Assembly: GCA_039636795.1 (NCBI GenBank)
Contig: CP143430.1
Location: 2,294,001 to 2,358,000, forward strand
DNA length: 64,000 nt
Direction of reading: 5' to 3'
DNA from: Micrococcaceae bacterium Sec5.1
GTDB lineage: Bacteria; Actinomycetota; Actinomycetes; Actinomycetales; Micrococcaceae
Each line of letters begins with the position of its first letter. Position 1 is the first letter of the stretch. Positions 1 to 64,000 of the stretch are shown here, in pieces. The position numbers and the translations under genes were made by a program. The notes under the pieces are model-generated. The model had not been told where the DNA came from. It ran no database searches and worked only from the letters and a program-made list of their open reading frames with translations.

Positions 1-43
1 CCCAGGGGGCATTTCGTCCCACATTCACGGAAGAAGGAACACC

Positions 44-709
44 ATGAACACAACGATCGCAGTCATTGGGGCCGGACCAGGCCTGGGGATGGCCTCTGCT
101 CGCCGCTTCGGAGCCGAAGGCTTCAATGTTGCGCTCCTCTCCCGTACTCAGGAACACGTGGATACACTCGCCGCGGAACTTGCCGACGCCGGCATCAACG
201 CCCGCGGTTACGCCGCCGACGTCCGTGATAATGACTCACTTAGTATTGCTATTGACCGGGCCGGCGACGAGTTGGGGATCATCGAAATTCTCCACTACAG
301 CCCGGTGCCGTCTAAGGAATATCTGAGGCCCGTCCTTGAAACGACGCGCGAAGAACTGCGCTCGGCACTCGAATTCTCCGCTCTTGGCGCGGCAGCCGCC
401 ATCCAAGCGGTACTTCCCGGCATGCGTGCGCTCGGACGCGGAACTGCTCTGTTCGTCAATGGCTCCAGCGCGGTCCGGCCTAACCACAACTACGCCGGCA
501 CGTCCGCGGCGTTCGCCGCTGAATCCGCGTACGCTCAAATGCTCCACGATGCCCTGGCACCGGAACGAATCCACGTCGCGCAGCTAATCATTCCTTTGGG
601 CATCGGTGGAGGCGACCCCGCGCACGAACCGGCGGCCCTGTCCGAAACTCTCTGGCGCGTCTACAGGGAAGGCAAGGATTTCCGTACTTTCGTGACACCG
701 CTCGACTGA
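44..709 (+). CDS. Atypical SDR-family oxidoreductase
   Basis: A 221-residue Rossmann-fold protein. The N-terminus carries a glycine-rich nucleotide motif GAGPGLG (about residues 9-15) in place of the usual TGxxxGIG. Around residue 150 a GSSA...NYAGTSAA stretch has the SDR serine and tyrosine but no lysine at the YxxxK spacing, so classical dehydrogenase activity is doubtful. The start is supported by the purine-rich GAAGAAGGAA just upstream. Its closest relative in the window is the truncated gene at 61135; the two share VPSKEYLRPVLET and the following stretch. It is followed directly by the remains of a second SDR gene. Substrate unknown; cytoplasmic. The SDR assignment is firm, the function is not. 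Confidence 0.85.
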   Translation: MNTTIAVIGAGPGLGMASARRFGAEGFNVALLSRTQEHVDTLAAELADAGINARGYAADVRDNDSLSIAIDRAGDELGIIEILHYSPVPSKEYLRPVLETTREELRSALEFSALGAAAAIQAVLPGMRALGRGTALFVNGSSAVRPNHNYAGTSAAFAAESAYAQMLHDALAPERIHVAQLIIPLGIGGGDPAHEPAALSETLWRVYREGKDFRTFVTPLD

Positions 710-714
710 GCTTT

Positions 715-1320
715 GCACGCACGATCGGGCGGCTGACCGCTGTCCAGGATCTCCGTGGCCGCGGGGCGAGGGTCGTTGTCGGCGACCTTCCCGATCCCGC
801 TGAGGTGCGCCGACTGGCGAAGCAGGCAAACTCTCTGGGCCGATTCGACGCCGTAATCCACAACAGAGGTGTTATCGGTGCGTCGCTCCTTCCAGTGAAC
901 GTGATCGTTCCCTTCATCCTCACAGCGGAAATGGAACGGCCTCACCGGCTGATTTACCTCAGCAGCAGCATGCATCACGGCGGCCGTGCGGACCTCGCCG
1001 GGGTCGACTGGAGTGGGGGACGGGAAGCCCGCTCATATTCCACAGCAAGCTGTTCGTCACCGCATTCGCGTCGACCGTTGGACGGTTGTGGCCTGAAATG
1101 GGCGTGGACGCCATGGATCCTGGCTGGGTGCCGACCCGGAAGGGCGGCCCGGGAGCCGGCGACGGCCTTCGGCACGGCCACATCACGCAGGCCTGGCTCG
1201 CGCTGGGCGAGGACCCAGAAGCGCTGCCGGGTAGTCATTATTTGCACGACCAGAAAACTCAAGAACCGCATCAGGCCGTATGTGATGAACGCTTCCAGCC
1301 AGCGCTCCCCACCTCCGCGA
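715..1320 (+). pseudogene. Broken SDR gene (5'-truncated, frameshifted)
   Basis: The translation matches the intact SDR at 61557-62300 (shared GRFDAVIHN, LIYLSSSMH, GVDWSG, DPGWVPTR, ITQAWLA). About the first 35 codons with the cofactor-binding glycine motif are missing. One base is lost near 1040, exactly where the intact gene encodes YSDSK, the catalytic YxxxK. Downstream of this point the homology continues in the next frame to about 1320. It follows the intact SDR at 44-709 in the same order as at 61.1-62.3 kb. No functional product is expected. Confidence 0.8.
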
Positions 1321-1328
1321 TTCGGAAA

Positions 1329-1347
1329 AATCCTATAATTTGGGATA
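1329..1347. promoter_or_regulatory. Regulon palindrome, site 1
   Basis: AATCCT-ATAATTT-GGGATA, a weaker member of the 19-bp TATCCY-N7-GGGATA family found eleven times in the window. A TATTAT that could be a -10 box overlaps its right edge. It sits about 75 bp upstream of the MFS gene starting at 1424. Confidence 0.6.
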
Positions 1348-1423
1348 TTATCTATACAATCCTAGCAACAAGGGAGTTGTTCGGACTTATGATTCGCCAA
1401 TTCTCTCGCCGAAAGGGGACATC

Positions 1424-2710
1424 TTGGTCACCCGCAAAGACATGCCCGCCAGAGTTCCGGGGATCGGCCTGGGCTTAACCCTTCTCTTTGCCTTCGTTGG
1501 CGGCGTCGGCGTAGGAAACCTGTACTGGGCCCAACCGCTTCTGGGAATCATAGCTGCAGAGCTAGGAGTCGGGCCAGGCGCGGCCGGGCTGCTCGTCACC
1601 CTGTCGCAAGTCGGCTATGCGCTCGGCGTGTTCTTCGTTGTGCCGCTCGGCGACACCATGCAGCGGAAGCGCCTGATCCCGGCCATCATGATCTGCTGTT
1701 CCCTGTCATTGGTGGGCTGCGCGTTGGCACCCGACTTCGCTCTTCTTTTGTCAACTCTTGCCCTGGTTGGCTTCACCAATGTTGCCGGTCAAATGCTGCT
1801 GCCGCTCGCCGGTGACCTGGCCACGGATGCGCAGCGCGCACGCGTACTCGGGACGGTGGCTTCCGGGCTTTTATCGGGCATCCTGCTTTCCCGATTAGTT
1901 AGCGGTATGGTGGCGGACGTCTTGGGATGGCGCATGATTTACGTTTTGGCGTCAGGGACGATTCTGGTTCTTGCCGTCATCATGTGGTTCGCAATTCCAG
2001 TCCTCAAGCCCAGGGAGCGGCTATCCTACGGCCGGCTCCTCCACTCGGTTCTCCAGGTGGCTTTTTGGTATCGGCAGGCCAGGGTGATCCCACTCTTTGG
2101 AGCGTCGTTGATGTGCGTATTCACCGCATTCTGGACTGGGCTCACGCTGTTGCTGTCTGCGCCTCCGTTCGCCTTCCAGTCATCACACGTTGGCCTGGTG
2201 AGCCTGCTCGGGGTCCTGGGAATCATCGGCGCCCGGTTCACTGGACGGGTATATGACCGCGGGTGGGCGGTGCCTGCCATCGGCATTGGGTTAATTGTTG
2301 CCTTGGTGGGGATCGCTTGCGCCGGTTTCGGCGGCGCGTCCATCGTCGCCATACTTATTGCTGTTTCATTACTCTCCGTCGGCACCCAATCCGTACTAGT
2401 GCTCCTCCAAACGATGATGGTCTCGATTGACCCCGCCGCACGCAGCCGCCTAAACACGGTCCACATTGTCAGCAATTTCATTGGCGGTGCCCTCGGTTCA
2501 ACCCTGACCGCTCTACTTTGGCAGGTCGGCCAGTGGACGGCGGTCATGGCGTGCTCTGCACTCGTCATCATTTTTGCGCTCACATTATGGCTTCGCCACA
2601 GAAAGCGGGGCCTCGCCGCCTCCACTAAACAGATCGAGGGAGTTGAGTCGCCGAAGCAACAATGCCAGGACAGACCGTGCCAGCGGCGGGCCGAATCAAG
2701 TGTTATTTGA
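1424..2710 (+). CDS. MFS transporter (AraJ/YdhP-like)
   Basis: A major facilitator with about 12 hydrophobic segments. The first helix is followed by NLYWAQPLLGIIAAELGV, resembling the YYxQPLLxxLAxEF motif of the COG2814 sugar/drug efflux group, and an RxR-type cytoplasmic loop (MQRKRL) follows helix 2. I chose a TTG start because GAAAGGGGAC lies 5-6 bases before it and it begins just ahead of the first helix; an ATG at 1442 is an alternative. Product about 428 residues, the usual family length. Site 1 of the regulon palindrome lies in its promoter, which ties it to the catabolic regulon. Direction of transport and substrate are not known. Confidence 0.8.
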   Translation: MVTRKDMPARVPGIGLGLTLLFAFVGGVGVGNLYWAQPLLGIIAAELGVGPGAAGLLVTLSQVGYALGVFFVVPLGDTMQRKRLIPAIMICCSLSLVGCALAPDFALLLSTLALVGFTNVAGQMLLPLAGDLATDAQRARVLGTVASGLLSGILLSRLVSGMVADVLGWRMIYVLASGTILVLAVIMWFAIPVLKPRERLSYGRLLHSVLQVAFWYRQARVIPLFGASLMCVFTAFWTGLTLLLSAPPFAFQSSHVGLVSLLGVLGIIGARFTGRVYDRGWAVPAIGIGLIVALVGIACAGFGGASIVAILIAVSLLSVGTQSVLVLLQTMMVSIDPAARSRLNTVHIVSNFIGGALGSTLTALLWQVGQWTAVMACSALVIIFALTLWLRHRKRGLAASTKQIEGVESPKQQCQDRPCQRRAESSVI

Positions 2711-3145
2711 GAGCCACGGGGCTGCCCATACTTGGGTGAAGAACTGCTGTGACTAACCTTCCGGCGTTCCGATACCCTCATTGCCGCTAGGTCGGCTGCA
2801 ATCACAACACCCCCCGAATCATGAACGACTGGGGCGAACCATGCCGGAACCAACCCTGCCGACACGCCCTCACCCAACAGAACTGGGCTGCGAAAAAGGG
2901 TATCGACGCTTAGAGACGCGCACGCCTTCCGATGCGCGACACCCGAAAATTATGCAGCACAGCGAGCAGAAGGAAGGATGGTCGATCTCGTCCACCCATT
3001 CCTCGAATACGCCTCGTCTGGCCAGCAGCAGCGGGTCTCCCCAAGCCAACAACGCATGGTATGAGTCCAACCCTTCTGGCCGTATCACCCCAATCGGGTA
3101 ATACGGCCATCTTTGCCGGGCTGGCTGCACATCGTTGAGAGGCGC
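2711..3145. other. Gene-free stretch between convergent genes
   Basis: No ORF here has credible family features or a good ribosome site. The only structure seen is the hairpin at 3077-3109. Confidence 0.6.
3077..3109 (-). terminator. Hairpin after the ADH operon
   Basis: TGGCCGTAT (3077-3085) pairs with ATACGGCCA (3101-3109), with an inner CCC/GGG pair. It lies about 40 bp past the stop of the minus-strand dehydrogenase at 3146. There is no clear T-run, so it may be a stabilising hairpin. Confidence 0.5.
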
Positions 3146-4159
3146 TCAGGGGACGATAACGCCCTTGCCGCTGCTCTGGCGGTCGAACCATTCGTAGGCC
3201 TTCACTGCCTCGCTCAGTTTCCAGCGATCCGTAAAGAGTGCGTCGACGGCGATGCCGCGGTCAAGGACGAAGTCTGCCAACCGGCCCATCTGCTCTGTCG
3301 AGAGCGTCCACGAAGTCTTGGCCGTTACTTGCTTTGAAAGCAGTTCTGTCATGTCGACCTGTAGCGGAGCTCCCCGCCCCACCCAGCACAGGGTACTCCA
3401 GAGGCCCAGCACCTGAAGCGCCTGGTTGGTAGCGATCGGCGCACCTGATGTCTCAAGGCTTTTCGTCACGCCGAGGCCTCCGGTGAGGTCGAGAACTGCC
3501 TCCCGGACGGAGCCGACCTCGAGCGGATTGATGGTTTCGGCCGCGCCAAACTCACGAGAACGTTCCAGCCGGTGCGGCTCGATATCGAGCGCGATGACCT
3601 TGGCTCCGAGCGCGGTGGCCAACTGGGTAGCGGAGAGACCTACCGGTCCCTGCCCGAAGATGGCGATGGTGTCGTCGCCGCGCAGATTGATCATTTCGAG
3701 TGCCCCCCACGCAGTTCCCGTGCCGCAGCTGATGGCGGCGGCGGCTTCGAAGGACAGGCCGTCAGGCAGAGGCATCACGATCGAAAACGGCACCTTGATG
3801 TAGTTGGCGTGCCCCCCGTTCACGGCGTATCCGAGCGCACGGTGTTCCTCACGGCACATGTGGGTCCAGCCCGTCCGGCACTGGTCGCAGCGTCCGCAAC
3901 CGATGTAGTGGTGGATCATCACCCGGCGCCCTATCCACGACGCCGGCACCAGATCGCCGGCGGCCACGACGACGCCGGCGGGTTCGTGTCCGGCGATCGC
4001 TTTCGGCGTCTGGCCCTGTGGTTTTCGGTACTCGTGTAGGTCTGATCCGCACATTCCCGACGCGCGGACTTCGACGACGACCTCATCGGGTCCGGGGCTT
4101 GGATCCGGAAATTCCCGCAACTCGAGTTTGCGGTCTCCCTTGAATAGAACTCCTTGCAT
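3146..4159 (-). CDS. Zinc-dependent MDR alcohol dehydrogenase
   Basis: A 337-residue medium-chain dehydrogenase. It shows the catalytic zinc ligand Cys37 in GMCGSDLHEY, GHEPAG in the catalytic domain, a complete four-cysteine structural-zinc lobe (GCGRCDQCRTGWTHMC) and a Rossmann motif GQGPVGLSA. Family activity is NAD(P)-linked oxidation of a secondary alcohol or polyol; the substrate is unknown. AAGGAG precedes the ATG. It is the last gene of a minus-strand operon MFS (7230) - ALDH (5749) - ADH, which suggests uptake, alcohol oxidation and aldehyde oxidation of one compound. It is a paralogue of the ADH at 33369-34397. Confidence 0.9.
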   Translation of the reverse strand: MQGVLFKGDRKLELREFPDPSPGPDEVVVEVRASGMCGSDLHEYRKPQGQTPKAIAGHEPAGVVVAAGDLVPASWIGRRVMIHHYIGCGRCDQCRTGWTHMCREEHRALGYAVNGGHANYIKVPFSIVMPLPDGLSFEAAAAISCGTGTAWGALEMINLRGDDTIAIFGQGPVGLSATQLATALGAKVIALDIEPHRLERSREFGAAETINPLEVGSVREAVLDLTGGLGVTKSLETSGAPIATNQALQVLGLWSTLCWVGRGAPLQVDMTELLSKQVTAKTSWTLSTEQMGRLADFVLDRGIAVDALFTDRWKLSEAVKAYEWFDRQSSGKGVIVP

Positions 4160-4276
4160 GGGATTCTCCTTGATATAGAAAGCTAAACGTGCGTGGTCAG
4201 CGGCTCACACCATCGGTGGGTGGCTAAAAGGGGTCGCACAGCTTTCGAAGTGCGGCACCGGAAAGGCCAGGGTTAT

Positions 4277-5749
4277 TTACTGCAGGGAATCGGCGACTTC
4301 CTTTGAGATTCCGATTGATTTCAGTTCGATGTAGGCGTCGATGCCTTCCGGGCCGAACTCGCGGCCGAGCCCGCTCTGCTTCACGCCGCCCATCGGGGCG
4401 CGGAACCCTGCCGGATTCCCGTTCAGCTCCACAGTTCCGGTCTGCATCAGGCCAGCTAAGCGCAAACCGCGCTCGATGTCCGATGTGAAAACCGACCCGT
4501 TGAGGCCGTAGTTGGAGTTGTTGGCGATGGCGATGGCTTCATCCTCGGTCTCATACGGGATGACCGATACCACGGGTCCGAAGATTTCCTCCTGGGCGAT
4601 GGTGGCGTCGGGGCCGACCCTGGTGAAGACCGTCGGCTCGACAAACCACCCCTTCTCCAGGCCGGAAGGCCGCCCGCCGCCCCGGACGAGCCGCGCACCT
4701 TCCGCGATGCCGGATGCAATGTACCCCTCAACCCGCTCACGCTGGCGGGCGCTTACGAGGGGCCCGATCTGGGTGGCCTCGTCCCGCGGGTCACCGACCG
4801 GCATGGTGTCGATCAATGCGTTCAGGCGGTCAAGGAACTCGTCCTCGAGCCGCGAGGGCACCAGGAGCCGGGTCTTGAGGCTGCAGACCTGTCCACTATT
4901 TCGGAACGATCCGATGCGCAGGGCTGACACGGCCGCATCCAGGTCGGCATCGTTGAGGATGACAGCGGCCGATTTGCCTCCGAGTTCCAGCGTCACCCGT
5001 CGCAGGTCCTGGGCGGAGATTTCGGCGATCCGCCGGCCGGCGACGCTCGACCCAGTGAACGTCACCTTGTTCACGCCGGGGTGCGAGACGAGGTACTCGC
5101 TGACCGCGCGGTCGGCGGGCACAACGTTCACAACCCCTGGCGGCAGGCCGGCCTCTGAGAGCAGTCGAGCCATGAAGTAGGCGTCCAGCGGAGTCTCCGG
5201 CGCCGGCTTGAGTACAACGGTGCAGCCCGCCAGCAGCGCCGGGACGATCTTCTGCACAGTCAGCGAGGCGGGTACGTTCCACGGCACTACAGCCGCCACC
5301 ACGCCCACCGGCGCGCGCGTGACGAGCGCCTGGCCGTTAGCTGAACGGCGCACACTGCGGAATGGATACGTCTCCGCAGTCTCGAGGTACGCGTCGAGAA
5401 TGCCAATGGGATTGACGACCTGGATGTTGCGGGACTGCGTGATCGGACATCCCATCTCAGCCGTAATAAGCTGGGCGAGCTCCTCGCTGTGCTCAACGAG
5501 GAGTTCGCGCAACCGTTTCAGGATCGCCACCCGTTCTGCCAGAGACATTGAGGGCCACGGCCCGGCGTCGAGGGCCTGACGAGCGGCGGCCACCGCCCGG
5601 TCGACGTCCTCGCGGGAGCCGGAAGGCACCGTGGCGATAACGTCCTCGCTCCACGGAGAGACCACCTCGATACGGTCCCGTGTTGCTGGTGCTACCCAGT
5701 CACCCCCGATAAATACCGAATCGTGGTTTGTCATCAAGTTAGTAGCCAT
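4277..5749 (-). CDS. NAD(P)-dependent aldehyde dehydrogenase
   Basis: A 490-residue ALDH-superfamily enzyme. VPWNVP lies in the N-terminal cofactor domain, FTGSSVAG is the cofactor loop, LELGGKSA carries the general-base Glu and NSGQVC the catalytic Cys; the C-terminus has the QSGLGRE motif. I chose the ATG at 5749 over an upstream one because GGAGG stands seven bases before it. It should oxidise an aldehyde to the acid in the cytoplasm. It is the middle gene of the operon MFS-ALDH-ADH, 117 bp before the ADH gene. Substrate not determined. Confidence 0.92.
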   Translation of the reverse strand: MATNLMTNHDSVFIGGDWVAPATRDRIEVVSPWSEDVIATVPSGSREDVDRAVAAARQALDAGPWPSMSLAERVAILKRLRELLVEHSEELAQLITAEMGCPITQSRNIQVVNPIGILDAYLETAETYPFRSVRRSANGQALVTRAPVGVVAAVVPWNVPASLTVQKIVPALLAGCTVVLKPAPETPLDAYFMARLLSEAGLPPGVVNVVPADRAVSEYLVSHPGVNKVTFTGSSVAGRRIAEISAQDLRRVTLELGGKSAAVILNDADLDAAVSALRIGSFRNSGQVCSLKTRLLVPSRLEDEFLDRLNALIDTMPVGDPRDEATQIGPLVSARQRERVEGYIASGIAEGARLVRGGGRPSGLEKGWFVEPTVFTRVGPDATIAQEEIFGPVVSVIPYETEDEAIAIANNSNYGLNGSVFTSDIERGLRLAGLMQTGTVELNGNPAGFRAPMGGVKQSGLGREFGPEGIDAYIELKSIGISKEVADSLQ

Positions 5750-5826
5750 TGGAAGCCCTCCGGGTAGTCTGTGGCTGTAGTGCGTCTCTTGGGTGGAAAC
5801 CGGCACTTAGTCTTGGCCGGGAATAG

Positions 5827-7230
5827 TCACGGAGCCAAGTGCCTGCTGTTGGTGCTGTCCGACGAGTTCGGAACAGCCGGTGCCGCCACGGATGGATCAA
5901 CTTCCGGGGATGAGTGACTCGCACTGTTCTTGGGGTCGCCGAGCAAAGAGTGGCGCAGGCTCACGTGACGTGTTTCCGGCGTGAGAAGGAAACCTGCCAA
6001 GCCAAGCGTCACGGCGAGCCCGATTGCATAGAACGCGGGGGCGACGGGGGTACCGAATTGGGTCACAAGGGCCGTGGCGACGAGCGGGGTCGTTCCTCCG
6101 AAGATGGCCGCGGCGAGGTTGAAGGCCAGCCCGTGCCCGGCGTACCGCACTCGGGTCGGGAAGACCTCGACCGCGATAACGAAGAACGCCGAATTGATGA
6201 GAGAAACACCGATCGCCAAGAGGCATTGTCCAAGGAGGGCACCGATCACCGTGCCATTGGAAGCCAGAGCGAATGCCGGATATGCCAACAGCACCAGCCA
6301 GATAAACCCCGCAGCGAGCACGGGCCTGCGTCCGAAACGATCGCTGATGCTGCCGAAGACAGGCCCGAGGCAGGCCAGGAGCAGGACTGAAGCTCCAGTG
6401 GTCAGCTGCGCTTGAAACTGGGAAAGGTGGCCGTACGTCACGACGAACGTGAACATGTACCCGATAACCAAGTAGGCCGCTGCCGTCTGCGGAGCCTGAA
6501 GCAGGAGAATCCGGCCGATTGACTTCCACGACTGGGCAAGGCCGCGCAGCGTGTCCTTGACAGTGACCTTCCCGGCCGCCGCAGCTTCAAACTCCTCAGG
6601 GTCATCGAGGCGCAACCTCAACCAGAAGCCGATCCCAGCGATTACGCCACCAATAACGAACGGCACGCGCCATCCCCAGTCCATATAGGCGGAGTCTCCC
6701 ATTGCACCGCTGATGCCAACGATCATCAGCGACAGGAACGCGGTCGGGACGTAGAGGGCAAAGATAACGATGCCGATCCACTTCCCACGCTTGTTGTCGG
6801 GGGCGGATTCGATGACATAGGTGTAGCCGCCGGAGGACTCACCGCCCAATGACAGTCCCTGTACGAGGCGGCAGACCACGAGCAGGATCGGAGCAGCGAT
6901 GCCAATCGCCGCGTACGAGGGGAGCAACCCGGTCAGCAGTGTAGCGCCGCCCATCATCAGGACCGTCAAAGACAGAATACGCATTCGGCCAAGACGATCG
7001 CCGAGGATGCCGAAAAGTACACCCCCGAGTGGCCGGGCAAAGAACGCTGCAGCGAAGACCGCAAACGTGGCAAGCAGCGCCGCGGCCGGATCGCCCTTGG
7101 GAAAGAAATGAATCGCGAGCGCCGGGGCCGTCAGTGCGTACACCGAGAAGTCAAATATCTCGACGACGCTGCCGATGGCCCCGCCCAGAAGTCGCTGATG
7201 TGGGCGAATTTCGGTCTTAGGTTTTTTCAT
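5827..7230 (-). CDS. MFS transporter, metabolite:H+ symporter type
   Basis: About 467 residues and 12 membrane segments. The N-terminus GSVVEIFDFSVYALTAPALA resembles the GxxxEWYDFxLYG start of the MHS family (proline/shikimate/dicarboxylate permeases). GDRLGR after helix 2, RLVQGLSLGGE and the mid-protein SDRFGRR are MFS signatures. The ATG at 7230 has GAGGAGA before it; the longer reading is unlikely. First gene of the minus-strand operon with ALDH and ADH, so it probably imports their substrate or a related acid. Its promoter region holds palindrome site 2. Confidence 0.88.
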   Translation of the reverse strand: MKKPKTEIRPHQRLLGGAIGSVVEIFDFSVYALTAPALAIHFFPKGDPAAALLATFAVFAAAFFARPLGGVLFGILGDRLGRMRILSLTVLMMGGATLLTGLLPSYAAIGIAAPILLVVCRLVQGLSLGGESSGGYTYVIESAPDNKRGKWIGIVIFALYVPTAFLSLMIVGISGAMGDSAYMDWGWRVPFVIGGVIAGIGFWLRLRLDDPEEFEAAAAGKVTVKDTLRGLAQSWKSIGRILLLQAPQTAAAYLVIGYMFTFVVTYGHLSQFQAQLTTGASVLLLACLGPVFGSISDRFGRRPVLAAGFIWLVLLAYPAFALASNGTVIGALLGQCLLAIGVSLINSAFFVIAVEVFPTRVRYAGHGLAFNLAAAIFGGTTPLVATALVTQFGTPVAPAFYAIGLAVTLGLAGFLLTPETRHVSLRHSLLGDPKNSASHSSPEVDPSVAAPAVPNSSDSTNSRHLAP

Positions 7231-7527
7231 GGTGTGTCTCCTCGTTGAGTGCCTGCATGATGCTGCTGAAGTAAGGAACTTCTCTGGTCGTTGGGGGGCA
7301 ATCAAGAGCCCCACGACCGTTGAAGTGCCCTCGATGACCTTGATAAGGCTTGTGCAGGCTGCTTGCGACGTCCGTTTGCGGGCGGCCGCATGCAGTCACA
7401 GGGCCTTCGAGGTACCTTGTCCAAAGTCATTTGTGAGTGACGAAGGCGCCAATGCCTGGGTCAGCACAGGATTCAGATGGCTTTTGTGGAGCGTCGGCTT
7501 GTGTAACTCAGTTCCAGAAGTGACAGT

Positions 7528-7546
7528 ATCCTGTTATGTAGGATTT
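7528..7546. promoter_or_regulatory. Regulon palindrome, site 2
   Basis: TATCCT-GTTATGT-AGGATT between the divergent MFS operon (minus) and the IclR gene at 7712 (plus). Read on the minus strand it occupies the spacer between TTGACG and TACTGT, giving an operator-in-promoter arrangement for the MFS-ALDH-ADH operon. The rest of 7231-7711 has no gene. Confidence 0.75.
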
Positions 7547-7711
7547 CGTCAATAGAACTTACGGAATGGTGGAACGAGGTTCCATTCGTCTAGGCTGAGA
7601 GTACGCAACAGTTTACGACCGGGAGGCAGACAGGTGCGGAAGTCGTCTTCCCGCCGGCTGTGACGGACGCGGGTTCGGAAGGAAAATAGGCGAGCGTAGT
7701 AGGGAGACGGC

Positions 7712-8506
7712 ATGAGTGCGGAACTGGAGCGCGGACTGCAGGCGATAGAGCTGATGAGCCAGGCGCCACGCGGGCTCACTTTCACTGACATTGCCGAGGG
7801 TTTGGAGACTTCCAAAGGCCCCACGCACCGGCTCATCAGTGAGCTGGTACGTCTGGGATATGTGCGAATCGACGAGTTTGGACGTTACCACCTGACGCTG
7901 AAACTTACGTCTCACGCCCTGCACTACCTCGAACTAATCCCGCTGGTGGACCTGGCGGGCCCCCTGCTGGAAGACCTCGCGATGGCCAGCGGGGAACTCG
8001 CGCGGCTGAACCTTGTAGACGGAAACCATCTTGTACGCGTCAGCAAGGCCCAGGGCAGGCAGTCCGGCCTGAAGTACGATCCCCTTCATGTTCACGGCGG
8101 CAACATTCCCCTTGCCTCCACGGCCAGCGGTTTACTCCTGCTTAGCGGCCTCCCCGACGACGAAGCTGCGATGCGTTTACAGGCAGAGGGTTTCGCGCCC
8201 TCGGACGAGTACGGCTCTGCTGCGCCCCGCAGCCTCGAAGAGGCCCTGGAGATACTGCACAGGGCACGGAAGGTTGGCTACCTGTACCTACCCAACATCT
8301 TTGAGGAAGGCATTGCGGCCCTTGCCTATCCTATCCGAGCGGCCGGCAGCACTGATATCGTCGGCGTACTCACCGTATCCGGACCCAGCTTCCGCTTCAC
8401 CGAACAGGCAGCCCAAGGCGTGCTGCCTGTCATGGAGAAAATCGCCGACGAACTCGGACGCATACCTTTGGCAGACATGCTCGGATCCTACGTCCCCACC
8501 CGGTAG
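7712..8506 (+). CDS. IclR-family transcriptional regulator
   Basis: A 264-residue IclR protein: winged helix-turn-helix at about 18-65 (LTFTDIAEGLETSKGPTHRLISEL) and a C-terminal effector domain (LASTASGLLLL, AALAYPIRA, GVLTVSGP). It stands divergent to the MFS-ALDH-ADH operon and is its natural local regulator. Its recognition helix (SKGPTHR) differs from that of the two IclR paralogues at 24.3 and 30.9 kb (SRSTGYR), so it need not bind the window-wide palindrome. Effector unknown. Length is typical. Confidence 0.93.
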   Translation: MSAELERGLQAIELMSQAPRGLTFTDIAEGLETSKGPTHRLISELVRLGYVRIDEFGRYHLTLKLTSHALHYLELIPLVDLAGPLLEDLAMASGELARLNLVDGNHLVRVSKAQGRQSGLKYDPLHVHGGNIPLASTASGLLLLSGLPDDEAAMRLQAEGFAPSDEYGSAAPRSLEEALEILHRARKVGYLYLPNIFEEGIAALAYPIRAAGSTDIVGVLTVSGPSFRFTEQAAQGVLPVMEKIADELGRIPLADMLGSYVPTR

Positions 8507-8633
8507 ATGCCCCGGTGAAAAATCATGTTCAGACCTGCGAGCACGATGAGGCCAAGCTTTTGTAGCGCGCTGCCACGGTCAGTAATAAGGGCCGGGCTGG
8601 ACAGGTACATCGCCACCCTGGTGGCGGCTGTAA

Positions 8634-9086
8634 TCATGAACCGAGGTGTGACCGGGGGAGAAGGTGCTTGGCCGCGGTCGTCACCCAAACCAATCCCCTC
8701 ACCATCGACGAGAGGGCGGTCAGGCCCCCACCTGCCCGTATAGCCCGGCGGGGCGACGGTGACCTCAACTCTTCATGGGAACCACTGTAGGGCGGCGCAG
8801 CGTTGATCGGGCCGCTGTCCGGAGCTTGAAGATCCTCGGGCAGAGGCAGCTCAGGGGTGTCAGCCGGAACGTCGCTTTCGAGGGTCACCGTGAAATAGGA
8901 ATGTAGGTCGCTCCACCGGACTTCCAAGACGGTGCCCGCAATGCAGTTCCGGCGAGCGGTGTCGAAGTCGTCAAAGTCGTGGTGCGCCAGCGCGGCCACG
9001 GCAGGGTACGCCTTGGAGCATGAGCGCGGAGACAAAGACGCTGCGGCCAGTCGGACGGCACGGATGCCAAGCGTTAGAGGTGCCAT
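8634..9086 (-). pseudogene. Possible DUF6152-like exported protein remnant
   Basis: A 150-codon reading with a weak N-terminal signal-like stretch. Around residue 32 comes ALAHHDFDDFD, then IAGTVLEVRWSDLHSYFTVTL. The HHxF...FD and GTVxxxxWxxxHS spacing matches the small exported DUF6152 family. After about residue 85 the sequence turns into low-complexity GC-rich text without family features, so I think the 3' part is lost or frameshifted. It points away from palindrome site 3. Recognition is by eye from a short region only. Confidence 0.35.
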
Positions 9087-9096
9087 GACTAGACAA

Positions 9097-9115
9097 TATC
9101 CCGTTATTCGGGATA
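9097..9115. promoter_or_regulatory. Regulon palindrome, site 3 (perfect)
   Basis: TATCCC-GTTATTC-GGGATA. The symmetry extends one base further each side (9096-9116), making this a perfect two-arm palindrome and the most regular copy in the window. TAGACA stands at the left edge as a possible -35 box. It is flanked by gene remnants on both sides; the first intact gene to the right is the dehydrogenase at 9404. Confidence 0.75.
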
Positions 9116-9129
9116 TCCTCAGCGGAGGC

Positions 9130-9345
9130 CGTGTTGGTCCGGAAGACGACATGATGAGGTGCGTACCGGGCGGCACGGTGGAAGGCAGGGCCGCCATAGT
9201 TGCTGAAGAACCAATCGGCTGCCTGGGCCAGCAGGAAGAGATCGCCGCCGCGGTATTTTTGGTCGCCTCGCCAGTGGCAAGTTTCGTGAGCGGCTCCATT
9301 CTTGTCGTGCATGGCGGGCACACCATCCGGTATGACGTCGTCCAG
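9130..9345 (+). pseudogene. SDR C-terminal fragment
   Basis: The frame through 9205-9339 reads EEPIGCLGQQEEIAAAVFLV, then SFVSGSILVVHGGHT. This is the standard C-terminal end of SDR enzymes (PIGRxGxPEEIA...FVTGxxxxVDGG). No N-terminal Rossmann part exists upstream, and the region between palindrome site 3 and this tail is short and featureless. I read it as the leftover 3' end of a deleted SDR gene that was once expressed from site 3. Confidence 0.65.
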
Positions 9346-9403
9346 CCTGGGGCGCTGCACTTCCCAGACCAACCAAATCCTCAAGAAAAAGGGAACCAAC
9401 ATA

Positions 9404-10447
9404 ATGCGTGCAACCTTGATGTACGGCCCTGGTGACGTCCGGGTCGAGAACGTCCCGGACTCCGTCATCAAGCATCCTACAGATGCGCTGGTCCGAGTGA
9501 CTGCGTCGTGCATCTGCGGCAGCGACCTGCACCCATACCACTCCATGTCCCCTGTAAACGGGCCCGCCCGGATGGGTCATGAGTTCATCGGCATCATCGA
9601 GGATATCGGCTCAGCAGTGACCACGCTGAAGAAAGGTGACCTCGTGGTCTCCCCGTTCGCTATCTCCGACAACACCTGTGAGTACTGCCGCGAAAAGATG
9701 CACACATCCTGTTCGCACCACGAGGCAGGCTTTTGGGACACCATCCCGGACGAAGGTGGCCAGGCCGAGGCAGCGCGTGTCCCACTGGCGGACGGAACCC
9801 TCGTCAAGCTGCCAGTCGCCGTCGACTCAGCCCTCATCCCATCCCTGCTGACCCTCGCGGACGTCCTTGGCACTGGCCACCACGCCGCCCATGCAGGCGG
9901 CGTCAACAAGGGCACCAACGTCACAGTGATCGGTGATGGGGCGGTCGGGCTGATGGCCGTGCTGGCCGCTAAACGTCTAGGCGCCGAGCAGATCATTCTC
10001 ATGGGCCGGCACAAAGCCCGCACTGACCTCGGCCTCGATTTCGGCGCCACTGATGTTGTTTCCGCCCGCGGTGACGAAGGCATCGCGCAGGTCCGTGACT
10101 TGACCGGCGGCCACGGCACCCACGTGGTCCTTGAAGCGGTCGGACACATGCCGGCCTATGACCAGGCAGTGGGCGTCGTCCGCCCCGGCGGCATCATCAG
10201 CCGGGTTGGCGTCCCGCAGTACGAGGAAGGTCCCATTGGGTTCGGCAGCCTGTTCCGGCACAACATCAAACTCACTGGAGGACCCGCACCGGTGCGGGCA
10301 TACATTGACGAGCTGCTGCCCGAAATTCTCAACGGCACCATAGAACCGGGCAAAGTATTTGACGTCACCACCAACATGGACGGCGTTCCTCAGGGATACA
10401 AGGACATGGACGAGCGCAGGAGCCTCAAGATCCTCATCCAACCCTGA
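9404..10447 (+). CDS. Zinc-dependent MDR dehydrogenase
   Basis: A 347-residue MDR enzyme. It has the catalytic zinc Cys in SCICGSDLHPYH, GHEFIG, a structural-zinc segment with three visible cysteines (NTCEYCREKMHTSC) and a cofactor motif GDGAVGLMA at mid-protein. I use the ATG at 9404, preceded by AAAGGGAA, rather than the longer reading that overlaps the SDR remnant. The segment EAGFWDTIPDEGGQAE resembles the glutathione-independent formaldehyde/alcohol dehydrogenase branch. Transcribed alone from the site 3 region. Substrate unknown. Confidence 0.9.
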   Translation: MRATLMYGPGDVRVENVPDSVIKHPTDALVRVTASCICGSDLHPYHSMSPVNGPARMGHEFIGIIEDIGSAVTTLKKGDLVVSPFAISDNTCEYCREKMHTSCSHHEAGFWDTIPDEGGQAEAARVPLADGTLVKLPVAVDSALIPSLLTLADVLGTGHHAAHAGGVNKGTNVTVIGDGAVGLMAVLAAKRLGAEQIILMGRHKARTDLGLDFGATDVVSARGDEGIAQVRDLTGGHGTHVVLEAVGHMPAYDQAVGVVRPGGIISRVGVPQYEEGPIGFGSLFRHNIKLTGGPAPVRAYIDELLPEILNGTIEPGKVFDVTTNMDGVPQGYKDMDERRSLKILIQP

Positions 10448-11186
10448 GCCTGACAGAGGAAATGCCTGGCTTTGGTGTGGCGGTGACACTCAGTTGCTGT
10501 GGCCCTACAGTTCATTTTGTGGGCGATCCCTGCCGGGTCAGGGCAGGGCCAAGTGTCACGGATGGCCCTCGGTAAGCCCGCTTTAACAGCGCACTCCATC
10601 TCCCCGGGACTTGGAGCGCGACGGCGGTCCGTTGCCAAGGTACGCTTTCGCACGGTTGAGTCCTCCCACGAGCAGAAAAAGACCCGCGGGGTCCGAAGCG
10701 GGCGGTTTCGGACCCCTTGAGTCTGGTCGTTGGCCCTAATGAGTGCGGGTGTCCGTGCCGCAAGGCTTATGGGCCCAGTAGCACCTAGAGGGCGCGCCGC
10801 CGGACGTGAACCGCGGCACCGCCCGCCAACCATTCGCGCTTCATCCTCCTCGGTCCTCGTGCGCACAACTTTTTCGCCTGACTGGAAACGCGCTGCGAAT
10901 GTAAATGTCGTGGTTCCCCGTCGCGAAGCGGCGAATTTCGCGCGCTGTGGGCAACGCACAAGGTTCGGCGCATTTACTCCGCGTCGGTTAAGACGGGCGG
11001 CCATCTGCCCAACGTGCGGTCCTCACATACGGGTGCGCAACGTGACCGTCTTCGTGGCCGCGGCGCTGCTTCTCACCGGAGCTGCCGCTCGGACCTTCGC
11101 GTCCGCCTCTCCGCAGATCATTTGCCACAGTCACATCACCCCAGACGCGCAAGTGCAACCCGAGCCGTACCTTGAAATGGACCGGG
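10448..11186. other. Gene-free stretch with one hairpin
   Basis: No ORF in these 739 bases shows a family motif or good start signals. A ten-base-pair hairpin lies at 10688-10716 (GGGGTCCGAA paired with TTCGGACCCC) without a T-run; it could end the dehydrogenase transcript. Confidence 0.5.
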
Positions 11187-12122
11187 TCAGGGTACGTTGT
11201 GCCCGGCTGCTTGGATGAGTCCGTACCACTCGCCCCGGGTCAGTGGGATATCAGAGCCGTCCGCCGCGTCCCTAATGCGCTGGGGAGTGGTAGAACCAAG
11301 GACTACCTGGAAGCCGGCCGGGTGGCGGGTGATCCAGGCGGTGGCAATAGCGGTCGGTGTGACGCCGTACTCGGCCGCGAGCCGGTCGAGTTCGGCATTC
11401 AGCTCTGGATAGTCCAGGGAGCCGAAGAACACGCCGTCTTGAAATCCCTTCTGAAAAGGTGACCATGCCTGCAGGGTTATTTTGTTGATGCGGGCATAGT
11501 CGACGACGCCTCCTCCGTCACGGCTGATCGAGTCATCCTTACCTGTCATGTTCGCTGACAGGCCCTGCGCGATGATCGTGGAGTGGGTGAGTGACAGCTG
11601 TAACTGGTTCGCGACGATCGGCTGCGTCACCGCCGTCTTAAGCAAATCGATCTGCCGCGGCGTGTGGTTCGAGACCCCGAACGCACGGACTTTACCGCTG
11701 GATTCCAGGTGGTCAAATGCGCGGGCGACCTCCTCGGGCTCGACGAGCGCGTCGGGTCGGTGCAGTAGCAGCACGTCAATGTAGTCGGTTCCGAGGGCTT
11801 CCAGCGACTCTTCCGCGGAGGTCACGATGTGTTCGTAGGAGGAGTCATAATGCCACTCCTTCGCGACGATGCCAGTCTTCGTTTGCAGAGTGATTTGTTC
11901 GCGTTCGGTCGTGCTCAGTTTCAGGGCCGAGGCGAATCGTCGCTCACACGTGTGCGGTTCTCCGCCGTACAGGTCGGCGTGGTCGAAGAAGTCGATACCG
12001 GCCTCCCGGGCTGTGGTGTACAGCTCACGGATGTCCTCGTCGGAGTTATCCCTGATCCTCATCATGCCCGCCACGATGTTGGGCGCGAGGCTGCCTGTTG
12101 GCCCAAGGGGAACGGTGCGCAT
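11187..12122 (-). CDS. Aldo/keto reductase
   Basis: A 311-residue AKR of the YdhF/Tas-like type. It has the early GGEP segment, FDHADLYGGE with the catalytic Asp and Tyr (DxxxxY), LQTKTGI, DYIDVLLLHRPD and the cofactor-binding ending VVLGSTTPQRIRDA. It should be an NADPH-linked reductase of an aldehyde or ketone, cytoplasmic. The ATG at 12122 follows GGAGGAG by a few bases. Monocistronic and not near a regulon palindrome, so it may not belong to the regulon. Confidence 0.92.
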   Translation of the reverse strand: MRTVPLGPTGSLAPNIVAGMMRIRDNSDEDIRELYTTAREAGIDFFDHADLYGGEPHTCERRFASALKLSTTEREQITLQTKTGIVAKEWHYDSSYEHIVTSAEESLEALGTDYIDVLLLHRPDALVEPEEVARAFDHLESSGKVRAFGVSNHTPRQIDLLKTAVTQPIVANQLQLSLTHSTIIAQGLSANMTGKDDSISRDGGGVVDYARINKITLQAWSPFQKGFQDGVFFGSLDYPELNAELDRLAAEYGVTPTAIATAWITRHPAGFQVVLGSTTPQRIRDAADGSDIPLTRGEWYGLIQAAGHNVP

Positions 12123-12413
12123 AATCTCCTCCAAGAAGAATCTTTATGTGAATTTGCCGGATCAATGCAACACCCTGAACCGCGGGGCCCGGCGTTTTGG
12201 GTTTAGTCGGTTTCGGGGCTTGTGCAGAAGGGACACTCGCTCCTGTTGGTGTCTCCTACACAGACTGGATCCGACCGGTTGCGAGCACAATCGGACCAGG
12301 CAAGATTGAGTGAAAATTGGGCTGCAGGGCCGGAAGAACCACCCTTATGTGGGCCAATCATCCAGAGGTCCTCGTATAGCCCCGGGCGGCCGCTTCTCTG
12401 TTGAGGTACGCCG

Positions 12414-12680
12414 TCAGTGAGAAACCGTGATGCGCCGAATGGTCTGTTTCTGGTCGTGCAGGAAAACAAATAAGCGGGGCTCTATCCCTTCGGCGGCCAA
12501 CCAGAAGCCCGAGTTGTCCCTCATCACAGTGTCGATGACCCCTCGTCGTACTTCCCCGCCGAATCGTCGCACCTCCACGAGTTCGCTTGGTTTTGGCACC
12601 CAACCCGAGCTGGTGGGCTCGTTGTCCGTTCCGACAATGATGAAGGCGGCGTCGTCATCTTGCTTACGATCAGTAATCAT
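12414..12680 (-). CDS. Small hypothetical protein
   Basis: An 88-residue acidic N-terminus followed by a basic C-terminus. No known domain is recognised. It includes GWVPKPSELVEVRRFGGEVRR and a region rich in hydrophobic beta-like runs (GFWLAAEGIEPRLFVFL), suggesting a small beta fold. A very strong GGGGAGG site lies immediately before the ATG at 12680, the main reason to accept it as a real gene. It sits alone between the AKR gene and the operon ending at 12813. Confidence 0.6.
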   Translation of the reverse strand: MITDRKQDDDAAFIIVGTDNEPTSSGWVPKPSELVEVRRFGGEVRRGVIDTVMRDNSGFWLAAEGIEPRLFVFLHDQKQTIRRITVSH

Positions 12681-12812
12681 GACCTCCCCTTGAACTCCCT
12701 AATGGTGGGTTTACAAGCCTGGGCCCCCAGCGGCCCTGCTGCTGCCTGGGAATCTCATAGCCCGCCCTACGGGCAACCTCAAGGACGAAACCCTTCGCCA
12801 GGACGAGCCGCG

Positions 12813-13799
12813 TCATCTACTGGTGTCGTGGTACAGTCCAGCGGCGCGTGCGCGCTGGGTAGCGAGCTCGATCACCAAATCGAGGTTGGGGGTGGGGACC
12901 TGCACTAGTTCGGCCAGATCGAGCGGGACCCGGAACAGTCCGTCGATCTCCATGGGCCGACCAGCCAAGAGGTCCTGCGCGATGCTTTGAAGATGACTGG
13001 ATGTCGCCAGCTTGCTCAATCCTTTATCAGGATCGCCTGGGTCGCATCCGAGGGCGCGGGCAATCGCGACACCCTCGTCGGCCATCGCCTTGGCGGTGCC
13101 GGCAACGGCTGGCTTGTCAAGGACGTCCTTCATGGCCGAGGCGGTAACGACGCCGAGTGAACCCCCGATCAGGTTCATCACCAGCTTGGCCCAGACCGCG
13201 TCGCGGATTTTCGACGTGATGGTTACCTCCAGGCCGCTGGGGTTCAGGAGCGATGCCAGTATGTCGAGCCTTGCATCAGGCTTACCGTCGGGGCATCCGA
13301 TGATCAGCCGGTTGACTGCGTTCTCGGCACGGATCACTCCCGGTGCGATTACACTGCAGGCAGTGTAGGCCACGGCGCCCGCAGCGCGTTCCGGGCCGAT
13401 GTGGTCCCAGAGTGCCCCGGTGGGATCCAGCCGTCGCAAACGGGTACCGTCCAAGGTTCCGCCGTGAGAGTGGAAGTACCACCAAGGGATGCCGTTCATG
13501 ACGAACAGCACCAGGCTGTCGCGGTGGAGCAGGGAAGCGACGTGCTCGGCGATGGCTGGCAGGGCCGGGGCCTTGACCGTGACGATGACAATGTCCTGGA
13601 GGCCAAGGCCGGCGGGCTGGTCGGTGGCGACCGGGTGGGAGAGGAGTGTCCCGTCGCGGGTTTCTACCCGCAAACCATTCTGTTGGATGGCGGCAAGCTG
13701 TTCACCGCGGGCGATCAGCGAGACCTCGGCGTCACTTCCGGCGAGCCGCCCGGCGATATGCCCACCGACGGCTCCGGCACCGTATATGCAGATTTTCAT
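12813..13799 (-). CDS. Ketopantoate-reductase-family oxidoreductase
   Basis: A 328-residue ApbA/PanE-like protein. The N-terminal Rossmann motif is GAGAVGGHIAGRL (about residues 6-18); next come VTVKAPAL and FVMNGIPWWYF, and the helical C-terminal half contains WAKLVMNL, matching the KxxxN region of ketopantoate reductases. Family reaction: NADPH-dependent reduction of a 2-oxo acid or its reverse. Being the last gene of SDR-ALDH-HpcH-this, 22 bp after the aldolase, it more likely acts on a catabolic 2-hydroxy/2-oxo acid than on pantoate. The ATG at 13799 has AGGGAACAG upstream. Confidence 0.85.
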   Translation of the reverse strand: MKICIYGAGAVGGHIAGRLAGSDAEVSLIARGEQLAAIQQNGLRVETRDGTLLSHPVATDQPAGLGLQDIVIVTVKAPALPAIAEHVASLLHRDSLVLFVMNGIPWWYFHSHGGTLDGTRLRRLDPTGALWDHIGPERAAGAVAYTACSVIAPGVIRAENAVNRLIIGCPDGKPDARLDILASLLNPSGLEVTITSKIRDAVWAKLVMNLIGGSLGVVTASAMKDVLDKPAVAGTAKAMADEGVAIARALGCDPGDPDKGLSKLATSSHLQSIAQDLLAGRPMEIDGLFRVPLDLAELVQVPTPNLDLVIELATQRARAAGLYHDTSR

Positions 13800-13821
13800 G
13801 TTCTCTGTTCCCTGGAGTCGA

Positions 13822-14613
13822 CTACGCGAACTGCTGACGTTTTTGTGTTGCTGCAGTGCTGAGGAAGGTGATGTCGTTCCCGGTCGATACGTAACCGGCA
13901 CCGAGTTCGAGGTATTGGCGGATCAGGTCCGGCCAACCACCAAGGCCGCCGATTCCCACCGAAACTCCATTCGCCTGGCAGGCCTTAATGACTCGCAGGT
14001 AGGCATCGTGCACCTTGGGGTGGTCCATCTGTCCGGCGATCCCAAGCCCGACGCTAAGGTCATTCGCTCCCACGAGGACCATGTCGAGGCCGTCCACGGC
14101 GGCAATTTCTTCGACGGCGTCGAGTCCCGTCTGGGACTCGATCATTGCGACGACCATCGAGGACTCATCAAGCACCCGGAGGACGTCGGCGGGCGGGTAC
14201 GCCCGGTAGTTCAGCTGCGGGGCGGCGCCGGCGAGGGAGCGTTCCCCAAGGGGCGCGTGCTTCACTGCGCGGACGAGGGCGCGTGCCTGGGCGGCCGATT
14301 CCACGTCTGGCACGATGATGCCCATGGCGCCGGAGTCCATAACTCTGGCGATGAGTGCAGGGTCCAGGCCGGGGACGCGGACCAGAGGGGTGACGCCGAG
14401 GTGGTTGCAGGCCATGCAAATTTGCCCTGCGGCTTCCAGGGAGAAGCTGCTGTGCTCCATATCAATGTAAATGGAGTCAAAACCAGCGGTGTAGGCGATG
14501 GATGCGATGTCCACGGTCCGCACCAGCCGGACGGTCATCGAATATACGGTCTCGCCCTTGGCCAGCTTCTCTTTGGCGTGGTTGCGCAGCAGGGGAGTGG
14601 CTTCATTGTTCAT
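13822..14613 (-). CDS. HpcH/HpaI-family aldolase
   Basis: A 263-residue protein of the HpcH/HpaI/citrate-lyase-beta fold. It shows FDSIYIDMEHSSF near residue 45, VRVPG, GIIVPDVESA, and a metal/substrate segment MIESQTGLDAVEEIAAVDGLDMVLVGANDLS. The family cleaves 2-keto-3-deoxy or 4-hydroxy-2-oxo acids to pyruvate plus an aldehyde with a divalent metal. It lies between ALDH and the ketopantoate-reductase-like gene in one minus-strand operon, so a pyruvate-yielding cleavage within the same pathway is likely. AGGAGA precedes the ATG. Confidence 0.9.
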   Translation of the reverse strand: MNNEATPLLRNHAKEKLAKGETVYSMTVRLVRTVDIASIAYTAGFDSIYIDMEHSSFSLEAAGQICMACNHLGVTPLVRVPGLDPALIARVMDSGAMGIIVPDVESAAQARALVRAVKHAPLGERSLAGAAPQLNYRAYPPADVLRVLDESSMVVAMIESQTGLDAVEEIAAVDGLDMVLVGANDLSVGLGIAGQMDHPKVHDAYLRVIKACQANGVSVGIGGLGGWPDLIRQYLELGAGYVSTGNDITFLSTAATQKRQQFA

Positions 14614-14644
14614 GTTCTGTGGTCTCCTGATCGACGTAGTTGTT

Positions 14645-16096
14645 TTAGCCGAAGAGAGCCGGCAGTGTTTGGGCCTCGTCTTCGAACCCGTACACGGATT
14701 TGATTTCGAGGTATTCTTCAAGGCCGAACCTGCCCATGGAGCGGCCGATGCCTGACTGCTTGTAGCCGCCCATGGGGGTGTAGGAATCGGTGGCTGCGCC
14801 GTTGTAGCTGACTCGTCCGGCGCGCAGGCCGTTTACTACGCGGCGGGCATTTTCCCGGTCCCCGCCGAACACGTAGCCTCCGAGGCCATAGGGTGAATCG
14901 TTCGCGATCCGCAGGGCCTCGTCCTCGTCACGGTAGGGGATAACGGCCAGAACGGGTCCGAAGATTTCCTCCCGGGCGATCGTCATCTCCGGTGTAACTC
15001 CGGTGAACACGGTCGGCTGCACGAAATAGCCCTGGTCCAGGCCCTCAGGCCGTTCGAGGCCGCCGGTGACGAGGGTGGCGCCCTCGTCAAGACCGGTCTT
15101 GATGAGATCCCTGATCGATTTGTACTGCGCGGCGCTAATGACCGGGCCCATTGTCGTCGAGCCCTCCAGCGGGTCGCCCAGGCGGAAGCGCTGTGCCTCA
15201 TCGACGAGGAAAGGTACCACCTGCTCCACCTGGCTTTCGTGCACCAGCATCCGGGTGGGGGCGTGGCAGGACTGACCGGCGTTGAAGAAGCTGCGTTGGA
15301 TGTTCCAACGTGCGGCTTTTTCCAGGTCTGCGTCGGGCAGCACAATGTTCGCTGATTTTCCGCCCAGTTCAAGGGAAACGCGTTTCACGGTTTCCGCGGC
15401 GGCCGCTCCTACCTGCTGCCCGGCGCCGGTGGAACCTGTGAAGGAGATCATGTCCACACCAGGGTGGTGGGACAGCGCATCGCCGACCTCGCGGCCGGTC
15501 CCGTTCACCAGGTTGAAGACACCAGCCGGCACACCCGCCTCGTGCAGTACCTGGGCCAGAAGCGTGCCGCTGGCGGCAGAGTTGATACTGGGTTTGGCGA
15601 CGATGGTGCACCCGGCAGCGAGCCCATAAATCAGCTTGATAACGCCGGTTTGGATAGGCCAGTTCCAAGGTGAGATCAGAGCACAAACGCCGATCGGCTC
15701 GCGACGGACAATGGCGCCGCCTATACGCGATTCGAAGGGGTATTCCCGCAAGATGTCGCGGGCTACGCTCATGTGCTGCGCTGGGCCGGTGACTTGGGCG
15801 CGGCTGCTGATGGGGATGCCAACTTCGCGCGCAATCAACTCGGAGAACTCGTCCGTGTACGACTCGTATACGTCGATGATGCGATCAATCAGAGCGATCC
15901 GTTCGTCCACGGAGGTGGTGGAGAAGCTTTCGAACGCGCGCTGGGCAGCCGCGACGGCGCGATCCACGTCCGCTGCGCTCCCCAAGGTAACCCGGGCGAA
16001 GGCCTCCTCGCGCGTGGGGTCGATGAGTTCCACTTCGCGGGGGTTGGTCGGATCAGTCCATTGACCGTCGATGTAAAGGTGCGGGTACTTCTTCAT
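14645..16096 (-). CDS. Aldehyde dehydrogenase
   Basis: A 483-residue ALDH. It has SPWNWP in the cofactor domain, FTGSTGAGQ, LELGGKSAN with the general-base Glu, FNAGQSC with the catalytic Cys, EEIFGPVLAV and a final KQSGIGR. The true ATG at 16096 is preceded by AGGAGA. The longer open frame upstream is an artefact reading through the SDR gene. This start codon is exactly where the 2-kb inverted repeat ends: the other copy of the repeat has no ALDH after it. Second gene of the operon SDR-ALDH-HpcH-PanE-like. Confidence 0.93.
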   Translation of the reverse strand: MKKYPHLYIDGQWTDPTNPREVELIDPTREEAFARVTLGSAADVDRAVAAAQRAFESFSTTSVDERIALIDRIIDVYESYTDEFSELIAREVGIPISSRAQVTGPAQHMSVARDILREYPFESRIGGAIVRREPIGVCALISPWNWPIQTGVIKLIYGLAAGCTIVAKPSINSAASGTLLAQVLHEAGVPAGVFNLVNGTGREVGDALSHHPGVDMISFTGSTGAGQQVGAAAAETVKRVSLELGGKSANIVLPDADLEKAARWNIQRSFFNAGQSCHAPTRMLVHESQVEQVVPFLVDEAQRFRLGDPLEGSTTMGPVISAAQYKSIRDLIKTGLDEGATLVTGGLERPEGLDQGYFVQPTVFTGVTPEMTIAREEIFGPVLAVIPYRDEDEALRIANDSPYGLGGYVFGGDRENARRVVNGLRAGRVSYNGAATDSYTPMGGYKQSGIGRSMGRFGLEEYLEIKSVYGFEDEAQTLPALFG

Positions 16097-16133
16097 GATC
16101 GGGGTTCTCCTGTGGGGTGGCGTGTGGGGTGGG

Positions 16134-16958
16134 TTAGCTGCTGTGGGTGTAGCCGCCGTCGCAGGCGATGGTTTGGCCGGTGATGAAGGCAGCGGCGGGT
16201 GTGGCGAGGAAGAACATGATGCCGACGAGGTCGGTGGGGACCATTCCGCGGGGGATGCATTGCAGGGACGCGGCGCGTTCGCGGACTTCGGCGGTGGGGT
16301 TGACGGTGCGTTCGACTTCGGTGGCGACGCTGCCGGGGCGGATGCAGTTGACGGTGATCCCGTGGCTGCCGAGTTCACGGGCCAGGGAGTTGGTCATGCC
16401 GATCAGTGCTGATTTGGAAGTGACGTAGTGCAGGTAGTTCACGGTGCCGCGGGTGACTGCGTCGGATGAGATGTTGATGATACGGCCGAAGCCGGCTTTG
16501 CGCATGTGGGCAGCGACTGCTTTGACGCAGAGGTAAGTGCCGGTGATGTTGACCTTCAGTACGTGTTCCCACTGCTCCAGGGGGATCTCGTCGAACGGGC
16601 CCTTGTCGATGCTCGCGAAGATCGAGGCGTTGTTGATCAGCACGTCGACCCGGCCCCAGGTTTGGATCACGGTGTCGACCATGGCGGTGACGGACGCTTC
16701 GTCGGCCACGTTCACCTTGACGGCCAGGCCTACCCCGCCGGCGTCATGAATTTCCTTCACGACTGCTTCGGCCTTGTCGATGGCAAGGTCGGCTACGACG
16801 GCAACGGCTCCGGCTGCTGCGAACTGGCGCGCCAGTTCCCGCCCGATGCCCTGGGCTGCGCCGGTGACAATAACTACCCGCCCCTCGACGCTGAAGTCCC
16901 GCGCTGATGCCGGGACGCCGGAGTCATGGGGAATGTGGGTCAGGGGTGTCGTCGTCAT
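16134..16958 (-). CDS. SDR dehydrogenase, copy A
   Basis: A 274-residue classical SDR: TGAAQGIG cofactor motif near residue 32, NNAS, a catalytic NISS serine, YVTSK (YxxxK) and the C-terminal GQTIACDGG. The protein is identical to that encoded at 23270-24094. GAGGAA precedes the ATG at 16958. It is the first gene of the operon SDR-ALDH-HpcH-PanE-like, transcribed from the divergent promoter with palindrome site 4, and should oxidise a hydroxyl group or reduce a carbonyl with NAD(P). Substrate unknown. Confidence 0.95.
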   Translation of the reverse strand: MTTTPLTHIPHDSGVPASARDFSVEGRVVIVTGAAQGIGRELARQFAAAGAVAVVADLAIDKAEAVVKEIHDAGGVGLAVKVNVADEASVTAMVDTVIQTWGRVDVLINNASIFASIDKGPFDEIPLEQWEHVLKVNITGTYLCVKAVAAHMRKAGFGRIINISSDAVTRGTVNYLHYVTSKSALIGMTNSLARELGSHGITVNCIRPGSVATEVERTVNPTAEVRERAASLQCIPRGMVPTDLVGIMFFLATPAAAFITGQTIACDGGYTHSS

Positions 16959-17101
16959 GGTCGATTCCTCGTTGGTTTCGCATCGTGATGGTGGTAGAGG
17001 CAGTGATGAACAGGGGTTGCCGTCATAAACCCGCATTCACCCGTAACCGCCTAAAGCGGTGTGGGAAACAGGAGCGGCGGAACCCCCTTGCCCTTGAACA
17101 A

Positions 17102-17120
17102 TATCCCGCCATGTGGGATA
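17102..17120. promoter_or_regulatory. Regulon palindrome, site 4
   Basis: TATCCC-GCCATGT-GGGATA in the divergent region between the SDR (minus) and cupin (plus) genes. On the minus strand TTGACA, an 18-bp spacer made of the palindrome, and TATTGT form a near-consensus promoter. On the plus strand TTGAAC and TAGTGT take the same places, so one operator can serve both directions. Confidence 0.85.
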
Positions 17121-17230
17121 GTGTCAATGGACGGCGGCCGGTTCTGCACGAATTGCAGCGGCGGGCCGGGCGCCCCACCCCCGCGGATCTTGCCGGGGGA
17201 ATACATCGACTTTGTGTTAAGGAGCAGGAC

Positions 17231-18070
17231 ATGCGCGTAAGCAAGGCAGCGGATACTGACATCGAAGCAGTCGGATCCATGCGTGAAGGAGTGCTGGACC
17301 AGAAGCACCTGCTGTTCGGTGAGGACGGCTCGCCGAACAATTACGACCTGAACATGGGCCACACCGGCGGCGGCGGGTGGCGGACCCCGCGTCACCGGCA
17401 CAATTTTGACCAGGTCCGCTACGTGATCAAGGGCCGCCTGCCCTACTCCGAGAACGATTTCCTGGAGGAAGGCTGGGTCGGGTACTTCCCCGAGAGCGTC
17501 CACTACGGCCCGCAGGAACGCGCCGAGGGCCTGCGCACCCTGGTCCTGCAGGCCGGCGGCGCCAGCGGCCAGGGCTACCTCTCCGTCGCCCAGCGCGAAG
17601 CGACCAACGCCGAGCTGGAAAAGACCGGCGAATTCAAAAAGGGCATGTACACCTACACCGACGCCAACGGCGACGAGCAGACCGTGGACGGCTCCCAGGC
17701 GATCTTCGAACACGCCACCGGCGGCAAGCTCGAATTCGCCACCCCCCGCTACGAAGACGTCATCGCCATGAACCCCGACGCCTACGACTGGCTCCCCTCA
17801 GCCAACCAGGGCGTGTCCGAGAAATGGCTGGGCACCTTCACCGAGCGCAACTTCCGCATCGGATTCCTCCGACTCGAAGCCCGCGCCGTTTACCAGGCAG
17901 GCCAGTTCCCCTCCATCGAAATCCTGTTCCAGACCAAAGGCCAGGTCACCGCAGGAGGAGAAAAATACGGCCCCGAAACCGGCTACGAATTCCTCGCCAA
18001 CGAAGGCCCCAAACCCCTCGAAGCCATCGAACCCACCGAATTCCTCCGCTTCGTACTCCACACCTTCTAA
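17231..18070 (+). CDS. Bicupin protein, copy A
   Basis: A 279-residue protein with two cupin-like halves. The first holds a probable metal site (PRHRHNFDQVRYVIKG and later ESVHYGPQ); the second half (from about residue 185) keeps the fold pattern GQFPSIEILFQTKGQV but lacks an obvious histidine cluster. Identical to the protein encoded at 22158-22997. AAGGAG stands before the ATG at 17231. It could be a metal-dependent isomerase, dioxygenase or sugar-binding protein; the sequence does not decide. It heads a plus-strand unit with the racemase-family gene at 18238, separated from it by a strong hairpin. Confidence 0.88.
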   Translation: MRVSKAADTDIEAVGSMREGVLDQKHLLFGEDGSPNNYDLNMGHTGGGGWRTPRHRHNFDQVRYVIKGRLPYSENDFLEEGWVGYFPESVHYGPQERAEGLRTLVLQAGGASGQGYLSVAQREATNAELEKTGEFKKGMYTYTDANGDEQTVDGSQAIFEHATGGKLEFATPRYEDVIAMNPDAYDWLPSANQGVSEKWLGTFTERNFRIGFLRLEARAVYQAGQFPSIEILFQTKGQVTAGGEKYGPETGYEFLANEGPKPLEAIEPTEFLRFVLHTF

Positions 18071-18083
18071 CCACCACAGACCA

Positions 18084-18110
18084 GCACGGGGCCCACAACG
18101 GGCCCCGTGC
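18084..18110 (+). terminator. Hairpin after cupin copy A
   Basis: GCACGGGGCCC (18084-18094) pairs perfectly with GGGCCCCGTGC (18100-18110), with a five-base loop. No T-run follows, so it may only attenuate transcription into the downstream racemase-family gene or protect the cupin mRNA. The same hairpin exists in the other repeat copy. Confidence 0.6.
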
Positions 18111-18237
18111 CCACCCACACAGCCACACGCAAAAAGTAAAGCTCTGCATCTCCAACTAGTTGCAGTCACCCAATCCAGATCAGCCTTGATGCATCGCCAG
18201 ACGCGTCGGGCATCCCAGCCCAGAGGAAGTAACCAGA

Positions 18238-18915
18238 ATGCCAAAGAAGATCGCGATTCTGCACACAAGCTTCGTATTCGTATCCGTCGAGCCTGTGATC
18301 AATGACCTCATTGCCGAGCTCATCCCAGATGCTGAAGTCATGCACTTTGTAGACTCTGACGTTTTGGCCACAGTTGTGCGCGAGCAAGGTATTTCACGGA
18401 ACAGCGAGGCGCGAATGACCCATCTTGCGCAGGCGGCAGAAGCAGCAGGGGCGGACATCATCTTCTCTGCATGCTCTTCTTTGGGACCGGCGCTGGACGT
18501 CGCGGCCCAAAACGTTCGCACCCCAGTGGTGAAAATTGACGAGGCGATGGCAATTCGCGCCGCCCGCGAAGGTAACCGTATTGGCGTCCTGGCCACCGTG
18601 CCCACCACGCTTGGTCCGACATCAGACCTGATCCAAGCAAAAGCCGACGAAATCGGGCGCAGCATTACGATCGAGCAGCGCTTGTGCGAAGGAGCGTTCT
18701 CAGTCCTTATGTCGGGGGACCGCGAAAAGCACGACGCCATGATCACTGAGCAGGCGACAGATCTTGCGAAAAACGTTGACATTATCGTTCTGGCACAAGC
18801 ATCCATGAATCGACTTGCCGGCGTTCTTCAGGAAAAGACCAAGATGACAGTGCTGTCGAGCCCTCGTATAGGCGTGGACTACCTCGCTCAGCGCGTCGCG
18901 GAACTCCCTGCGTAA
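18238..18915 (+). CDS. Asp/Glu racemase-superfamily protein
   Basis: A 225-residue protein with the two-cysteine racemase pattern: IIFSACSSLG near residue 81 carries the first Cys and IEQRLCEGAF near residue 148 the second. ATVPTTLGPT and the C-terminal VLSSPRIGVDYL complete the fold. The superfamily includes Asp/Glu, hydantoin and maleate cis-trans isomerases, so racemisation or isomerisation of a carboxylic acid is plausible. GAGGAAG precedes the ATG. It lies inside the 4-kb segment bounded by the inverted repeats and is probably co-transcribed from the cupin promoter at site 4. Confidence 0.87.
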   Translation: MPKKIAILHTSFVFVSVEPVINDLIAELIPDAEVMHFVDSDVLATVVREQGISRNSEARMTHLAQAAEAAGADIIFSACSSLGPALDVAAQNVRTPVVKIDEAMAIRAAREGNRIGVLATVPTTLGPTSDLIQAKADEIGRSITIEQRLCEGAFSVLMSGDREKHDAMITEQATDLAKNVDIIVLAQASMNRLAGVLQEKTKMTVLSSPRIGVDYLAQRVAELPA

Positions 18916-19442
18916 GCATTTCGGGGGAGCCACTTTGTTCTCCCCGTCTGCCGCCAGTCCTCATCCCTGAAGGATCTAATCGCCCTGAACCTTGAGTCAT
19001 GATTTGCCTACAATCTACTGGCCTTGGGAGGCGACGGTTCTCCACATGCGCTGAGTCAGGACGTGGATACACGCTGGATAGGTGAAGACCTCTTAGCTTG
19101 GTAGTGATCACACACAGCCAACGCCTAGGAGGTCTTCATGTTTCACGGTCCATGTCCAGGCTGTAGGAGCCGAACCCGGCGACCTGGCAACGGATCCGGG
19201 CTGCACCGCGCCTGCGCCGAGGTCCTGGCCGACAACAAAAGGCTCGACCTGCGCGGATTCCATCCTGATTAAACCCCAGCAACCCTGACAGAATGAAAAG
19301 CAGAACGCTTCGACCGCTCCCTGCAACTGAACTAGGCCGGCAACCGGAAACCAGGACGCACCCACGCCTTCCAGCCATGGGGCTGTACTTCTGCAAGAAA
19401 CCAGCGGCCATACGGGAAGGCCCGGGGGCGGGATGAGTGCGT
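18916..19442. other. Gene-free stretch, possible mobile-element scar
   Basis: No credible gene. A nine-base inverted repeat GAAGACCTC (19084-19092) / GAGGTCTTC (19129-19137) encloses about 36 bases and resembles the ends or leader of an IS481-type element, but no transposase reading can be followed, so this is only a suspicion. It separates the plus-strand racemase gene from the end of the minus-strand aldolase gene. Confidence 0.35.
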
Positions 19443-20294
19443 TTAGCGGGTGAGGGTGTCCAGGGCACTGAAAGCGAATTTCCTGGCTGTGATGTTCCAA
19501 TGACCCACCAGACTCTGTAGGTTCTCACCGTCGGCCCGGTGTCCTGGTAGCTGTTCCTGCAGGATGCCCAGGATGCCGGTGCGCAGCTCGGTATTGAAGT
19601 TGACCTTGCCCACGTTCATGGCCGCCGCCTTAACCAATTCCTCCGCAGGGATGCCCGACGCGCCATGGAGCACTAAGGGAATGTGGGTCTGCACCGCGAT
19701 GTCTTGCAGGACATCCCAGCGCAGCTGGGGTTCGCCTTTGTACTTGCCATGGACGTTGCCCACAGCCACCGCCAGCAGTTCGGCGCCAGTACGGGACACA
19801 AAGCTTTCCACCTGGGCAGAATCGGTTAGACCAGCCACGGAGACCCCGGACTGATCAGCACCGAACGCCCGGTCCTCATCTCCGGCGAGGCCACCGAGCT
19901 CCGCTTCCAGCACTACATCGGGACCCAGCAACGCGCGGGCCGCCACAACCAACGCGATGTTTTCCTCGTAGGGAAAGCAGGAACCGTCCGCGAGGACGGA
20001 ATCCGCCCCCGCCGCAACGGCGTCGGCCATCAGTTTGAGGTCTGAGGCGTGGTCCAGCTGGACTGCCACGGGAACGTCCGCGGCGTCCGCCAGGCCCCGC
20101 AACGCCGCCAACAGTCGCAGGCCGTTAGGGGTGGCGGCGGTCTTCGGGGCCACCATCAGGATCACGCCACGGCCTGCTTCCTCGGCCGCGCTAACCACTG
20201 CCAGCGCTGTGGTGAAGTCGTAGCAGGTGAAGGCGGGGACGGCTGAACCGTGCTGCAGGGCGGAGGTGACCAGGTGGTCGAGTCGGGTGCGCAT
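19443..20294 (-). CDS. Class II fructose-bisphosphate-type aldolase
   Basis: A 283-residue TIM-barrel aldolase of the KbaY/GatY/FbaA class. It has QLDHASD (catalytic Asp and zinc His region), LEAELGGLAG, VGNVHGKYKG with a zinc His, VLHGASGIP with another zinc His, and KVNFNTELR for phosphate binding. These enzymes cleave a ketose (bis)phosphate to DHAP plus an aldehyde. It stands downstream of the four-carbon-acid kinase on the minus strand, suggesting that it acts on the kinase product. The start overlaps the stop of a small ORF (TGATG), which hints at translational coupling. Confidence 0.9.
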   Translation of the reverse strand: MRTRLDHLVTSALQHGSAVPAFTCYDFTTALAVVSAAEEAGRGVILMVAPKTAATPNGLRLLAALRGLADAADVPVAVQLDHASDLKLMADAVAAGADSVLADGSCFPYEENIALVVAARALLGPDVVLEAELGGLAGDEDRAFGADQSGVSVAGLTDSAQVESFVSRTGAELLAVAVGNVHGKYKGEPQLRWDVLQDIAVQTHIPLVLHGASGIPAEELVKAAAMNVGKVNFNTELRTGILGILQEQLPGHRADGENLQSLVGHWNITARKFAFSALDTLTR

Positions 20295-20473
20295 CAGACT
20301 GCCAGGCCTCCCACAGGGCTCCAGGCGACGAAAGTCAGCGTGAAGCCGGCCCGCCTGCTCACCGCAGTGGACGGCATGGCGGATGTGACGGTCTCCATCG
20401 GTGCCAGGGGCGCGGCCATTGGCAGTGCCACGGCACGCAGACCATGGACAGAGCTGGTGTAGTTGCTGTTCAT
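20294..20473 (-). CDS. Small coupled ORF, unknown
   Basis: A 59-codon ORF between the kinase and aldolase genes, with AGGGA before its ATG and a stop that overlaps the aldolase ATG. No family is recognised. The sequence is rich in Ala, Ser, Thr and Val (ALPMAAPLAPMET, FTLTFVAWSPVGG). It could be a real small protein, a coupling leader for the aldolase, or the trimmed end of a lost gene. Confidence 0.35.
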   Translation of the reverse strand: MNSNYTSSVHGLRAVALPMAAPLAPMETVTSAMPSTAVSRRAGFTLTFVAWSPVGGLAV

Positions 20474-20492
20474 GTTCGTCCCTAATTCCAGG

Positions 20493-22013
20493 TTAGAAGG
20501 CGTTGCTGAGTTTGCGGGTGACGTCGGCGAGGGACTGGTCATCGCCCACGTTGCCGGCGAAGACGATGTAGGGGATGCCCTTGGCGGGTCCGTCCACGGG
20601 TTCCCAGAGGGAGACTATGCCGGGAAGCATGGGGCCGCGGACGATTGCGTGGCGGATCTCGAGTCCGTGGGCGGCTACGTCGGAGGAGGTGATGCCGCCT
20701 TTGGCGATGACGAATCGCGGCGGGAAGGTTTTCAGGGTCCGGTTGACAATGGCGACGACGGCTGCCGAGACTGTGCGTGCGATCCGCAGGCTTTCAGTGG
20801 GATCGCTCGTCTTGATGAGCAGGCGGCTGGTGTGAACGATGACGTCGCCGCGGCGGAGGGCCTCGACGACGGAATCGACCGTCTGGTTCAGGTAGGCGTC
20901 AGCGGCTGTTTCGGTTTCGGCGGCGAGGAGTTTCTCGACGTCGATCTCCACGATGCGGGCGGCGCTGTGCTGTTCCGTCAGCGCTTTGAGTTGCCGCGTG
21001 GTGACGCCCACATGGGAGCCGACGACGATCAGGCCGCCGGCTTCGGACGGGGTGTTGCCGGCGTAGGCTTCGGCACGGCTGAGTTCGGCGCGGATCTCCT
21101 GACCAATGCGTGCCCGCACGAACGGCGGACCCACGCGGTACAGCAGTTTCTTACCGCGGCGTTCCGCTTCCTCCAGGCCGAGGGACAGGGCCCGGAGGTC
21201 GTTTTCGCTGACGATGTCGGCCACGATGGGGGTCGAGCCCGCGGCGGCTTCGACGGCGTCGGCGATGGCCTTGGCGCTGATCCGTGCACCGATGGCAGGA
21301 TCCTGGGCTGCTGCGCCGGCGCGGATGATGTTAAGGTCCACCACAATCACGGACTCGGCGGCGAAGCGTCCCTTGGACTTCTCCTGGACGTAGTCGGCCA
21401 TCACGGAGGTGGTGAAACCGAAGGTGGCGTCCTTGGCGAATTCGGTCTCGGACACCGGGGTGAGGGTGCCGGCTGCCTCGCCGGTGCCGCGCATGTAGTG
21501 GACGCCGCCGATGGTGACCCGCCCGGCGTCGGGGAAGGCGGGAACCAGCACCACACCGTCGGTCTTTTCTCCGCTGACATCCGCCACGGTGGCGGCAATA
21601 ACATCCGGTTCCAACGGGTAATGGCCGCGCAGGGTGGAATCGCTGCGGCTGACAAAGCTCAAGCGCAGTTTTTCCAGGGACCCCGCGGCGGTGAGGGCGT
21701 TACGGACCACTTCCTCATTTCTAGAAGCGGCCTCGGCCGGGTCCAGGCTACGGGTATTGGTCAGGACGTACACGGCCGGCTTGGACTGGCCGAAGGCCCA
21801 GATGAAGTCCTCAACTTCCCAGTGGGTGAGCACCGGTAGGTCCGCAACTGACTGGGTTCCGGTGGGGTCGTCGTCAAGCACCACCAGCACCCGGGGGGCT
21901 TTCGCGTTGGAGGTGGCCAAGGCTTCAGCCACTGTCGCAGCAGGGATCGGGACCTCGGCCGGGTAGGCGGCCAGAACGTCTGCTTCAAGCGTCACTATGT
22001 ACTCCGTTGTCAT
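20493..22013 (-). CDS. Four-carbon acid sugar kinase family (DUF1537)
   Basis: A 506-residue protein. The N-terminal domain has VLDDDPTGTQ and SFVSRSDSTLRGHYPLE, the typical substrate-side motifs of this kinase family (SRxDSTLRG). The C-terminal nucleotide-binding domain has IAKGGITSSD and LPGIVSLWEP. Characterised relatives phosphorylate 3-oxo-tetronate, erythronate/threonate-type or branched acid sugars. It lies 144 bp after cupin copy B and upstream of the class II aldolase, so the unit cupin-kinase-aldolase under palindrome site 5 suggests phosphorylation followed by aldol cleavage. Actual substrate unknown. Confidence 0.9.
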   Translation of the reverse strand: MTTEYIVTLEADVLAAYPAEVPIPAATVAEALATSNAKAPRVLVVLDDDPTGTQSVADLPVLTHWEVEDFIWAFGQSKPAVYVLTNTRSLDPAEAASRNEEVVRNALTAAGSLEKLRLSFVSRSDSTLRGHYPLEPDVIAATVADVSGEKTDGVVLVPAFPDAGRVTIGGVHYMRGTGEAAGTLTPVSETEFAKDATFGFTTSVMADYVQEKSKGRFAAESVIVVDLNIIRAGAAAQDPAIGARISAKAIADAVEAAAGSTPIVADIVSENDLRALSLGLEEAERRGKKLLYRVGPPFVRARIGQEIRAELSRAEAYAGNTPSEAGGLIVVGSHVGVTTRQLKALTEQHSAARIVEIDVEKLLAAETETAADAYLNQTVDSVVEALRRGDVIVHTSRLLIKTSDPTESLRIARTVSAAVVAIVNRTLKTFPPRFVIAKGGITSSDVAAHGLEIRHAIVRGPMLPGIVSLWEPVDGPAKGIPYIVFAGNVGDDQSLADVTRKLSNAF

Positions 22014-22117
22014 GAATGGTATTGGCAGAGCTCAATTCGGACATATTGCATTCGAATTGGCAGTTTGTAGGGCAGAGGGACGCCGCTTTCTCAGTACCGT
22101 CCCGGCTGTGTGGGTGG

Positions 22118-22144
22118 GCACGGGGCCCGTTGTGGGCCCCGTGC
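22118..22144 (-). terminator. Hairpin after cupin copy B
   Basis: Repeat copy of the 11-bp hairpin at 18084-18110. Here it lies between the cupin gene and the kinase gene on the minus strand. Confidence 0.6.
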
Positions 22145-22157
22145 TGGTCTGTGGTGG

Positions 22158-22997
22158 TTAGAAGGTGTGGAGTACGAAGCGGAGGAATTCGGTGGGTTCG
22201 ATGGCTTCGAGGGGTTTGGGGCCTTCGTTGGCGAGGAATTCGTAGCCGGTTTCGGGGCCGTATTTTTCTCCTCCTGCGGTGACCTGGCCTTTGGTCTGGA
22301 ACAGGATTTCGATGGAGGGGAACTGGCCTGCCTGGTAAACGGCGCGGGCTTCGAGTCGGAGGAATCCGATGCGGAAGTTGCGCTCGGTGAAGGTGCCCAG
22401 CCATTTCTCGGACACGCCCTGGTTGGCTGAGGGGAGCCAGTCGTAGGCGTCGGGGTTCATGGCGATGACGTCTTCGTAGCGGGGGGTGGCGAATTCGAGC
22501 TTGCCGCCGGTGGCGTGTTCGAAGATCGCCTGGGAGCCGTCCACGGTCTGCTCGTCGCCGTTGGCGTCGGTGTAGGTGTACATGCCCTTTTTGAATTCGC
22601 CGGTCTTTTCCAGCTCGGCGTTGGTCGCTTCGCGCTGGGCGACGGAGAGGTAGCCCTGGCCGCTGGCGCCGCCGGCCTGCAGGACCAGGGTGCGCAGGCC
22701 CTCGGCGCGTTCCTGCGGGCCGTAGTGGACGCTCTCGGGGAAGTACCCGACCCAGCCTTCCTCCAGGAAATCGTTCTCGGAGTAGGGCAGGCGGCCCTTG
22801 ATCACGTAGCGGACCTGGTCAAAATTGTGCCGGTGACGCGGGGTCCGCCACCCGCCGCCGCCGGTGTGGCCCATGTTCAGGTCGTAATTGTTCGGCGAGC
22901 CGTCCTCACCGAACAGCAGGTGCTTCTGGTCCAGCACTCCTTCACGCATGGATCCGACTGCTTCGATGTCAGTATCCGCTGCCTTGCTTACGCGCAT
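22158..22997 (-). CDS. Bicupin protein, copy B
   Basis: Residue-for-residue identical (279 aa) to the cupin at 17231-18070, with the same ribosome site. In this copy the gene that follows is the four-carbon-acid-sugar kinase, not the racemase-family gene. Two genes for the same protein, each leading a different unit, suggest that the protein is needed with both branches or that the cassette was duplicated mainly as a promoter source. Confidence 0.88.
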   Translation of the reverse strand: MRVSKAADTDIEAVGSMREGVLDQKHLLFGEDGSPNNYDLNMGHTGGGGWRTPRHRHNFDQVRYVIKGRLPYSENDFLEEGWVGYFPESVHYGPQERAEGLRTLVLQAGGASGQGYLSVAQREATNAELEKTGEFKKGMYTYTDANGDEQTVDGSQAIFEHATGGKLEFATPRYEDVIAMNPDAYDWLPSANQGVSEKWLGTFTERNFRIGFLRLEARAVYQAGQFPSIEILFQTKGQVTAGGEKYGPETGYEFLANEGPKPLEAIEPTEFLRFVLHTF

Positions 22998-23107
22998 GTC
23001 CTGCTCCTTAACACAAAGTCGATGTATTCCCCCGGCAAGATCCGCGGGGGTGGGGCGCCCGGCCCGCCGCTGCAATTCGTGCAGAACCGGCCGCCGTCCA
23101 TTGACAC

Positions 23108-23126
23108 TATCCCACATGGCGGGATA
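23108..23126. promoter_or_regulatory. Regulon palindrome, site 5
   Basis: Mirror copy of site 4 (reads TATCCC-ACATGGC-GGGATA on the plus strand). TTGACA and TATTGT with 18 bp between drive the SDR on the plus strand; the opposite strand serves cupin-kinase-aldolase. Confidence 0.85.
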
Positions 23127-23269
23127 TTGTTCAAGGGCAAGGGGGTTCCGCCGCTCCTGTTTCCCACACCGCTTTAGGCGGTTACGGGTGAATGCGGGTT
23201 TATGACGGCAACCCCTGTTCATCACTGCCTCTACCACCATCACGATGCGAAACCAACGAGGAATCGACC

Positions 23270-24094
23270 ATGACGACGACACCCCTGACCCACATTCCCC
23301 ATGACTCCGGCGTCCCGGCATCAGCGCGGGACTTCAGCGTCGAGGGGCGGGTAGTTATTGTCACCGGCGCAGCCCAGGGCATCGGGCGGGAACTGGCGCG
23401 CCAGTTCGCAGCAGCCGGAGCCGTTGCCGTCGTAGCCGACCTTGCCATCGACAAGGCCGAAGCAGTCGTGAAGGAAATTCATGACGCCGGCGGGGTAGGC
23501 CTGGCCGTCAAGGTGAACGTGGCCGACGAAGCGTCCGTCACCGCCATGGTCGACACCGTGATCCAAACCTGGGGCCGGGTCGACGTGCTGATCAACAACG
23601 CCTCGATCTTCGCGAGCATCGACAAGGGCCCGTTCGACGAGATCCCCCTGGAGCAGTGGGAACACGTACTGAAGGTCAACATCACCGGCACTTACCTCTG
23701 CGTCAAAGCAGTCGCTGCCCACATGCGCAAAGCCGGCTTCGGCCGTATCATCAACATCTCATCCGACGCAGTCACCCGCGGCACCGTGAACTACCTGCAC
23801 TACGTCACTTCCAAATCAGCACTGATCGGCATGACCAACTCCCTGGCCCGTGAACTCGGCAGCCACGGGATCACCGTCAACTGCATCCGCCCCGGCAGCG
23901 TCGCCACCGAAGTCGAACGCACCGTCAACCCCACCGCCGAAGTCCGCGAACGCGCCGCGTCCCTGCAATGCATCCCCCGCGGAATGGTCCCCACCGACCT
24001 CGTCGGCATCATGTTCTTCCTCGCCACACCCGCCGCTGCCTTCATCACCGGCCAAACCATCGCCTGCGACGGCGGCTACACCCACAGCAGCTAA
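23270..24094 (+). CDS. SDR dehydrogenase, copy B
   Basis: The protein is identical to copy A (274 aa, TGAAQGIG, YVTSK). Unlike copy A it has no ALDH gene behind it: homology stops 22 bases after its stop codon, and the next gene is the convergent IclR gene. It is therefore a monocistronic extra dose of the same enzyme. No sign of decay, so the duplication is recent or the copies are being kept alike by gene conversion. Confidence 0.93.
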   Translation: MTTTPLTHIPHDSGVPASARDFSVEGRVVIVTGAAQGIGRELARQFAAAGAVAVVADLAIDKAEAVVKEIHDAGGVGLAVKVNVADEASVTAMVDTVIQTWGRVDVLINNASIFASIDKGPFDEIPLEQWEHVLKVNITGTYLCVKAVAAHMRKAGFGRIINISSDAVTRGTVNYLHYVTSKSALIGMTNSLARELGSHGITVNCIRPGSVATEVERTVNPTAEVRERAASLQCIPRGMVPTDLVGIMFFLATPAAAFITGQTIACDGGYTHSS

Positions 24095-24334
24095 CCCACC
24101 CCACAGGAGAACCCCCATCAGCGGGGTGCTGAAACCGGCTTTTGGCCCCCATCGCGTTATCGCTAATGGCGTGCAAAACGTGCCGAATCGGATGGGCCCT
24201 TCGTCACATATTGCTTCAGGGGCCGCCTGTTGGCGCGAACGACATGCCAGCTAAATGCTCGGCTGCCATTCCCGTGCATATGTAGCGTCGCGTTGTCCTT
24301 TTGGCTGTGGTGTTGGAGCCGTGGAATTTTTGGT

Positions 24335-25147
24335 TTATTGACTCTGTTGGTTCCCCAGCAGGCGTCCGGATATGGTCGATGCCGCTTGCTTGACAGCGAG
24401 GACCGCTTGCTGGACCTCCACGTCGCGCCGGGCTTTTTCATCCCAGGCGACACCGACACTGCCCAAGGCTACCTTTTGCTCGTTGAAAATCGGTGCTGCG
24501 AGGCCGTAGACGCCGGGGTTGAATTCTCCCATGGTCAGCAAGTAGCCGTCTTTCTTTATCTCGCCCAAAGTCTTGCGGAAGACGCTCCAGGTGCTGCCCA
24601 GTCCGGCGTCCTCAATTTCAGTGCTGTGACGGGCGTAGATGGCTTTCAGCCGGTGGTGGGGGAAATGGGCGAGGATGACTTTCGATACTGCCCCTTGGAA
24701 CAGGGGCCGTCGCTGCCCCCGGCTAAACCGGTTGGCCGGACTCTTCGGGGCGCGGGCTTCTCCGATGCACAAGACGGAGTCACGGAACGCTGTACACAGA
24801 AGGGCTGAGTGCCCGATTTTGTCCACCAGGTCCTCGAGCACGCCATGGCTGGCCAGGAGTAATGGGTCGGTCTGGCGAATCTGCAGGTCCATCTCGATGA
24901 TCCGGGGGCCGAGGCTGTAGAAGCCGTTACGCACCGTGGTGAGCAGCCCTGCATCATGCAGGGTCTTAATGTACCGGTATCCCGTTGACCTGGAAGTCTC
25001 CAGAGCTTCAATAATATCCGCTGTTGACCAAACAGGCTCAGCTTCACTGAACAGGTCCAGAACGTTCAGCATCCTTGCCAGACTCCCAGCGCTATCTGGA
25101 GCCGCAATACTTTCCCCAGCGCCATCCAATGAACCGCGTCCTCCCAT
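24335..25147 (-). CDS. IclR-family regulator, paralogue 1
   Basis: A 270-residue IclR protein. Winged HTH at about 22-85 with recognition helix ETSRSTGYRYIK; the C-terminal effector domain includes GHSALLCTAFRDSVLCIGE, GAVSKVILAHFP and the AAPIF/GSVGVAW pair. It is highly similar (over 80 per cent by eye) to the protein at 30924-31793, with an identical recognition helix, so both should bind the same operator; the repeated TATCCY-N7-GGGATA palindrome is the candidate. It lies after ALDH paralogue 1 but is separated from it by a strong hairpin, so it probably has its own promoter. Confidence 0.93.
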   Translation of the reverse strand: MGGRGSLDGAGESIAAPDSAGSLARMLNVLDLFSEAEPVWSTADIIEALETSRSTGYRYIKTLHDAGLLTTVRNGFYSLGPRIIEMDLQIRQTDPLLLASHGVLEDLVDKIGHSALLCTAFRDSVLCIGEARAPKSPANRFSRGQRRPLFQGAVSKVILAHFPHHRLKAIYARHSTEIEDAGLGSTWSVFRKTLGEIKKDGYLLTMGEFNPGVYGLAAPIFNEQKVALGSVGVAWDEKARRDVEVQQAVLAVKQAASTISGRLLGNQQSQ

Positions 25148-25346
25148 GACGTGACTCCAATCCCTTTCCTTGTGTCACCCAGCCAACGGGCGATCAGAGT
25201 CCACGTTCGCGGGCTACCAAGCAGGCCGATGCGCCGGCTAACGACTGCTCTAGATGCCTCAGATGATGGGCGACTTTTACTACGGGTGCCGGTAGTGCTG
25301 ACTATTATACTGCGTACCAATGTGGAGGCCGCGCAGCGATGCGGCT

Positions 25347-25390
25347 GGCGGTGCCTGCCGCCCCAACGAATTGAAGCAGCAGGCACCGCC
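25347..25390 (-). terminator. Terminator-like hairpin after ALDH paralogue 1
   Basis: GGCGGTGCCTGC (25347-25358) pairs perfectly over 12 bp with GCAGGCACCGCC (25379-25390). It lies between the ALDH stop and the IclR start within a 306-bp gap; the equivalent gap in the second block is only 45 bp and lacks it. The rest of the gap shows no gene. Confidence 0.65.
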
Positions 25391-25453
25391 AAGTCCGATC
25401 CTGTGCAGATTCCGCAAGCCAGAGCAAAACCTGCACGCGTAGCCCCGCGGCGG

Positions 25454-26953
25454 TTAGAGTTGCATGTAGACGCTTTTGGTGTAGAGGTAGTTGTCCATGT
25501 GTGCGGCGGTGCCTTTGTAGCCGTAGCCGCTCATCTTGGTGCCGCTGAATCCGACCAGGGGGTCGATGTAGCCGTAGCAGTTCACCCACATGGTGCCGGT
25601 GTGCACGCCGTGGACCACCTGAAGGGCGGTGGAGAGGTTTTGTGACCATACTGCTCCGCCGAGGCCGAAATCGCTGTCGTTGGCGATGGTGATGGCTTCG
25701 TCGATGTCGTCGAAGGACAGGATCGAAAGGACCGGGCCGAAGATCTCTTCGCGGGCGATGCGCATCTGGTTGGTCACGGCACCGAAGACGGTGGGTTGGA
25801 CGTAGTATCCGTTGCCGAGTTCGTCCCCGAGCCGTTGGCCGCCGTGAAGCAGTTCGGCCCCTTCGTTCTTGCCGATGTCGATGTAGGACAGGACAGTGTC
25901 CAACTGCTGTTGGGAGATGACCGGTCCCATGGTTGCGGTGTCGTCGAGGCTGTGGCCGACCCGCTGGGTTTGCATGAAGGCCAGCAGCCGCCGGGTGAAC
26001 TCGTCAACGATGGACCGCTGAACCAGCACCCGGGTCCCGGCGAAACAGATCTGGCCGGAGTTGGCGAAAACGCCCATTGCGGCGCCGGGAACGGCCTTGT
26101 CCAGGTCCGCGTCCGCGCACACAATGTCCGCGGACTTGCCGCCCAGTTCCAGCTGCAGCTTTTTGATATTCGTCGTGGACGCCTCGATGATGCGCCGGCC
26201 GGTTTCAGTCGAGCCGGTGAAAGCGATGCGGTCCACGTCGGGGTGGGCCGCCAGCGCGTTGCCGGCATCGCTGCCGGGGCCGGTGACGACATTGATGACG
26301 CCTGCGGGCACGCCGGCTTCGTGGAGGATCTCGGCAACCCGCAAAACCGAAAGAGAAGCTTCCGAAGCCGGCTTGAGCACCGTGGTGCAGCCGCTGGCCA
26401 GAACGGCCCCGATGATCCAGAACTGACCGCCGAGGGGGCCGTTCCAGGGGATGATGCCGCCGATGACACCGACCGGGGCCTTCAGTGTCATGGTCGCGAC
26501 GTTGCCGGGGATGCCGTTCATCAGTGTCTCGCCTGAGATGTTGGTAGCCTGTCCGGCGAAGAATGCCAGCATCTTCATCAGGGCGGGCTTGGAGTTGCGC
26601 AGCCTTGAGATCGGGGCGCCCATGTCCAGCGCTTCGATCTGGATCAGTTCCTCGAATCTTTCGTCAAGGACCTGGGCGATGCGGGTCAGCAATCCCTGGC
26701 GCTCGTACGGTGTCCAGGTGCTCCACGGACCCTTGAATGCCTTTCGTGCAGCGAGGACGGCACGGTCGACGTCGGCCTCACCGCCGGAAGCAAACCGCGC
26801 CAGAAACTCTCCGGTGGACGGGGTGGTGGTGGTCAGTGTCTTTCCCGACGCCGCAGGGACCCGCTGTCCATCGATAAAGAGGTGGTGCACATCGCGGGAC
26901 AGGAAATCCTGCGCCTGCTCGCTCAAAGCGAAGTTTTGCTCGGTTACGGTCAT
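25454..26953 (-). CDS. Aldehyde dehydrogenase, paralogue 1
   Basis: A 499-residue ALDH with IPWNGPLGG, FTGSTETGR, LELGGKSAD, FANSGQIC (catalytic Cys), EEIFGPVLSI and an ending GYGYKGTAAHMDNYLYTKSVYMQL. It differs from the ALDH at 31839-33335 in only about a dozen residues, grouped in about six patches; the rest is the same at DNA level over long runs. It follows the SDR gene and the sugar-porter MFS gene on the minus strand. Expected role: oxidation of an aldehyde made by the neighbouring SDR. Confidence 0.94.
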   Translation of the reverse strand: MTVTEQNFALSEQAQDFLSRDVHHLFIDGQRVPAASGKTLTTTTPSTGEFLARFASGGEADVDRAVLAARKAFKGPWSTWTPYERQGLLTRIAQVLDERFEELIQIEALDMGAPISRLRNSKPALMKMLAFFAGQATNISGETLMNGIPGNVATMTLKAPVGVIGGIIPWNGPLGGQFWIIGAVLASGCTTVLKPASEASLSVLRVAEILHEAGVPAGVINVVTGPGSDAGNALAAHPDVDRIAFTGSTETGRRIIEASTTNIKKLQLELGGKSADIVCADADLDKAVPGAAMGVFANSGQICFAGTRVLVQRSIVDEFTRRLLAFMQTQRVGHSLDDTATMGPVISQQQLDTVLSYIDIGKNEGAELLHGGQRLGDELGNGYYVQPTVFGAVTNQMRIAREEIFGPVLSILSFDDIDEAITIANDSDFGLGGAVWSQNLSTALQVVHGVHTGTMWVNCYGYIDPLVGFSGTKMSGYGYKGTAAHMDNYLYTKSVYMQL

Positions 26954-27043
26954 GACTTTCCTCTCAGATGACCCTTTGACATTCCGTCAAACAAAATGAA
27001 AACGCCGTGGTGATGAAGTTCCGGCCGTCGGCCGGATGGCATG

Positions 27044-27811
27044 TCAGATTCCTGCTGTTTGGCCGCCGTCGATGACCATTGCGTGACCGGTTGCAAATGA
27101 ACCGAGATCAGAAGACAGCCAGAGTACGGCCGACGCGATCTCCTCTGGGCTGCCCATCCTGCCGACAGGTTCCTGACCGATCACGTGGGCCCGTCCTTCC
27201 GGGGTGCCGCCGGAGAATCTGTCCATCATCGGCGTTTCGATGATGCCCGGGCAAATAGCATTGACCCTGATGCCCTGCGCGGCGTAGTCGAGAGCCGTTG
27301 ATTTTGTCAGGCCGATCAGACCGTGCTTTGCGGCAACGTATGCAGCCTGGCCTCGTATCCCCATGACGCCGGCGCCTGATGAGGTGTTGACGATAGAGCC
27401 ACCGCCGTGTTCGAGCATTGCGGGGATCTCGTACTTCATGCAGAGGAAGGCGCTGCTCAGGTCGATGTTGATGATTCTCGACCACTCATGCTCGGAGATG
27501 TCGACGAGGGGTGCTGCGGGTTGTTCGATACCAGCGTTGTTGAAGGCGATGTCGAGGCGACCAAACTGCTCAACGGTTTGGTTGATGGCGGCCTGGATGT
27601 CACTGGATGAAGTAACGTCGCACTTTACGGCCAGGACCTTCCCGCCATGCTCGGCGGCGAGTCGAGCGGTCTCGTCATTGCCGACCGTATCTATGTCGGC
27701 CAGCACCACGTTCGCGCCTTCGGTTGCGAATGCCAGCGCCGTAGCCCGGCCAATGCCGCTGCCGGCACCGGTTACGAAGGCAACCTTTCCGGCGAACCTT
27801 TGTTCAGTCAT
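27044..27811 (-). CDS. SDR dehydrogenase
   Basis: A 255-residue SDR: TGAGSGIG near residue 12, NNAGIEQP, NTSSGAG with the catalytic Ser, YVAAK (YxxxK), and PVGRMGSPEEIA...VIDGG at the C-terminus. Start taken at the ATG 27811; the frame can extend four codons to a GTG. Between the MFS (stop 27905) and ALDH paralogue 1 genes in one minus-strand unit with site 6 upstream. It should oxidise a hydroxyl of the imported compound or reduce a ketone. Confidence 0.93.
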   Translation of the reverse strand: MTEQRFAGKVAFVTGAGSGIGRATALAFATEGANVVLADIDTVGNDETARLAAEHGGKVLAVKCDVTSSSDIQAAINQTVEQFGRLDIAFNNAGIEQPAAPLVDISEHEWSRIINIDLSSAFLCMKYEIPAMLEHGGGSIVNTSSGAGVMGIRGQAAYVAAKHGLIGLTKSTALDYAAQGIRVNAICPGIIETPMMDRFSGGTPEGRAHVIGQEPVGRMGSPEEIASAVLWLSSDLGSFATGHAMVIDGGQTAGI

Positions 27812-27904
27812 CTTGGGTATCACTTTCTGTCGTAGGGGTGAAGCTCGGGAGCAGCTGATTCGGCGGCCGGATCGGAAGGCGCCGAAAGGGTTGTTAGGGC
27901 CGTT

Positions 27905-29347
27905 CTATGTCAACGGCGTGTCCGTAACCGCACCGCTGTAGCGATCACGCAACTCGATCTCGAGCTCTTCCAGGGTGCGCCCTTTGGTCTCCGGGATATA
28001 ACGGAAGGCGAAGAGCGCCGCGAGCACATTGAGGATCATGAACCCAGAGAAAACAGCCACCGAGCCGAACCGCTCAGCAAGAATGGGGAAAAGGAACGAG
28101 ATGAGAGAGTTGGCGATCCACAACCCGCCGAGGGCTGCGCCCATGGCGAACCCCCGGATAGGCAAAGGGAACAGTTCCGAGAGCACGAGGAAGCCTGTGG
28201 TGCCCAGGAAGGTGACCATAAAGGCCGTTACTAAGAGCATGAACAGCAGGATCAAGTACGAACGCAGGATCGACTCGGGCAGCAGGTAGGTGAAGAGGAG
28301 TCCAAGATGCGAGGCCGCAACCCCGCCGAACCCGAGCAGCATCATCTTGCGGCGTCCCATAAGGCCGAGAATCCACATCCCGACAATGGTGAAGACAATC
28401 ATGGCGATTCCGACGGTCACAGAAGCGAGCAGCGAGGCGGAGCGCGTAAGGCCGGAGCTTTCCAGCACGGTCGGCGCGTAGTACATGACCACGTTGATGC
28501 CTGTGGTCTGCTGGGCGATCGCGAGGATGATCCCGACGAGGATCAGGCGCTTCATCCAGGGTTCGCTGCGGAGGGTTGAGAGGACGGAGATTTTGCCCTC
28601 AAGGTGGTCGGCTTCGACGATCTCCGTGATCTGCCGGTACTCGTCCTCGACCCGGTCCGCATGATGTGCTCGCTGCAGAGTGCGCTTTGCCTCGGCATAC
28701 ATCTGCTTGCTCGCGTACCAACGCGGGGTGTCGGGCAAGCTGAGCATCCCGACGAGAAGCCCGGCAGCCGGAATAAGAGCGATGCCAAGCATGTAGCGCC
28801 AAACGACCGTGTCGTGGATCAGGTTGGCGAGCACTGCGTTGATAACGAACGCCAGGAACAAACCGATAACCAGCATGAGCTGGTTCACCGTGACGATCCG
28901 GCCGCGCTGCGAAGCCGGCGCCATTTCGGCGAGATACAGCGGAACGACGACGGATGCGACGCCAACGGCGTAACCGAGTGCGATGCGCCCCGTGACCAGG
29001 ATGGCGATGCTGGGAGCCAACGTACATATGACCGTACCAATAACGAAGATCACGCCGGCAATGACCAGCGATTTCTTCCGTCCCACCCGGTCAGCAATGG
29101 GCCCGCCCAGAAGTGCACCTGCGGTTGCTCCGGGGAACAGCAGCGAAGTAACGACCAGGCCCTCGATAACGGGAGTCAACTGGAAGTCCTCCTGGAGGTA
29201 CACCAGCGCTCCTGCGATCACCCCTGTATCGAAGCCGAATAGGAGACCTCCCAAGCTGGCGATCATAGTCAGGCGGAACAGGAATGTTCTTGGGTCTTCC
29301 TGGCTGTTCTTGGTCAGAACCTTTGTCGAGAGTGAATTATCAGACAC
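27905..29347 (-). CDS. MFS sugar-porter family transporter
   Basis: A 480-residue sugar porter with GFDTGVIAGAL in helix 1, DRVGRKK after helix 2, GRIALGYAVGVASVVVPLYLAEMAP, the QQTTGINVVMYYAP motif in helix 7, GRRK, and PETKGRTLEELE at the C-terminus. All are diagnostic for the glucose/xylose/inositol proton symporter group. The start is a GTG with AAGGAG seven bases before it. First gene of the unit MFS-SDR-ALDH and under palindrome site 6. It implies a hexose-, pentose- or cyclitol-like substrate for this part of the regulon. Confidence 0.93.
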   Translation of the reverse strand: MSDNSLSTKVLTKNSQEDPRTFLFRLTMIASLGGLLFGFDTGVIAGALVYLQEDFQLTPVIEGLVVTSLLFPGATAGALLGGPIADRVGRKKSLVIAGVIFVIGTVICTLAPSIAILVTGRIALGYAVGVASVVVPLYLAEMAPASQRGRIVTVNQLMLVIGLFLAFVINAVLANLIHDTVVWRYMLGIALIPAAGLLVGMLSLPDTPRWYASKQMYAEAKRTLQRAHHADRVEDEYRQITEIVEADHLEGKISVLSTLRSEPWMKRLILVGIILAIAQQTTGINVVMYYAPTVLESSGLTRSASLLASVTVGIAMIVFTIVGMWILGLMGRRKMMLLGFGGVAASHLGLLFTYLLPESILRSYLILLFMLLVTAFMVTFLGTTGFLVLSELFPLPIRGFAMGAALGGLWIANSLISFLFPILAERFGSVAVFSGFMILNVLAALFAFRYIPETKGRTLEELEIELRDRYSGAVTDTPLT

Positions 29348-29603
29348 AAAGTCTCCTTAGCGGTTGGACGGGTTCAGGGCCCGCATCCCACTTGGGTTCG
29401 ATCGACGGTGTTCGTTCATGTGCCTTGTTACCTTAATTCGGGTGTCCGATGCGCAGCGGCGCGAACACGACGGTGTGTTGAACTGGTCCTTCTCGACTCG
29501 GTGGCACCGATTCGAGAGGGACCGTGATGGGGCTGCTAATGCCCGTTGGCTCAATGAGCTGGGTGACAATGCTGTGACGGTGCGCACAGTTCATAATTGA
29601 CAA

Positions 29604-29622
29604 TATCCTGCAATCTGGGACA
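29604..29622. promoter_or_regulatory. Regulon palindrome, site 6
   Basis: TATCCT-GCAATCT-GGGACA between the MFS-SDR-ALDH unit (minus) and two cupin genes (plus). Minus: TTGACT-N18-TATTGT. Plus: TTGACA-N18-CATAGT. Both strands thus have a TTGAC -35 box flanking the same operator. The rest of 29348-29771 has no gene. Confidence 0.85.
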
Positions 29623-29771
29623 TAGTCAATTCCACGAGCATGCGCGACTGCCACACCCTAGTGCGAGACACGGAGACTGCGCTTTTGGCCAAAACAGGGT
29701 GCGGCCCCTACGGAAAGATTCGCGCTCTTTGCGGCGAAGGAACAAGAACACCATTGGAAAGGACCATAACC

Positions 29772-30299
29772 ATGGCTGGAGAACATCGGGACTTTCAGTC
29801 CCGCCTCATCGTTACCGGACTAGATGCCGACGGCCGGTCGACTTTTGTTAGCGACGGTGCGACGACTGACCGGCTCGTCGCGGACGGCTATACGCGTAAC
29901 CACCTGTGGCAAGCGACGGAGGTCCCCACGCCTGTCATGGCGCCCAACGGTCCAGGTAACGCCTCGATCATCCCGCCGCCTCCGGCTGGCTATAACTACG
30001 TAATCACTGCCTTTGCTCCTGACAGCGAGTGGGATTACGAAGGAGGCTACGCGCGAATTCTTGCCGAGTCTGGTGCCGGCGATGCAGTTGATCCCACGGA
30101 TGCCCCCGGCATGCACACAACTGACACCATCGATATCGTCACCATCATTTCAGGAGAGGCGATTGTGTTGCTTGACACGGGCGAGACGACCATGAGGCAG
30201 GGTGACACCATCGTTCAGCGGGGTACCAAACACGCGTGGCGGAATCGGACGGATAAGCCTTGTGTGGTCTCAGCGGTTCACGTCAGCGTAGTTCGCTGA
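29772..30299 (+). CDS. Small cupin-domain protein
   Basis: A 175-residue protein with one C-terminal cupin domain: the MHTTDTIDIVTIISGEAIVLLDTGE strand-turn-strand pattern, then GDTIVQRGTKHAWRN. His residues in MHTTDT and TKHAWRN and a Glu in SGEA give a possible partial metal site. The upstream half is less conserved. ATG at 29772 preceded by GGAAAGGA. It is followed after 35 bp by a second cupin gene; both lie under site 6. Function unknown; binding or isomerisation of a pathway intermediate is possible. Confidence 0.85.
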   Translation: MAGEHRDFQSRLIVTGLDADGRSTFVSDGATTDRLVADGYTRNHLWQATEVPTPVMAPNGPGNASIIPPPPAGYNYVITAFAPDSEWDYEGGYARILAESGAGDAVDPTDAPGMHTTDTIDIVTIISGEAIVLLDTGETTMRQGDTIVQRGTKHAWRNRTDKPCVVSAVHVSVVR

Positions 30300-30334
30300 G
30301 GCTTCATTTAGCGGCAAACAGAGAGGAAGATCTT

Positions 30335-30826
30335 ATGCAACGCGAGAGTTCTGACCTGCCTTTGGCCCGTCGAGTAATCGTGGGCCTCAATGACAGTTCA
30401 GCATCCACGGTCATCGCGGACGATCGAAACCTGCCCTCTACCCGTCTCCCCAACGGAATCGTGCTGCAGGAGTTGTGGCAACAGCGGACTATCCCCGCTG
30501 AGCCCGACGATCGACCGGAGCCCGAGTGGACCTTGGGGCCGGCTGCACCGATGCAAGGAGCCGTCGTTCGGATCCTTACCGTACCGGCGGCGAAAGGCGG
30601 CGAGCCGGCAAGGCCGGACCTGCATACCGACCCCTCCCTGCACGTGATCACGATGCTCGACGGTGAACTGGACTTCGTACTTCAGGATGGCGATGTGACG
30701 CTGGGCTTCGGGGACTCGATCGTTTTGCGGGGCACTATGCATGACCTACGAAACCTGCAGCCGCGACCGGCAACGTTCGTCTACACGTCCTTTCCCCTTG
30801 TTGAGGGTGGATTGAAGGACCACTGA
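30335..30826 (+). CDS. Small cupin-domain protein
   Basis: A 163-residue relative of the upstream cupin. It has LHTDPSLHVITMLDGELDFVLQDGDVTLGFGDSIVLRGTMHDLRN: two His in the first motif, Glu in DGEL, and His in TMHDL in the second, a fuller metal site than in its neighbour. GAGAGGAAG precedes the ATG. Second gene of the plus-strand cupin pair under site 6, ended by the hairpin at 30859. Role unknown. Confidence 0.85.
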   Translation: MQRESSDLPLARRVIVGLNDSSASTVIADDRNLPSTRLPNGIVLQELWQQRTIPAEPDDRPEPEWTLGPAAPMQGAVVRILTVPAAKGGEPARPDLHTDPSLHVITMLDGELDFVLQDGDVTLGFGDSIVLRGTMHDLRNLQPRPATFVYTSFPLVEGGLKDH

Positions 30827-30858
30827 GGTACACGTCTCTCGCCCGCAAACAGTGATAG

Positions 30859-30892
30859 CGCCCCCCAAAACCGACTGGTGCCATGGGGGGCG
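30859..30892. terminator. Terminator between convergent cupin and IclR genes
   Basis: CGCCCCCC (30859-30866) pairs with GGGGGGCG (30885-30892), followed on the plus strand by TTGTGTTG. Placed between the ends of the cupin pair and of IclR paralogue 2, so it can serve both. Confidence 0.65.
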
Positions 30893-30923
30893 TTGTGTTG
30901 AGACTGGCACTCTTTATGCGTGG

Positions 30924-31793
30924 CTATCTTGAGGTGGCCTGCGGCGATGGATGGGCCCTGGCCACTGGCGGACCTTCTGGCTCGTGAAGGGTGCTGTTTT
31001 CCAGGAGGCGTTTGGATATGGTCGTTGCAGCCTGTTTTACGGCGAGCACTGCGTGCTGGACGTCGACATCGCGCCGCTCGTTTTCATTCCACGCGACTCC
31101 CACACTGCCCAGGGCTGTTTTCTGGCCGGTGAGGATGGGTGCTGCAACTCCGTAGACGCCGGGGTTGAACTCTCCTTTGGTCAGGAGGTAGCCGTCTTTC
31201 TTGATCCCGCCCAAGGTCTTGCGGAAGACGCTCCATGTACCACCCAGTCCGGCGTCATCTATTTCGGTGCTGTGCCTGGTGTAGATGGTTTTCAGGCGGT
31301 GGTGGGGGAGATGGGCCAGGATGACCTTCGACCCGGCTCCTTGGAACAAAGGGCGCCGCTGCCCGCGGTTGAAGCGGTTGGCGGGACTCAATGGGGCGCG
31401 GTACTCTCCGATACACAGGACCGAGTCACGGAACGCCGTTAGCAGAAGAGCGGAGTGCCCGATCTTGTCCACCAGGTCCTCGAGCACGCCTTGACTGGCC
31501 AGGAGAAGTGGGTCGGTCCGGCGAATCTGCAGGTCCATCTCGACGATCCGCGGGCCCAGGCTGTAATAGCCGTTGCGCACGGCGGTGAGCAGGCCAGCGT
31601 CATGCAGGATTTTGATATATCGGTATCCTGTAGAGCGCGAGGTCTCCAGAGCCTCGATGAGGGCAGCTGCGGACCAGACTGGCCTGGTGTCGGTAAAGAG
31701 CTCTAAAACGTTGAGCATCCTCGCCAGACTGCCAGTGGAGTCCTGACTATCTGTCACCTCATCGGTACTGGTCGGCAAAGCGCTTTCTGCCAT
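30924..31793 (-). CDS. IclR-family regulator, paralogue 2
   Basis: A 289-residue IclR protein highly similar to paralogue 1 at 24335-25147, with the same recognition helix (ETSRSTGYRYIK) and effector-domain blocks (GHSALLLTAFRDSVLCIGE, GAGSKVILAHLP). The C-terminus carries about 20 extra residues. Only 45 bp separate it from the ALDH upstream, so it is probably the last gene of the operon ADH-ALDH-IclR under site 7 and would be induced with it. It may compete with or replace paralogue 1 at the shared palindromes. Confidence 0.93.
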   Translation of the reverse strand: MAESALPTSTDEVTDSQDSTGSLARMLNVLELFTDTRPVWSAAALIEALETSRSTGYRYIKILHDAGLLTAVRNGYYSLGPRIVEMDLQIRRTDPLLLASQGVLEDLVDKIGHSALLLTAFRDSVLCIGEYRAPLSPANRFNRGQRRPLFQGAGSKVILAHLPHHRLKTIYTRHSTEIDDAGLGGTWSVFRKTLGGIKKDGYLLTKGEFNPGVYGVAAPILTGQKTALGSVGVAWNENERRDVDVQHAVLAVKQAATTISKRLLENSTLHEPEGPPVARAHPSPQATSR

Positions 31794-31838
31794 GACTGCG
31801 TCCGATCCCTCTCTTTGTGGTTGCCCGGCTTCGCATGG

Positions 31839-33335
31839 TTAGAGTTGCATGTAGACGCTTTTGGTGTAGAGGTAGTTGTCCATGTGTGCGGCGGTGCCTT
31901 TGTAGCCGTAGCCGCTCATCTTGGTGCCGCTGAATCCGACCAGGGGGTCGATGTAGCCGTAGCAGTTCACCCACATGGTGCCGGTGTGGACGCCGTGGAC
32001 CACCTGAAGGGCGGTGGAGAGGTTTTGTGACCATACTGCTCCGCCGAGGCCGAAATCGCTGTCGTTGGCGATGGTGATGGCTTCGTCGATGTCGTCGAAG
32101 GACAGGATCGAAAGGACCGGGCCGAAGATCTCTTCGCGGGCGATGCGCATCTGGTTGGTCACGGCACCGAAGACGGTGGGTTGGACGTAGTATCCGTTGC
32201 CGAGTTCGTCCCCGAGCCGTTGGCCGCCGTGAAGCAGTTCGGCCCCTTCGTTCTTGCCGATGTCGATGTAGGACAGGACAGTGTCCAACTGCTGTTGGGA
32301 GATGACCGGGCCCATGGTGGCCGCGTCGTCCAGGGCCTGCCCGACCCGCTGGGTTTGCATGAAGGCCAGCAGCCGCCGGGTGAACTCGTCAACGATGGAC
32401 CGCTGAACCAGCACCCGCGTGCCCGCATAGCAAACCTGGCCGGAGTTGGCGAAAACGCCCATTGCGGCGCCGGGAACGGCCTTGTCCAGGTCCGCGTCCG
32501 CGCACACAATGTCCGCGGACTTGCCGCCCAGTTCCAGCTGCAGCTTTTTGATATTCGTCGTGGACGCCTCGATGATGCGCCGGCCGGTTTCAGTCGAGCC
32601 GGTGAAAGCGATGCGGTCCACGTCGGGGTGGGCCGCCAGCGCGTTGCCGGCATCGCTGCCCAACCCCGTGACGACATTGATGACGCCTGCGGGCACGCCG
32701 GCTTCGTGGAGAATCTCGGCAACCCGCAAAACTGACAGAAAGGCCTCCTCCGACGGCTTGAGCACCGTGGTGCAGCCGCTGGCCAGAACGGCCCCGATGA
32801 TCCAGAACTGACCGCCGAGGGGGCCGTTCCAGGGGATGATGCCGCCGATGACACCGACCGGGGCCTTCAGTGTCATGGTCGCGACGTTGCCGGGGATGCC
32901 GTTCATCAGTGTCTCGCCTGAGATGTTGGTAGCCTGTCCGGCGAAGAATGCCAGCATCTTCATCAGGGCGGGCTTGGAGTTGCGCAGCCTTGAGATCGGG
33001 GCGCCCATGTCCAGCGCTTCGATCTGGATCAGTTCCTCGAATCTTTCGTCAAGGACCTGGGCGATGCGGGTCAGCAATCCCTGGCGCTCGTACGGTGTCC
33101 AGGTGCTCCACGGACCCTTGAATGCCTTTCGTGCAGCGAGGACGGCACGGTCGACGTCGGCCTCACCGCCGGAAGCAAACCGCGCCAGAAACTCTCCGGT
33201 GGACGGATTCGTCGTGGTCAGTGTCTTTCCCGACGCCGCAGGGACCCGCTGTCCATCGATAAAGAGGTGGTGCACATCGCGGGACAGGAAATCCTGCGCC
33301 TGCTCGCTCAAAGCGAACTTCTGCTCGGTGGTCAT
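31839..33335 (-). CDS. Aldehyde dehydrogenase, paralogue 2
   Basis: A 498-residue ALDH nearly identical to paralogue 1, including the C-terminal GTAAHMDNYLYTKSVYMQL. The differences are in patches: KPSEEAFLS for KPASEASLS, VTGLG for VTGPG, GQVCYAG for GQICFAG next to the catalytic Cys, VGQALDDAA for VGHSLDDTA, and the first residues. It begins 33 bp after the ADH stop, in an operon ADH-ALDH-IclR. The shared DNA continues a few dozen bases upstream of the start, into the last codons of the ADH gene. Confidence 0.94.
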   Translation of the reverse strand: MTTEQKFALSEQAQDFLSRDVHHLFIDGQRVPAASGKTLTTTNPSTGEFLARFASGGEADVDRAVLAARKAFKGPWSTWTPYERQGLLTRIAQVLDERFEELIQIEALDMGAPISRLRNSKPALMKMLAFFAGQATNISGETLMNGIPGNVATMTLKAPVGVIGGIIPWNGPLGGQFWIIGAVLASGCTTVLKPSEEAFLSVLRVAEILHEAGVPAGVINVVTGLGSDAGNALAAHPDVDRIAFTGSTETGRRIIEASTTNIKKLQLELGGKSADIVCADADLDKAVPGAAMGVFANSGQVCYAGTRVLVQRSIVDEFTRRLLAFMQTQRVGQALDDAATMGPVISQQQLDTVLSYIDIGKNEGAELLHGGQRLGDELGNGYYVQPTVFGAVTNQMRIAREEIFGPVLSILSFDDIDEAITIANDSDFGLGGAVWSQNLSTALQVVHGVHTGTMWVNCYGYIDPLVGFSGTKMSGYGYKGTAAHMDNYLYTKSVYMQL

Positions 33336-33368
33336 GATTTTCCTCTCAGATGACCCTTTGACATTCCG

Positions 33369-34397
33369 TCAATCAAAAATGAAGACGCCTTTGCCGATCT
33401 TGCGTTGATCGAACAGCTCGTACGCCTGCTCTGCTTCGGCCAGCCGGAATTCGTTGGTGAACAGCGATTCAACGTCCAGGCCGCGTTCGGCGATGAACTG
33501 GGCGCAGTCTTCCTGCTGGTTCTTGCTGAAGGTGAGTGACCCGAGGACGGTTTTATGCAAATGGATGAGTTCTTCACTGTCCACATCGATTTTGCCGAAG
33601 ACGCCGACCATGCATGCGGTGCCCCAGGGCCGGACTGCCTGTATCGCTTGCCGGCGTACGGCTGGAATAGCGCTGCATTCGATGGATTTGTCAGCGCCTT
33701 CGCCGCGTCGGGTCAGCTCGCGAATAACGGCAACGGGGTCCTGCTCCCGGGAGTTGACAAGGTAATCGGCGCCAAGTTGTTTGGCCATGTCCAACCGTGA
33801 AGGCTCGACGTCGATAGCAATGACCCTGGCGCCGAATGCCTTCGCCAACATCGTGACGCTCAGCCCAACCGGTCCTTGACCAAAGACCGCTACCGTTTCG
33901 TCGGCGGAAAGCTCGACCCTTTTGATGGCTGCGAACGCCGTTCCGGTGCCACACGAGATGGCCGCGCCGGTCTTGAACGAGAGGGAGTCGGGCAATTTGA
34001 TGAGTGTGTGCGCGGGAACCTTCATGAAGTCCGCATGCCCGCCGTCGCCGTTCAGGCCGCCGTAAACGATGCGCGCGTTCGGGCAGTACTGCGTCCAACC
34101 GGACCGGCAATACTGGCAGGTGCGGCACCCGTCGTAGTGATGGACCATAACGCGGTCCCCGACTTTGGCTTCGGTGGGCCGTACAGCGTCGCCGACAAGC
34201 TCGACAATCCCACAGGGCTCATGCCCTTCAATCACCAGTTCAGCTCCCGTACGCTGCGGACCGTGGAGGTGATGAAGATCGCTCCCACACATACCAGAGG
34301 CCTTCATACGGATGACCACTTCATCAGGTCCGGGTACCGGATCCGGATAGTCGCGGATCTCAAGCCTGCCCTCGCCCTCGAAAACAACAGCTTTCAT
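33369..34397 (-). CDS. Zinc-dependent MDR alcohol dehydrogenase
   Basis: A 342-residue MDR enzyme, paralogue of that at 3146-4159. It has SGMCGSDLHHLHG with the catalytic zinc Cys, GHEPCG, the four-Cys structural lobe GCRTCQYCRSGWTQYC, and GQGPVGLSV for NAD(P). AGGAG before the ATG at 34397. First gene of the operon ADH-ALDH-IclR under palindrome site 7. Expected to oxidise a polyol or secondary alcohol, with the downstream ALDH oxidising an aldehyde. Substrate unknown. Confidence 0.92.
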   Translation of the reverse strand: MKAVVFEGEGRLEIRDYPDPVPGPDEVVIRMKASGMCGSDLHHLHGPQRTGAELVIEGHEPCGIVELVGDAVRPTEAKVGDRVMVHHYDGCRTCQYCRSGWTQYCPNARIVYGGLNGDGGHADFMKVPAHTLIKLPDSLSFKTGAAISCGTGTAFAAIKRVELSADETVAVFGQGPVGLSVTMLAKAFGARVIAIDVEPSRLDMAKQLGADYLVNSREQDPVAVIRELTRRGEGADKSIECSAIPAVRRQAIQAVRPWGTACMVGVFGKIDVDSEELIHLHKTVLGSLTFSKNQQEDCAQFIAERGLDVESLFTNEFRLAEAEQAYELFDQRKIGKGVFIFD

Positions 34398-34671
34398 GAT
34401 TACTTCTCCTGCCGCGCTTGTATTTCGCACGGGGCGCTACCGGTTGTGGCCAAGGGAGGGGGAGCGACAGGCAGCAATACCTGCTCCGGCATGACCAATG
34501 AAATACGGTTGGGTTTGGCTGGGCCGGTGCACGTTTTGCACTGGTTCGATCGACATTGTTCAGTCATGCGTCTTACTACCTTCGGCTAAGTGTTCGTTGG
34601 GGCGCGCGCGAACATGTGGGCAATCTCGTAGCTTTGGCATTGATGCGCGTAATCCCCGCTGCTGTTGATGA

Positions 34672-34690
34672 TATCCTGCATTATGGGACT
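34672..34690. promoter_or_regulatory. Regulon palindrome, site 7
   Basis: TATCCT-GCATTAT-GGGACT between the ADH-ALDH-IclR operon (minus) and the MmgE/PrpD gene (plus). Minus strand: TTGACC-N18-TATCAT. The remainder of 34398-34762 holds no gene. Confidence 0.8.
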
Positions 34691-34762
34691 TGGTCAATAT
34701 CCGGCCATTGCTCCTGTTTTTACGTTGGGCGTTTTCATGATGACCAAGACGAAAGGTGTCTC

Positions 34763-36157
34763 ATGCCTGAGCTTTCCAGTGATTTGGTTGAACATTTCGC
34801 TAACTTTGTTGTTGAGACGAGCTACGCCAATACGCCTCCGGAGGCTGTTGAGGCGGCAAAGAAGAGCATCCTGGACACGTTCGGGGTCATCCTTGCCGCG
34901 AGCGGAACGGAACCGGCCGTTCGCGGACTAGTGGAGATCGTCAACGAAAGCGCTGGCCGGCCCGAATCGTCAATACTCGCTTTCGGGGGTAAAGCTCCCG
35001 CAATCATGGCTGCGTTCGCTAACGGCGCCATGGCGCACTGCCTGGACTACGACGATCAAACCCCTTGGGGTCAGCATTCGTCCAGTTCCATCATCCCGGC
35101 GGCATTCGCCGTTGCGGAACGCCTCGGGGGTGCAACAGGCGAGGACATGATCGCCGCGGTCGCCGCCGGGCAGGACATCTTCGCCCGCCTGCGCTGCAAC
35201 GTTGGATGGAAAAAGGACTGGAACCTTTCGCCCGTGATAGGAGTGTTCGCCGCTGTTGCTGCCGCCGGCCACCTGCTGCATTTGTCGCGGGAAGAGATGA
35301 TCAATGCCTTCGGCATCGCTACCATGCAGTCGGCCGGGCTTATGGAACTTGTCGCCGGGACTGGCGGGAATGTCCGCGGAATGTATGCCGGGTTCTCGGC
35401 TAAAGGTGCCGTTCTCGCTGTACTGCTCGCCCAGAAAGGCGTGACCGGAGTCCCGACCGTCTTCGAGGGTCAATATGGATTCTTCAACACCTACTTCGAC
35501 GGCCGATACGACCGCGAAGCCATCCTCGAAGGCCTCGGGAAAGACTTCAAAGGCAGCGGAACCCTGTATAAGCTCTGGCCGACCGTGGGCACAGCCCATA
35601 GCCACATCCACGCCACGATTGAGCTGTTGAACGAGAACAACCTTCAACTGGACGACGTAAGGGAAATCCGTCTCCACGTCGGGGATTATCACTATCTGAT
35701 GTGTCGGCCGCTGGAGGAGAGGCGCGCCCCGGCAACGCTGGTGGACGCCAAGTTCAGTCTTCCCTTCCTGGTGGCTGTAGCGGCCGTTCATCGGGGTGTG
35801 AAGGTGTCACATTTCACCGAGGAAGCGCTGAAGGATCCCAGAGTCCTGGCCGTCGCCCAGAAGATAGTTCCCGTGGGCGACGCAAGCCTTGACTGGAAGC
35901 TCGAGCTGCCCCCAGGACGCGTAGAGCTCGAAATGACAGACGGCAGGACATTCAACATGGTGGGAACCGGTGTCCCGGGCAACCCGGAAGCCCCGTTGGA
36001 CTGGAAGGCCATAGGACAAAAGTTCCGGGACTGTGCGAATGCCTCAGCCACGCGCCCGGCATACGATCAGATTGCCGCTGCAGAACGCATCGCACAAAAC
36101 CTTGAAACTATTCCCGATGCCGTGGAATTGGTAAGGGCGTTGGCTCCCCGGAGCTGA
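34763..36157 (+). CDS. MmgE/PrpD-family protein 1
   Basis: A 464-residue MmgE/PrpD protein: the N-terminal helical domain has AKKSILDTFGVILAASG and NGAMAHCLDYDDQTPWGQHSSS (the DxDD region of 2-methylcitrate dehydratase relatives), a middle GMYAGFSAKGAVLAVLLAQKG, and a C-terminal domain with DAKFSLPF. The family contains dehydratases, decarboxylases and epimerases of di- and tricarboxylic acids. GAAAGGTG precedes the ATG at 34763; the longer frame is not real. Single-gene unit under site 7, with a strong terminator behind it. It is related to the gene at 50393-51775. Confidence 0.92.
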   Translation: MPELSSDLVEHFANFVVETSYANTPPEAVEAAKKSILDTFGVILAASGTEPAVRGLVEIVNESAGRPESSILAFGGKAPAIMAAFANGAMAHCLDYDDQTPWGQHSSSSIIPAAFAVAERLGGATGEDMIAAVAAGQDIFARLRCNVGWKKDWNLSPVIGVFAAVAAAGHLLHLSREEMINAFGIATMQSAGLMELVAGTGGNVRGMYAGFSAKGAVLAVLLAQKGVTGVPTVFEGQYGFFNTYFDGRYDREAILEGLGKDFKGSGTLYKLWPTVGTAHSHIHATIELLNENNLQLDDVREIRLHVGDYHYLMCRPLEERRAPATLVDAKFSLPFLVAVAAVHRGVKVSHFTEEALKDPRVLAVAQKIVPVGDASLDWKLELPPGRVELEMTDGRTFNMVGTGVPGNPEAPLDWKAIGQKFRDCANASATRPAYDQIAAAERIAQNLETIPDAVELVRALAPRS

Positions 36158-36178
36158 ACCTTTCGTCACGTCAAAAGT

Positions 36179-36213
36179 GCAGCACCCCGGATCCCATGGA
36201 ACCGGGGTGCTGC
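36179..36213. terminator. Bidirectional rho-independent terminator
   Basis: GCAGCACCCCGG (36179-36190) pairs with the complementary arm ending at 36213; CTTTTG follows on the plus strand and a short T-run precedes in minus orientation. It separates MmgE/PrpD from the convergent binding-protein gene. Confidence 0.85.
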
Positions 36214-36232
36214 CTTTTGAGACCGAACCTGC

Positions 36233-37516
36233 TTACGGTGCTGCCAGCGCGATGTTCATATTCTCAGGCGTGAGCAGGCTGGAAACGGGGACGCTGGAGG
36301 GGATCTCCGGGCTGTTGGTGTCAAGGACCAGGTCGCTTGAAACGGTTGGAACCCGCACAGGAACCTGGGCGGGTACCTCCCGGCCTTCCTTAATCTTGAT
36401 CCCGGCAGTGACGCCAAACCGGCCGAACCAGACGTGGCTGCTCGCGAGCCAGGACTTGGGCGTGATTCCAGCGTCCTTCGCCTGCTTGACCATGGTGAGC
36501 CACGAGTAGTTCATCACGTCGCTCAGAAAGGCCGGCGGTGTCTTGCGATCGTCGATGTAGGGCTTCAGGAAGTCGTCGGTGGTGTAGTCGTAGATGACTG
36601 CCGCGGGCTCCTGTCCCGAGGCCAGAAGGGCGTTCGCAGCCTGCGCCGCGCCTTGCGCTGTCCACTGGGTGAAGCCCTCCGTGGTCTGGGTCCAGCCTGC
36701 ACCGTCGAGGACCTTTTTCAGGCAGGGCTGCCATTCTGCGGCGTTGCTGTTGCCGGGGATGCCGGTGTAGAGCGCGTAGGACTTGCCGTTCCCCAATTCC
36801 TTCACCAGGGCCTGGGCGCCCTCGGTGTAGAGCTCGCAAAGGGCCAGTGGGACCTGGGCTGACACGGACGATGCTGCGTCACCTGGGAGCGGGGTGTTCA
36901 CTGTAACAACGGTGATCCCTGCCTGCTTGGCCTGCTGCAGCGCGGACGCGATGGCTCCACCAAAGACCGGGTCGGTCACGATGATGTCGACCTTCTGGGC
37001 GATAAGGCTGCGCAGGTTCGCCAGTACCGCGGCGACGTCGCCGTTGGCGTTGTTATAGACGATCTTCTTGACCTGCGGATAGGCCAACGCCTGAGCCGTG
37101 GCTTCGCCGCGGAAAATGTTGCCCCACGCGTTGCTGCTTTGCATCGCCAGGGCAACAGTCAGCGTACCGTGTCCGGTGTCGCAGGAACCCTGTTGCAGGC
37201 AGGTTTTGAATAGTGCATTTTGCTCGGGTGTGAGTGGCTTTGAGGCAGCTGCCATGGCGTCTGCCGCAACCGGGTCCAGATCGGAAACGGGGATGTCGGT
37301 CAGGAAGGTCTTCTTGATCGTGGCCGCGAGGGCCTGCTGGTCGACGCTTTGGGCGGTGATGTCATCGCCGGAAGCGGTCGCAGGCGCGCTGGAACCGCCG
37401 GAGGACCCCGTCGTAGAGCAGGCTGCCAACGACGCTGCCAGCAGGAACGCTGACAGCAGTTGAGCAACCGATCGGTTCTTGTGTGGCCCTGAGCGGGCCG
37501 GGGATGTCACGTTCAT
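36233..37516 (-). CDS. Sugar-binding lipoprotein of ABC importer, copy 1
   Basis: A 427-residue periplasmic-binding protein of the ribose/xylose type. A basic N-terminus, hydrophobic segment and lipobox LAAC (Cys33) mark a lipoprotein. The core shows KIVYNNANGDVAAVLANLRSLIAQKVDIIVTDP and GITVVTVNTPLPGDA, typical of type I sugar-binding folds, but about 90 residues precede the core, longer than usual. A TCLQQGSC pair and further Cys in LALCELY and WQPCLKK are conserved between copies. Third of three tandem copies in transcription order. The ligand is probably a sugar or sugar acid. Confidence 0.92.
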   Translation of the reverse strand: MNVTSPARSGPHKNRSVAQLLSAFLLAASLAACSTTGSSGGSSAPATASGDDITAQSVDQQALAATIKKTFLTDIPVSDLDPVAADAMAAASKPLTPEQNALFKTCLQQGSCDTGHGTLTVALAMQSSNAWGNIFRGEATAQALAYPQVKKIVYNNANGDVAAVLANLRSLIAQKVDIIVTDPVFGGAIASALQQAKQAGITVVTVNTPLPGDAASSVSAQVPLALCELYTEGAQALVKELGNGKSYALYTGIPGNSNAAEWQPCLKKVLDGAGWTQTTEGFTQWTAQGAAQAANALLASGQEPAAVIYDYTTDDFLKPYIDDRKTPPAFLSDVMNYSWLTMVKQAKDAGITPKSWLASSHVWFGRFGVTAGIKIKEGREVPAQVPVRVPTVSSDLVLDTNSPEIPSSVPVSSLLTPENMNIALAAP

Positions 37517-37554
37517 TTAGTGTAACTCCTCAGTGGATGGGTAGCGGCGCACAT
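37513..37554 (-). CDS. Possible 13-codon leader ORF of binding protein 1
   Basis: An ATG after AAAGGC opens a 13-codon frame whose TGA overlaps the lipoprotein ATG (ATGA). The lipoprotein's own GGAG site lies inside it. A similar leader exists before copy 3 but is not closed before copy 2. Real translation is unproven. Confidence 0.3.
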   Translation of the reverse strand: MCAATHPLRSYTK

Positions 37555-37652
37555 GGATTTGCCTTTGATGTGGGCGCCGATGACAGGCTGTGACAAACGG
37601 GCAAGCCCTGGCGACACGCAAGAGATGCGTGGTGAAAGCTGCTTGCCAAGGC

Positions 37653-37681
37653 CCGCGGGTCCCGGAGAGTGGAACCCGCGG
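37653..37681 (-). terminator. Hairpin after binding protein 2
   Basis: CCGCGGGT (37653-37660) pairs with ACCCGCGG (37674-37681) just past the stop of copy 2. A similar hairpin follows copy 3, so each repeat unit is a gene plus its own 3' hairpin. Confidence 0.6.
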
Positions 37682-37701
37682 CTTTGTGAGGCCGAATCTG
37701 C

Positions 37702-38985
37702 TTATGGTGCTGCCAGTGCGAGGTTCATCTGCTCGGGCGTGAGCAGGCTGGAAGCGGGAACACGGGAAGGGATTTCAGGGCTGTTGATGTCCATAACCGA
37801 ATCGGTTGTGACAACCGGTACCCGAACGGGCACCTCAGCGGGAACCTGCTGGCCTTCCCTGATCTTGATTCCGGCCGTGACGCCGAAGCGGGGGAACCAG
37901 ACGTGGCTGCTTGCCAGCCAGGACTTCGGGCTGATACCGGCATCCTTCGCCTGCTGAACCGCCGTGAACCATGAGTGGGTCATCACGTCGCTAAGGAAGG
38001 CCGGGGGTGTCTTGCGATCGGCAATATAGGGCTTCAGGAAGTCATCGGTCGTGTCGTCATAGATGATGGCGTCAGGCTGCTGACCCGATGCGAGAAGGGC
38101 GTTGGCAGCCTGCGCTGCGCCTTGCGCTGTCCACTGGGTGAAGCCCTCCGTGATCTGGGTCCAGCCGGCCCCTTCGAGGACCTTCTTTGCGCACGGCTGC
38201 CATGCTGCGGCGTTGCTGTTGCCGGGGATGCCGGTGTACAGCGCGTAGGTCTTGTTGTTGCCAAGCTGTTTCACCAACGTCTGGGCGCCCTCGGTATACA
38301 GGTCGCACAGCGCCAGCGGGATCTGTGCAGACACCGAGGACGTAACATCCCCGGGGAGCGGGGTGTTATATGTGACGACTGTCACTCCCGCCTGCTTGGC
38401 CTGCTGCAGCGCGGACGCGATGGCTCCACCGAAGACCGGGTCGGTCACGATGATGTCCACCTTCTGGGCCACCAGGCTTCGCAGGTTCGCCAGCACCGCC
38501 GCGACATCGCCGTTGGCGTTGTTGTAGACGATTTTCTTCACCTGCGGGTACGCGAGTGCCTGGGCTGTGGCTTCGCCGCGCATGATGCTGGCGAAGGAGT
38601 TGCTGTTCTCTAGTGCGATGGCAACGGTCAGGGAGCCGCGACCGGTGTCGCAGGAGCTCTGTTGCAGGCAGGTTTTGAACAGTGCATTTTGCTCGGGTGT
38701 GAGTGGCTTTGAGGCAGCTGCCATGGTGTCGGCCACTACCGGGTCCAGATCGGAAACGGGGATGTCGGTCAGGAAGGTCTTCTTGATCGTGGCCGTGAGA
38801 GCCTGCTGGTCGACGCTTTGGGCGGTGATGTCATCGCCGGAAGCGGTCGCAGGCGCGTTTGAACCGCCGGATGACCCGGTCGTGGAGCAGGCTGCCAACG
38901 ACGCTGCCAGCAGGAACGCTGACAGCAGTTGAAGGCCCGGTCTGTTCTTGTGCGGCCTTGGGCGGGATGGAAATGTCTTTTTCAT
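37702..38985 (-). CDS. Sugar-binding lipoprotein of ABC importer, copy 2
   Basis: 427 residues with LAAC lipobox at Cys33. It is closely similar to copies 1 and 3 along the whole length, including the unusual N-terminal segment, VSDLDPVVADTMAAAS and the conserved Cys positions (TCLQQSSC, LALCDLY, WQPCAKK). Differences are concentrated in surface-like or ligand-lobe stretches (ENSNSFASIMRGE against QSSNAWGNIFRGE in copy 1; VTYNTPLPGDVTS). GGAG before the ATG. Middle unit of the tandem array; probably binds a related but not identical ligand. Confidence 0.92.
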   Translation of the reverse strand: MKKTFPSRPRPHKNRPGLQLLSAFLLAASLAACSTTGSSGGSNAPATASGDDITAQSVDQQALTATIKKTFLTDIPVSDLDPVVADTMAAASKPLTPEQNALFKTCLQQSSCDTGRGSLTVAIALENSNSFASIMRGEATAQALAYPQVKKIVYNNANGDVAAVLANLRSLVAQKVDIIVTDPVFGGAIASALQQAKQAGVTVVTYNTPLPGDVTSSVSAQIPLALCDLYTEGAQTLVKQLGNNKTYALYTGIPGNSNAAAWQPCAKKVLEGAGWTQITEGFTQWTAQGAAQAANALLASGQQPDAIIYDDTTDDFLKPYIADRKTPPAFLSDVMTHSWFTAVQQAKDAGISPKSWLASSHVWFPRFGVTAGIKIREGQQVPAEVPVRVPVVTTDSVMDINSPEIPSRVPASSLLTPEQMNLALAAP

Positions 38986-39185
38986 CGATGTATCTCCTCA
39001 GTGGATGGATGGGGGCGCCCACAGTTCTCCTTCGATGGGGTGCCCGGGGACAATTTGTGATATGCAGGCAGGCTTCGGAAAAGCCTGGGCAGGCAGTGAT
39101 AGCGCGTTTGGGGCATTCCGCGTGGTGCGGTCTCAGCGGCGTGAATCCTCGGCTGCGGAGGAAGCGCAGAGTGATGATCCCCAAA

Positions 39186-39218
39186 GCCGCGGGTTCCGGA
39201 TTGGATGGGGCCCGCGGC
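39186..39218 (-). terminator. Hairpin after binding protein 3
   Basis: GCCGCGGG (from 39186) pairs with CCCGCGGC (to 39218), with further C-G and G-U pairs inside, about 20 bp after the stop of copy 3. No T-run; it may limit read-through to copies 2 and 1 or stabilise the mRNA. Confidence 0.6.
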
Positions 39219-39238
39219 TTATGTGAGGAAGACGATGC

Positions 39239-40525
39239 TTAGGGAGCTGCCAGCGCGAGGTTCATTTGCTCGGGTGTGAGCAGGCTCGATACGGGGATAC
39301 TGGAGGGGATGTCCGCACTGTTGGTGTCGAGCACTGAGTCAGTCGCCACGGAGGGCACACGCACGGGGACCTTGGCTGGGATCTGCTGACCTTCCTTGAT
39401 CTTGATACCGGCGGTGACTCCGAATCGGCCGAACCAGACATGGCTGCTGGCGAGCCAGGAGGTCACCTTGGTACCGGACTGTTTGGCCTGCTGGACGAGT
39501 GAAAGCCAGGAGTGGTTCATGACGTCGCTCAAGAAGACGGGTGGAGTCCTGCCCTCGCTGATGTAGGGCTTCGCGAAATCGTCGGTGGTGTAGTCATAGA
39601 TGATCGCTGCTGGTTCCTGGCCGGAGGCCAGGAGGGCGTTTGCCGCTTGCGCTGCGCCCTGAGGAGTCCATTGAGTGAAACCCTCGGTGACTTGGGTCCA
39701 GCCGGCATCGTCAAGGACCTTCTTTGCGCATGGTTGCCATGCCGAAGCGCTGCTGTTACCTGGGATGCCCGTGTAGAGCGCGTAGGACTTGTTGTTCCCC
39801 AATTCCTTCACCAGGGCTTGGGTGCCCTCGGTGTAGAGGTCGCAGAGCGACAGCGGGACCTGGGCGGACACGGAGGAGGCCGCGTCGTCCGGGAGCTCGC
39901 TGTTTACCGTGACCACCGTGATTCCTGCCTGCTTGGCCTGCTGAAGCGCGGACGCGATTGCGCCACCGAAAACCGGGTCGGTAACGATGATGTCAACTCT
40001 TTGCGCGATCAGACTCCGCAGATTCGCCAGTACGGCCGCGACGTCGCCGTTGGCGTTGTTGTAGACGATCTTCTTGACTTGCGGATAGGCCAGCGCCTGC
40101 GCCGTGGCTTCACCGCGGAAGACGCTGACCCAAGGATTTGCGTTCTGCATCGCCAGGGCCACCGTCAGGGACCCGTGGCCGGTGTCGCAGGAGCCCTGCT
40201 GGAGGCAGCTTTTGAACAGTTCATTTTGCTCAGGCGTAAATGACCGGGAAGCGGCGGCCATGGCATCTGCCACCACGGGGTTCAGATCGGAAATGGGAAT
40301 GTCGGTGAGGAAGGTCTTTTTGATTGTGGCCGAGAGTGCCTGCTGGTCCACACTCTGCGCGGTGATGTCATCGCCGGACGCGGCCCCGGTGGTGCCCGAG
40401 CCGCCTGACGGGCCCGTCGTCGTCGAGCAGCCGTCCAGCAAGGCCGCCAGCAGAAACACTGCCAGCAGCTGAAGAACCGAGCGGTTCTTATTGGGCCCTG
40501 TGCGGGCCCGGGGTGCCATTCTCAT
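39239..40525 (-). CDS. Sugar-binding lipoprotein of ABC importer, copy 3
   Basis: 428 residues; basic start and hydrophobic segment ending in a variant lipobox LDGC (Cys33). Core as in copies 1 and 2; distinct patches at QNANPWVSVFRGE and VNSELPDDA. It is the promoter-proximal copy: palindrome site 8 lies in the 557-bp divergent region between it and the permease gene. GAGGAG before the ATG. It is likely the best expressed binding protein, and the unit from which the other two could have arisen. Confidence 0.92.
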   Translation of the reverse strand: MRMAPRARTGPNKNRSVLQLLAVFLLAALLDGCSTTTGPSGGSGTTGAASGDDITAQSVDQQALSATIKKTFLTDIPISDLNPVVADAMAAASRSFTPEQNELFKSCLQQGSCDTGHGSLTVALAMQNANPWVSVFRGEATAQALAYPQVKKIVYNNANGDVAAVLANLRSLIAQRVDIIVTDPVFGGAIASALQQAKQAGITVVTVNSELPDDAASSVSAQVPLSLCDLYTEGTQALVKELGNNKSYALYTGIPGNSSASAWQPCAKKVLDDAGWTQVTEGFTQWTPQGAAQAANALLASGQEPAAIIYDYTTDDFAKPYISEGRTPPVFLSDVMNHSWLSLVQQAKQSGTKVTSWLASSHVWFGRFGVTAGIKIKEGQQIPAKVPVRVPSVATDSVLDTNSADIPSSIPVSSLLTPEQMNLALAAP

Positions 40526-40566
40526 CGAAGTAACTCCTCATCGGGATGTTTGGTGGGTGCGCCCAT
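40522..40566 (-). CDS. Possible 14-codon leader ORF of binding protein 3
   Basis: AAAGGAGAG, then ATG and 14 codons (MGAPTKHPDEELLR), with TGA overlapping the lipoprotein ATG. The SD and first codons lie in the loop and arm of a GGGCGCCCAT / ATGGGCGC hairpin, so start access could be structure-dependent. No proof of translation. Confidence 0.35.
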   Translation of the reverse strand: MGAPTKHPDEELLR

Positions 40567-40744
40567 GGCTCTCCTTTGATATGGGCGCCCAAGAATTAGC
40601 GAGCTGGGACGGATGGCAAAGCTTTTGAGCCTCCGCTCAAGGTCATGAAGCTTGTAGAGCCGCGCTGCAGTGGCCAGAAGTCGGCTTTATCGCCATCTCC
40701 ACATGGACAGGAACGGCTTTGTGTTCTTGCTCACGCTTGAAGAA

Positions 40745-40763
40745 TATCTCGTAATGTGGGATA
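40745..40763. promoter_or_regulatory. Regulon palindrome, site 8
   Basis: TATCTC-GTAATGT-GGGATA between binding protein 3 (minus) and the permease (plus). Minus strand: TTGACA-N18-TATTCT. The 320 bases from the site to the permease start contain no credible gene. Confidence 0.8.
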
Positions 40764-41082
40764 GTGTCAATCAATCGGAATCGGCTCCTACGTGGACGAA
40801 GCGGAGGGGCCGGAAGCCGTAATCCCTGGTTTGGCCGGGGGTGGATGACTATTTCAAGGGCAGGAGTGCCTGACCGCCCATCGGCGGGAAAGTCTCCTGC
40901 CTTGCGCAGCGCATGAGCAAAACCGCTTGTGACCTACAACACGTTCGCGTTAGGTGGAGGAAAATGCAGCCAATCCGCGCGAACCAATCCTTCGGTCGCT
41001 CTGGCCGAAACTTCAGTGAAGCAATGCTGCTTCTGACCCGGAGGTTCAAAGAAGTGTTGAAAACCCTGCGGAGGTATCCGCG

Positions 41083-42141
41083 ATGACTACAGATGTGACA
41101 CGGAACGGCCCGACCTACATTCCGCCGGCCGCCTCCCAAAACCGGCTGACGGACTTGAAGTACCGATTTCCGGCGCGATATCTGGCCAGCTGGGGCGCAC
41201 TGCTCCTGCTGCTGCTTTTTGCATTGGTGATTGCCCCCGCCAGCCTGGGTGGGAATTCAGTCCGGGTCGTCAGTGCCCTCGCGGGTGTTCTCGCTTTGGC
41301 AGCAATGGGGCAGATGCTTGTCGTGATGTTGGGCGCAATCGATCTTTCGGTCTCTGCCGTGGTTGCTGCCTCGGCCGGAATAGTAGTCCACTACGGTGTG
41401 CCGGGAGCAAACCTGTGGCTCGTCATTCCCGCAGCCCTTGTGCTGTCCATGTTTATAGGCATCGTCAACGGCTTCTTTATCTGCGTTCTTCGACTCAACT
41501 CGATCATCGTCACACTGGCTACCTACGGAATTGTCACGGGCGGGATGCTTCTGTGGACCGGTGTGTCTTTCTCGCTGACTGGGGAAGCGCCGGAGCAGCT
41601 GCAGCAATTTGCGCAGTGGTCCCTCCTGAACATCAACATGTGCTTCATAGCGGCGCTCATTGTCGGTTTGATCCTTGCTGCTGTTCTCTCCTACACCCGT
41701 GCGGGGCGCAGGGTCGCCCAGGTCGGATCGAATCCTCGGGCAGCGACCGCCCTCGGCGTGCGGGTTGCCCTGGTACAGATGAGCACATTCGCCGCCGTCG
41801 GCCTTCTCTACGGAATCGCCGGTGTGCTGATTGCCGGCTTCATTGGAACGCCGGACATCTCCATCGGCGCACCCTACCAACTCGCGACGGTGACGGCCGT
41901 GGCTATCGCCGGGCTCACCTTCAGTGGCGGCCCAACCAGCGTCGCAAGCCTGCTCGTATCCTGCGTCTTCCTGCAGTTGCTGGATCAGGCACTTGTTGTG
42001 GCCGGGTTCCCCACGGGCGCGCGAATTATGATTCAGGGCTTCACCCTTGTCGTCGCAGTGGCGGCGATCACCATCAGCCAATACGGCCTCGCCGGAATCC
42101 GGCGGATTGCAGCGCTGCAGCTGGGAAGGCCACTGAAATGA
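41083..42141 (+). CDS. ABC sugar importer permease
   Basis: A 352-residue BPD_transp_2 (RbsC/XylH-like) permease. After a 35-residue cytoplasmic N-terminus come about ten membrane segments. It contains MLGAIDLSVSAVVAASAG, the family's GxxDLSVG motif, and an EAA-like loop GSNPRAATALGVRVALVQ. GGAGG nine bases before the ATG. The stop overlaps the start of the fused ATPase-permease gene (ATGA), so the two are translationally coupled. It should pair with the C-terminal membrane domain of the next protein to form the channel. Confidence 0.94.
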   Translation: MTTDVTRNGPTYIPPAASQNRLTDLKYRFPARYLASWGALLLLLLFALVIAPASLGGNSVRVVSALAGVLALAAMGQMLVVMLGAIDLSVSAVVAASAGIVVHYGVPGANLWLVIPAALVLSMFIGIVNGFFICVLRLNSIIVTLATYGIVTGGMLLWTGVSFSLTGEAPEQLQQFAQWSLLNINMCFIAALIVGLILAAVLSYTRAGRRVAQVGSNPRAATALGVRVALVQMSTFAAVGLLYGIAGVLIAGFIGTPDISIGAPYQLATVTAVAIAGLTFSGGPTSVASLLVSCVFLQLLDQALVVAGFPTGARIMIQGFTLVVAVAAITISQYGLAGIRRIAALQLGRPLK

Positions 42142-44720
42142 CGAGTCAACTCACGCCGCCGCCGTCGCGAAGGACCAAAGGAGAACATGTAGTGGAAAAA
42201 ATCATGGACGTGGGGACTACACAAGCCGGCTCTGTGCCTGCGGAGACTGACTCGAAGGAGCCAGCCGTCGTCCTCGCGGGAGTGTCCAAGTCGTACCCGG
42301 GCGTGAAGGCCCTCAGCGACGTCAACTTCGACTGCCGGCCAGGAGAAGTCCATGCACTCGTGGGAGAAAATGGCTCCGGGAAGTCCACGCTTATCAAGAT
42401 CGCATCGGGCGTCCTTACCCATGACACTGGCGAAGTCACGATCGGAGGCCAAGCACTGGCCGGCGGATCGGTGAAACGCGCCCGCAAACTCGGGCTGATG
42501 ACTGCGTACCAGGACACCTCATTGGTTGAGGAACTTACCGTCGCCGACAACATCGCGCTATCCTTCAACGCCATCGGCGAGCCGCGTCCGGTGGATCTGG
42601 ACCGCCTTCTTGCCCGCTATGACCTGCCTTTCAAGCCCACGGACCTCGTCGGCGCGCTGGGCCCAGGCGCACGCCAGCTCCTCGAAGTCGCGAGGGCCAT
42701 GAGCCACCAGCCACGCGTCCTGATGCTCGATGAACCGACAGCGGCCCTGGACATGCAGTACGCGGCACACCTGGAGGGGCTGATCCGTCAGTCCCGCGAC
42801 GAGGGAGTCGCCATCGTTTACGTCAGTCACCGGCTCGAAGAGGTCCGCCGCCTCGCCGACAGGCTCACCGTCCTCCGTGACGGAGTGATCCAGGGAACCT
42901 GGAGTGGCCGAAACTGGGAAGTGGATGAAATAGTCGAAGTCATGGTCGGCGCGCCAACCGATCTCGAGTTTCCCACGCGGACGCCGTCCAAAGCGCAGGG
43001 TGACAGGCTCGAGGTCCGGGATCTGGCCGGGCAGGGGTACGGCCCCGTGTCCATCAGCGTCCGTCCAGGCGAGATCGTCGGCGTCGCAGGAGCAGAAGGC
43101 AACGGACAACGCGCCCTCCTGCGAGGCCTCATCGGAGAAAAGCGCACCTCCGGAGAGATCCTCGTCGACGGCAAGCACGTTGGACGGAGCGGTCCATCAG
43201 CCGCTTTAGATGCCGGGATCAGTTTCCAAAGCGGAGATCGCGCCGTGGAGTCTGTCTACAGCGAACTGTCCGTTATGGAAAACGCTACTGCGCAGCTGGG
43301 TCCTGAAAGCGGCCCATTCGGTCTCGCCTTGCCGGGCCACTTGCGGGCGGCTTTCAGTAAGGTTTCGAAGCAGCTCGGCATCGTGGCAGCATCGCCCTAC
43401 CAGCCCATCAGCGGCCTATCCGGGGGTAATCAGCAGAAAGCAGTCCTGGCCAGGCCAGCTCTGCGGCCCCCCAAAGTCCTGATAGTCGATGAACCGACTC
43501 AAGGTGTCGACGCGCGGGCCCGCATGGACATCTACCGCGTCCTGTCCAGTGCAGCCGAGGAAGGAATGGCCGTACTCGTAAATTCCTCAGACTCTGCTGA
43601 ACTGGCAGGGCTGTGCGACAGGGTCTACGTTATGTCACGGGGCAAGGTGGTCCAGGAAATCGCCAGTCCGATGACCGAGTCCGCCATCGTCCGTGGCTTT
43701 GTCAGTGCAGCTGACGTCGACCAAAGCCACGTCGATCAAGTGCCAAGCGACGCGGGGCTCATGTCCCGACTCATCGCACGCGCCACCTCAAATTTCCCCA
43801 TAGTTGTTCTGTTGCTGCTGACTGCAATAGTGGCGGGATATGCAGGCAGCCAATCGCCCTTTTTCTGGACCGGGCCCAACCTGGCGAACATGCTGATCAT
43901 CGCCCTTCCACTAGCCTTCGTCGCCCTCGGACAGCAGTTCACCATGCTTTCGAGAGGCTTCGACCTATCTATCGGGTCAACAATAAGTCTTACCGTAGTC
44001 TTGGTCTCCATGACGCTACCGGACTTAAGTACCGCGTCGCTGCTGGCAACGATTCCATTGCTTCTTCTCGTCGCGGCGGCCATCGGCGGTTTCAACGCAG
44101 TGCTGATTGGCTGGCTCAAAATCAACGCCGTGGTCGCCACTATCGCCACCATGGGCATTGTCCAGGGAATTGCAATCATCCTGCGCCCAGCCCCGGGTGG
44201 TGTCATTGCGCCCGACCTCGGAACAGCAGTCAGCCTCGGAATTGCATTCCTGCCGGCCCCCTTTATCGGCCTGATCGTGCTGACAATCGCACTGGAACTC
44301 TGGCTATTCCGCAGCCGTACGGGGCTGGCAGTGCGAGCTGCTGGCTTCAATCCCGAAGCAAGTCGTAGGATCGGGCGGCAAGTCGGCGTCATTCGGGCCG
44401 TCGGACTTCTCGTGTGTGCTCTCGGCGCAGTCGTCGGTGGCGTGCTCCTGGCATCCCAGACAGGCATCGGCTCCAACGCCGTCGGAGCTACCTACTCTCT
44501 TCCCGCGTTCGCCGCAGTGTTCCTGGGAGGGGCAGTTATGACCGGCGGCAGGGGCTCGTTCGTCGGCGCCCTTCTGGGTGCCGTGTTCCTCTCGCTGCTC
44601 GACAATGTCACCCCGCTGCTGAACATCCCAAATGCGACCGAGCAAGTCATTTACGGCATCATCCTGCTCGTTGCAGTGTCGGGTTACACGGTGGCCCAGC
44701 GGGTACGAACCCGCAAATGA
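42138..44720 (+). CDS. Fused sugar ABC ATPase (two NBDs) and permease
   Basis: An 860-residue single ORF. Residues about 40-270: first nucleotide-binding domain with Walker A GENGSGKST, Walker B LMLDEPTAAL and a degenerate signature LGPGARQ. About 285-515: second NBD with a degenerate Walker A (GAEGNGQRA), a clear signature LSGGNQQK and Walker B LIVDEPTQGVD, as in RbsA/MglA. About 535-860: a complete RbsC-like permease with SRGFDLSIGS and an FNPEASRRIGRQVG loop. RbsA and RbsC are normally separate proteins. No stop or frameshift exists at the junction. The start may instead be a GTG at 42192 with AAAGGAG upstream. Confidence 0.93.
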   Translation: MTSQLTPPPSRRTKGEHVVEKIMDVGTTQAGSVPAETDSKEPAVVLAGVSKSYPGVKALSDVNFDCRPGEVHALVGENGSGKSTLIKIASGVLTHDTGEVTIGGQALAGGSVKRARKLGLMTAYQDTSLVEELTVADNIALSFNAIGEPRPVDLDRLLARYDLPFKPTDLVGALGPGARQLLEVARAMSHQPRVLMLDEPTAALDMQYAAHLEGLIRQSRDEGVAIVYVSHRLEEVRRLADRLTVLRDGVIQGTWSGRNWEVDEIVEVMVGAPTDLEFPTRTPSKAQGDRLEVRDLAGQGYGPVSISVRPGEIVGVAGAEGNGQRALLRGLIGEKRTSGEILVDGKHVGRSGPSAALDAGISFQSGDRAVESVYSELSVMENATAQLGPESGPFGLALPGHLRAAFSKVSKQLGIVAASPYQPISGLSGGNQQKAVLARPALRPPKVLIVDEPTQGVDARARMDIYRVLSSAAEEGMAVLVNSSDSAELAGLCDRVYVMSRGKVVQEIASPMTESAIVRGFVSAADVDQSHVDQVPSDAGLMSRLIARATSNFPIVVLLLLTAIVAGYAGSQSPFFWTGPNLANMLIIALPLAFVALGQQFTMLSRGFDLSIGSTISLTVVLVSMTLPDLSTASLLATIPLLLLVAAAIGGFNAVLIGWLKINAVVATIATMGIVQGIAIILRPAPGGVIAPDLGTAVSLGIAFLPAPFIGLIVLTIALELWLFRSRTGLAVRAAGFNPEASRRIGRQVGVIRAVGLLVCALGAVVGGVLLASQTGIGSNAVGATYSLPAFAAVFLGGAVMTGGRGSFVGALLGAVFLSLLDNVTPLLNIPNATEQVIYGIILLVAVSGYTVAQRVRTRK

Positions 44721-44793
44721 GGTAGCTATCCATCAGTGCCAACCCATTTGAATCATCTCTCCAACAAACCTGCTGACCAGAAGGAGCCTGATA

Positions 44794-45201
44794 TTGCGTG
44801 CAAGACAGGAAATTGTTGACCTGCTGACCGAGTACTACGCCGAAATGGAGACTAACGACTCCGTCCGGTATGGCGAGTACTTCGCGGACGACATAACTTT
44901 GACCTTCGCTCCCGCGCCGACGATCACCGGTCGCGATGCGGCGCTCACCGCGATGTCGGGGCTGCTGGGTCGGGTGCAATCCCTGCACCACGATCTGGTC
45001 AACGTGTGGGAGGAAGATGAAGGCGCCGTTATCTTCGAATCCCTAGGGGTTTGGCATCTCCATGACGGAAGGAGCGTATCGATCAAGGCATGTTCCGTCT
45101 TCAAGGTGGAAGAAGGGAAGTTCACGGATCAGCGAATCTATGTCGACAACTCGCCCCTTTTCGCGCTGCTCGATGAACCAGTAGCGACAACCCAGTCATA
45201 G
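44794..45201 (+). CDS. SnoaL/NTF2-like protein
   Basis: A 135-residue alpha+beta barrel protein. The early IVDLLTEYYAEMETNDSVRYGEYFADDITLTF, ITGRDAALTAM and C-terminal ACSVFKVEEGKFTDQRIYVD are typical of the NTF2-like/SnoaL fold, which hosts small isomerases, dehydratases and binding proteins. I chose a TTG start with AAGGAG upstream. It follows the ABC fusion gene by 73 bp on the same strand and is probably in the same transcript. It could act on the imported compound; no catalytic assignment is possible. Confidence 0.85.
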   Translation: MRARQEIVDLLTEYYAEMETNDSVRYGEYFADDITLTFAPAPTITGRDAALTAMSGLLGRVQSLHHDLVNVWEEDEGAVIFESLGVWHLHDGRSVSIKACSVFKVEEGKFTDQRIYVDNSPLFALLDEPVATTQS

Positions 45202-45313
45202 TGACGGACCACTCCGTCACTCCCTGGACGCGGGTAGAACTATGGCACCGGAACCCATGCCTTCCGCTTCACCCTTAGTGGCCGCCTCACCGGCCCTCTG
45301 GTTCAGAAGCAGA

Positions 45314-45358
45314 ACGGTCCCTGCGCGCATTTCCCAATACGTCCTGTGCAGGGACCGT
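45314..45358 (+). terminator. Terminator of the ABC operon
   Basis: ACGGTCCCTGC (45314-45324) pairs with GCAGGGACCGT (45348-45358), followed by TTCG. A smaller hairpin GTGACGGA/TCCGTCAC lies at 45201-45220. Confidence 0.7.
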
Positions 45359-45398
45359 TTCGCATTGAGGCATCAGCGGCAAGGACAGATGTTGATGC

Positions 45399-45417
45399 AA
45401 TCCTGCAATGTGAGATA
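45399..45417. promoter_or_regulatory. Regulon palindrome, site 9
   Basis: AATCCT-GCAATGT-GAGATA, with TTGATG and TAATTG as possible promoter boxes on the plus strand. It lies 160 bp upstream of the unknown gene at 45579. Confidence 0.65.
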
Positions 45418-45578
45418 ATTGAAATTGTTGGCGTGCGCCAATGCAGCACACCAGCAGAGGAGAAGTCAGCTGTCAGCTCTGTTCGAAGGATCGACTTGAT
45501 TCAGGCCTGCACCTTTCTCCATGGAAGAGACGGACGCCAGACAGGTTATTTGCTTTTACCGGAGGCCAGGAGGAATGC

Positions 45579-46013
45579 ATGGAAGACAACCGTAAGCGCC
45601 CACGCTTCAGGGGATACTTTGTCGGGTCAGCCACGGTCATCGGAGCATCCTACGGCCAAGGAACGACTAATTTGGAACTACAGGCTTTCACCGGTGAATA
45701 CATCGAGTACTCCATTGACGCCGTTCCCGACTCCGCGGGGGCAGCCGAGCTCCCCGGTAAGAATTTTCGTCCCATCTCGGTCAAGATCCAGCACGGTGGA
45801 GAGCGCTGCAGTGTGATTGCGCTGACCCCGGCTGGAACTCGACGCACAAGCGTAACTCTGGGCACGGCCCTTGCCCTACACCAGTCCGGAGTCCACACGG
45901 TGGTTGAAGGGGGCCTGCAGGCCGAAGTGTCTTGTCCCAGACCGCAACGGTCGGGAAGCTCCACGCGGCGCCTCAAACCCGTCGCCACAAATGCGGTAAT
46001 GAAGACGCGGTAG
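45579..46013 (+). CDS. Unknown protein in the regulon
   Basis: A 144-residue ORF with a strong AGGAGG before its ATG and palindrome site 9 upstream. The middle (GYFVGSATVIGASYGQGTTNLELQAFTGEYIEYS) alternates hydrophobic residues as in a beta sheet; ALTPAGTRRTSVTLGTALALHQSGVHTVVEG follows. The last 25 residues are basic and low in complexity and border an IS remnant, so the original C-terminus may have been altered. I do not recognise the family. Presence of operator and ribosome site argues for a real, regulated gene. Confidence 0.5.
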   Translation: MEDNRKRPRFRGYFVGSATVIGASYGQGTTNLELQAFTGEYIEYSIDAVPDSAGAAELPGKNFRPISVKIQHGGERCSVIALTPAGTRRTSVTLGTALALHQSGVHTVVEGGLQAEVSCPRPQRSGSSTRRLKPVATNAVMKTR

Positions 46014-46149
46014 TTGCGGCAAGATCCTTCCAGTTAGAGCCACTCTCTCTACCAATTCAAGAACTATTGGAATTCCACAAACGAAACGCGGAGATACGCA
46101 CGTGGAGTGGGGGAGTGCACATGACCCTGGGGACTGCCCCGGCTGTTGC

Positions 46150-46782
46150 TGACTGGGGGGCTTAGGCCGTGGTGAGCGCGGTCGGTTGGTTGCTTCATAT
46201 TCGATGGGCGTGAGTTTGCCCAGCCCTCTTTACTGTCGCTCGCGGTGATAGGACCGCTCGATCCAAGCTGCTACGGCCAGCGAGGACTTTATCCGCGCGT
46301 TCATCTAAACCCGACGGTCCTGCCGAAATCCCGCTCGATCAGGTCGCCGTGAACCGGTGGCCCCCGTCTGCCGTTCAGGCCCGCTCCTCTGAGAACGCCG
46401 ACCAGATACCGTGGTCCCTGTACAAGCGATAGACCCTCTTCTCACCGGCACGATGCCCTTCTCCGGGAGTTCGTCGGCGATGAACCGGTACCCTGTCGCC
46501 AGGTCCTGGGCATGAATGTCCCGAGCGGCGGTGACTAAGTGCGCACCGGCCCAGCCCTGTTCCGTCACCGGGCGGGCTCTCCACCGGTAATGAGCCTTGC
46601 TTGCTGAATCCCAACACCCTCCGCGGCCGCCGGGCCGACCCCCGATCCCTTACGTTCGGCGGTGGCGATCCAGTGCTTCAACGTCTTGACCGAAAGCTCG
46701 AGATCCTTCGCGATCTGCGCCTTACCCTTGCGGGCCGCATCAATTACATCCTGCGGAACTCTGCCCCGTAAGCCGTGGGCAT
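46150..46782 (-). mobile_element. IS3-family transposase remnant
   Basis: Read on the minus strand from 46782: an OrfA-like piece (DVIDAARKGKAQIAKDLELSVKTLKHW, with a frame break before it), then an OrfB piece (DLATGYRFIADELPEKGI), then the C-terminus (SLAVAAWIERSYHRERQ, then TPIEYE) near 46165-46285. The catalytic core between these pieces is missing and several frameshifts are present, so the element is dead. It marks past insertion between the ABC section and the ALDH-MFS section. Confidence 0.8.
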
Positions 46783-46979
46783 GTCAACATCCTTCCGCGA
46801 GCACAAGCTCGCTAGGTGACGGAGTCAGCAAAACCGGGGATTCCCGTAGGTGGACAGTTGGCCTAGTCAATGGCAACAGACGGTGGTGCAGGTGTCCCAC
46901 CTCGAAGGACGCTGCGTGGCTCGGCATATGCCCGCTTCACAGGCGCTGTTGTCAAACCAACGGCGATGGGCGGCAAAAT

Positions 46980-47004
46980 GGGGACTCACATGGTGTGAGT
47001 CCCC
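46980..47004 (-). terminator. Strong terminator after ALDH
   Basis: GGGGACTCACA (46980-46990) pairs perfectly with TGTGAGTCCCC (46994-47004), with a three-base loop; ATTTTG follows in the minus direction. It lies about 90 bp after the ALDH stop at 47091. Confidence 0.85.
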
Positions 47005-47090
47005 ATCCTTTCCTGCGCCCAGGCCAGGCTCTAACGATCTTGACCCGATAACTTCAGACGCGCGCCCTTCCGCCGATCGCTTCTACAAGG

Positions 47091-48611
47091 TCAGTTGTCG
47101 GTGTAGGGGAGTTCGCGTTCCGTGCTGAGATCCCAGACGATGGCTTTGCGGCGGGTGTACATGGCGATGGAGTCGAATCCGTTTTCTTTGCCGAAGCCGC
47201 TTTGTTTCATGCCTCCGAAGGGGACTGTGGGGTGGAAGGAGCGGTAGGTGTTTACCCAGACGGTTCCGGCTTCGAGGCGTTTGGTGAGGTGTTGGATGGT
47301 GCGTGCGTCGTTTCCCCAGACTTGGGCGCTGAGGCCGAATTCGGAGGAATTGGCACGGGTAATGACCTCTTCGATGTCGGTGTAGGACAGTACGCTTGCC
47401 ATGGGGCCGAAGGCTTCGGTCCGGGCGGCGGGGTTGTCGTCGGTGACTTCGGCCAGGACGGTGGGCTGGTAGAAGGCGCCGTTGGCCAGCTCGCCTTCTT
47501 CTGCGGGGTTGCCGCCGGCCAGGGAGACTGCGCCGGCGTCGATCGCGCTTTTGACCAGGGCGTGCACGCGGGCGCGGTGCTGTTGGGTGATGAGCGTGCC
47601 CATTTGTGAGGATTCCTTGGTGGGTAGTCCGACGCGGACGGTTTTCGCTTTTTGCCCGAGCCTGTCGCTGACTTCGGCGTACATGGAGGCCGGGACGAAG
47701 ATCCGGGAGCCGGTCACGCAGCTTTGGCCGCTTTTGGCGAAGTTTGAGTGCAGCAGCGAGGGGATGGCGATGTCCAGGTCGGCGTCCGGCAGCAGGATTG
47801 CCGGGCTCTTGCCGCCGAGCTCCAGGAACGTCGGCACGATATTGGTAGCAGACTGGTGGATGATGGCCCGGCCGGAGCCCGGTCCGCCGGTGAAGGCGAT
47901 CATTCCGGTGTCCGGGTGTTCGGTCAGCAGCGGCCCGACTGTTTCGCCGCGACCGGTGACCATGTTGATGACGCCGGCCGGGAGGCCGGCTTCCAGGGCG
48001 AGTTCGACCATTCGGTAGTTCAGCAAGGGGGCGACTTCGGGTGCCTTGATCACGATGCAGTTCCCGGCCACGAGTGCCGGGCCTGCCTTGAGCGCGACGA
48101 AGTTCGCGTTTCCGTTATAGGGGCTGACGCCCGCGACGACGCCGAAGGGTTCGTCGAGCCCGTAGGAGAGCCGGTCCGGCAGCTGCGCGAAGGTGCGGCC
48201 TTCAATCTTGTCAGCCAGGCCGGCATAGTAACGAAGGACCCGGGCGCTGTTATCGATGTCGGCGAGGGCTTCGCGGCGGAGGTGGCCGACGTCGGCAACT
48301 TCGATATCGGCCAGTTCCTCACGGTGCTGAACGATCGCATCGGCCCAAGCCGTGAGCATGCTTGCCCGGACCTCGGGCGCGGTCCGGCGCCACACCTTCT
48401 CGAACACCGCCTTCGCTCCGGCCACCACAGCATCAATCTCTGCGGCATTGGCTTCATGGAGCGTGCCAATGACGGCACCCGTAGCAGGGTTAATGATCTC
48501 CATCTCATAGCCGTCTGAGGGGACCGCCACTCCCTCCGCCGAGATAAGCCCGATCCGAAAGCGCCTTCCCTCTCGCGTGCCAGCACACTCTTCGAACGTT
48601 GTCGTTGTCAT
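47091..48611 (-). CDS. Aldehyde dehydrogenase
   Basis: A 506-residue ALDH: VSPYNGNANF in the cofactor domain, FTGGPGSGR, LELGGKSPA with the general-base Glu, FAKSGQSC with the catalytic Cys, EAFGPMASVL (replacing the usual EEIFGPV) and KQSGFGKENG near the end. About 35 extra residues at the N-terminus precede the usual start of the fold. It is distant from the other ALDHs here. Downstream of the MFS gene (75 bp gap) in a minus-strand unit with palindrome site 10. The substrate is likely what the MFS carrier imports, or a derivative. Confidence 0.93.
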   Translation of the reverse strand: MTTTTFEECAGTREGRRFRIGLISAEGVAVPSDGYEMEIINPATGAVIGTLHEANAAEIDAVVAGAKAVFEKVWRRTAPEVRASMLTAWADAIVQHREELADIEVADVGHLRREALADIDNSARVLRYYAGLADKIEGRTFAQLPDRLSYGLDEPFGVVAGVSPYNGNANFVALKAGPALVAGNCIVIKAPEVAPLLNYRMVELALEAGLPAGVINMVTGRGETVGPLLTEHPDTGMIAFTGGPGSGRAIIHQSATNIVPTFLELGGKSPAILLPDADLDIAIPSLLHSNFAKSGQSCVTGSRIFVPASMYAEVSDRLGQKAKTVRVGLPTKESSQMGTLITQQHRARVHALVKSAIDAGAVSLAGGNPAEEGELANGAFYQPTVLAEVTDDNPAARTEAFGPMASVLSYTDIEEVITRANSSEFGLSAQVWGNDARTIQHLTKRLEAGTVWVNTYRSFHPTVPFGGMKQSGFGKENGFDSIAMYTRRKAIVWDLSTERELPYTDN

Positions 48612-48686
48612 CTTCGCGGTCTTCCTTCAGATGGGGATTGAATAGGTCGATTGATTCAATAGCTGCTTGTTATGCACTGTGCCTAC

Positions 48687-50060
48687 TTAGTCGCGCAGGA
48701 TCGAAGTCCCCGGTTCGAGAGGGGCCAGCTTCTCGGATGGTTCTGTTTCCCCTTGGCCGCGGGATGGCACTTTGACGAAGAGCAACAATACGAACGCGAG
48801 CGAGAGTGCAACCAAGGGAACGGACATTCCCACAATGGTGTCGCCTGGGGTGGCGAGCTTGCCGATAAGAAACGGCCCGAAGAAGCCGCCGGCAGAAGCC
48901 AAGGAATTGATGACTGCGATTCCCACGACGGCCTGCCGCTTCGTGAGGATCTGACTGATCAGGGCCCAGTACGTAGGAATGTTTCCGATGACGCCACATG
49001 CAAGCAGGATGAGGCCGATCATACCCATCAGCGGGGAACCGCGGAATACCGCGGTCATGAGCAGGCCAATGATAGCGGTAGCGAAGCAGGACAGCACGAT
49101 GAACTTCCGTCGTCCGGTGATGTCTGCATACCGGACAAGCACCAACATCACGATGGCCCCGCACACGTAGGGGATCGCACCGTAAAGGCCGATGTTGGTC
49201 GGAGAGTATGACGGATTCAATTGCGACACAACCTGCGGGAGGAAGAAGGTCATGCCGTAAGAAGCGACCCCGGCCAGTGCATTGATCAGGCCAAGGTACA
49301 GGATCTTGGGGTTCCGCAGCGCCCGCAGTTCGCTCGACTTATCGTGCTGATCTTCGGGCATGGCCGCATACTCTTCGGCTATGGAATCTTCCAACCACTT
49401 CTTTTCGCCAATACTGAGCCACTTTGCCTTGCTCGGGCGGTCAGCCAGTGTGAGGAGGATCCAGATGCCGAGCAGGACCGGCGGCAGGCCTTGAAGAATG
49501 AAGATCCAACGCCAAGAGCTGAGCCCGAACCAGTCCGCGTGTTCGAGTATCAAGCCGCCACTTATGCTTCCAACAATAAGAGCAACAGGCATCGCCAGCG
49601 CGATGGCACCGATTGCCCGGCCGCGGTCATGGTTCAGGAACCAATAGGTGAGGAACAGAATGAGCCCTGGGAAAAGGCCAGCCTCAGCGATACCCAGCAG
49701 GACGCGGGCGAAGTACAACTGGGTAACCGAGTATACGAATCCGGTGGCCATGGTGACCAGGCCCCACGTAATCGCGATACGTGCGAGCCAGAGTCGGGCG
49801 CCGACCTTGGCGAGAATCATGTTGCTGGGCACTTCCAGGAGAACATATGCGACGAAGAAGATTGCGGCCACGGCACCGTACGTCGCAACGTCAATTCCGA
49901 GTTCCTTGCCCATCGTCAATTGCGCATAACTGATGGAAGCGCGATCCATATAGTTGAACCCGTATAACAGGAAGGCCACCGGCAAAATTGTCCGTCTGAC
50001 TTTCCTAATGACCGTCTTTCGGTCCACGACCGGCTTGGCCGGTGAAGAATTTGTAGTCAC
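48687..50060 (-). CDS. MFS transporter, anion:cation symporter family
   Basis: A 457-residue carrier with LLYGFNYMDRASISYAQ in helix 1 and VALLEVPSNMILAKVGARLWLARI-like text in helices 2-3, typical of the ACS family that takes up phthalate, tartrate, glucarate or galactonate. NHDRGRAIG lies in the helix 4-5 loop. The start is a GTG at 50060 with GAGGAGG before it; the longer reading is unlikely. First gene of MFS-ALDH, with palindrome site 10 about 230 bp upstream. A carboxylate substrate is implied by family. Confidence 0.92.
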   Translation of the reverse strand: MTTNSSPAKPVVDRKTVIRKVRRTILPVAFLLYGFNYMDRASISYAQLTMGKELGIDVATYGAVAAIFFVAYVLLEVPSNMILAKVGARLWLARIAITWGLVTMATGFVYSVTQLYFARVLLGIAEAGLFPGLILFLTYWFLNHDRGRAIGAIALAMPVALIVGSISGGLILEHADWFGLSSWRWIFILQGLPPVLLGIWILLTLADRPSKAKWLSIGEKKWLEDSIAEEYAAMPEDQHDKSSELRALRNPKILYLGLINALAGVASYGMTFFLPQVVSQLNPSYSPTNIGLYGAIPYVCGAIVMLVLVRYADITGRRKFIVLSCFATAIIGLLMTAVFRGSPLMGMIGLILLACGVIGNIPTYWALISQILTKRQAVVGIAVINSLASAGGFFGPFLIGKLATPGDTIVGMSVPLVALSLAFVLLLFVKVPSRGQGETEPSEKLAPLEPGTSILRD

Positions 50061-50289
50061 GCTACCTCCTCGTAGGTGCGCCCGATATCGGGCCGAATAT
50101 GCGGCACCGAAAGGCGCCAATCTTGGATATCTGACTTTCGTAAAGCGAATGGTAAGCCAGTCTAGAATTTTATCCCTGCGGCAACTGCAGTGTTATTGGT
50201 AACACACTGTGGCACTTGAGGCTCGAGTGGAGGACTTGGGTTTGTCCAAATAGTTGAAGCGCATCCTCAATCGACTTCTTGATTAATGA

Positions 50290-50308
50290 TATTCCGCTAT
50301 GCGGGATA
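50290..50308. promoter_or_regulatory. Regulon palindrome, site 10
   Basis: TATTCC-GCTATGC-GGGATA, with TTGACC-N18-TATCAT on the minus strand for the MFS-ALDH unit. It lies behind the end of MmgE/PrpD 2, not between divergent genes. The rest of 50061-50392 has no gene. Confidence 0.8.
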
Positions 50309-50392
50309 TGGTCAAGTACTCTTGTGGCCTGTTCCGAACTGAATGCTTTCACTCCTGGTACTTCTACAGACGCCCAATACTGCCCTGATCTG

Positions 50393-51775
50393 TCAGCGGA
50401 CCAGCGCCAAAACCTCAATGACGTCATCGCAGGTTTCGATATCCTGGATGAGGTCTTGCACCCTTTTGACATTTTCGAAGGAGACCGGATGAATCGATGC
50501 CTCTGCGCATTCGCCGAACTTCTGGCGGAGCTCTTCCCATGTCATCGGACGTTCAGGTGTGCCGGGCACTTCTGAACCCAGGCGTTCGATCCGGCGGCCG
50601 TCGCGCATGATTAACTCGACTTTGCCGTCCGGCAACTTGAGATTCCAATTGAGGGCCTCATCGAATACGGGTTCGACCTTATCGGCCAGCGCGAGTACTT
50701 GCACGTCCTTGAGGGCATCTGTTGAGAAGTCCCAAATACTCATTTTACCCTTGACGAGGGCCAGTGCAACGGTGAACGGCAACGAGAATTTCGCATCCAT
50801 CATCGTTTTGGGATTCTTTCGTTGATCCAGCGGTGCTGTCATCCGCTGGGCGAAATCGCCGACGTAGACGCGCACTGTTTCAATATCTTCGAGGACTATT
50901 TGGTTTTCCCGCGTCAGTTCAATTGCCGCATGAATGTAGGTGTGGGCGTTGCCCACTGCAGGCCAGTACTTATAGGTCATGCCTGTACAAAGATATTCAG
51001 ACCCGAGGTTTTCGAGCATCTTTTCACGGTTATATTCTCCGTTGAAATAGACCTTGAAGATGCCGGCCTCACCTTCGAACAGGTTCTCCATCCCCAGCAT
51101 CCCCTTCTGGGCAAGGAGAACGGCGTTCACGCAGCTTTGCGCTATAAACCCGGCATAAAGCCCGCGCAAGTTGCTGCCCATACCAAAGATCTGTTCCATG
51201 GTCCCGCCCGCTGTCAGGCTGACAATGCCCATGGCGTGCGCGATCTGCGTTGAACTAAGGCCCAGGAGCGCTCCGCAAGCCGCGACGCCCGAGTACACCC
51301 CGACTGCCCCGGACAAGTTCCAGTCCATATGCCAGCCCACGTTGCAGCGGAGCCGGATGAATAGTTCCTGGCCGACGGCCACTGCTGTGAGCAACTCTTG
51401 GCCGGTTACTCCGCCTTTGCGCTCAGCTAGCGCAAGGAGGGCAGGGACGAGGGAACTGTCAGGATGGGCGCCCCAAGGTGTCTGGCTGTCGTAGTCGAGT
51501 CCGTGCGCCAGAGTCCCGTTGGCGAAGGCGGCTGCACCGGCGGGCACGCGGCCGCCGAACCCAAGGATGCTTGCTTCTTCTTTGCCGCCGGCTTCCGTGA
51601 CGAGCTCGATAAGAGGTTTAGTGGCCGGTTCCATTCCGCTCGCGCCGAGCATGACGCCGATTGTGTCCAAAAGGCTCTTTTTGGCGGCCTCGACTGCCTG
51701 CGTCGGCAAATCGTCAAATCGAGTATCTGAGGCGAATTTCGCGAGGTCGTGGGAAAGGTCGATATTGTTTGCCAT
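50393..51775 (-). CDS. MmgE/PrpD-family protein 2
   Basis: A 460-residue paralogue of the protein at 34763-36157. It shares AKKSLLDTIGVMLGASG, NGTLAHGLDYDSQTPWGAHPDSS, LRCNVGWHMDWNLS, GLYAGFIAQ and DAKFSLPF, so the shared active-site frame is strong, but the His/Cys near the LDYD motif differs (HGLDYD against HCLDYD). Last gene of the minus-strand unit SDR-SMP30-MmgE, outside the site-10 promoter. Two versions under separate controls suggest two related acid substrates or stereoisomers. Reaction unknown. Confidence 0.92.
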   Translation of the reverse strand: MANNIDLSHDLAKFASDTRFDDLPTQAVEAAKKSLLDTIGVMLGASGMEPATKPLIELVTEAGGKEEASILGFGGRVPAGAAAFANGTLAHGLDYDSQTPWGAHPDSSLVPALLALAERKGGVTGQELLTAVAVGQELFIRLRCNVGWHMDWNLSGAVGVYSGVAACGALLGLSSTQIAHAMGIVSLTAGGTMEQIFGMGSNLRGLYAGFIAQSCVNAVLLAQKGMLGMENLFEGEAGIFKVYFNGEYNREKMLENLGSEYLCTGMTYKYWPAVGNAHTYIHAAIELTRENQIVLEDIETVRVYVGDFAQRMTAPLDQRKNPKTMMDAKFSLPFTVALALVKGKMSIWDFSTDALKDVQVLALADKVEPVFDEALNWNLKLPDGKVELIMRDGRRIERLGSEVPGTPERPMTWEELRQKFGECAEASIHPVSFENVKRVQDLIQDIETCDDVIEVLALVR

Positions 51776-51828
51776 GTGGTGTCTTTCTTTCTTCTCAGAA
51801 AATTTCATGCAGGCATCGCCGCACGGTT

Positions 51829-52731
51829 TTATCCGGCAAAGCGCATTTCTGGAAGGCCCCTTACGCCCAGCCCGTAGATCCCGAACAGACCACCGGCGCC
51901 AGGTTGGGTGGCCGGTACGCCACGCAACGGCTTTGACATGCTGGTGAAGTAGAGAACGTCCAGATTGCGACCACCGAACATGAGGCTGGTGACGTTCCGT
52001 ACGGGAACATCGATTTCCCGGTCAATTGATCCATCGGGTGCGTAGCGGATGATGCGCCCGCCGAGCACTTTGGCATTCCAGAGAAAGCCCTCGGAATCGA
52101 CGGTCGCACCGTCGACGGTGCGGGCATAGTTCCGGTCGGAAACATGCAGGCGTTTGTTCGATATGTCTCCGGTGGCTATATCATAGTCGTAGGTCCAAAT
52201 GACCTTGTGCTCGGAATCGCCGAAATAGAATGTCTTATCGTCGGGGCTCCAGCACGGAGCGTTGGAACAGATCAAGCCGGTGTCAATCTCTTTCACGGAA
52301 AGGTCTGGGTCCAGACGGTAAAGTGACCCGTTTCCTGCCGGTTTCCGCAGAATGTCCACGCTGAGCGGATCGAAATCGTAGCCCATTGATCCTGCAAAGA
52401 ACCGGCCCGCGCGATCGACCTTGCCGTCGTTGAACCGATAGTGAGGTTTATCCGCTAAGGGGTTGACGATGGGGGTGACTTCCTGCGTGGCAAAATCATA
52501 GAAATTGAAGCCACTTGCCAGGGCGAGAACAGCGCCTCCGCTCTCTCGCAATGCCATCGATCCGATATACGTCGGAACATAGTACGTGCGAACGTCACTT
52601 CCGGCTTCATTGCAACTCCAAATTTCACACGCCGTGCTATCGACCCAGTAAAGTCGTTGCTCCCGGGCATCCCAGAGCGGGCCTTCGCCCAGATGGTTCT
52701 TGCAATCGACCAAAAGTTGAATTTCGGTCAT
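51829..52731 (-). CDS. SMP-30/gluconolactonase family lactonase
   Basis: A 300-residue six-bladed propeller: NHLGEGPLWDAREQRLYWVD at the start (metal Glu of the family), YRFNDGKVDRAGRFFAGSM with metal Asn/Asp in mid-protein, SNAPCWSPDDKTFYFGDS carrying the catalytic Asp region, and VDGATVDSEGFLWNAK. These enzymes hydrolyse sugar or aromatic-derived lactones with a divalent metal. GGTGGAG precedes the ATG at 52731. Between SDR and MmgE/PrpD in one unit: the SDR could make a lactone, this enzyme open it, and the MmgE protein process the acid. Confidence 0.93.
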   Translation of the reverse strand: MTEIQLLVDCKNHLGEGPLWDAREQRLYWVDSTACEIWSCNEAGSDVRTYYVPTYIGSMALRESGGAVLALASGFNFYDFATQEVTPIVNPLADKPHYRFNDGKVDRAGRFFAGSMGYDFDPLSVDILRKPAGNGSLYRLDPDLSVKEIDTGLICSNAPCWSPDDKTFYFGDSEHKVIWTYDYDIATGDISNKRLHVSDRNYARTVDGATVDSEGFLWNAKVLGGRIIRYAPDGSIDREIDVPVRNVTSLMFGGRNLDVLYFTSMSKPLRGVPATQPGAGGLFGIYGLGVRGLPEMRFAG

Positions 52732-52813
52732 CATCTCCACCTATCACTTTCATTGCGCCCGGGGCGCAGGTACTTCCTCCTGCTGTCTTCCGCTGATCAG
52801 TGAAGCGCGCGCG

Positions 52814-53569
52814 TCAGAGGCATGCGGTCTGGCCGCCATCTACGGAGACGACCGAACCAGTCATGAAGCTTGCGTCATCGGTCAGGAGAAAAACGATAAC
52901 CGCAGCAATTTCCTCCGGGTAGCCAATTCGCCCGATCGGATGCTTCGCATTTATGCGGGCGACAGCCGCGGGATCTTCCATCATGTACTCGACCAGGGGT
53001 GTCCTGGTCATGCCCGGGGCGACCGCATTGACCCGGATACCAAGGGGTCCAAGCTCGGGGGACATGGATTTAGTTATGCCGGAGATCCCGAATTTCGAGG
53101 CGACGTAGGAGAGCCGGTTCGGCACGCCAAGGACACCGGCTCCCGAAGAAATGTTTACGATAGCTCGTGGCCCGCCGTCGTCCTTCACTGCCAGCACAAA
53201 CGCTTGGCACATATTGATTGTTCCGTCGAGGTTCACTGCCATGATCTTGCGGTGTTTTTCCGGATCGGTGTCGACGATGCTGCCTTCGCCCGTAATTCCC
53301 GCGCAGTTAACGAGGCCGTTGAGCCCGCCGAACTTCTCACGCATCTCAGCGAGAAGCGCCACCGTCTCAGCGTGGTCACACACGTCAAGGACTGCCCCAT
53401 GGATGCGGTCTCCCTCTGCAGCAGCTGACAGGGCGGCGTCAACGCCGACTTGAGTGACGTCGATAGCAACCACCGTCGCCCCTTCGGCAAGCAGCCTCTT
53501 TACGCTGGCGGCCCCAATCCCGCTGCCGGCGCCTGTTACAACTACGGTTCGCCCTTCGAATCGCTTCAT
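52814..53569 (-). CDS. SDR dehydrogenase
   Basis: A 251-residue SDR: TGAGSGIG near residue 12, NCAGITGEG, NISSGAG, YVASK (YxxxK) and PIGRIGYPEEIA...VSVDGG. GAGGAG precedes the ATG at 53569. It heads the unit SDR-SMP30-MmgE. The promoter region lacks the common palindrome but has a different inverted repeat at 53646-53670 that shares a half-site with the IclR promoter at 54823. Probable role: oxidation of a cyclic hemiacetal or hydroxyl to the substrate of the lactonase. Confidence 0.93.
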   Translation of the reverse strand: MKRFEGRTVVVTGAGSGIGAASVKRLLAEGATVVAIDVTQVGVDAALSAAAEGDRIHGAVLDVCDHAETVALLAEMREKFGGLNGLVNCAGITGEGSIVDTDPEKHRKIMAVNLDGTINMCQAFVLAVKDDGGPRAIVNISSGAGVLGVPNRLSYVASKFGISGITKSMSPELGPLGIRVNAVAPGMTRTPLVEYMMEDPAAVARINAKHPIGRIGYPEEIAAVIVFLLTDDASFMTGSVVSVDGGQTACL

Positions 53570-53645
53570 CGAGACTCCTCTTGCATGTCTGCTGATACTC
53601 CTGCCTGTGGCCATGCTGGACACGGAAGGATGCACAGATTGTTTT

Positions 53646-53670
53646 GTATGTGAATTAGAGTTTCATATAC
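53646..53670. promoter_or_regulatory. Inverted repeat upstream of SDR operon
   Basis: GTATGTGAA (53646-53654), six bases, then TTTCATATAC (53661-53670). Its half-site GTATATGAAAC resembles one arm of the palindrome in front of the IclR gene at 54807, so it is a likely operator of that regulator. The rest of 53570-53994 holds no gene. Confidence 0.55.
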
Positions 53671-53994
53671 GCAGTGACGCGTCAATAGCCGCGCGTCGCA
53701 GTTGGGCTGAGCCCGTAACAAGTTGAGGTCACGTCTGGACGTAGCGAGGAGCTCATGGCTGTGGTGGAGCTTGGGCAGGCCACGGGAAGGAATCGCGTTT
53801 GAGTGCATGCGGCGTTGGCCGTCTCCAGCATCCGACGCGACCATAGAACTTCGCTAGCGGGTTCGACCCGAACCAAGGAGCAGTCGACTGTCTGAAATGG
53901 CAGGGATCCCGGAAGGGGGAGTAGTCAGACTGTTCGAGGCCAGCTTTCCGGACCTAACCCGTCAGCTGGGTCGGCGTCCGTCTCTCGGATATGT

Positions 53995-54807
53995 TCAGTC
54001 GCCCTTTGAGGCACCTGCACCCATGCGCCGCGACAATTCCTTACACGTTTCCACCAACAACTCGCGTGCTTGATCGACCGGCACATTGCCCATGCCATTG
54101 AGGCGATGGATGAAAGGCGTGGTCATGGCAGCTACAGCCTTACCCGTGTAGTCGAAGACTGGCGCTGAGATGTTCGTGACCCCTTCAATCGTGAGCGATT
54201 TTCCCTGGCAGAATCCGGCCTTGCGGACCTCAGGCAGGTCAGAAAGGAAGCGCGACCGGCGGGCGCTGGTCTCGTTGCCTGCGAGCATTAGCAGGTTCTG
54301 AAGTTCCGCGTCTGCCATGAACGCTGCCAGAACCCGGCCAGAAGCGGAATCGTCAATGGGGATCTGTGAACCCAAACGAACCGTGTTCACGTTGGTGTCC
54401 GGACAATCCGCTTGAGCAATAACAAGCAGCTTTCCCGAGCTAAGAATGCAGAGGTGAATGCTTTGACTGATGCGATTCGCGAGCTTCTGCATCTCATCGC
54501 CAGCAATGACTGTCAGGCGACGAATGATCGGTTGCCGATGCGCGACTTCAAACAGTTTCGTTGTTAAGTGATAGCGCTCGCCCTCATTGAGCTCTATGTA
54601 GCCGCGTTCGCGCAGCACCATAAGCACGCGGAAAATCTCCGAGGTAGTTCGGCCGAGTTTCTTGCCGATTTCTGCTTGGCCCAGCCCACTGTCCTCGGAG
54701 GCCAGGAGTTCCAGGATGTCGAGTCCCTTGGCCAGAGCCGGGGCCCGATACTTTCCCTCATCTGTTTCCGTTTGCACGCCCGCCCCGTTTCTCCTCCCCA
54801 TCCGCAC
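53995..54807 (-). CDS. IclR-family regulator of the lactonase operon
   Basis: A 270-residue IclR protein: winged HTH at about 25-85 (GQAEIGKKLGRTTSEIFRVLMVL), then the effector domain with SIHLCILSSGKLLVIAQ, DDSASGRVLAAF and NISAPVFDYTGKAVAAMT. The frame begins with GTG at 54807; an ATG two codons later is as good. The recognition helix (RTTSEIFR) differs from the other IclR proteins here. Transcribed alone, upstream of and in the same direction as the SDR-SMP30-MmgE unit, and with its own palindrome in front, which suggests autoregulation. Confidence 0.93.
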   Translation of the reverse strand: MRMGRRNGAGVQTETDEGKYRAPALAKGLDILELLASEDSGLGQAEIGKKLGRTTSEIFRVLMVLRERGYIELNEGERYHLTTKLFEVAHRQPIIRRLTVIAGDEMQKLANRISQSIHLCILSSGKLLVIAQADCPDTNVNTVRLGSQIPIDDSASGRVLAAFMADAELQNLLMLAGNETSARRSRFLSDLPEVRKAGFCQGKSLTIEGVTNISAPVFDYTGKAVAAMTTPFIHRLNGMGNVPVDQARELLVETCKELSRRMGAGASKGD

Positions 54808-54822
54808 TGGACGGGGTCATAA

Positions 54823-54838
54823 GTTTTATATATAAAAC
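54823..54838. promoter_or_regulatory. Perfect palindrome at the IclR promoter
   Basis: GTTTTATATATAAAAC, a perfect 16-bp palindrome 15-30 bases before the IclR start. Its arms resemble those of the repeat at 53646-53670. Confidence 0.6.
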
Positions 54839-54979
54839 CTATATGCTTGAACCGAATCAGGCAAGCGGTAACTCGATGGTCGTAGCCGTAGTTCCCATAG
54901 AGATTGTGAACAGCGTGGCGTGATGCAAAAAAGCGCTAGCCTCCGGTATCGATTTGGGTTTCCATACTCATCTCGACGC

Positions 54980-55260
54980 CAGGAGGCTCTCGTGGCCTAC
55001 GTCCCCAAGCCGACGCTGACCTGGCAGCCAAGGCCAGGGGGAGGCTGGCCTGGTTGGTCGTGGAGCAGGGCTGGACCTTGGGCGCGGCCGCAGAGCGGTC
55101 CAGTCCCGCCGGCCACCGGGAAGAAGTGAGTGGACCCGTACCTGCCGTGCCGACGACGGCATGGCGGACATGTCCTCGCGGCCACGTTGGAGCCAGAACC
55201 GCACTAATGTCCGCGCCGAACGGTGGATTTTGGCGCCGCGGTTCACCTGCCGGTGCTGTC
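54980..55260 (+). mobile_element. IS481-family transposase N-terminal remnant
   Basis: After CCAGGAGGCTCTC comes a start-like GTG. In shifting frames the text reads AKARGRLAWLVVEQGWTLGAAAERFQ, then GMADMSSRPRWSQNRT, matching the HTH and the SSRP segment of actinobacterial IS481 transposases. At least two frameshifts occur and nothing of the DDE core remains. Fossil only. Confidence 0.65.
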
Positions 55261-55497
55261 CTCAACGGGTCGCAGCCCACCTGCATCTTGCATCCTCGAC
55301 GGCTGGAAGGGTCCGGTCCGGGTGCCAGATGCCCGGCTGACCCGCCTGGACCAAGGCCCCGGGCTGCCCGTCCGCAAGCCAGCGCCCCAACGTTAGCGCC
55401 AAGATGTGGATGACCCCCAGCACGTAGGCGAGCGGAGTATTCGTAACATGCCTCCTTCATGAGGTTTACGAATCGATCCTCCCGGAATTCTGTACTA

Positions 55498-55516
55498 AGT
55501 CTCATAATGCAGGATA
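55498..55516. promoter_or_regulatory. Regulon palindrome, site 11
   Basis: On the minus strand TATCCT-GCATTAT-GAGACT, very close to site 7. It is 60 bp upstream of the UspA gene, with TATCCT placed as a -10 box on the plus strand. Confidence 0.65.
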
Positions 55517-55575
55517 TCCTGAACTTGCGGCGCGCGCTGGAACCTAACCGCACCCATCTACTAAGGAGCAAACAC

Positions 55576-56004
55576 ATGAGTCCCGTAATCGTTGTAGGAG
55601 TCGACGGCAGCAAAACGGCAAATAGGGCGGCAGAGTCAGCCTGGGACCTTGCTGCAGCACTGGGCGCGTCCCTCCATGTGGTGTCAGCCTTCGACAGCGA
55701 CCGGACCGAAGTTCTCGGCAGCGGCAGCGATCAGCGGGTTGTCTCCGACGCGGATGGCGCCGAGCACGTGGCCCGCAGTGTCGCGGAAACCTTGGGCCGG
55801 GACATCAAAGTCACCTACTCGTCAGCCCGAGGCCGCCCGGCGGATGCCCTCATCAAGGAAGCTCTCCGCATGGAAGCCCAGATCATCGTTGTAGGTAACC
55901 GGAAGATGCGTGGCATTGGCCGCGTCCTCGGCAGCGTGGCCAACAGTGTGGCCCACAACGCCCCTTGCGATGTTTATATCGCAAACACGTACGACGTCGA
56001 CTGA
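55576..56004 (+). CDS. Universal stress protein (UspA family)
   Basis: A 142-residue UspA domain: VVGVDGSKTANRAAESAWDLA at the start (ATP-contacting Asp), VVGNRKMRGIGRVLGSVANSVAHNAPCDVYI at the end with the GxxGxxxxxxxxxGS ATP-binding pattern. AAGGAG precedes the ATG at 55576; the longer frame across the operator is not real. Cytoplasmic; role in stress or metabolic control is general to the family. Palindrome site 11 in its promoter places it at the edge of the regulon. Confidence 0.92.
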   Translation: MSPVIVVGVDGSKTANRAAESAWDLAAALGASLHVVSAFDSDRTEVLGSGSDQRVVSDADGAEHVARSVAETLGRDIKVTYSSARGRPADALIKEALRMEAQIIVVGNRKMRGIGRVLGSVANSVAHNAPCDVYIANTYDVD

Positions 56005-56219
56005 TAGGAAGGCCGGCTCAGAGCATGTTCCGTTCATCTATAGAGAAAGATGCCCGGAACTGCCTGACCTGCCACTGGCCGGGCGGCGGCTTTCGGCATC
56101 TGACGTCCTGCCCCTGCTGTTCGGCGGTCCCTGGCGCTTCCTGCAGCGGCTGATCGTCACCTGGCTCCTGATCCGTAGGAGCGGGATGACGCCAATCGAT
56201 TCCGCCCACCCCTTTCTGT

Positions 56220-56634
56220 CGGTTCAGTATTCAATGGTGGCTGGGCAACCCTGGTGCTGTTCGGCTTGGTAGCCATTCCACTGGTTTTCACTTCCGGCGC
56301 TGGTCCTGTTGAGTGCCGGGACCTTCATCGCCGTTGGCCTGATCTTCATCGTTGGCCACGCATCAGTGCTGGCGGTACTTGTTGATTGTGCTGTGGGGTG
56401 TTGCCTTCGGGGGCGCACCGGCCCAGCCACAAACGGCCATCAGTGGGCAAGCGTCGAAAACGCCCACGTCGCCAACTCGATGCCCGGGGTCGCATTCAAT
56501 ATGGCATCTTTGCCGCCGGCGTGTCCGGTGCGGTCGTGATCAGCAACTTCGATGGCATGCTCCTGCCCATCGTCATGTCCGGGCTCGCGCTCCTCATCGC
56601 TGTTGCCGGACGCCGTACGGCCTTTCCCAAATAA
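56220..56634 (+). pseudogene. MFS transporter C-terminal remnant
   Basis: Pieces of an MFS tail in changing frames: LVLFGLVAIPLVF, then TFIAVGLIFIVGHA, then VLWGVAFGGAPAQ, then IFAAGVSGAVVISNFDGMLLPIVMSGLALLIAVAGRR. The order and the end match helices 10-12 of drug-type MFS proteins. At least three frameshifts. Nothing readable lies between the UspA stop and 56220. Confidence 0.7.
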
Positions 56635-57215
56635 CCAGCAGGAAGCGCCTGCGACTGCAGCACCTGCCATTGCTTTGAAATCAAACTGACGCAATGTCCT
56701 TGTCCCGGTTCACCGGAGCTCAAGAGCAGCCGTCCCAGAAGCCACCTATTCCCGGACGATCAACTGAAGGTGGGATACACATCCCGCGGAGGTCGGACCT
56801 GACGCTGGGACCTTAGCGGAGCCATCGGATTCGATCTGTGCAGCGCCAGCGTGCTCATGGGGAGGTGGTCGAAGCCATGGGGGCGGGGGAGTCTTGCTGG
56901 GTCCTTCTTCAGGCCGCGTCCGCGGGCCCGACGCTGTTGCGTTCGAAGCTGGGCTACGCGCCCATCCCGGACTAGGGGTATACGCGTCCGCCATACCTTT
57001 CCGAAGCCGAGATGGGGCATATCACCGGAGCATGCTGACGAGTCGGACGCGCGAGCTGGCAAGTACCTCCCCCGGGGTATTGGGCCGTACCCTGGCGACG
57101 AGAACGGCTGTCACAATCGGCGAGTCTCCATCCTTAAGGGATCCGGCCATTCAGCGAAGATCTGCAGCCGGTTTGGTTACGCCTCGGCGTCATGGGTGGA
57201 ACAGTGAGTCCGTAT
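56635..57215. other. Gene-free stretch
   Basis: ORFs in this 581-base stretch are short, arginine- and proline-rich GC artefacts without start signals or motifs. One reading, near 56930-57080, has a mildly protein-like run (FEAGLRAHPGLGVYASAIPF), perhaps the remains of a gene, but no family is recognised. Confidence 0.45.
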
Positions 57216-59372
57216 TTAGGCCTTTCCGCGCGATCTGGCCCGTTCGGCCAATTCTGTGGCCCGTGGTCGCGTTCCGTGGTGGAACATCATGCCCTCGGGC
57301 AATCCTTTGATCGTCGCGCTGGAACCGGAGATATCAATGGTGATCCTGCTGTTGGCCATGGGGGCGTTGGTAATGTGCAGGTCGCCATAGCTTTCGGGGA
57401 GTACCGGGTTCATCCAGAGACCGCCGCGGGCAACGTCCGCGTAGTAGCCCATCAGGCTTTTGATCAGGAAGATGGGGGTAGTGGCGGCCCAAGCCTGTGG
57501 CGAGCATGCCGTCGGGTAGGCTACGGGGACGTCGAAGTGCTCGCGGCTAAAGCCGCAAAATAACTCCGGCAGCCGCCCTTCCGAGTACTCGGCCGCCTCA
57601 AACAAAGCTGTGGAGATCCGCTGTGCCTGCTCGACGAAACCGTAGCGCAGGAGTCCGGCTGTGATCACGGCATTGTCGTGGGGCCACACGGATCCGTTGT
57701 GGTAGCTGGCGGGGTTGTAGGCGCCCATGTCGCTGGCCAGGGTTCGCACGCCCCAGCCGCTGAACATCTCAGGGGACATCAGCTGTTCTGCCACTAGGGG
57801 GGCCTTGTCCTCATCGATGATTCCAAACAGCAGGCATTGACCCATGTTAGAAGCGCAGGCATCGACAGGCCGCTTTTTTCTGTCCAGGGCGATGGCGTAG
57901 TAGCCGCGGTCTGGCAACCAGAACTGCTCGTTGAACTTCCTCTTCAACTGTGCCGCGAGGTCCCGGTACTCCGCTGCCAGGTCCAAGTCACCGGCGTCAT
58001 AGGCTATCCAAGAGCGGGCCAGAAACGCGCCGTAGACGTAGGCTTGCACTTCGCAGAGCGCGATCGGGGGTTCGGCCAGAGTGCCGTCGGCAAAGTTGAT
58101 GCCGTCCCAGGAGTCCTTCCAGCCTTGGTTGAGAAGCCCCCTGTTGTTGAGGCGCTCATACTCGACGAAGCCGTCGCCGTCCTTGTCGCCGTAGTTCCGG
58201 ATCCAGTCCAGCGCCCGGTCAACATGCGGCAGCAGGGCAGCGATGGTTTCTGCAGCGAAGCCCCAGCGGCTGACTTCCCCGAACAAAGCCACGAACAGCG
58301 GGGTGGCATCGATGCTGCCGTAGTAGGCGGACTTGCCGCCCAACGCCAGCCCGCTGGATACGTCGAGTCGGACTTCGTGCAGGATCTTGCCTGGCTCCTC
58401 TTCGCTCATCTCGTCCACGACCTTGCCCTGGCGGTCGGCGAGCGTCTGAATAGTGCCGAACGCCAGGGACGGATCCACCGGCAGCGCCATCAGGGACGCC
58501 CATAGCGAGTCCCGGCCGAACAGCGCCATGAACCAGGGCGCGCCCGCAGCCACCACGACCCGGTCCGGGTGCCTGGGGTCCTCGATGCGAAGGGCTCCCA
58601 AGTCATCATAGCTGCGCCGAAGGGTCTGCTCTATGGAGCCGTTGCCCATGTGCAGCACGGGAATCTTTGATACCCACTCCTGGCGGCGCAGGTCGCGCGG
58701 AGATAACTGGTCGGCGTCGGGACGTACGAGCTGTGCTACCGGACCGCTCCCGTTGACCGTGGGCACCGCACTAACAGTGGCGCTCCATTGTCCATGCGGC
58801 GGGACAAATGCCTGGAACGTCAGGGCTTCGGGTGAGGCGTGGGCGCCGTCGGCAGACACGAGGACGCCCTTCCGAATGTCCTGCCAAGTGGCCCGGATCG
58901 TCAGCCGATCCCCTTCGACCTCGCGGGACTCGTCCCAGCGCCGCTGGATACGCGCTTCCTTCACCTCGAAGAGGTCCGCGAAGTCCGCCTCTACCTTGAT
59001 GGAGACGAGGCATTCGGCAGGGGCCATAGAGTAGTTTCGGACGGTGATTTGCTCCAAGATCCCAGCGCCTACCTCGCGAAGGCGTTCCACAATCAGCGGG
59101 CTGTCGGCGTATCCGTCTGAACGGCCTACGCGGCCAGCAATCAGGACCCGGTAGGGTTCTTTTGTCTTGGCGACCAGCGGCTCCAAGGGCTCACCGTTAA
59201 TGGTCAAATTCCAGCCGGACAGGATCCGGGTGTCCTCATAGAAAACCCCGTGCGGGTATTCCGGATGGATGTCCCCATTCGCCGCGGAAATGCAGAAGGA
59301 TGAGCCCTCTACAAGTGTGATCGACCCGGGCCCTAAGGGCCCGGCAGCAGTGTCGGCATTCCATCCAGTCAT
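57216..59372 (-). CDS. GH15-like amylo-1,6-glucosidase (debranching family)
   Basis: A 718-residue protein. The N-terminal beta domain (residues about 10-260) begins SITLVEGSSFCISAANGDI and includes GVFYEDTRILSGW, the DUF14-type glycogen-debranching N-domain. The C-terminal (alpha/alpha)6 barrel has GAPWFMALFGRDSLWASLMAL, YYGSIDATPLFVALFGE, GWKDSWDGI and SVWPHDNAVIT, with acidic catalytic candidates. GGAGCCC precedes the ATG at 59372. Family members hydrolyse alpha-glucosidic links in glycogen, trehalose or related glycosides, often as stress or carbon storage enzymes. No link to the palindrome regulon seen. Confidence 0.9.
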   Translation of the reverse strand: MTGWNADTAAGPLGPGSITLVEGSSFCISAANGDIHPEYPHGVFYEDTRILSGWNLTINGEPLEPLVAKTKEPYRVLIAGRVGRSDGYADSPLIVERLREVGAGILEQITVRNYSMAPAECLVSIKVEADFADLFEVKEARIQRRWDESREVEGDRLTIRATWQDIRKGVLVSADGAHASPEALTFQAFVPPHGQWSATVSAVPTVNGSGPVAQLVRPDADQLSPRDLRRQEWVSKIPVLHMGNGSIEQTLRRSYDDLGALRIEDPRHPDRVVVAAGAPWFMALFGRDSLWASLMALPVDPSLAFGTIQTLADRQGKVVDEMSEEEPGKILHEVRLDVSSGLALGGKSAYYGSIDATPLFVALFGEVSRWGFAAETIAALLPHVDRALDWIRNYGDKDGDGFVEYERLNNRGLLNQGWKDSWDGINFADGTLAEPPIALCEVQAYVYGAFLARSWIAYDAGDLDLAAEYRDLAAQLKRKFNEQFWLPDRGYYAIALDRKKRPVDACASNMGQCLLFGIIDEDKAPLVAEQLMSPEMFSGWGVRTLASDMGAYNPASYHNGSVWPHDNAVITAGLLRYGFVEQAQRISTALFEAAEYSEGRLPELFCGFSREHFDVPVAYPTACSPQAWAATTPIFLIKSLMGYYADVARGGLWMNPVLPESYGDLHITNAPMANSRITIDISGSSATIKGLPEGMMFHHGTRPRATELAERARSRGKA

Positions 59373-59893
59373 CCTGGGCTCCTTCAGAGGACTGACCTCA
59401 ACCGCTTTAACACCGGGTGGCGCCGCTCGGATCGCTGTCCATCCGCCGAATCCCTGCCCAACCGACGCTACGCCTGTGTGCCAGATGAAGCCAGCCCCCG
59501 GTAAAGCGGGCTGGAGGAGGTAATAAGGAAAGCGGCAACAGCAGCCGTAAGAGCAGGGGTGACGATTCACGGTCGATGGGGGCCACACTACGTTAAGCCC
59601 TGTGACCCGGTTTGGTGAACTGCCAATTAGCATTCTGGCGGCCACGGCAGCCTCGGCCCGTCCGGTGTGGCCAATTCACTACGGCACAGGCCCGTCACAC
59701 GGCGGTTATGCCCGTGGGCTGGCCCACCTCTTCGGCAGAGATCTTGGCGCGGCGTGACGTGAGGAACATGCGTACGTCGGCACGGTTATCCATGAATCCA
59801 CGATAGGCGCGCATTTCGGACTGAAGGAGTCCCTCTGGGTACCCCCATCAAGGGGGACTCCCTACGCGCGTAGAGACATGATGTTGTAGGAAC
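59373..59893. promoter_or_regulatory. Divergent gene-free region with inverted repeat
   Basis: Promoter region of the debranching gene (minus) and the Bcr/CflA transporter (plus). An inverted repeat GGAGTCCCTCT (59826-59836) / AGGGGGACTCC (59851-59861) lies about 35 bp before the transporter start and could be a regulator site or leader hairpin. No gene seen. Confidence 0.5.
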
Positions 59894-61123
59894 ATGAAAT
59901 CTGCCACCCTCCCAATCGGTGCCGATATAGAGCCCGGCACGAAGAACGTGGTATCCGCGTCGCTTGTTACCGCCGTCATTTTCATCACGGCCATCGCCCC
60001 GTTAGCGACGGACATGTACGTTCCCGCGTTCCCGATGGTCTCCGTCGAGCTCGGCGCGAGTGCCACGGAGGTGCAGCTCACGCTGACAACGTTCTTCGCC
60101 GGGATGGGACTGGGCCAACTGGTGGGAGGTCCGTTCTCGGACCAGCGGGGACGCCGCTGGCCGTTGCTTGCGGGCACGATGGGGGTTTTTATTGCTTCCG
60201 TGCTCTGTGCGCTTGCGCCCTTCATTGGTGCCATGATGGTGGCCCGTTTCGTCCAGGGCTTCGCCGGCGGCTGGGCGATGGTCATTGGCCGGGCCATCAT
60301 CATTGACCTGGTCTCCGGTACCCAGCTGGTCCGGGCGTTGAACATCATTGCAGGAGTGGGCGGGATCTCTCCGGTAGTCAGCCCATTGCTCGGGGCCGGA
60401 ATCCTGCAGGTTTCGCACTGGCGGACGGCTTTCTGGGTACTCGCCGCGGTGGGCATCGTGATGGCGTTATGCGTGGTGTTCATCGTTCCGGAATCGCTGC
60501 CCAAGGAGCGGAGGCATGGCGGCGGGCTGCAGACCTTCGCCAGAGCTGCCTGTGAAGTGCTGGGCAACCGCCAGTACGTGGGTTACATGGTCATCAGCTC
60601 GGCGGCGATGATCGCCCTCTTCGCCTACGTGGCCACCTCAGCCTTCGTTCTCCAGTCGATGAACGGACTCTCGCCGGTTGCGTACTCCGTGGTGTTCGCC
60701 GCCAACGCAGCCGCTGCCGCAGTTGCTGCCTTGGTTTCGGCCCGCTTGGCCGGCCGGGTATCCACCCGGAAAGTCATCGTTGCGGGCATGGTGATCGACC
60801 TCGTTGCCGGCGCGCTTATGTTGGTCAGTGCCCTGTGGCTCGGAACTCCGCTGCTGGCAGCATTGGGGTGCTTCTTGGCCGTGATGGTTGCTCAGGGGCT
60901 TCTCGGCGCCAACGCCGGAGCGCTGGCTGCGGAGGCGGTGCCGGATCACCCGGGAACAGGTTCCGCCGTCCTTGGCATGATCCAGTGGGTTGTGGCTGGA
61001 ATCGCTGCGCCCATTGCAGGCCTTGGGGGCAGCCACACCGCCGCGCCCATGGCGACCATGGTGGTGGCCGGTACCCTGATCGCCTTCCTCGGCCTCGCAA
61101 TCGCCAAACCTCCCATCAAATGA
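59894..61123 (+). CDS. Bcr/CflA-type MFS efflux transporter
   Basis: A 409-residue, 12-helix MFS protein. ITAIAPLATDMYVPAFPMVSVEL in helix 1 is the signature of the Bcr/CflA (DHA1) drug-efflux group; GGPFSDQRGRRWPLL follows helix 2 and RFVQGFAGGWAMVIGRAIIID lies in helices 4-5. It leads the plus-strand row transporter-SDR-SDR-DUF2255 with a 12-bp gap to the first SDR. In the other SDR-pair locus (44-2710) an MFS gene follows the pair instead. Confidence 0.92.
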   Translation: MKSATLPIGADIEPGTKNVVSASLVTAVIFITAIAPLATDMYVPAFPMVSVELGASATEVQLTLTTFFAGMGLGQLVGGPFSDQRGRRWPLLAGTMGVFIASVLCALAPFIGAMMVARFVQGFAGGWAMVIGRAIIIDLVSGTQLVRALNIIAGVGGISPVVSPLLGAGILQVSHWRTAFWVLAAVGIVMALCVVFIVPESLPKERRHGGGLQTFARAACEVLGNRQYVGYMVISSAAMIALFAYVATSAFVLQSMNGLSPVAYSVVFAANAAAAAVAALVSARLAGRVSTRKVIVAGMVIDLVAGALMLVSALWLGTPLLAALGCFLAVMVAQGLLGANAGALAAEAVPDHPGTGSAVLGMIQWVVAGIAAPIAGLGGSHTAAPMATMVVAGTLIAFLGLAIAKPPIK

Positions 61124-61134
61124 AGGAGCATTCC

Positions 61135-61539
61135 ATGAAGACCACCCTCGCGATTATCGGTGCAGGGCCGGGCTTGGGCCAGGTCGCCGCACGGCGCTTC
61201 GGAGCCGAAGGATTCAACGTCGCGCTGATCTCGCGCTCCCAGGAGAAAGTGGCCGCGATCGCCAGCGACCTGAACGATGCCGGAATCACCGCCCCTGGCT
61301 ACGCCGCCGATGTCCGCGACGCTGAATCGCTCGACACCGCACTCGTCCGGGCCGGCCAGGAGTTGGCCGCCGTCGAGATTCTCCAGTACAGTCCCGTGCC
61401 GTCCAAGGAATACCTGCGGCCCGTTCTTGAGACGGGCCGCGAGGAACTGCGCTCCGCGATTGAATTCTCGGCACTCGACGCTTCCGCGGCCATACACACG
61501 GTCCTTCCCTTTATGCGCGCCCTCGGGCGCCTACATTAG
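61135..61539 (+). CDS. Truncated SDR-like gene
   Basis: 134 codons matching the first two thirds of the protein at 44-709 (GAGPGLG, SPVPSKEYLRPVLET, LPFMRALGR). The reading stops after GRLH at the point where the relative continues GTALFVNGSS, so the serine/tyrosine half of the fold is missing. The next gene starts 17 bases later. AAGGAG precedes the ATG, so it may still be translated, but it cannot form a whole SDR. Best treated as a decayed gene. Confidence 0.7.
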   Translation: MKTTLAIIGAGPGLGQVAARRFGAEGFNVALISRSQEKVAAIASDLNDAGITAPGYAADVRDAESLDTALVRAGQELAAVEILQYSPVPSKEYLRPVLETGREELRSAIEFSALDASAAIHTVLPFMRALGRLH

Positions 61540-61556
61540 GCCTCCAGGGAAAAATC

Positions 61557-62300
61557 ATGTCCCGAATCCTCATCACAGGTTCCAGCGACGGACTCGGCCG
61601 CGCGGCGGCCGAATCGCTGCTCGACGACGGCCATTCCGTCGTCGTGCATGCCCGCTCCCAAGAACGGCTGTCAGCCGTTCGGGATCTTCTGGATCGCGGT
61701 GCGCAGTCCGTGGTGGGCGATCTCGCCCGGCTCGATGAGGTTCGCGATCTGGCTCTGCAGGCGAACGCCTTGGGGCGTTTTGACGCCGTGATCCACAACG
61801 CCGGCGTCATCAACGGTCCGTCCCTGCTCCCCGTGAACGTGGTGGCGCCGTTCATACTCACTGCGGAAATGACCAAGCCCGGCCGGCTGATTTACCTCAG
61901 CAGCAGCATGCACCGCGGCGGGGATACAGATCTCGACGGCGTGGACTGGAGCGGTGCGCGCACGTCCCGTTCGTATTCGGACAGCAAGCTCTTTGTCACC
62001 ACACTTGCTGCGGCCATTGCTCGGCGGTGGCCGGGTGTGTTATCGCACGCGGTGGACCCCGGCTGGGTTCCGACCCGCATGGGCGGGCCCGGTGCCAGCG
62101 ACGACTGGCGACTGGGTCACGTTACGCAGGCCTGGCTCGCTGTCAGTAACAGCCCCGAGGCGCTCCACAGCGGGCACTATTGGCATCATCAGCGGACTCA
62201 GGCGCCCCATAGGGCGGTATCTGACGTGCGCTTCCAGGAGGCACTCCTTGGCTCGTTGGCCGACTACACGGGAAACATTATCGAAGGAGATGCACATTGA
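61557..62300 (+). CDS. SDR dehydrogenase
   Basis: A 247-residue SDR with TGSSDGLG at residues 7-14, NAGVINGPS, LIYLSSSMHRGG with the catalytic Ser, SYSDSK as YxxxK and DPGWVPTRMGG. The mid part resembles the retinol-dehydrogenase/protochlorophyllide-reductase-like subgroup that has a short SSSMH segment. It is the intact version of the broken gene at 715-1320. Its TGA overlaps the TTG start of the DUF2255 gene. Substrate unknown. Confidence 0.92.
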   Translation: MSRILITGSSDGLGRAAAESLLDDGHSVVVHARSQERLSAVRDLLDRGAQSVVGDLARLDEVRDLALQANALGRFDAVIHNAGVINGPSLLPVNVVAPFILTAEMTKPGRLIYLSSSMHRGGDTDLDGVDWSGARTSRSYSDSKLFVTTLAAAIARRWPGVLSHAVDPGWVPTRMGGPGASDDWRLGHVTQAWLAVSNSPEALHSGHYWHHQRTQAPHRAVSDVRFQEALLGSLADYTGNIIEGDAH

Positions 62301-62671
62301 GCACCTGGGCCCAGGCGATCGAACGTATTGCCGTGAGCGATGACCTGCATATTGCCCCGTTGCGCGCCAACGGCGTTACGTACGGAACGCCCACGTGGAT
62401 CTGGTCTGTCGTCGTCGCCGACCGTCTTTACGTCCGGGCGTGGAACGGCAAGCGTTCCCGCTGGTACGGATCCGCGATGACTCAGCGCGTCGGCCGCATC
62501 ATTGCCTCGGGGGAGACCCACGAGGTGAAGTTCTTCGCCGCCGATCCGGCGCTCAACGACCGAATCGACGATGCCTACCGGACCAAGTACGCCGGGAGCC
62601 CCTATTTGCCGACCATGGTCGCCTCCGGGCCCCGGGAGGCCACAGTAGAGATCGTTCCGCGGAAGGAATGA
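62297..62671 (+). CDS. DUF2255-family protein
   Basis: A 124-residue protein with APLRANGVTYGTPTWIWSVVVADRLYVRAWNGKRSRWY and AYRTKYAGSPYLPTMV, the standard body of DUF2255 proteins, which share the split-barrel feel of FMN/F420-binding small proteins. The start is a TTG overlapping the stop of the SDR gene, with GAAGGAG upstream, implying translational coupling and a joint role with that SDR. Biochemical function is not known. Confidence 0.85.
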   Translation: MSTWAQAIERIAVSDDLHIAPLRANGVTYGTPTWIWSVVVADRLYVRAWNGKRSRWYGSAMTQRVGRIIASGETHEVKFFAADPALNDRIDDAYRTKYAGSPYLPTMVASGPREATVEIVPRKE

Positions 62672-62681
62672 TGAACATGGT

Positions 62682-62780
62682 CAGCTGCCACTCACGGGCA
62701 AGGTCGCCTTTGTCACAGCCGCGAGTGTGGGGAGAGTCTGACGACGGCGGGGCACTCGCCGAGGCCGGTACATCCGTCCA
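62682..62780 (+). pseudogene. SDR N-terminal fragment
   Basis: In one frame QLPLTGKVAFVTAAS appears, then a stop, and after a shift ALAEAGTSV: the typical beginning of an SDR with the second half of the cofactor motif destroyed. Only about 35 codons remain. The rest of 62672-62998 has no gene. Confidence 0.6.
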
Positions 62781-62998
62781 ACAATACCGACGGGATAGGA
62801 ACCCAGAATCCCCAAACGACCGTATCCTCAGCGTGAAGGCTGTGCGAAAGTGACGTCTGAGCTGGGAATCCGCTGATGGAGGCCCTACCGGTACCTCTCT
62901 TAACCGGGTCTCCCTCGCGTATGTGAATGATGGTCTTCTTGAAAGCGCAGAAGGAAACTTCGACATTCGTTAGCGCACATTACGAGGGTGACAAAGAC

Positions 62999-64000
62999 AT
63001 GACTACGAACACTGACGGAATCAAGAAAACCGCCATCCGTGCCACTCTGGCAGATGACGGCGTTTCGCGCCGGGGGCTCATGAAACTGACCGGGGCCGGC
63101 GCCGCCGTGCTCGGGCTCTCCGCTGTTGCGGGCATGGCAACGGCGGGTGCAGCCTCCGCGGCGCCCGGCGCATCCCGCAAGGACCTGGAACCCGGAGACA
63201 CCTCGAACGGTGCGGACAACTTTTACACCAGTGACCAGGTCACGGTACGGAAGGTCTCCTTCAAGAACCAGTACCAGATGAAGGTTGTGGGGAACCTCTT
63301 CGTCCCGAATAACCTGGAGCGTAGGCTGAGCAACCCGGCCCTTGTGGTGGGCCACCCGATGGGCGCAGTGAAGGAACAGAGCGCCAACCTCTACGCCACC
63401 AAAATGGCCGAACAGGGCTTTGTCACGTTGTCCTTCGATTTGTCCTTCTGGGGCGAAAGCGCCGGCACACCGGGCAACGCCGTCTCACCGGACATCTACG
63501 CCGAGGATTTCAGCGCAGCGGTGGACTACTTGCGCTCCCTTTCCTTCGTTGACCAGGAACGCATCGGAGCTATTGGCATTTGCGGCAGCGGCAGCTTCGT
63601 CCTCAGCGCGGCCAAGATCGACCCGCGCATCAAGGTCATCGCCACGGTGAGCATGTATGACATGGGGGCCGCAAACCGCGACGGACTCCGCAAGTCCGTG
63701 ACCCTGGAACAGCGCAAGGAGTTCCTCGCGAACGCTGCCGCGCAGCGTGATGTGGAGTTCGACGGCGGCAAGCTCGCCTACACAGGCGGCACCCCTGAGG
63801 TGCTCACTCCGGATTCGACCGACGTGGACCGGGAATTCTACGACTTCTACCGCACTGCCCGCGGCTGGTGCCCGAACACGACGACGCACCCGGCCCTGGC
63901 GACGAACACGAAGTTCATGACGTTCTACCCGTTCAACGACATGGACCTGCTCGCACCGCGGCCGCTGCTGTTCATCACCGGGGACCAAGCGCATTCGCGC
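62999..64000 (+). CDS. Tat-exported alpha/beta hydrolase (partial, runs off end)
   Basis: 334 codons to the window edge with no stop. The N-terminus has a twin-arginine signal SRRGLMKLTGAGAAVLGLSAVAG ending near ASA-AP (about residue 55). Then comes an alpha/beta hydrolase domain: LVVGHPMGAVKEQSA oxyanion region, FDLSFWGESAG, and an elbow GICGSGSF with Cys in the usual nucleophile position, as in dienelactone-hydrolase relatives. FITGD near the end begins the acidic-residue strand. It would act outside the membrane on an ester or amide. The catalytic His lies beyond the window. Confidence 0.85.
   Translation, partial: MTTNTDGIKKTAIRATLADDGVSRRGLMKLTGAGAAVLGLSAVAGMATAGAASAAPGASRKDLEPGDTSNGADNFYTSDQVTVRKVSFKNQYQMKVVGNLFVPNNLERRLSNPALVVGHPMGAVKEQSANLYATKMAEQGFVTLSFDLSFWGESAGTPGNAVSPDIYAEDFSAAVDYLRSLSFVDQERIGAIGICGSGSFVLSAAKIDPRIKVIATVSMYDMGAANRDGLRKSVTLEQRKEFLANAAAQRDVEFDGGKLAYTGGTPEVLTPDSTDVDREFYDFYRTARGWCPNTTTHPALATNTKFMTFYPFNDMDLLAPRPLLFITGDQAHSR

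Follow-up and report, generated by a model that had tools for sequence, protein, structure and literature searches.

Eleven copies of one 19-bp palindrome are spread over 54 kb of the window (the whole 64,000-nt stretch of DNA that was analysed), raising the question of whether the genes beside them form one regulon and which protein binds them. The original prediction that the copies define a single regulon was supported by four lines of evidence: exact matches are confined to the window, the sites are conserved in a syntenic relative, the motif co-occurs with IclR_B orthologues in the genus, and it lies directly upstream of iclR_B-type genes in other genera. The palindrome is likely to be the operator of IclR_B and its paralogue IclR_C, which would repress a catabolic island until a catabolite appears. 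Judged from the sequence, this near-identical regulator pair very probably switches the units of the 54-kb block, which consists of likely sugar- or acid-degrading genes of this soil-type bacterium, together.

All eleven copies were present, the second starting at 7527 and not at 7528, and, as had been claimed, none was inside a coding sequence (11 of 11 outside genes called by codon usage). The sites, with their scores by the position weight matrix (PWM) described below, and the genes beside them are:

Operator 1, 1329-1347 (25.6 bits), about 80-95 bp before an MFS gene, 1442-2710, + strand, start codon uncertain.
Operator 2, 7527-7545 (24.4 bits), between MFS/ALDH/ADH genes, 7230 to 3146, - strand, and IclR_A, 7712-8506, + strand.
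Operator 3, 9097-9115 (24.4 bits, exact core), before an ADH gene, 9332-10447, + strand.
Operator 4, 17102-17120 (24.8 bits), with SDR-ALDH-HpcH aldolase-PanE-like genes on its left, 16958 to 12813, - strand, and cupin/racemase genes on its right, 17231 to 18915, + strand.
Operator 5, 23108-23126, an inverted copy of operator 4 within a perfect inverted repeat, with cupin copy/SBD_N-NBD_C kinase/class II aldolase genes on its left, 22997 to 19443, - strand, and an SDR copy on its right, 23270-24094, + strand.
Operator 6, 29604-29622 (22.8 bits), with MFS-SDR-ALDH genes on its left, 29347 to 25454, - strand, and a Cupin_2 ORF on its right, about 29640-30299, + strand.
Operator 7, 34672-34690 (23.9 bits), between ADH-ALDH-IclR_C genes, 34397 to 30924, - strand, and MmgE/PrpD, 34763-36157, + strand.
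Operator 8, 40745-40763 (26.9 bits), with three tandem substrate-binding protein genes on its left, 40525 to 36233, - strand, and ABC permease/ATPase-permease genes on its right, 41083 to 44720, + strand.
Operator 9, 45399-45417 (25.3 bits), before an ORF without Pfam match, 45441-46013, + strand.
Operator 10, 50290-50308 (23.0 bits), before MFS-ALDH genes, 50060 to 47091, - strand.
Operator 11, 55498-55516 (22.2 bits), before UspA, 55576-56004, + strand.

The core originally given, TATCCY-N7-GGGATA, was exact at 3 of the 11 sites (9097, 17102 and 23108) and carried 1-3 mismatches on the better strand at the other eight (55498 by eye); the operator consensus was WATCCYRY-N3-RYRGGATW. A strict-core search of the window at ≤2 mismatches gave 20 strand-matches vs. 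3.87 expected (maximum over 100 shuffles, 10), of which 18 were ten of the 11 sites, with 55498 missed, and two were elsewhere, at 24092 and 59787. Since 17102 and 23108 both lie in a perfect inverted repeat of 2014 nt (100%; arms 16111-18124 and 22104-24117), the eleven copies originally counted represent ten independent sites.

A symmetric PWM was trained on the ten non-redundant window sites. All 11 sites scored 22.2-26.9 bits, the ten scored 20.0-25.9 bits in leave-one-out, and the best non-site position in the window reached 9.0 bits. On 400 kb of the same genome, the PWM found no place ≥20 bits and one ≥15 bits, and 29.6 million simulated second-order-Markov positions yielded one ≥20 bits and none ≥22 bits. 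In the whole genome, the relaxed motif WATCYYRNNWNNYRRGATW had seven exact matches, all inside the window; at ≤1 mismatch it had 23 (reversed-pattern control, 6), of which 11 were the window sites and the other 12 scored 4.4-18.7 bits. These whole-genome pattern matches and their PWM scores indicated that the motif is concentrated at the target genes.

One dominant target gene was rejected, as the genes behind the sites are of several kinds (transporters, dehydrogenases, aldolases and a stress gene), and about 35 catabolic and transport genes, by predicted operon limits, would be joined into one unit. The ORF at 45441-46013 has relatives in the genomes G016 (59%) and G695 (44%), near such sites there too. 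PDB and NCBIfam searches for the substrate of the island, with the enzymes and one binding protein, returned broad families or no match, and no paper on such a catabolic cluster was found in the open-licence literature; the substrates may be sugar or polyol acids. One reporter on one operator would reveal the inducer of the whole island, which would make a substrate hunt practical.

The promoter context of the sites was then considered. That the palindrome fills a promoter spacer at sites 4-8 and 10 was borne out: TTGACN-N18-TATNNT has six matches in the window (0.08 expected), all at these sites, on the - strand at 17098-17127, 29600-29629, 34668-34697, 40741-40770 and 50286-50315, and on the + strand at 23101-23130 (operator 5). 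Several site flanks are promoter-like on both strands, and among sites ≥15 bits TTGA stood at the -35 place on 35 of 62 sides facing a called gene vs. 8 of 32 not facing one (one-sided Fisher P 0.003), while for the complete -35 and -10 hexamers the number of matches differed only at P 0.06 each. For this comparison, 5 of 52 sites were dropped (two inverted-repeat copies, two from Advenella and one inside a gene), and those of loci L087-L092 were left out of the count. T(-7) and A(-4) were equally common where no gene was faced, and an outer operator dyad may thus account for part of the apparent -35; the sites of the loci L081 and L082 lack TTGA at this position. These results support the predicted two-way promoter at the sequence level only, and less strongly than the single regulon is supported.

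In the proposed mechanism, a dimer of IclR_B/C on the 19-bp site would cover the spacer between the -35 (TTGACN) and the -10 (TATNNT). At divergent units, one site would be common to two overlapping promoters, each with its -35 over the -10 on the opposite strand, and a single dimer bound there would shut off transcription both ways. Binding of a substrate or intermediate of the pathway to the IclR effector domain would make the protein release the DNA, upon which the transporters, dehydrogenases and aldolases of the island would come on together. Conversely, IclR_B/C could be chiefly an activator, or could have a dual role and activate transcription on one side of the divergent promoters, since the IclR family includes both types (PMC8222616). 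This is unlikely in view of the six filled -35/-10 spacers, at which RNA polymerase should be kept out by a bound dimer, although such geometry is no proof. Under repression by IclR_B/C, the regulators would be subject to the same operator, directly in relatives and here as the last genes of controlled operons: the IclR_B gene comes after the MFS-SDR-ALDH genes of operator 6 with a gap of 381 bp, and no site lies directly before it (best 1.1 bits in the window and -0.7 bits in G016).

More tentatively, and with rather less confidence than an even chance would warrant, the IclR subfamily may have built-in reciprocal promoters, two divergent ones in the same ~33 bp with the operator as common spacer, that have colonised a patchily distributed island, with the inverted-repeat copy kept identical by gene conversion. 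One dimer would then switch both directions, and the polymerases would exclude each other once the dimer leaves. Such compact two-way promoters would be a natural test case for repressor control of overlapping divergent promoters.

As for the protein that binds, four IclR proteins are encoded in the window:

IclR_A, 7712-8506, + strand, 25% identical to IclR_B.
IclR_B, 24335-25072, - strand, the proposed cognate regulator (Pfam HTH_IclR 7.7e-08, Pfam domain IclR_C 1.2e-16).
Protein IclR_C, 30924-31793, - strand, a paralogue 82% identical to IclR_B with the same presumed recognition helix residues (Pfam HTH_IclR 8.4e-07, Pfam domain IclR_C 1.6e-12).
IclR_D, 53995-54777, 20% identical to IclR_B.

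IclR_B and protein IclR_C pass the Pfam gathering scores for both domains and so belong to the IclR family. The original choice of the proteins at 24.3 and 30.9 kb as candidate regulators was right, but the two other iclR genes, at 7712 and 53995, had been missed.

Among 61 genus genomes, IclR_B matches (E ≤1e-40) occurred in three, G000, G016 and G057, and pattern matches ≥20 bits were confined to the same three, the best elsewhere in the genus being 19.2 bits. The strict core was matched in 6 of the 61 and the relaxed motif in 8 of the 61; single 17-19-bit matches were found in G002, G025, G035 and G058, which are without IclR_B. A place at 4,600,089 (18.7 bits), just before a gene that we take from its DNA to be aceE, was searched for at ≤3 mismatches in 21 genus genomes and refound in its own genome and in two of the 20 others, G008 (0 mismatches) and G012 (1 mismatch). 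Because both are without IclR_B, this place was rejected as a far regulon member and more likely belongs to another regulator.

For comparison with the syntenic relative G016, 8 of the 10 independent sites, with their orthologous intergenic regions, were used, leaving out 29604 and 45399. The site was kept in six of these eight regions, with 15-19 of 19 positions identical vs. 0.40-0.81 for the rest of the region: 16/19 vs. 0.44 at operator 1, 15/19 vs. 0.59 at operator 2, 16/19 vs. 0.40 at operator 3, 18/19 vs. 0.77 at operator 4, 19/19 vs. 0.67 at operator 7, and 19/19 vs. 0.81 at operator 8. Operator 10 (50290) was not conserved in G016; UspA there is preceded by a 24.7-bit site that has no base-for-base alignment with operator 11.

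Outside the window, 12 loci with an iclR_B/C homologue at ~40% identity or more were scanned with the window-only PWM, and in nine of them a site lay 50-190 bp upstream of that gene. The nine include those of Streptomyces carpinensis (L054), Sinomonas (L056) and Pedococcus (L058) as well as L081 and L082, whose homologues are 41-44% identical; in L083 the sites lie ~5.4 kb from the iclR gene, and L080 has a 15.9-bit match inside the iclR_C homologue itself. In L062, SR starts the presumed recognition helix, yet no 13-bit site was found in 20.6 kb, and seven proteobacterial loci with homologues 32-40% identical had no site ≥20 bits.

The sites might instead be bound by IclR_A or IclR_D, or be split among all four proteins, as each of these two genes adjoins a site (7527 precedes iclR_A by ~170 bp, and 55498 is flanked by iclR_D and UspA) and both occur in the site-rich G000 and G016, IclR_D also in G695. 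This is quite improbable: both differ from IclR_B in the presumed recognition helix, and an IclR_B/C homologue is present in every examined genome or locus with a site ≥20 bits. G057 has the motif and IclR_B but neither IclR_A nor IclR_D at E ≤1e-60, and on this ground either was rejected as the sole regulator. That the palindrome merely arose from promoter symmetry or repeat expansion and has no specific binding protein is scarcely credible: flanks are promoter-like on both strands at several sites and two copies stem from the inverted repeat, but the constant T-C-C and G-G-A with the AT centre are not promoter elements, the flanks of individual sites are unrelated to each other, and other genera have such sites in front of their iclR_B homologues as well. 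With IclR_B/C as the binding proteins, a specific operator would be assigned to a rare IclR subfamily.

No published report of the motif or regulon was found by title or abstract start among the open-licence papers listed. The palindrome agrees in layout and at most positions with the IclR-family group 1 operators described by Suvorova and Gelfand (2021; PMC8222616), whose consensus is GKTYCRYW3-4RYGRAMC: its centre is AT-rich and, counted from there, it has R at +2, Y at +3, purines at +4/+5 and A at +7. In both cases sites stand in front of catabolic operons and of the gene for the regulator itself, and sugar-acid and dehydrogenase genes are among the common targets. In contrast to that consensus, 19 of 20 half-sites carry G instead of A at +6 and 17 of 20 carry T instead of C at +8, changes that give CCY-N7-RGG here. 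IclR members are described there as generally controlling their own gene plus one or two operons next to it (regulogs of 1 to 55 COGs), whereas about ten sites across 54 kb were found here. The site of the actinobacterial IclR-family regulator GenR of Corynebacterium glutamicum, ATTCC-N7(5)-GGAAT, shares the N7 layout and GG arms, but its arm is GGAAT vs. RGGATW here, and it serves 3-hydroxybenzoate and gentisate genes rather than sugar-acid type genes (PMC8222616).

Bidirectional promoters have hardly been studied, according to the abstract of Warman et al. (2026; PMC12825309). Like the promoters in that report, those proposed here would serve both directions from one short segment with opposed polymerases mutually exclusive. 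There, the directions share one -10 and the distance between divergent starts is mostly 18 bp, with 10 or 23 bp also seen. Here, the sequence places the -10 of each strand over the opposite -35, with the operator between, and the starts would be ~40 bp apart.

All eleven palindromes of the original prediction proved real. On a symmetric matrix made from the ten non-redundant copies they scored 22.2–26.9 bits (20.0–25.9 bits for those ten on leave-one-out), and the best non-site position in the window reached 9.0 bits. A score of at least 20 bits was reached by 0 positions in 400 kb of control DNA from the same genome and by 1 among 29.6 million simulated, so chance is not a ready source of the sites. 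The second site starts at 7527 rather than 7528; those at 17102 and 23108, counted as two copies, are a single site duplicated within a perfect 2014-bp inverted repeat; and the core TATCCY-N7-GGGATA is exact at three sites only, the remaining ones being inexact, while the consensus WATCCYRY-N3-RYRGGATW with A/T at its centre fits the sites better.

A syntenic cluster is present in the genus relative G016. In 6/8 orthologous intergenic regions the site was identical at 15–19 of 19 positions and the rest at 0.40–0.81; the UspA region carries a site in both genomes, but unaligned, and the 50290 site is absent from the orthologous region of G016.

The window covers 2294001–2358000 of a 5.43-Mb genome on a single contig. 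Genome-wide, a relaxed form of the palindrome matched exactly seven times, all inside the window; with at most one mismatch, 11 of 23 matches lay in the window (reversed control, 6), and the 12 outside it scored 4.4–18.7 bits. For the strict core with at most one mismatch, 7/17 forward matches were inside, and those outside scored −4.0 to 15.5 bits. The matrix scan found zero positions at 13 bits in the 60 kb on each side of the window. These genome-wide counts rest on pattern matches, and distant regulon members may lie outside the window. At G000:C1 4600089–4600128 (L035:89) of this genome, two related palindromes of 18.7 and 13.5 bits lie 21 bp apart, directly before a gene that we take to be aceE; two genus members that lack the regulator gene IclR_B have the pair almost unaltered, and it is perhaps the tandem operator of a different regulator.

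Genes were called by codon-usage scripts and assigned to families with Pfam and NCBIfam. The following lie downstream of sites:

1442, 5827, 27905 and 48687: MFS carriers, that at 27905 exceeding the NCBIfam sugar-porter cut-off
36233–44720: sugar-type ABC system, including three binding-protein genes in tandem
ADH, ALDH and SDR genes
HpcH-type aldolase and PanE-like reductase
SBD_N/NBD_C kinase, presumably of the DUF1537 type, and class II aldolase
MmgE/PrpD gene
UspA gene

The three tandem sugar-binding-type proteins (36233–40525) adjoin one ABC system, and G016 retains two of them. ORF 45441–46013 had no Pfam match; its relatives in G016 (59%) and G695 (44%) adjoin the same operator type.

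The window contains six instances of the arrangement TTGACN-N18-TATNNT, at the sites originally named and always around operators, with 0.08 expected. Among 47 sites, TTGA stood at −35 on 35/62 gene-facing sides vs. 8/32 others (one-sided P 0.003), although sides scored gene-less may hide uncalled genes and orthologous sites are not independent; the counts were 29/50 vs. 6/24 without G016 and 10/14 vs. 1/6 in the window alone. Whole-hexamer match numbers differed less between the two side types (P 0.06 for both −35 and −10). T(−7) and A(−4) showed no difference between them; an outer operator dyad may therefore also be present in the flanks. Where units diverge, each strand's −35 lies over the opposite strand's −10, a layout that differs from the bidirectional promoters of PMC12825309, in which both directions share a −10 element. 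Since the sites of two distant relatives (L081, L082) lack TTGA at the −35 position, this layout may not accompany the operator everywhere.

The window holds four IclR-family genes:

7712–8506 (+): IclR_A
24335–25072 (−): IclR_B
30924–31793 (−): IclR_C
53995–54777: IclR_D

IclR_B and IclR_C are 82% identical and have in common the stretch SRSTGYRYIK, which is taken for the recognition helix; IclR_A and IclR_D are 25% and 20% identical to IclR_B. The regulator was sought out of sample, with a matrix built from window sites only. Among 61 genus genomes, IclR_B was present in 3, the strict core matched in 6 and the relaxed pattern in 8; among these matches, those of at least 20 bits occurred only in the three IclR_B genomes, the best elsewhere being 19.2 bits (G002). 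IclR_A and IclR_D were found in only 2 of the three. This IclR_B/C-type regulator is rare: with the best 7 to 9 candidates per genome scored, relatives at E ≤ 1e-30 were found in 1/394 class genomes (its own) and 6/295 family genomes.

Placement was evaluated at 12 loci outside the window whose IclR_B/C homologue shared at least about 40% identity; the count leaves out a C-terminal fragment that lies at the L055 edge. In 9/12, the iclR gene was preceded by a site within 200 bp:

L054: Streptomyces carpinensis
L055: Arthrobacter sp. Alg241-R88
L057: Arthrobacter sp. Alg241-R88 (weak, 17.1 bits)
L056: Sinomonas susongensis
L058: Pedococcus sp. 5OH_020
L063: Arthrobacter sp. 135MFCol5.1 (partial gene; weak, 17.1 bits)
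L079, L081 and L082

In G016 and L080 the iclR gene sits after ADH–ALDH, and the nearest upstream 20-bit site precedes that pair; L080 also has a 15.9-bit match within the iclR_C homologue itself, and L083 has two sites about 5.4 kb from its iclR gene. Seven proteobacterial loci with homologues 32–40% identical gave 0 sites at 20 bits and 2 at 15 bits.

Sequence evidence supports the sites, the promoter geometry and the choice of regulator. For binding, sign of regulation and effector, we infer that IclR_B/C dimers most likely occupy the 19-bp site, where they would shut out RNA polymerase in either direction, and that binding of a catabolite would release them. The motif agrees at most positions with the IclR group 1 layout of PMC8222616, except that G replaces A at +6 and mostly T replaces C at +8. 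According to the same source, IclR-family members generally control one or two adjacent operons, whereas the window regulon has more sites. The system is a probable IclR regulon that uses an operator variant of its own, an addition to a known kind of system and no new kind.

The ALDH genes at 25454–26953 and 31839–33335 look alike and each is followed by an IclR_B/C-type gene, which suggests a local duplication; G016 has a single ALDH–IclR_B unit. L048:12161–12775 of G016, 46% identical to IclR_C and adjoining a 22.3-bit site (L048:11920), has stops in the frame read and may be what is left of an additional regulator gene. The arms of the inverted repeat (16111–18124 and 22104–24117, separated by 4 kb) hold the SDR–cupin cassette and operator. 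Those of G016 are 99.75% identical to each other and 92.3% to the window's, which points to continuing gene conversion, and the segment between the arms could flip.
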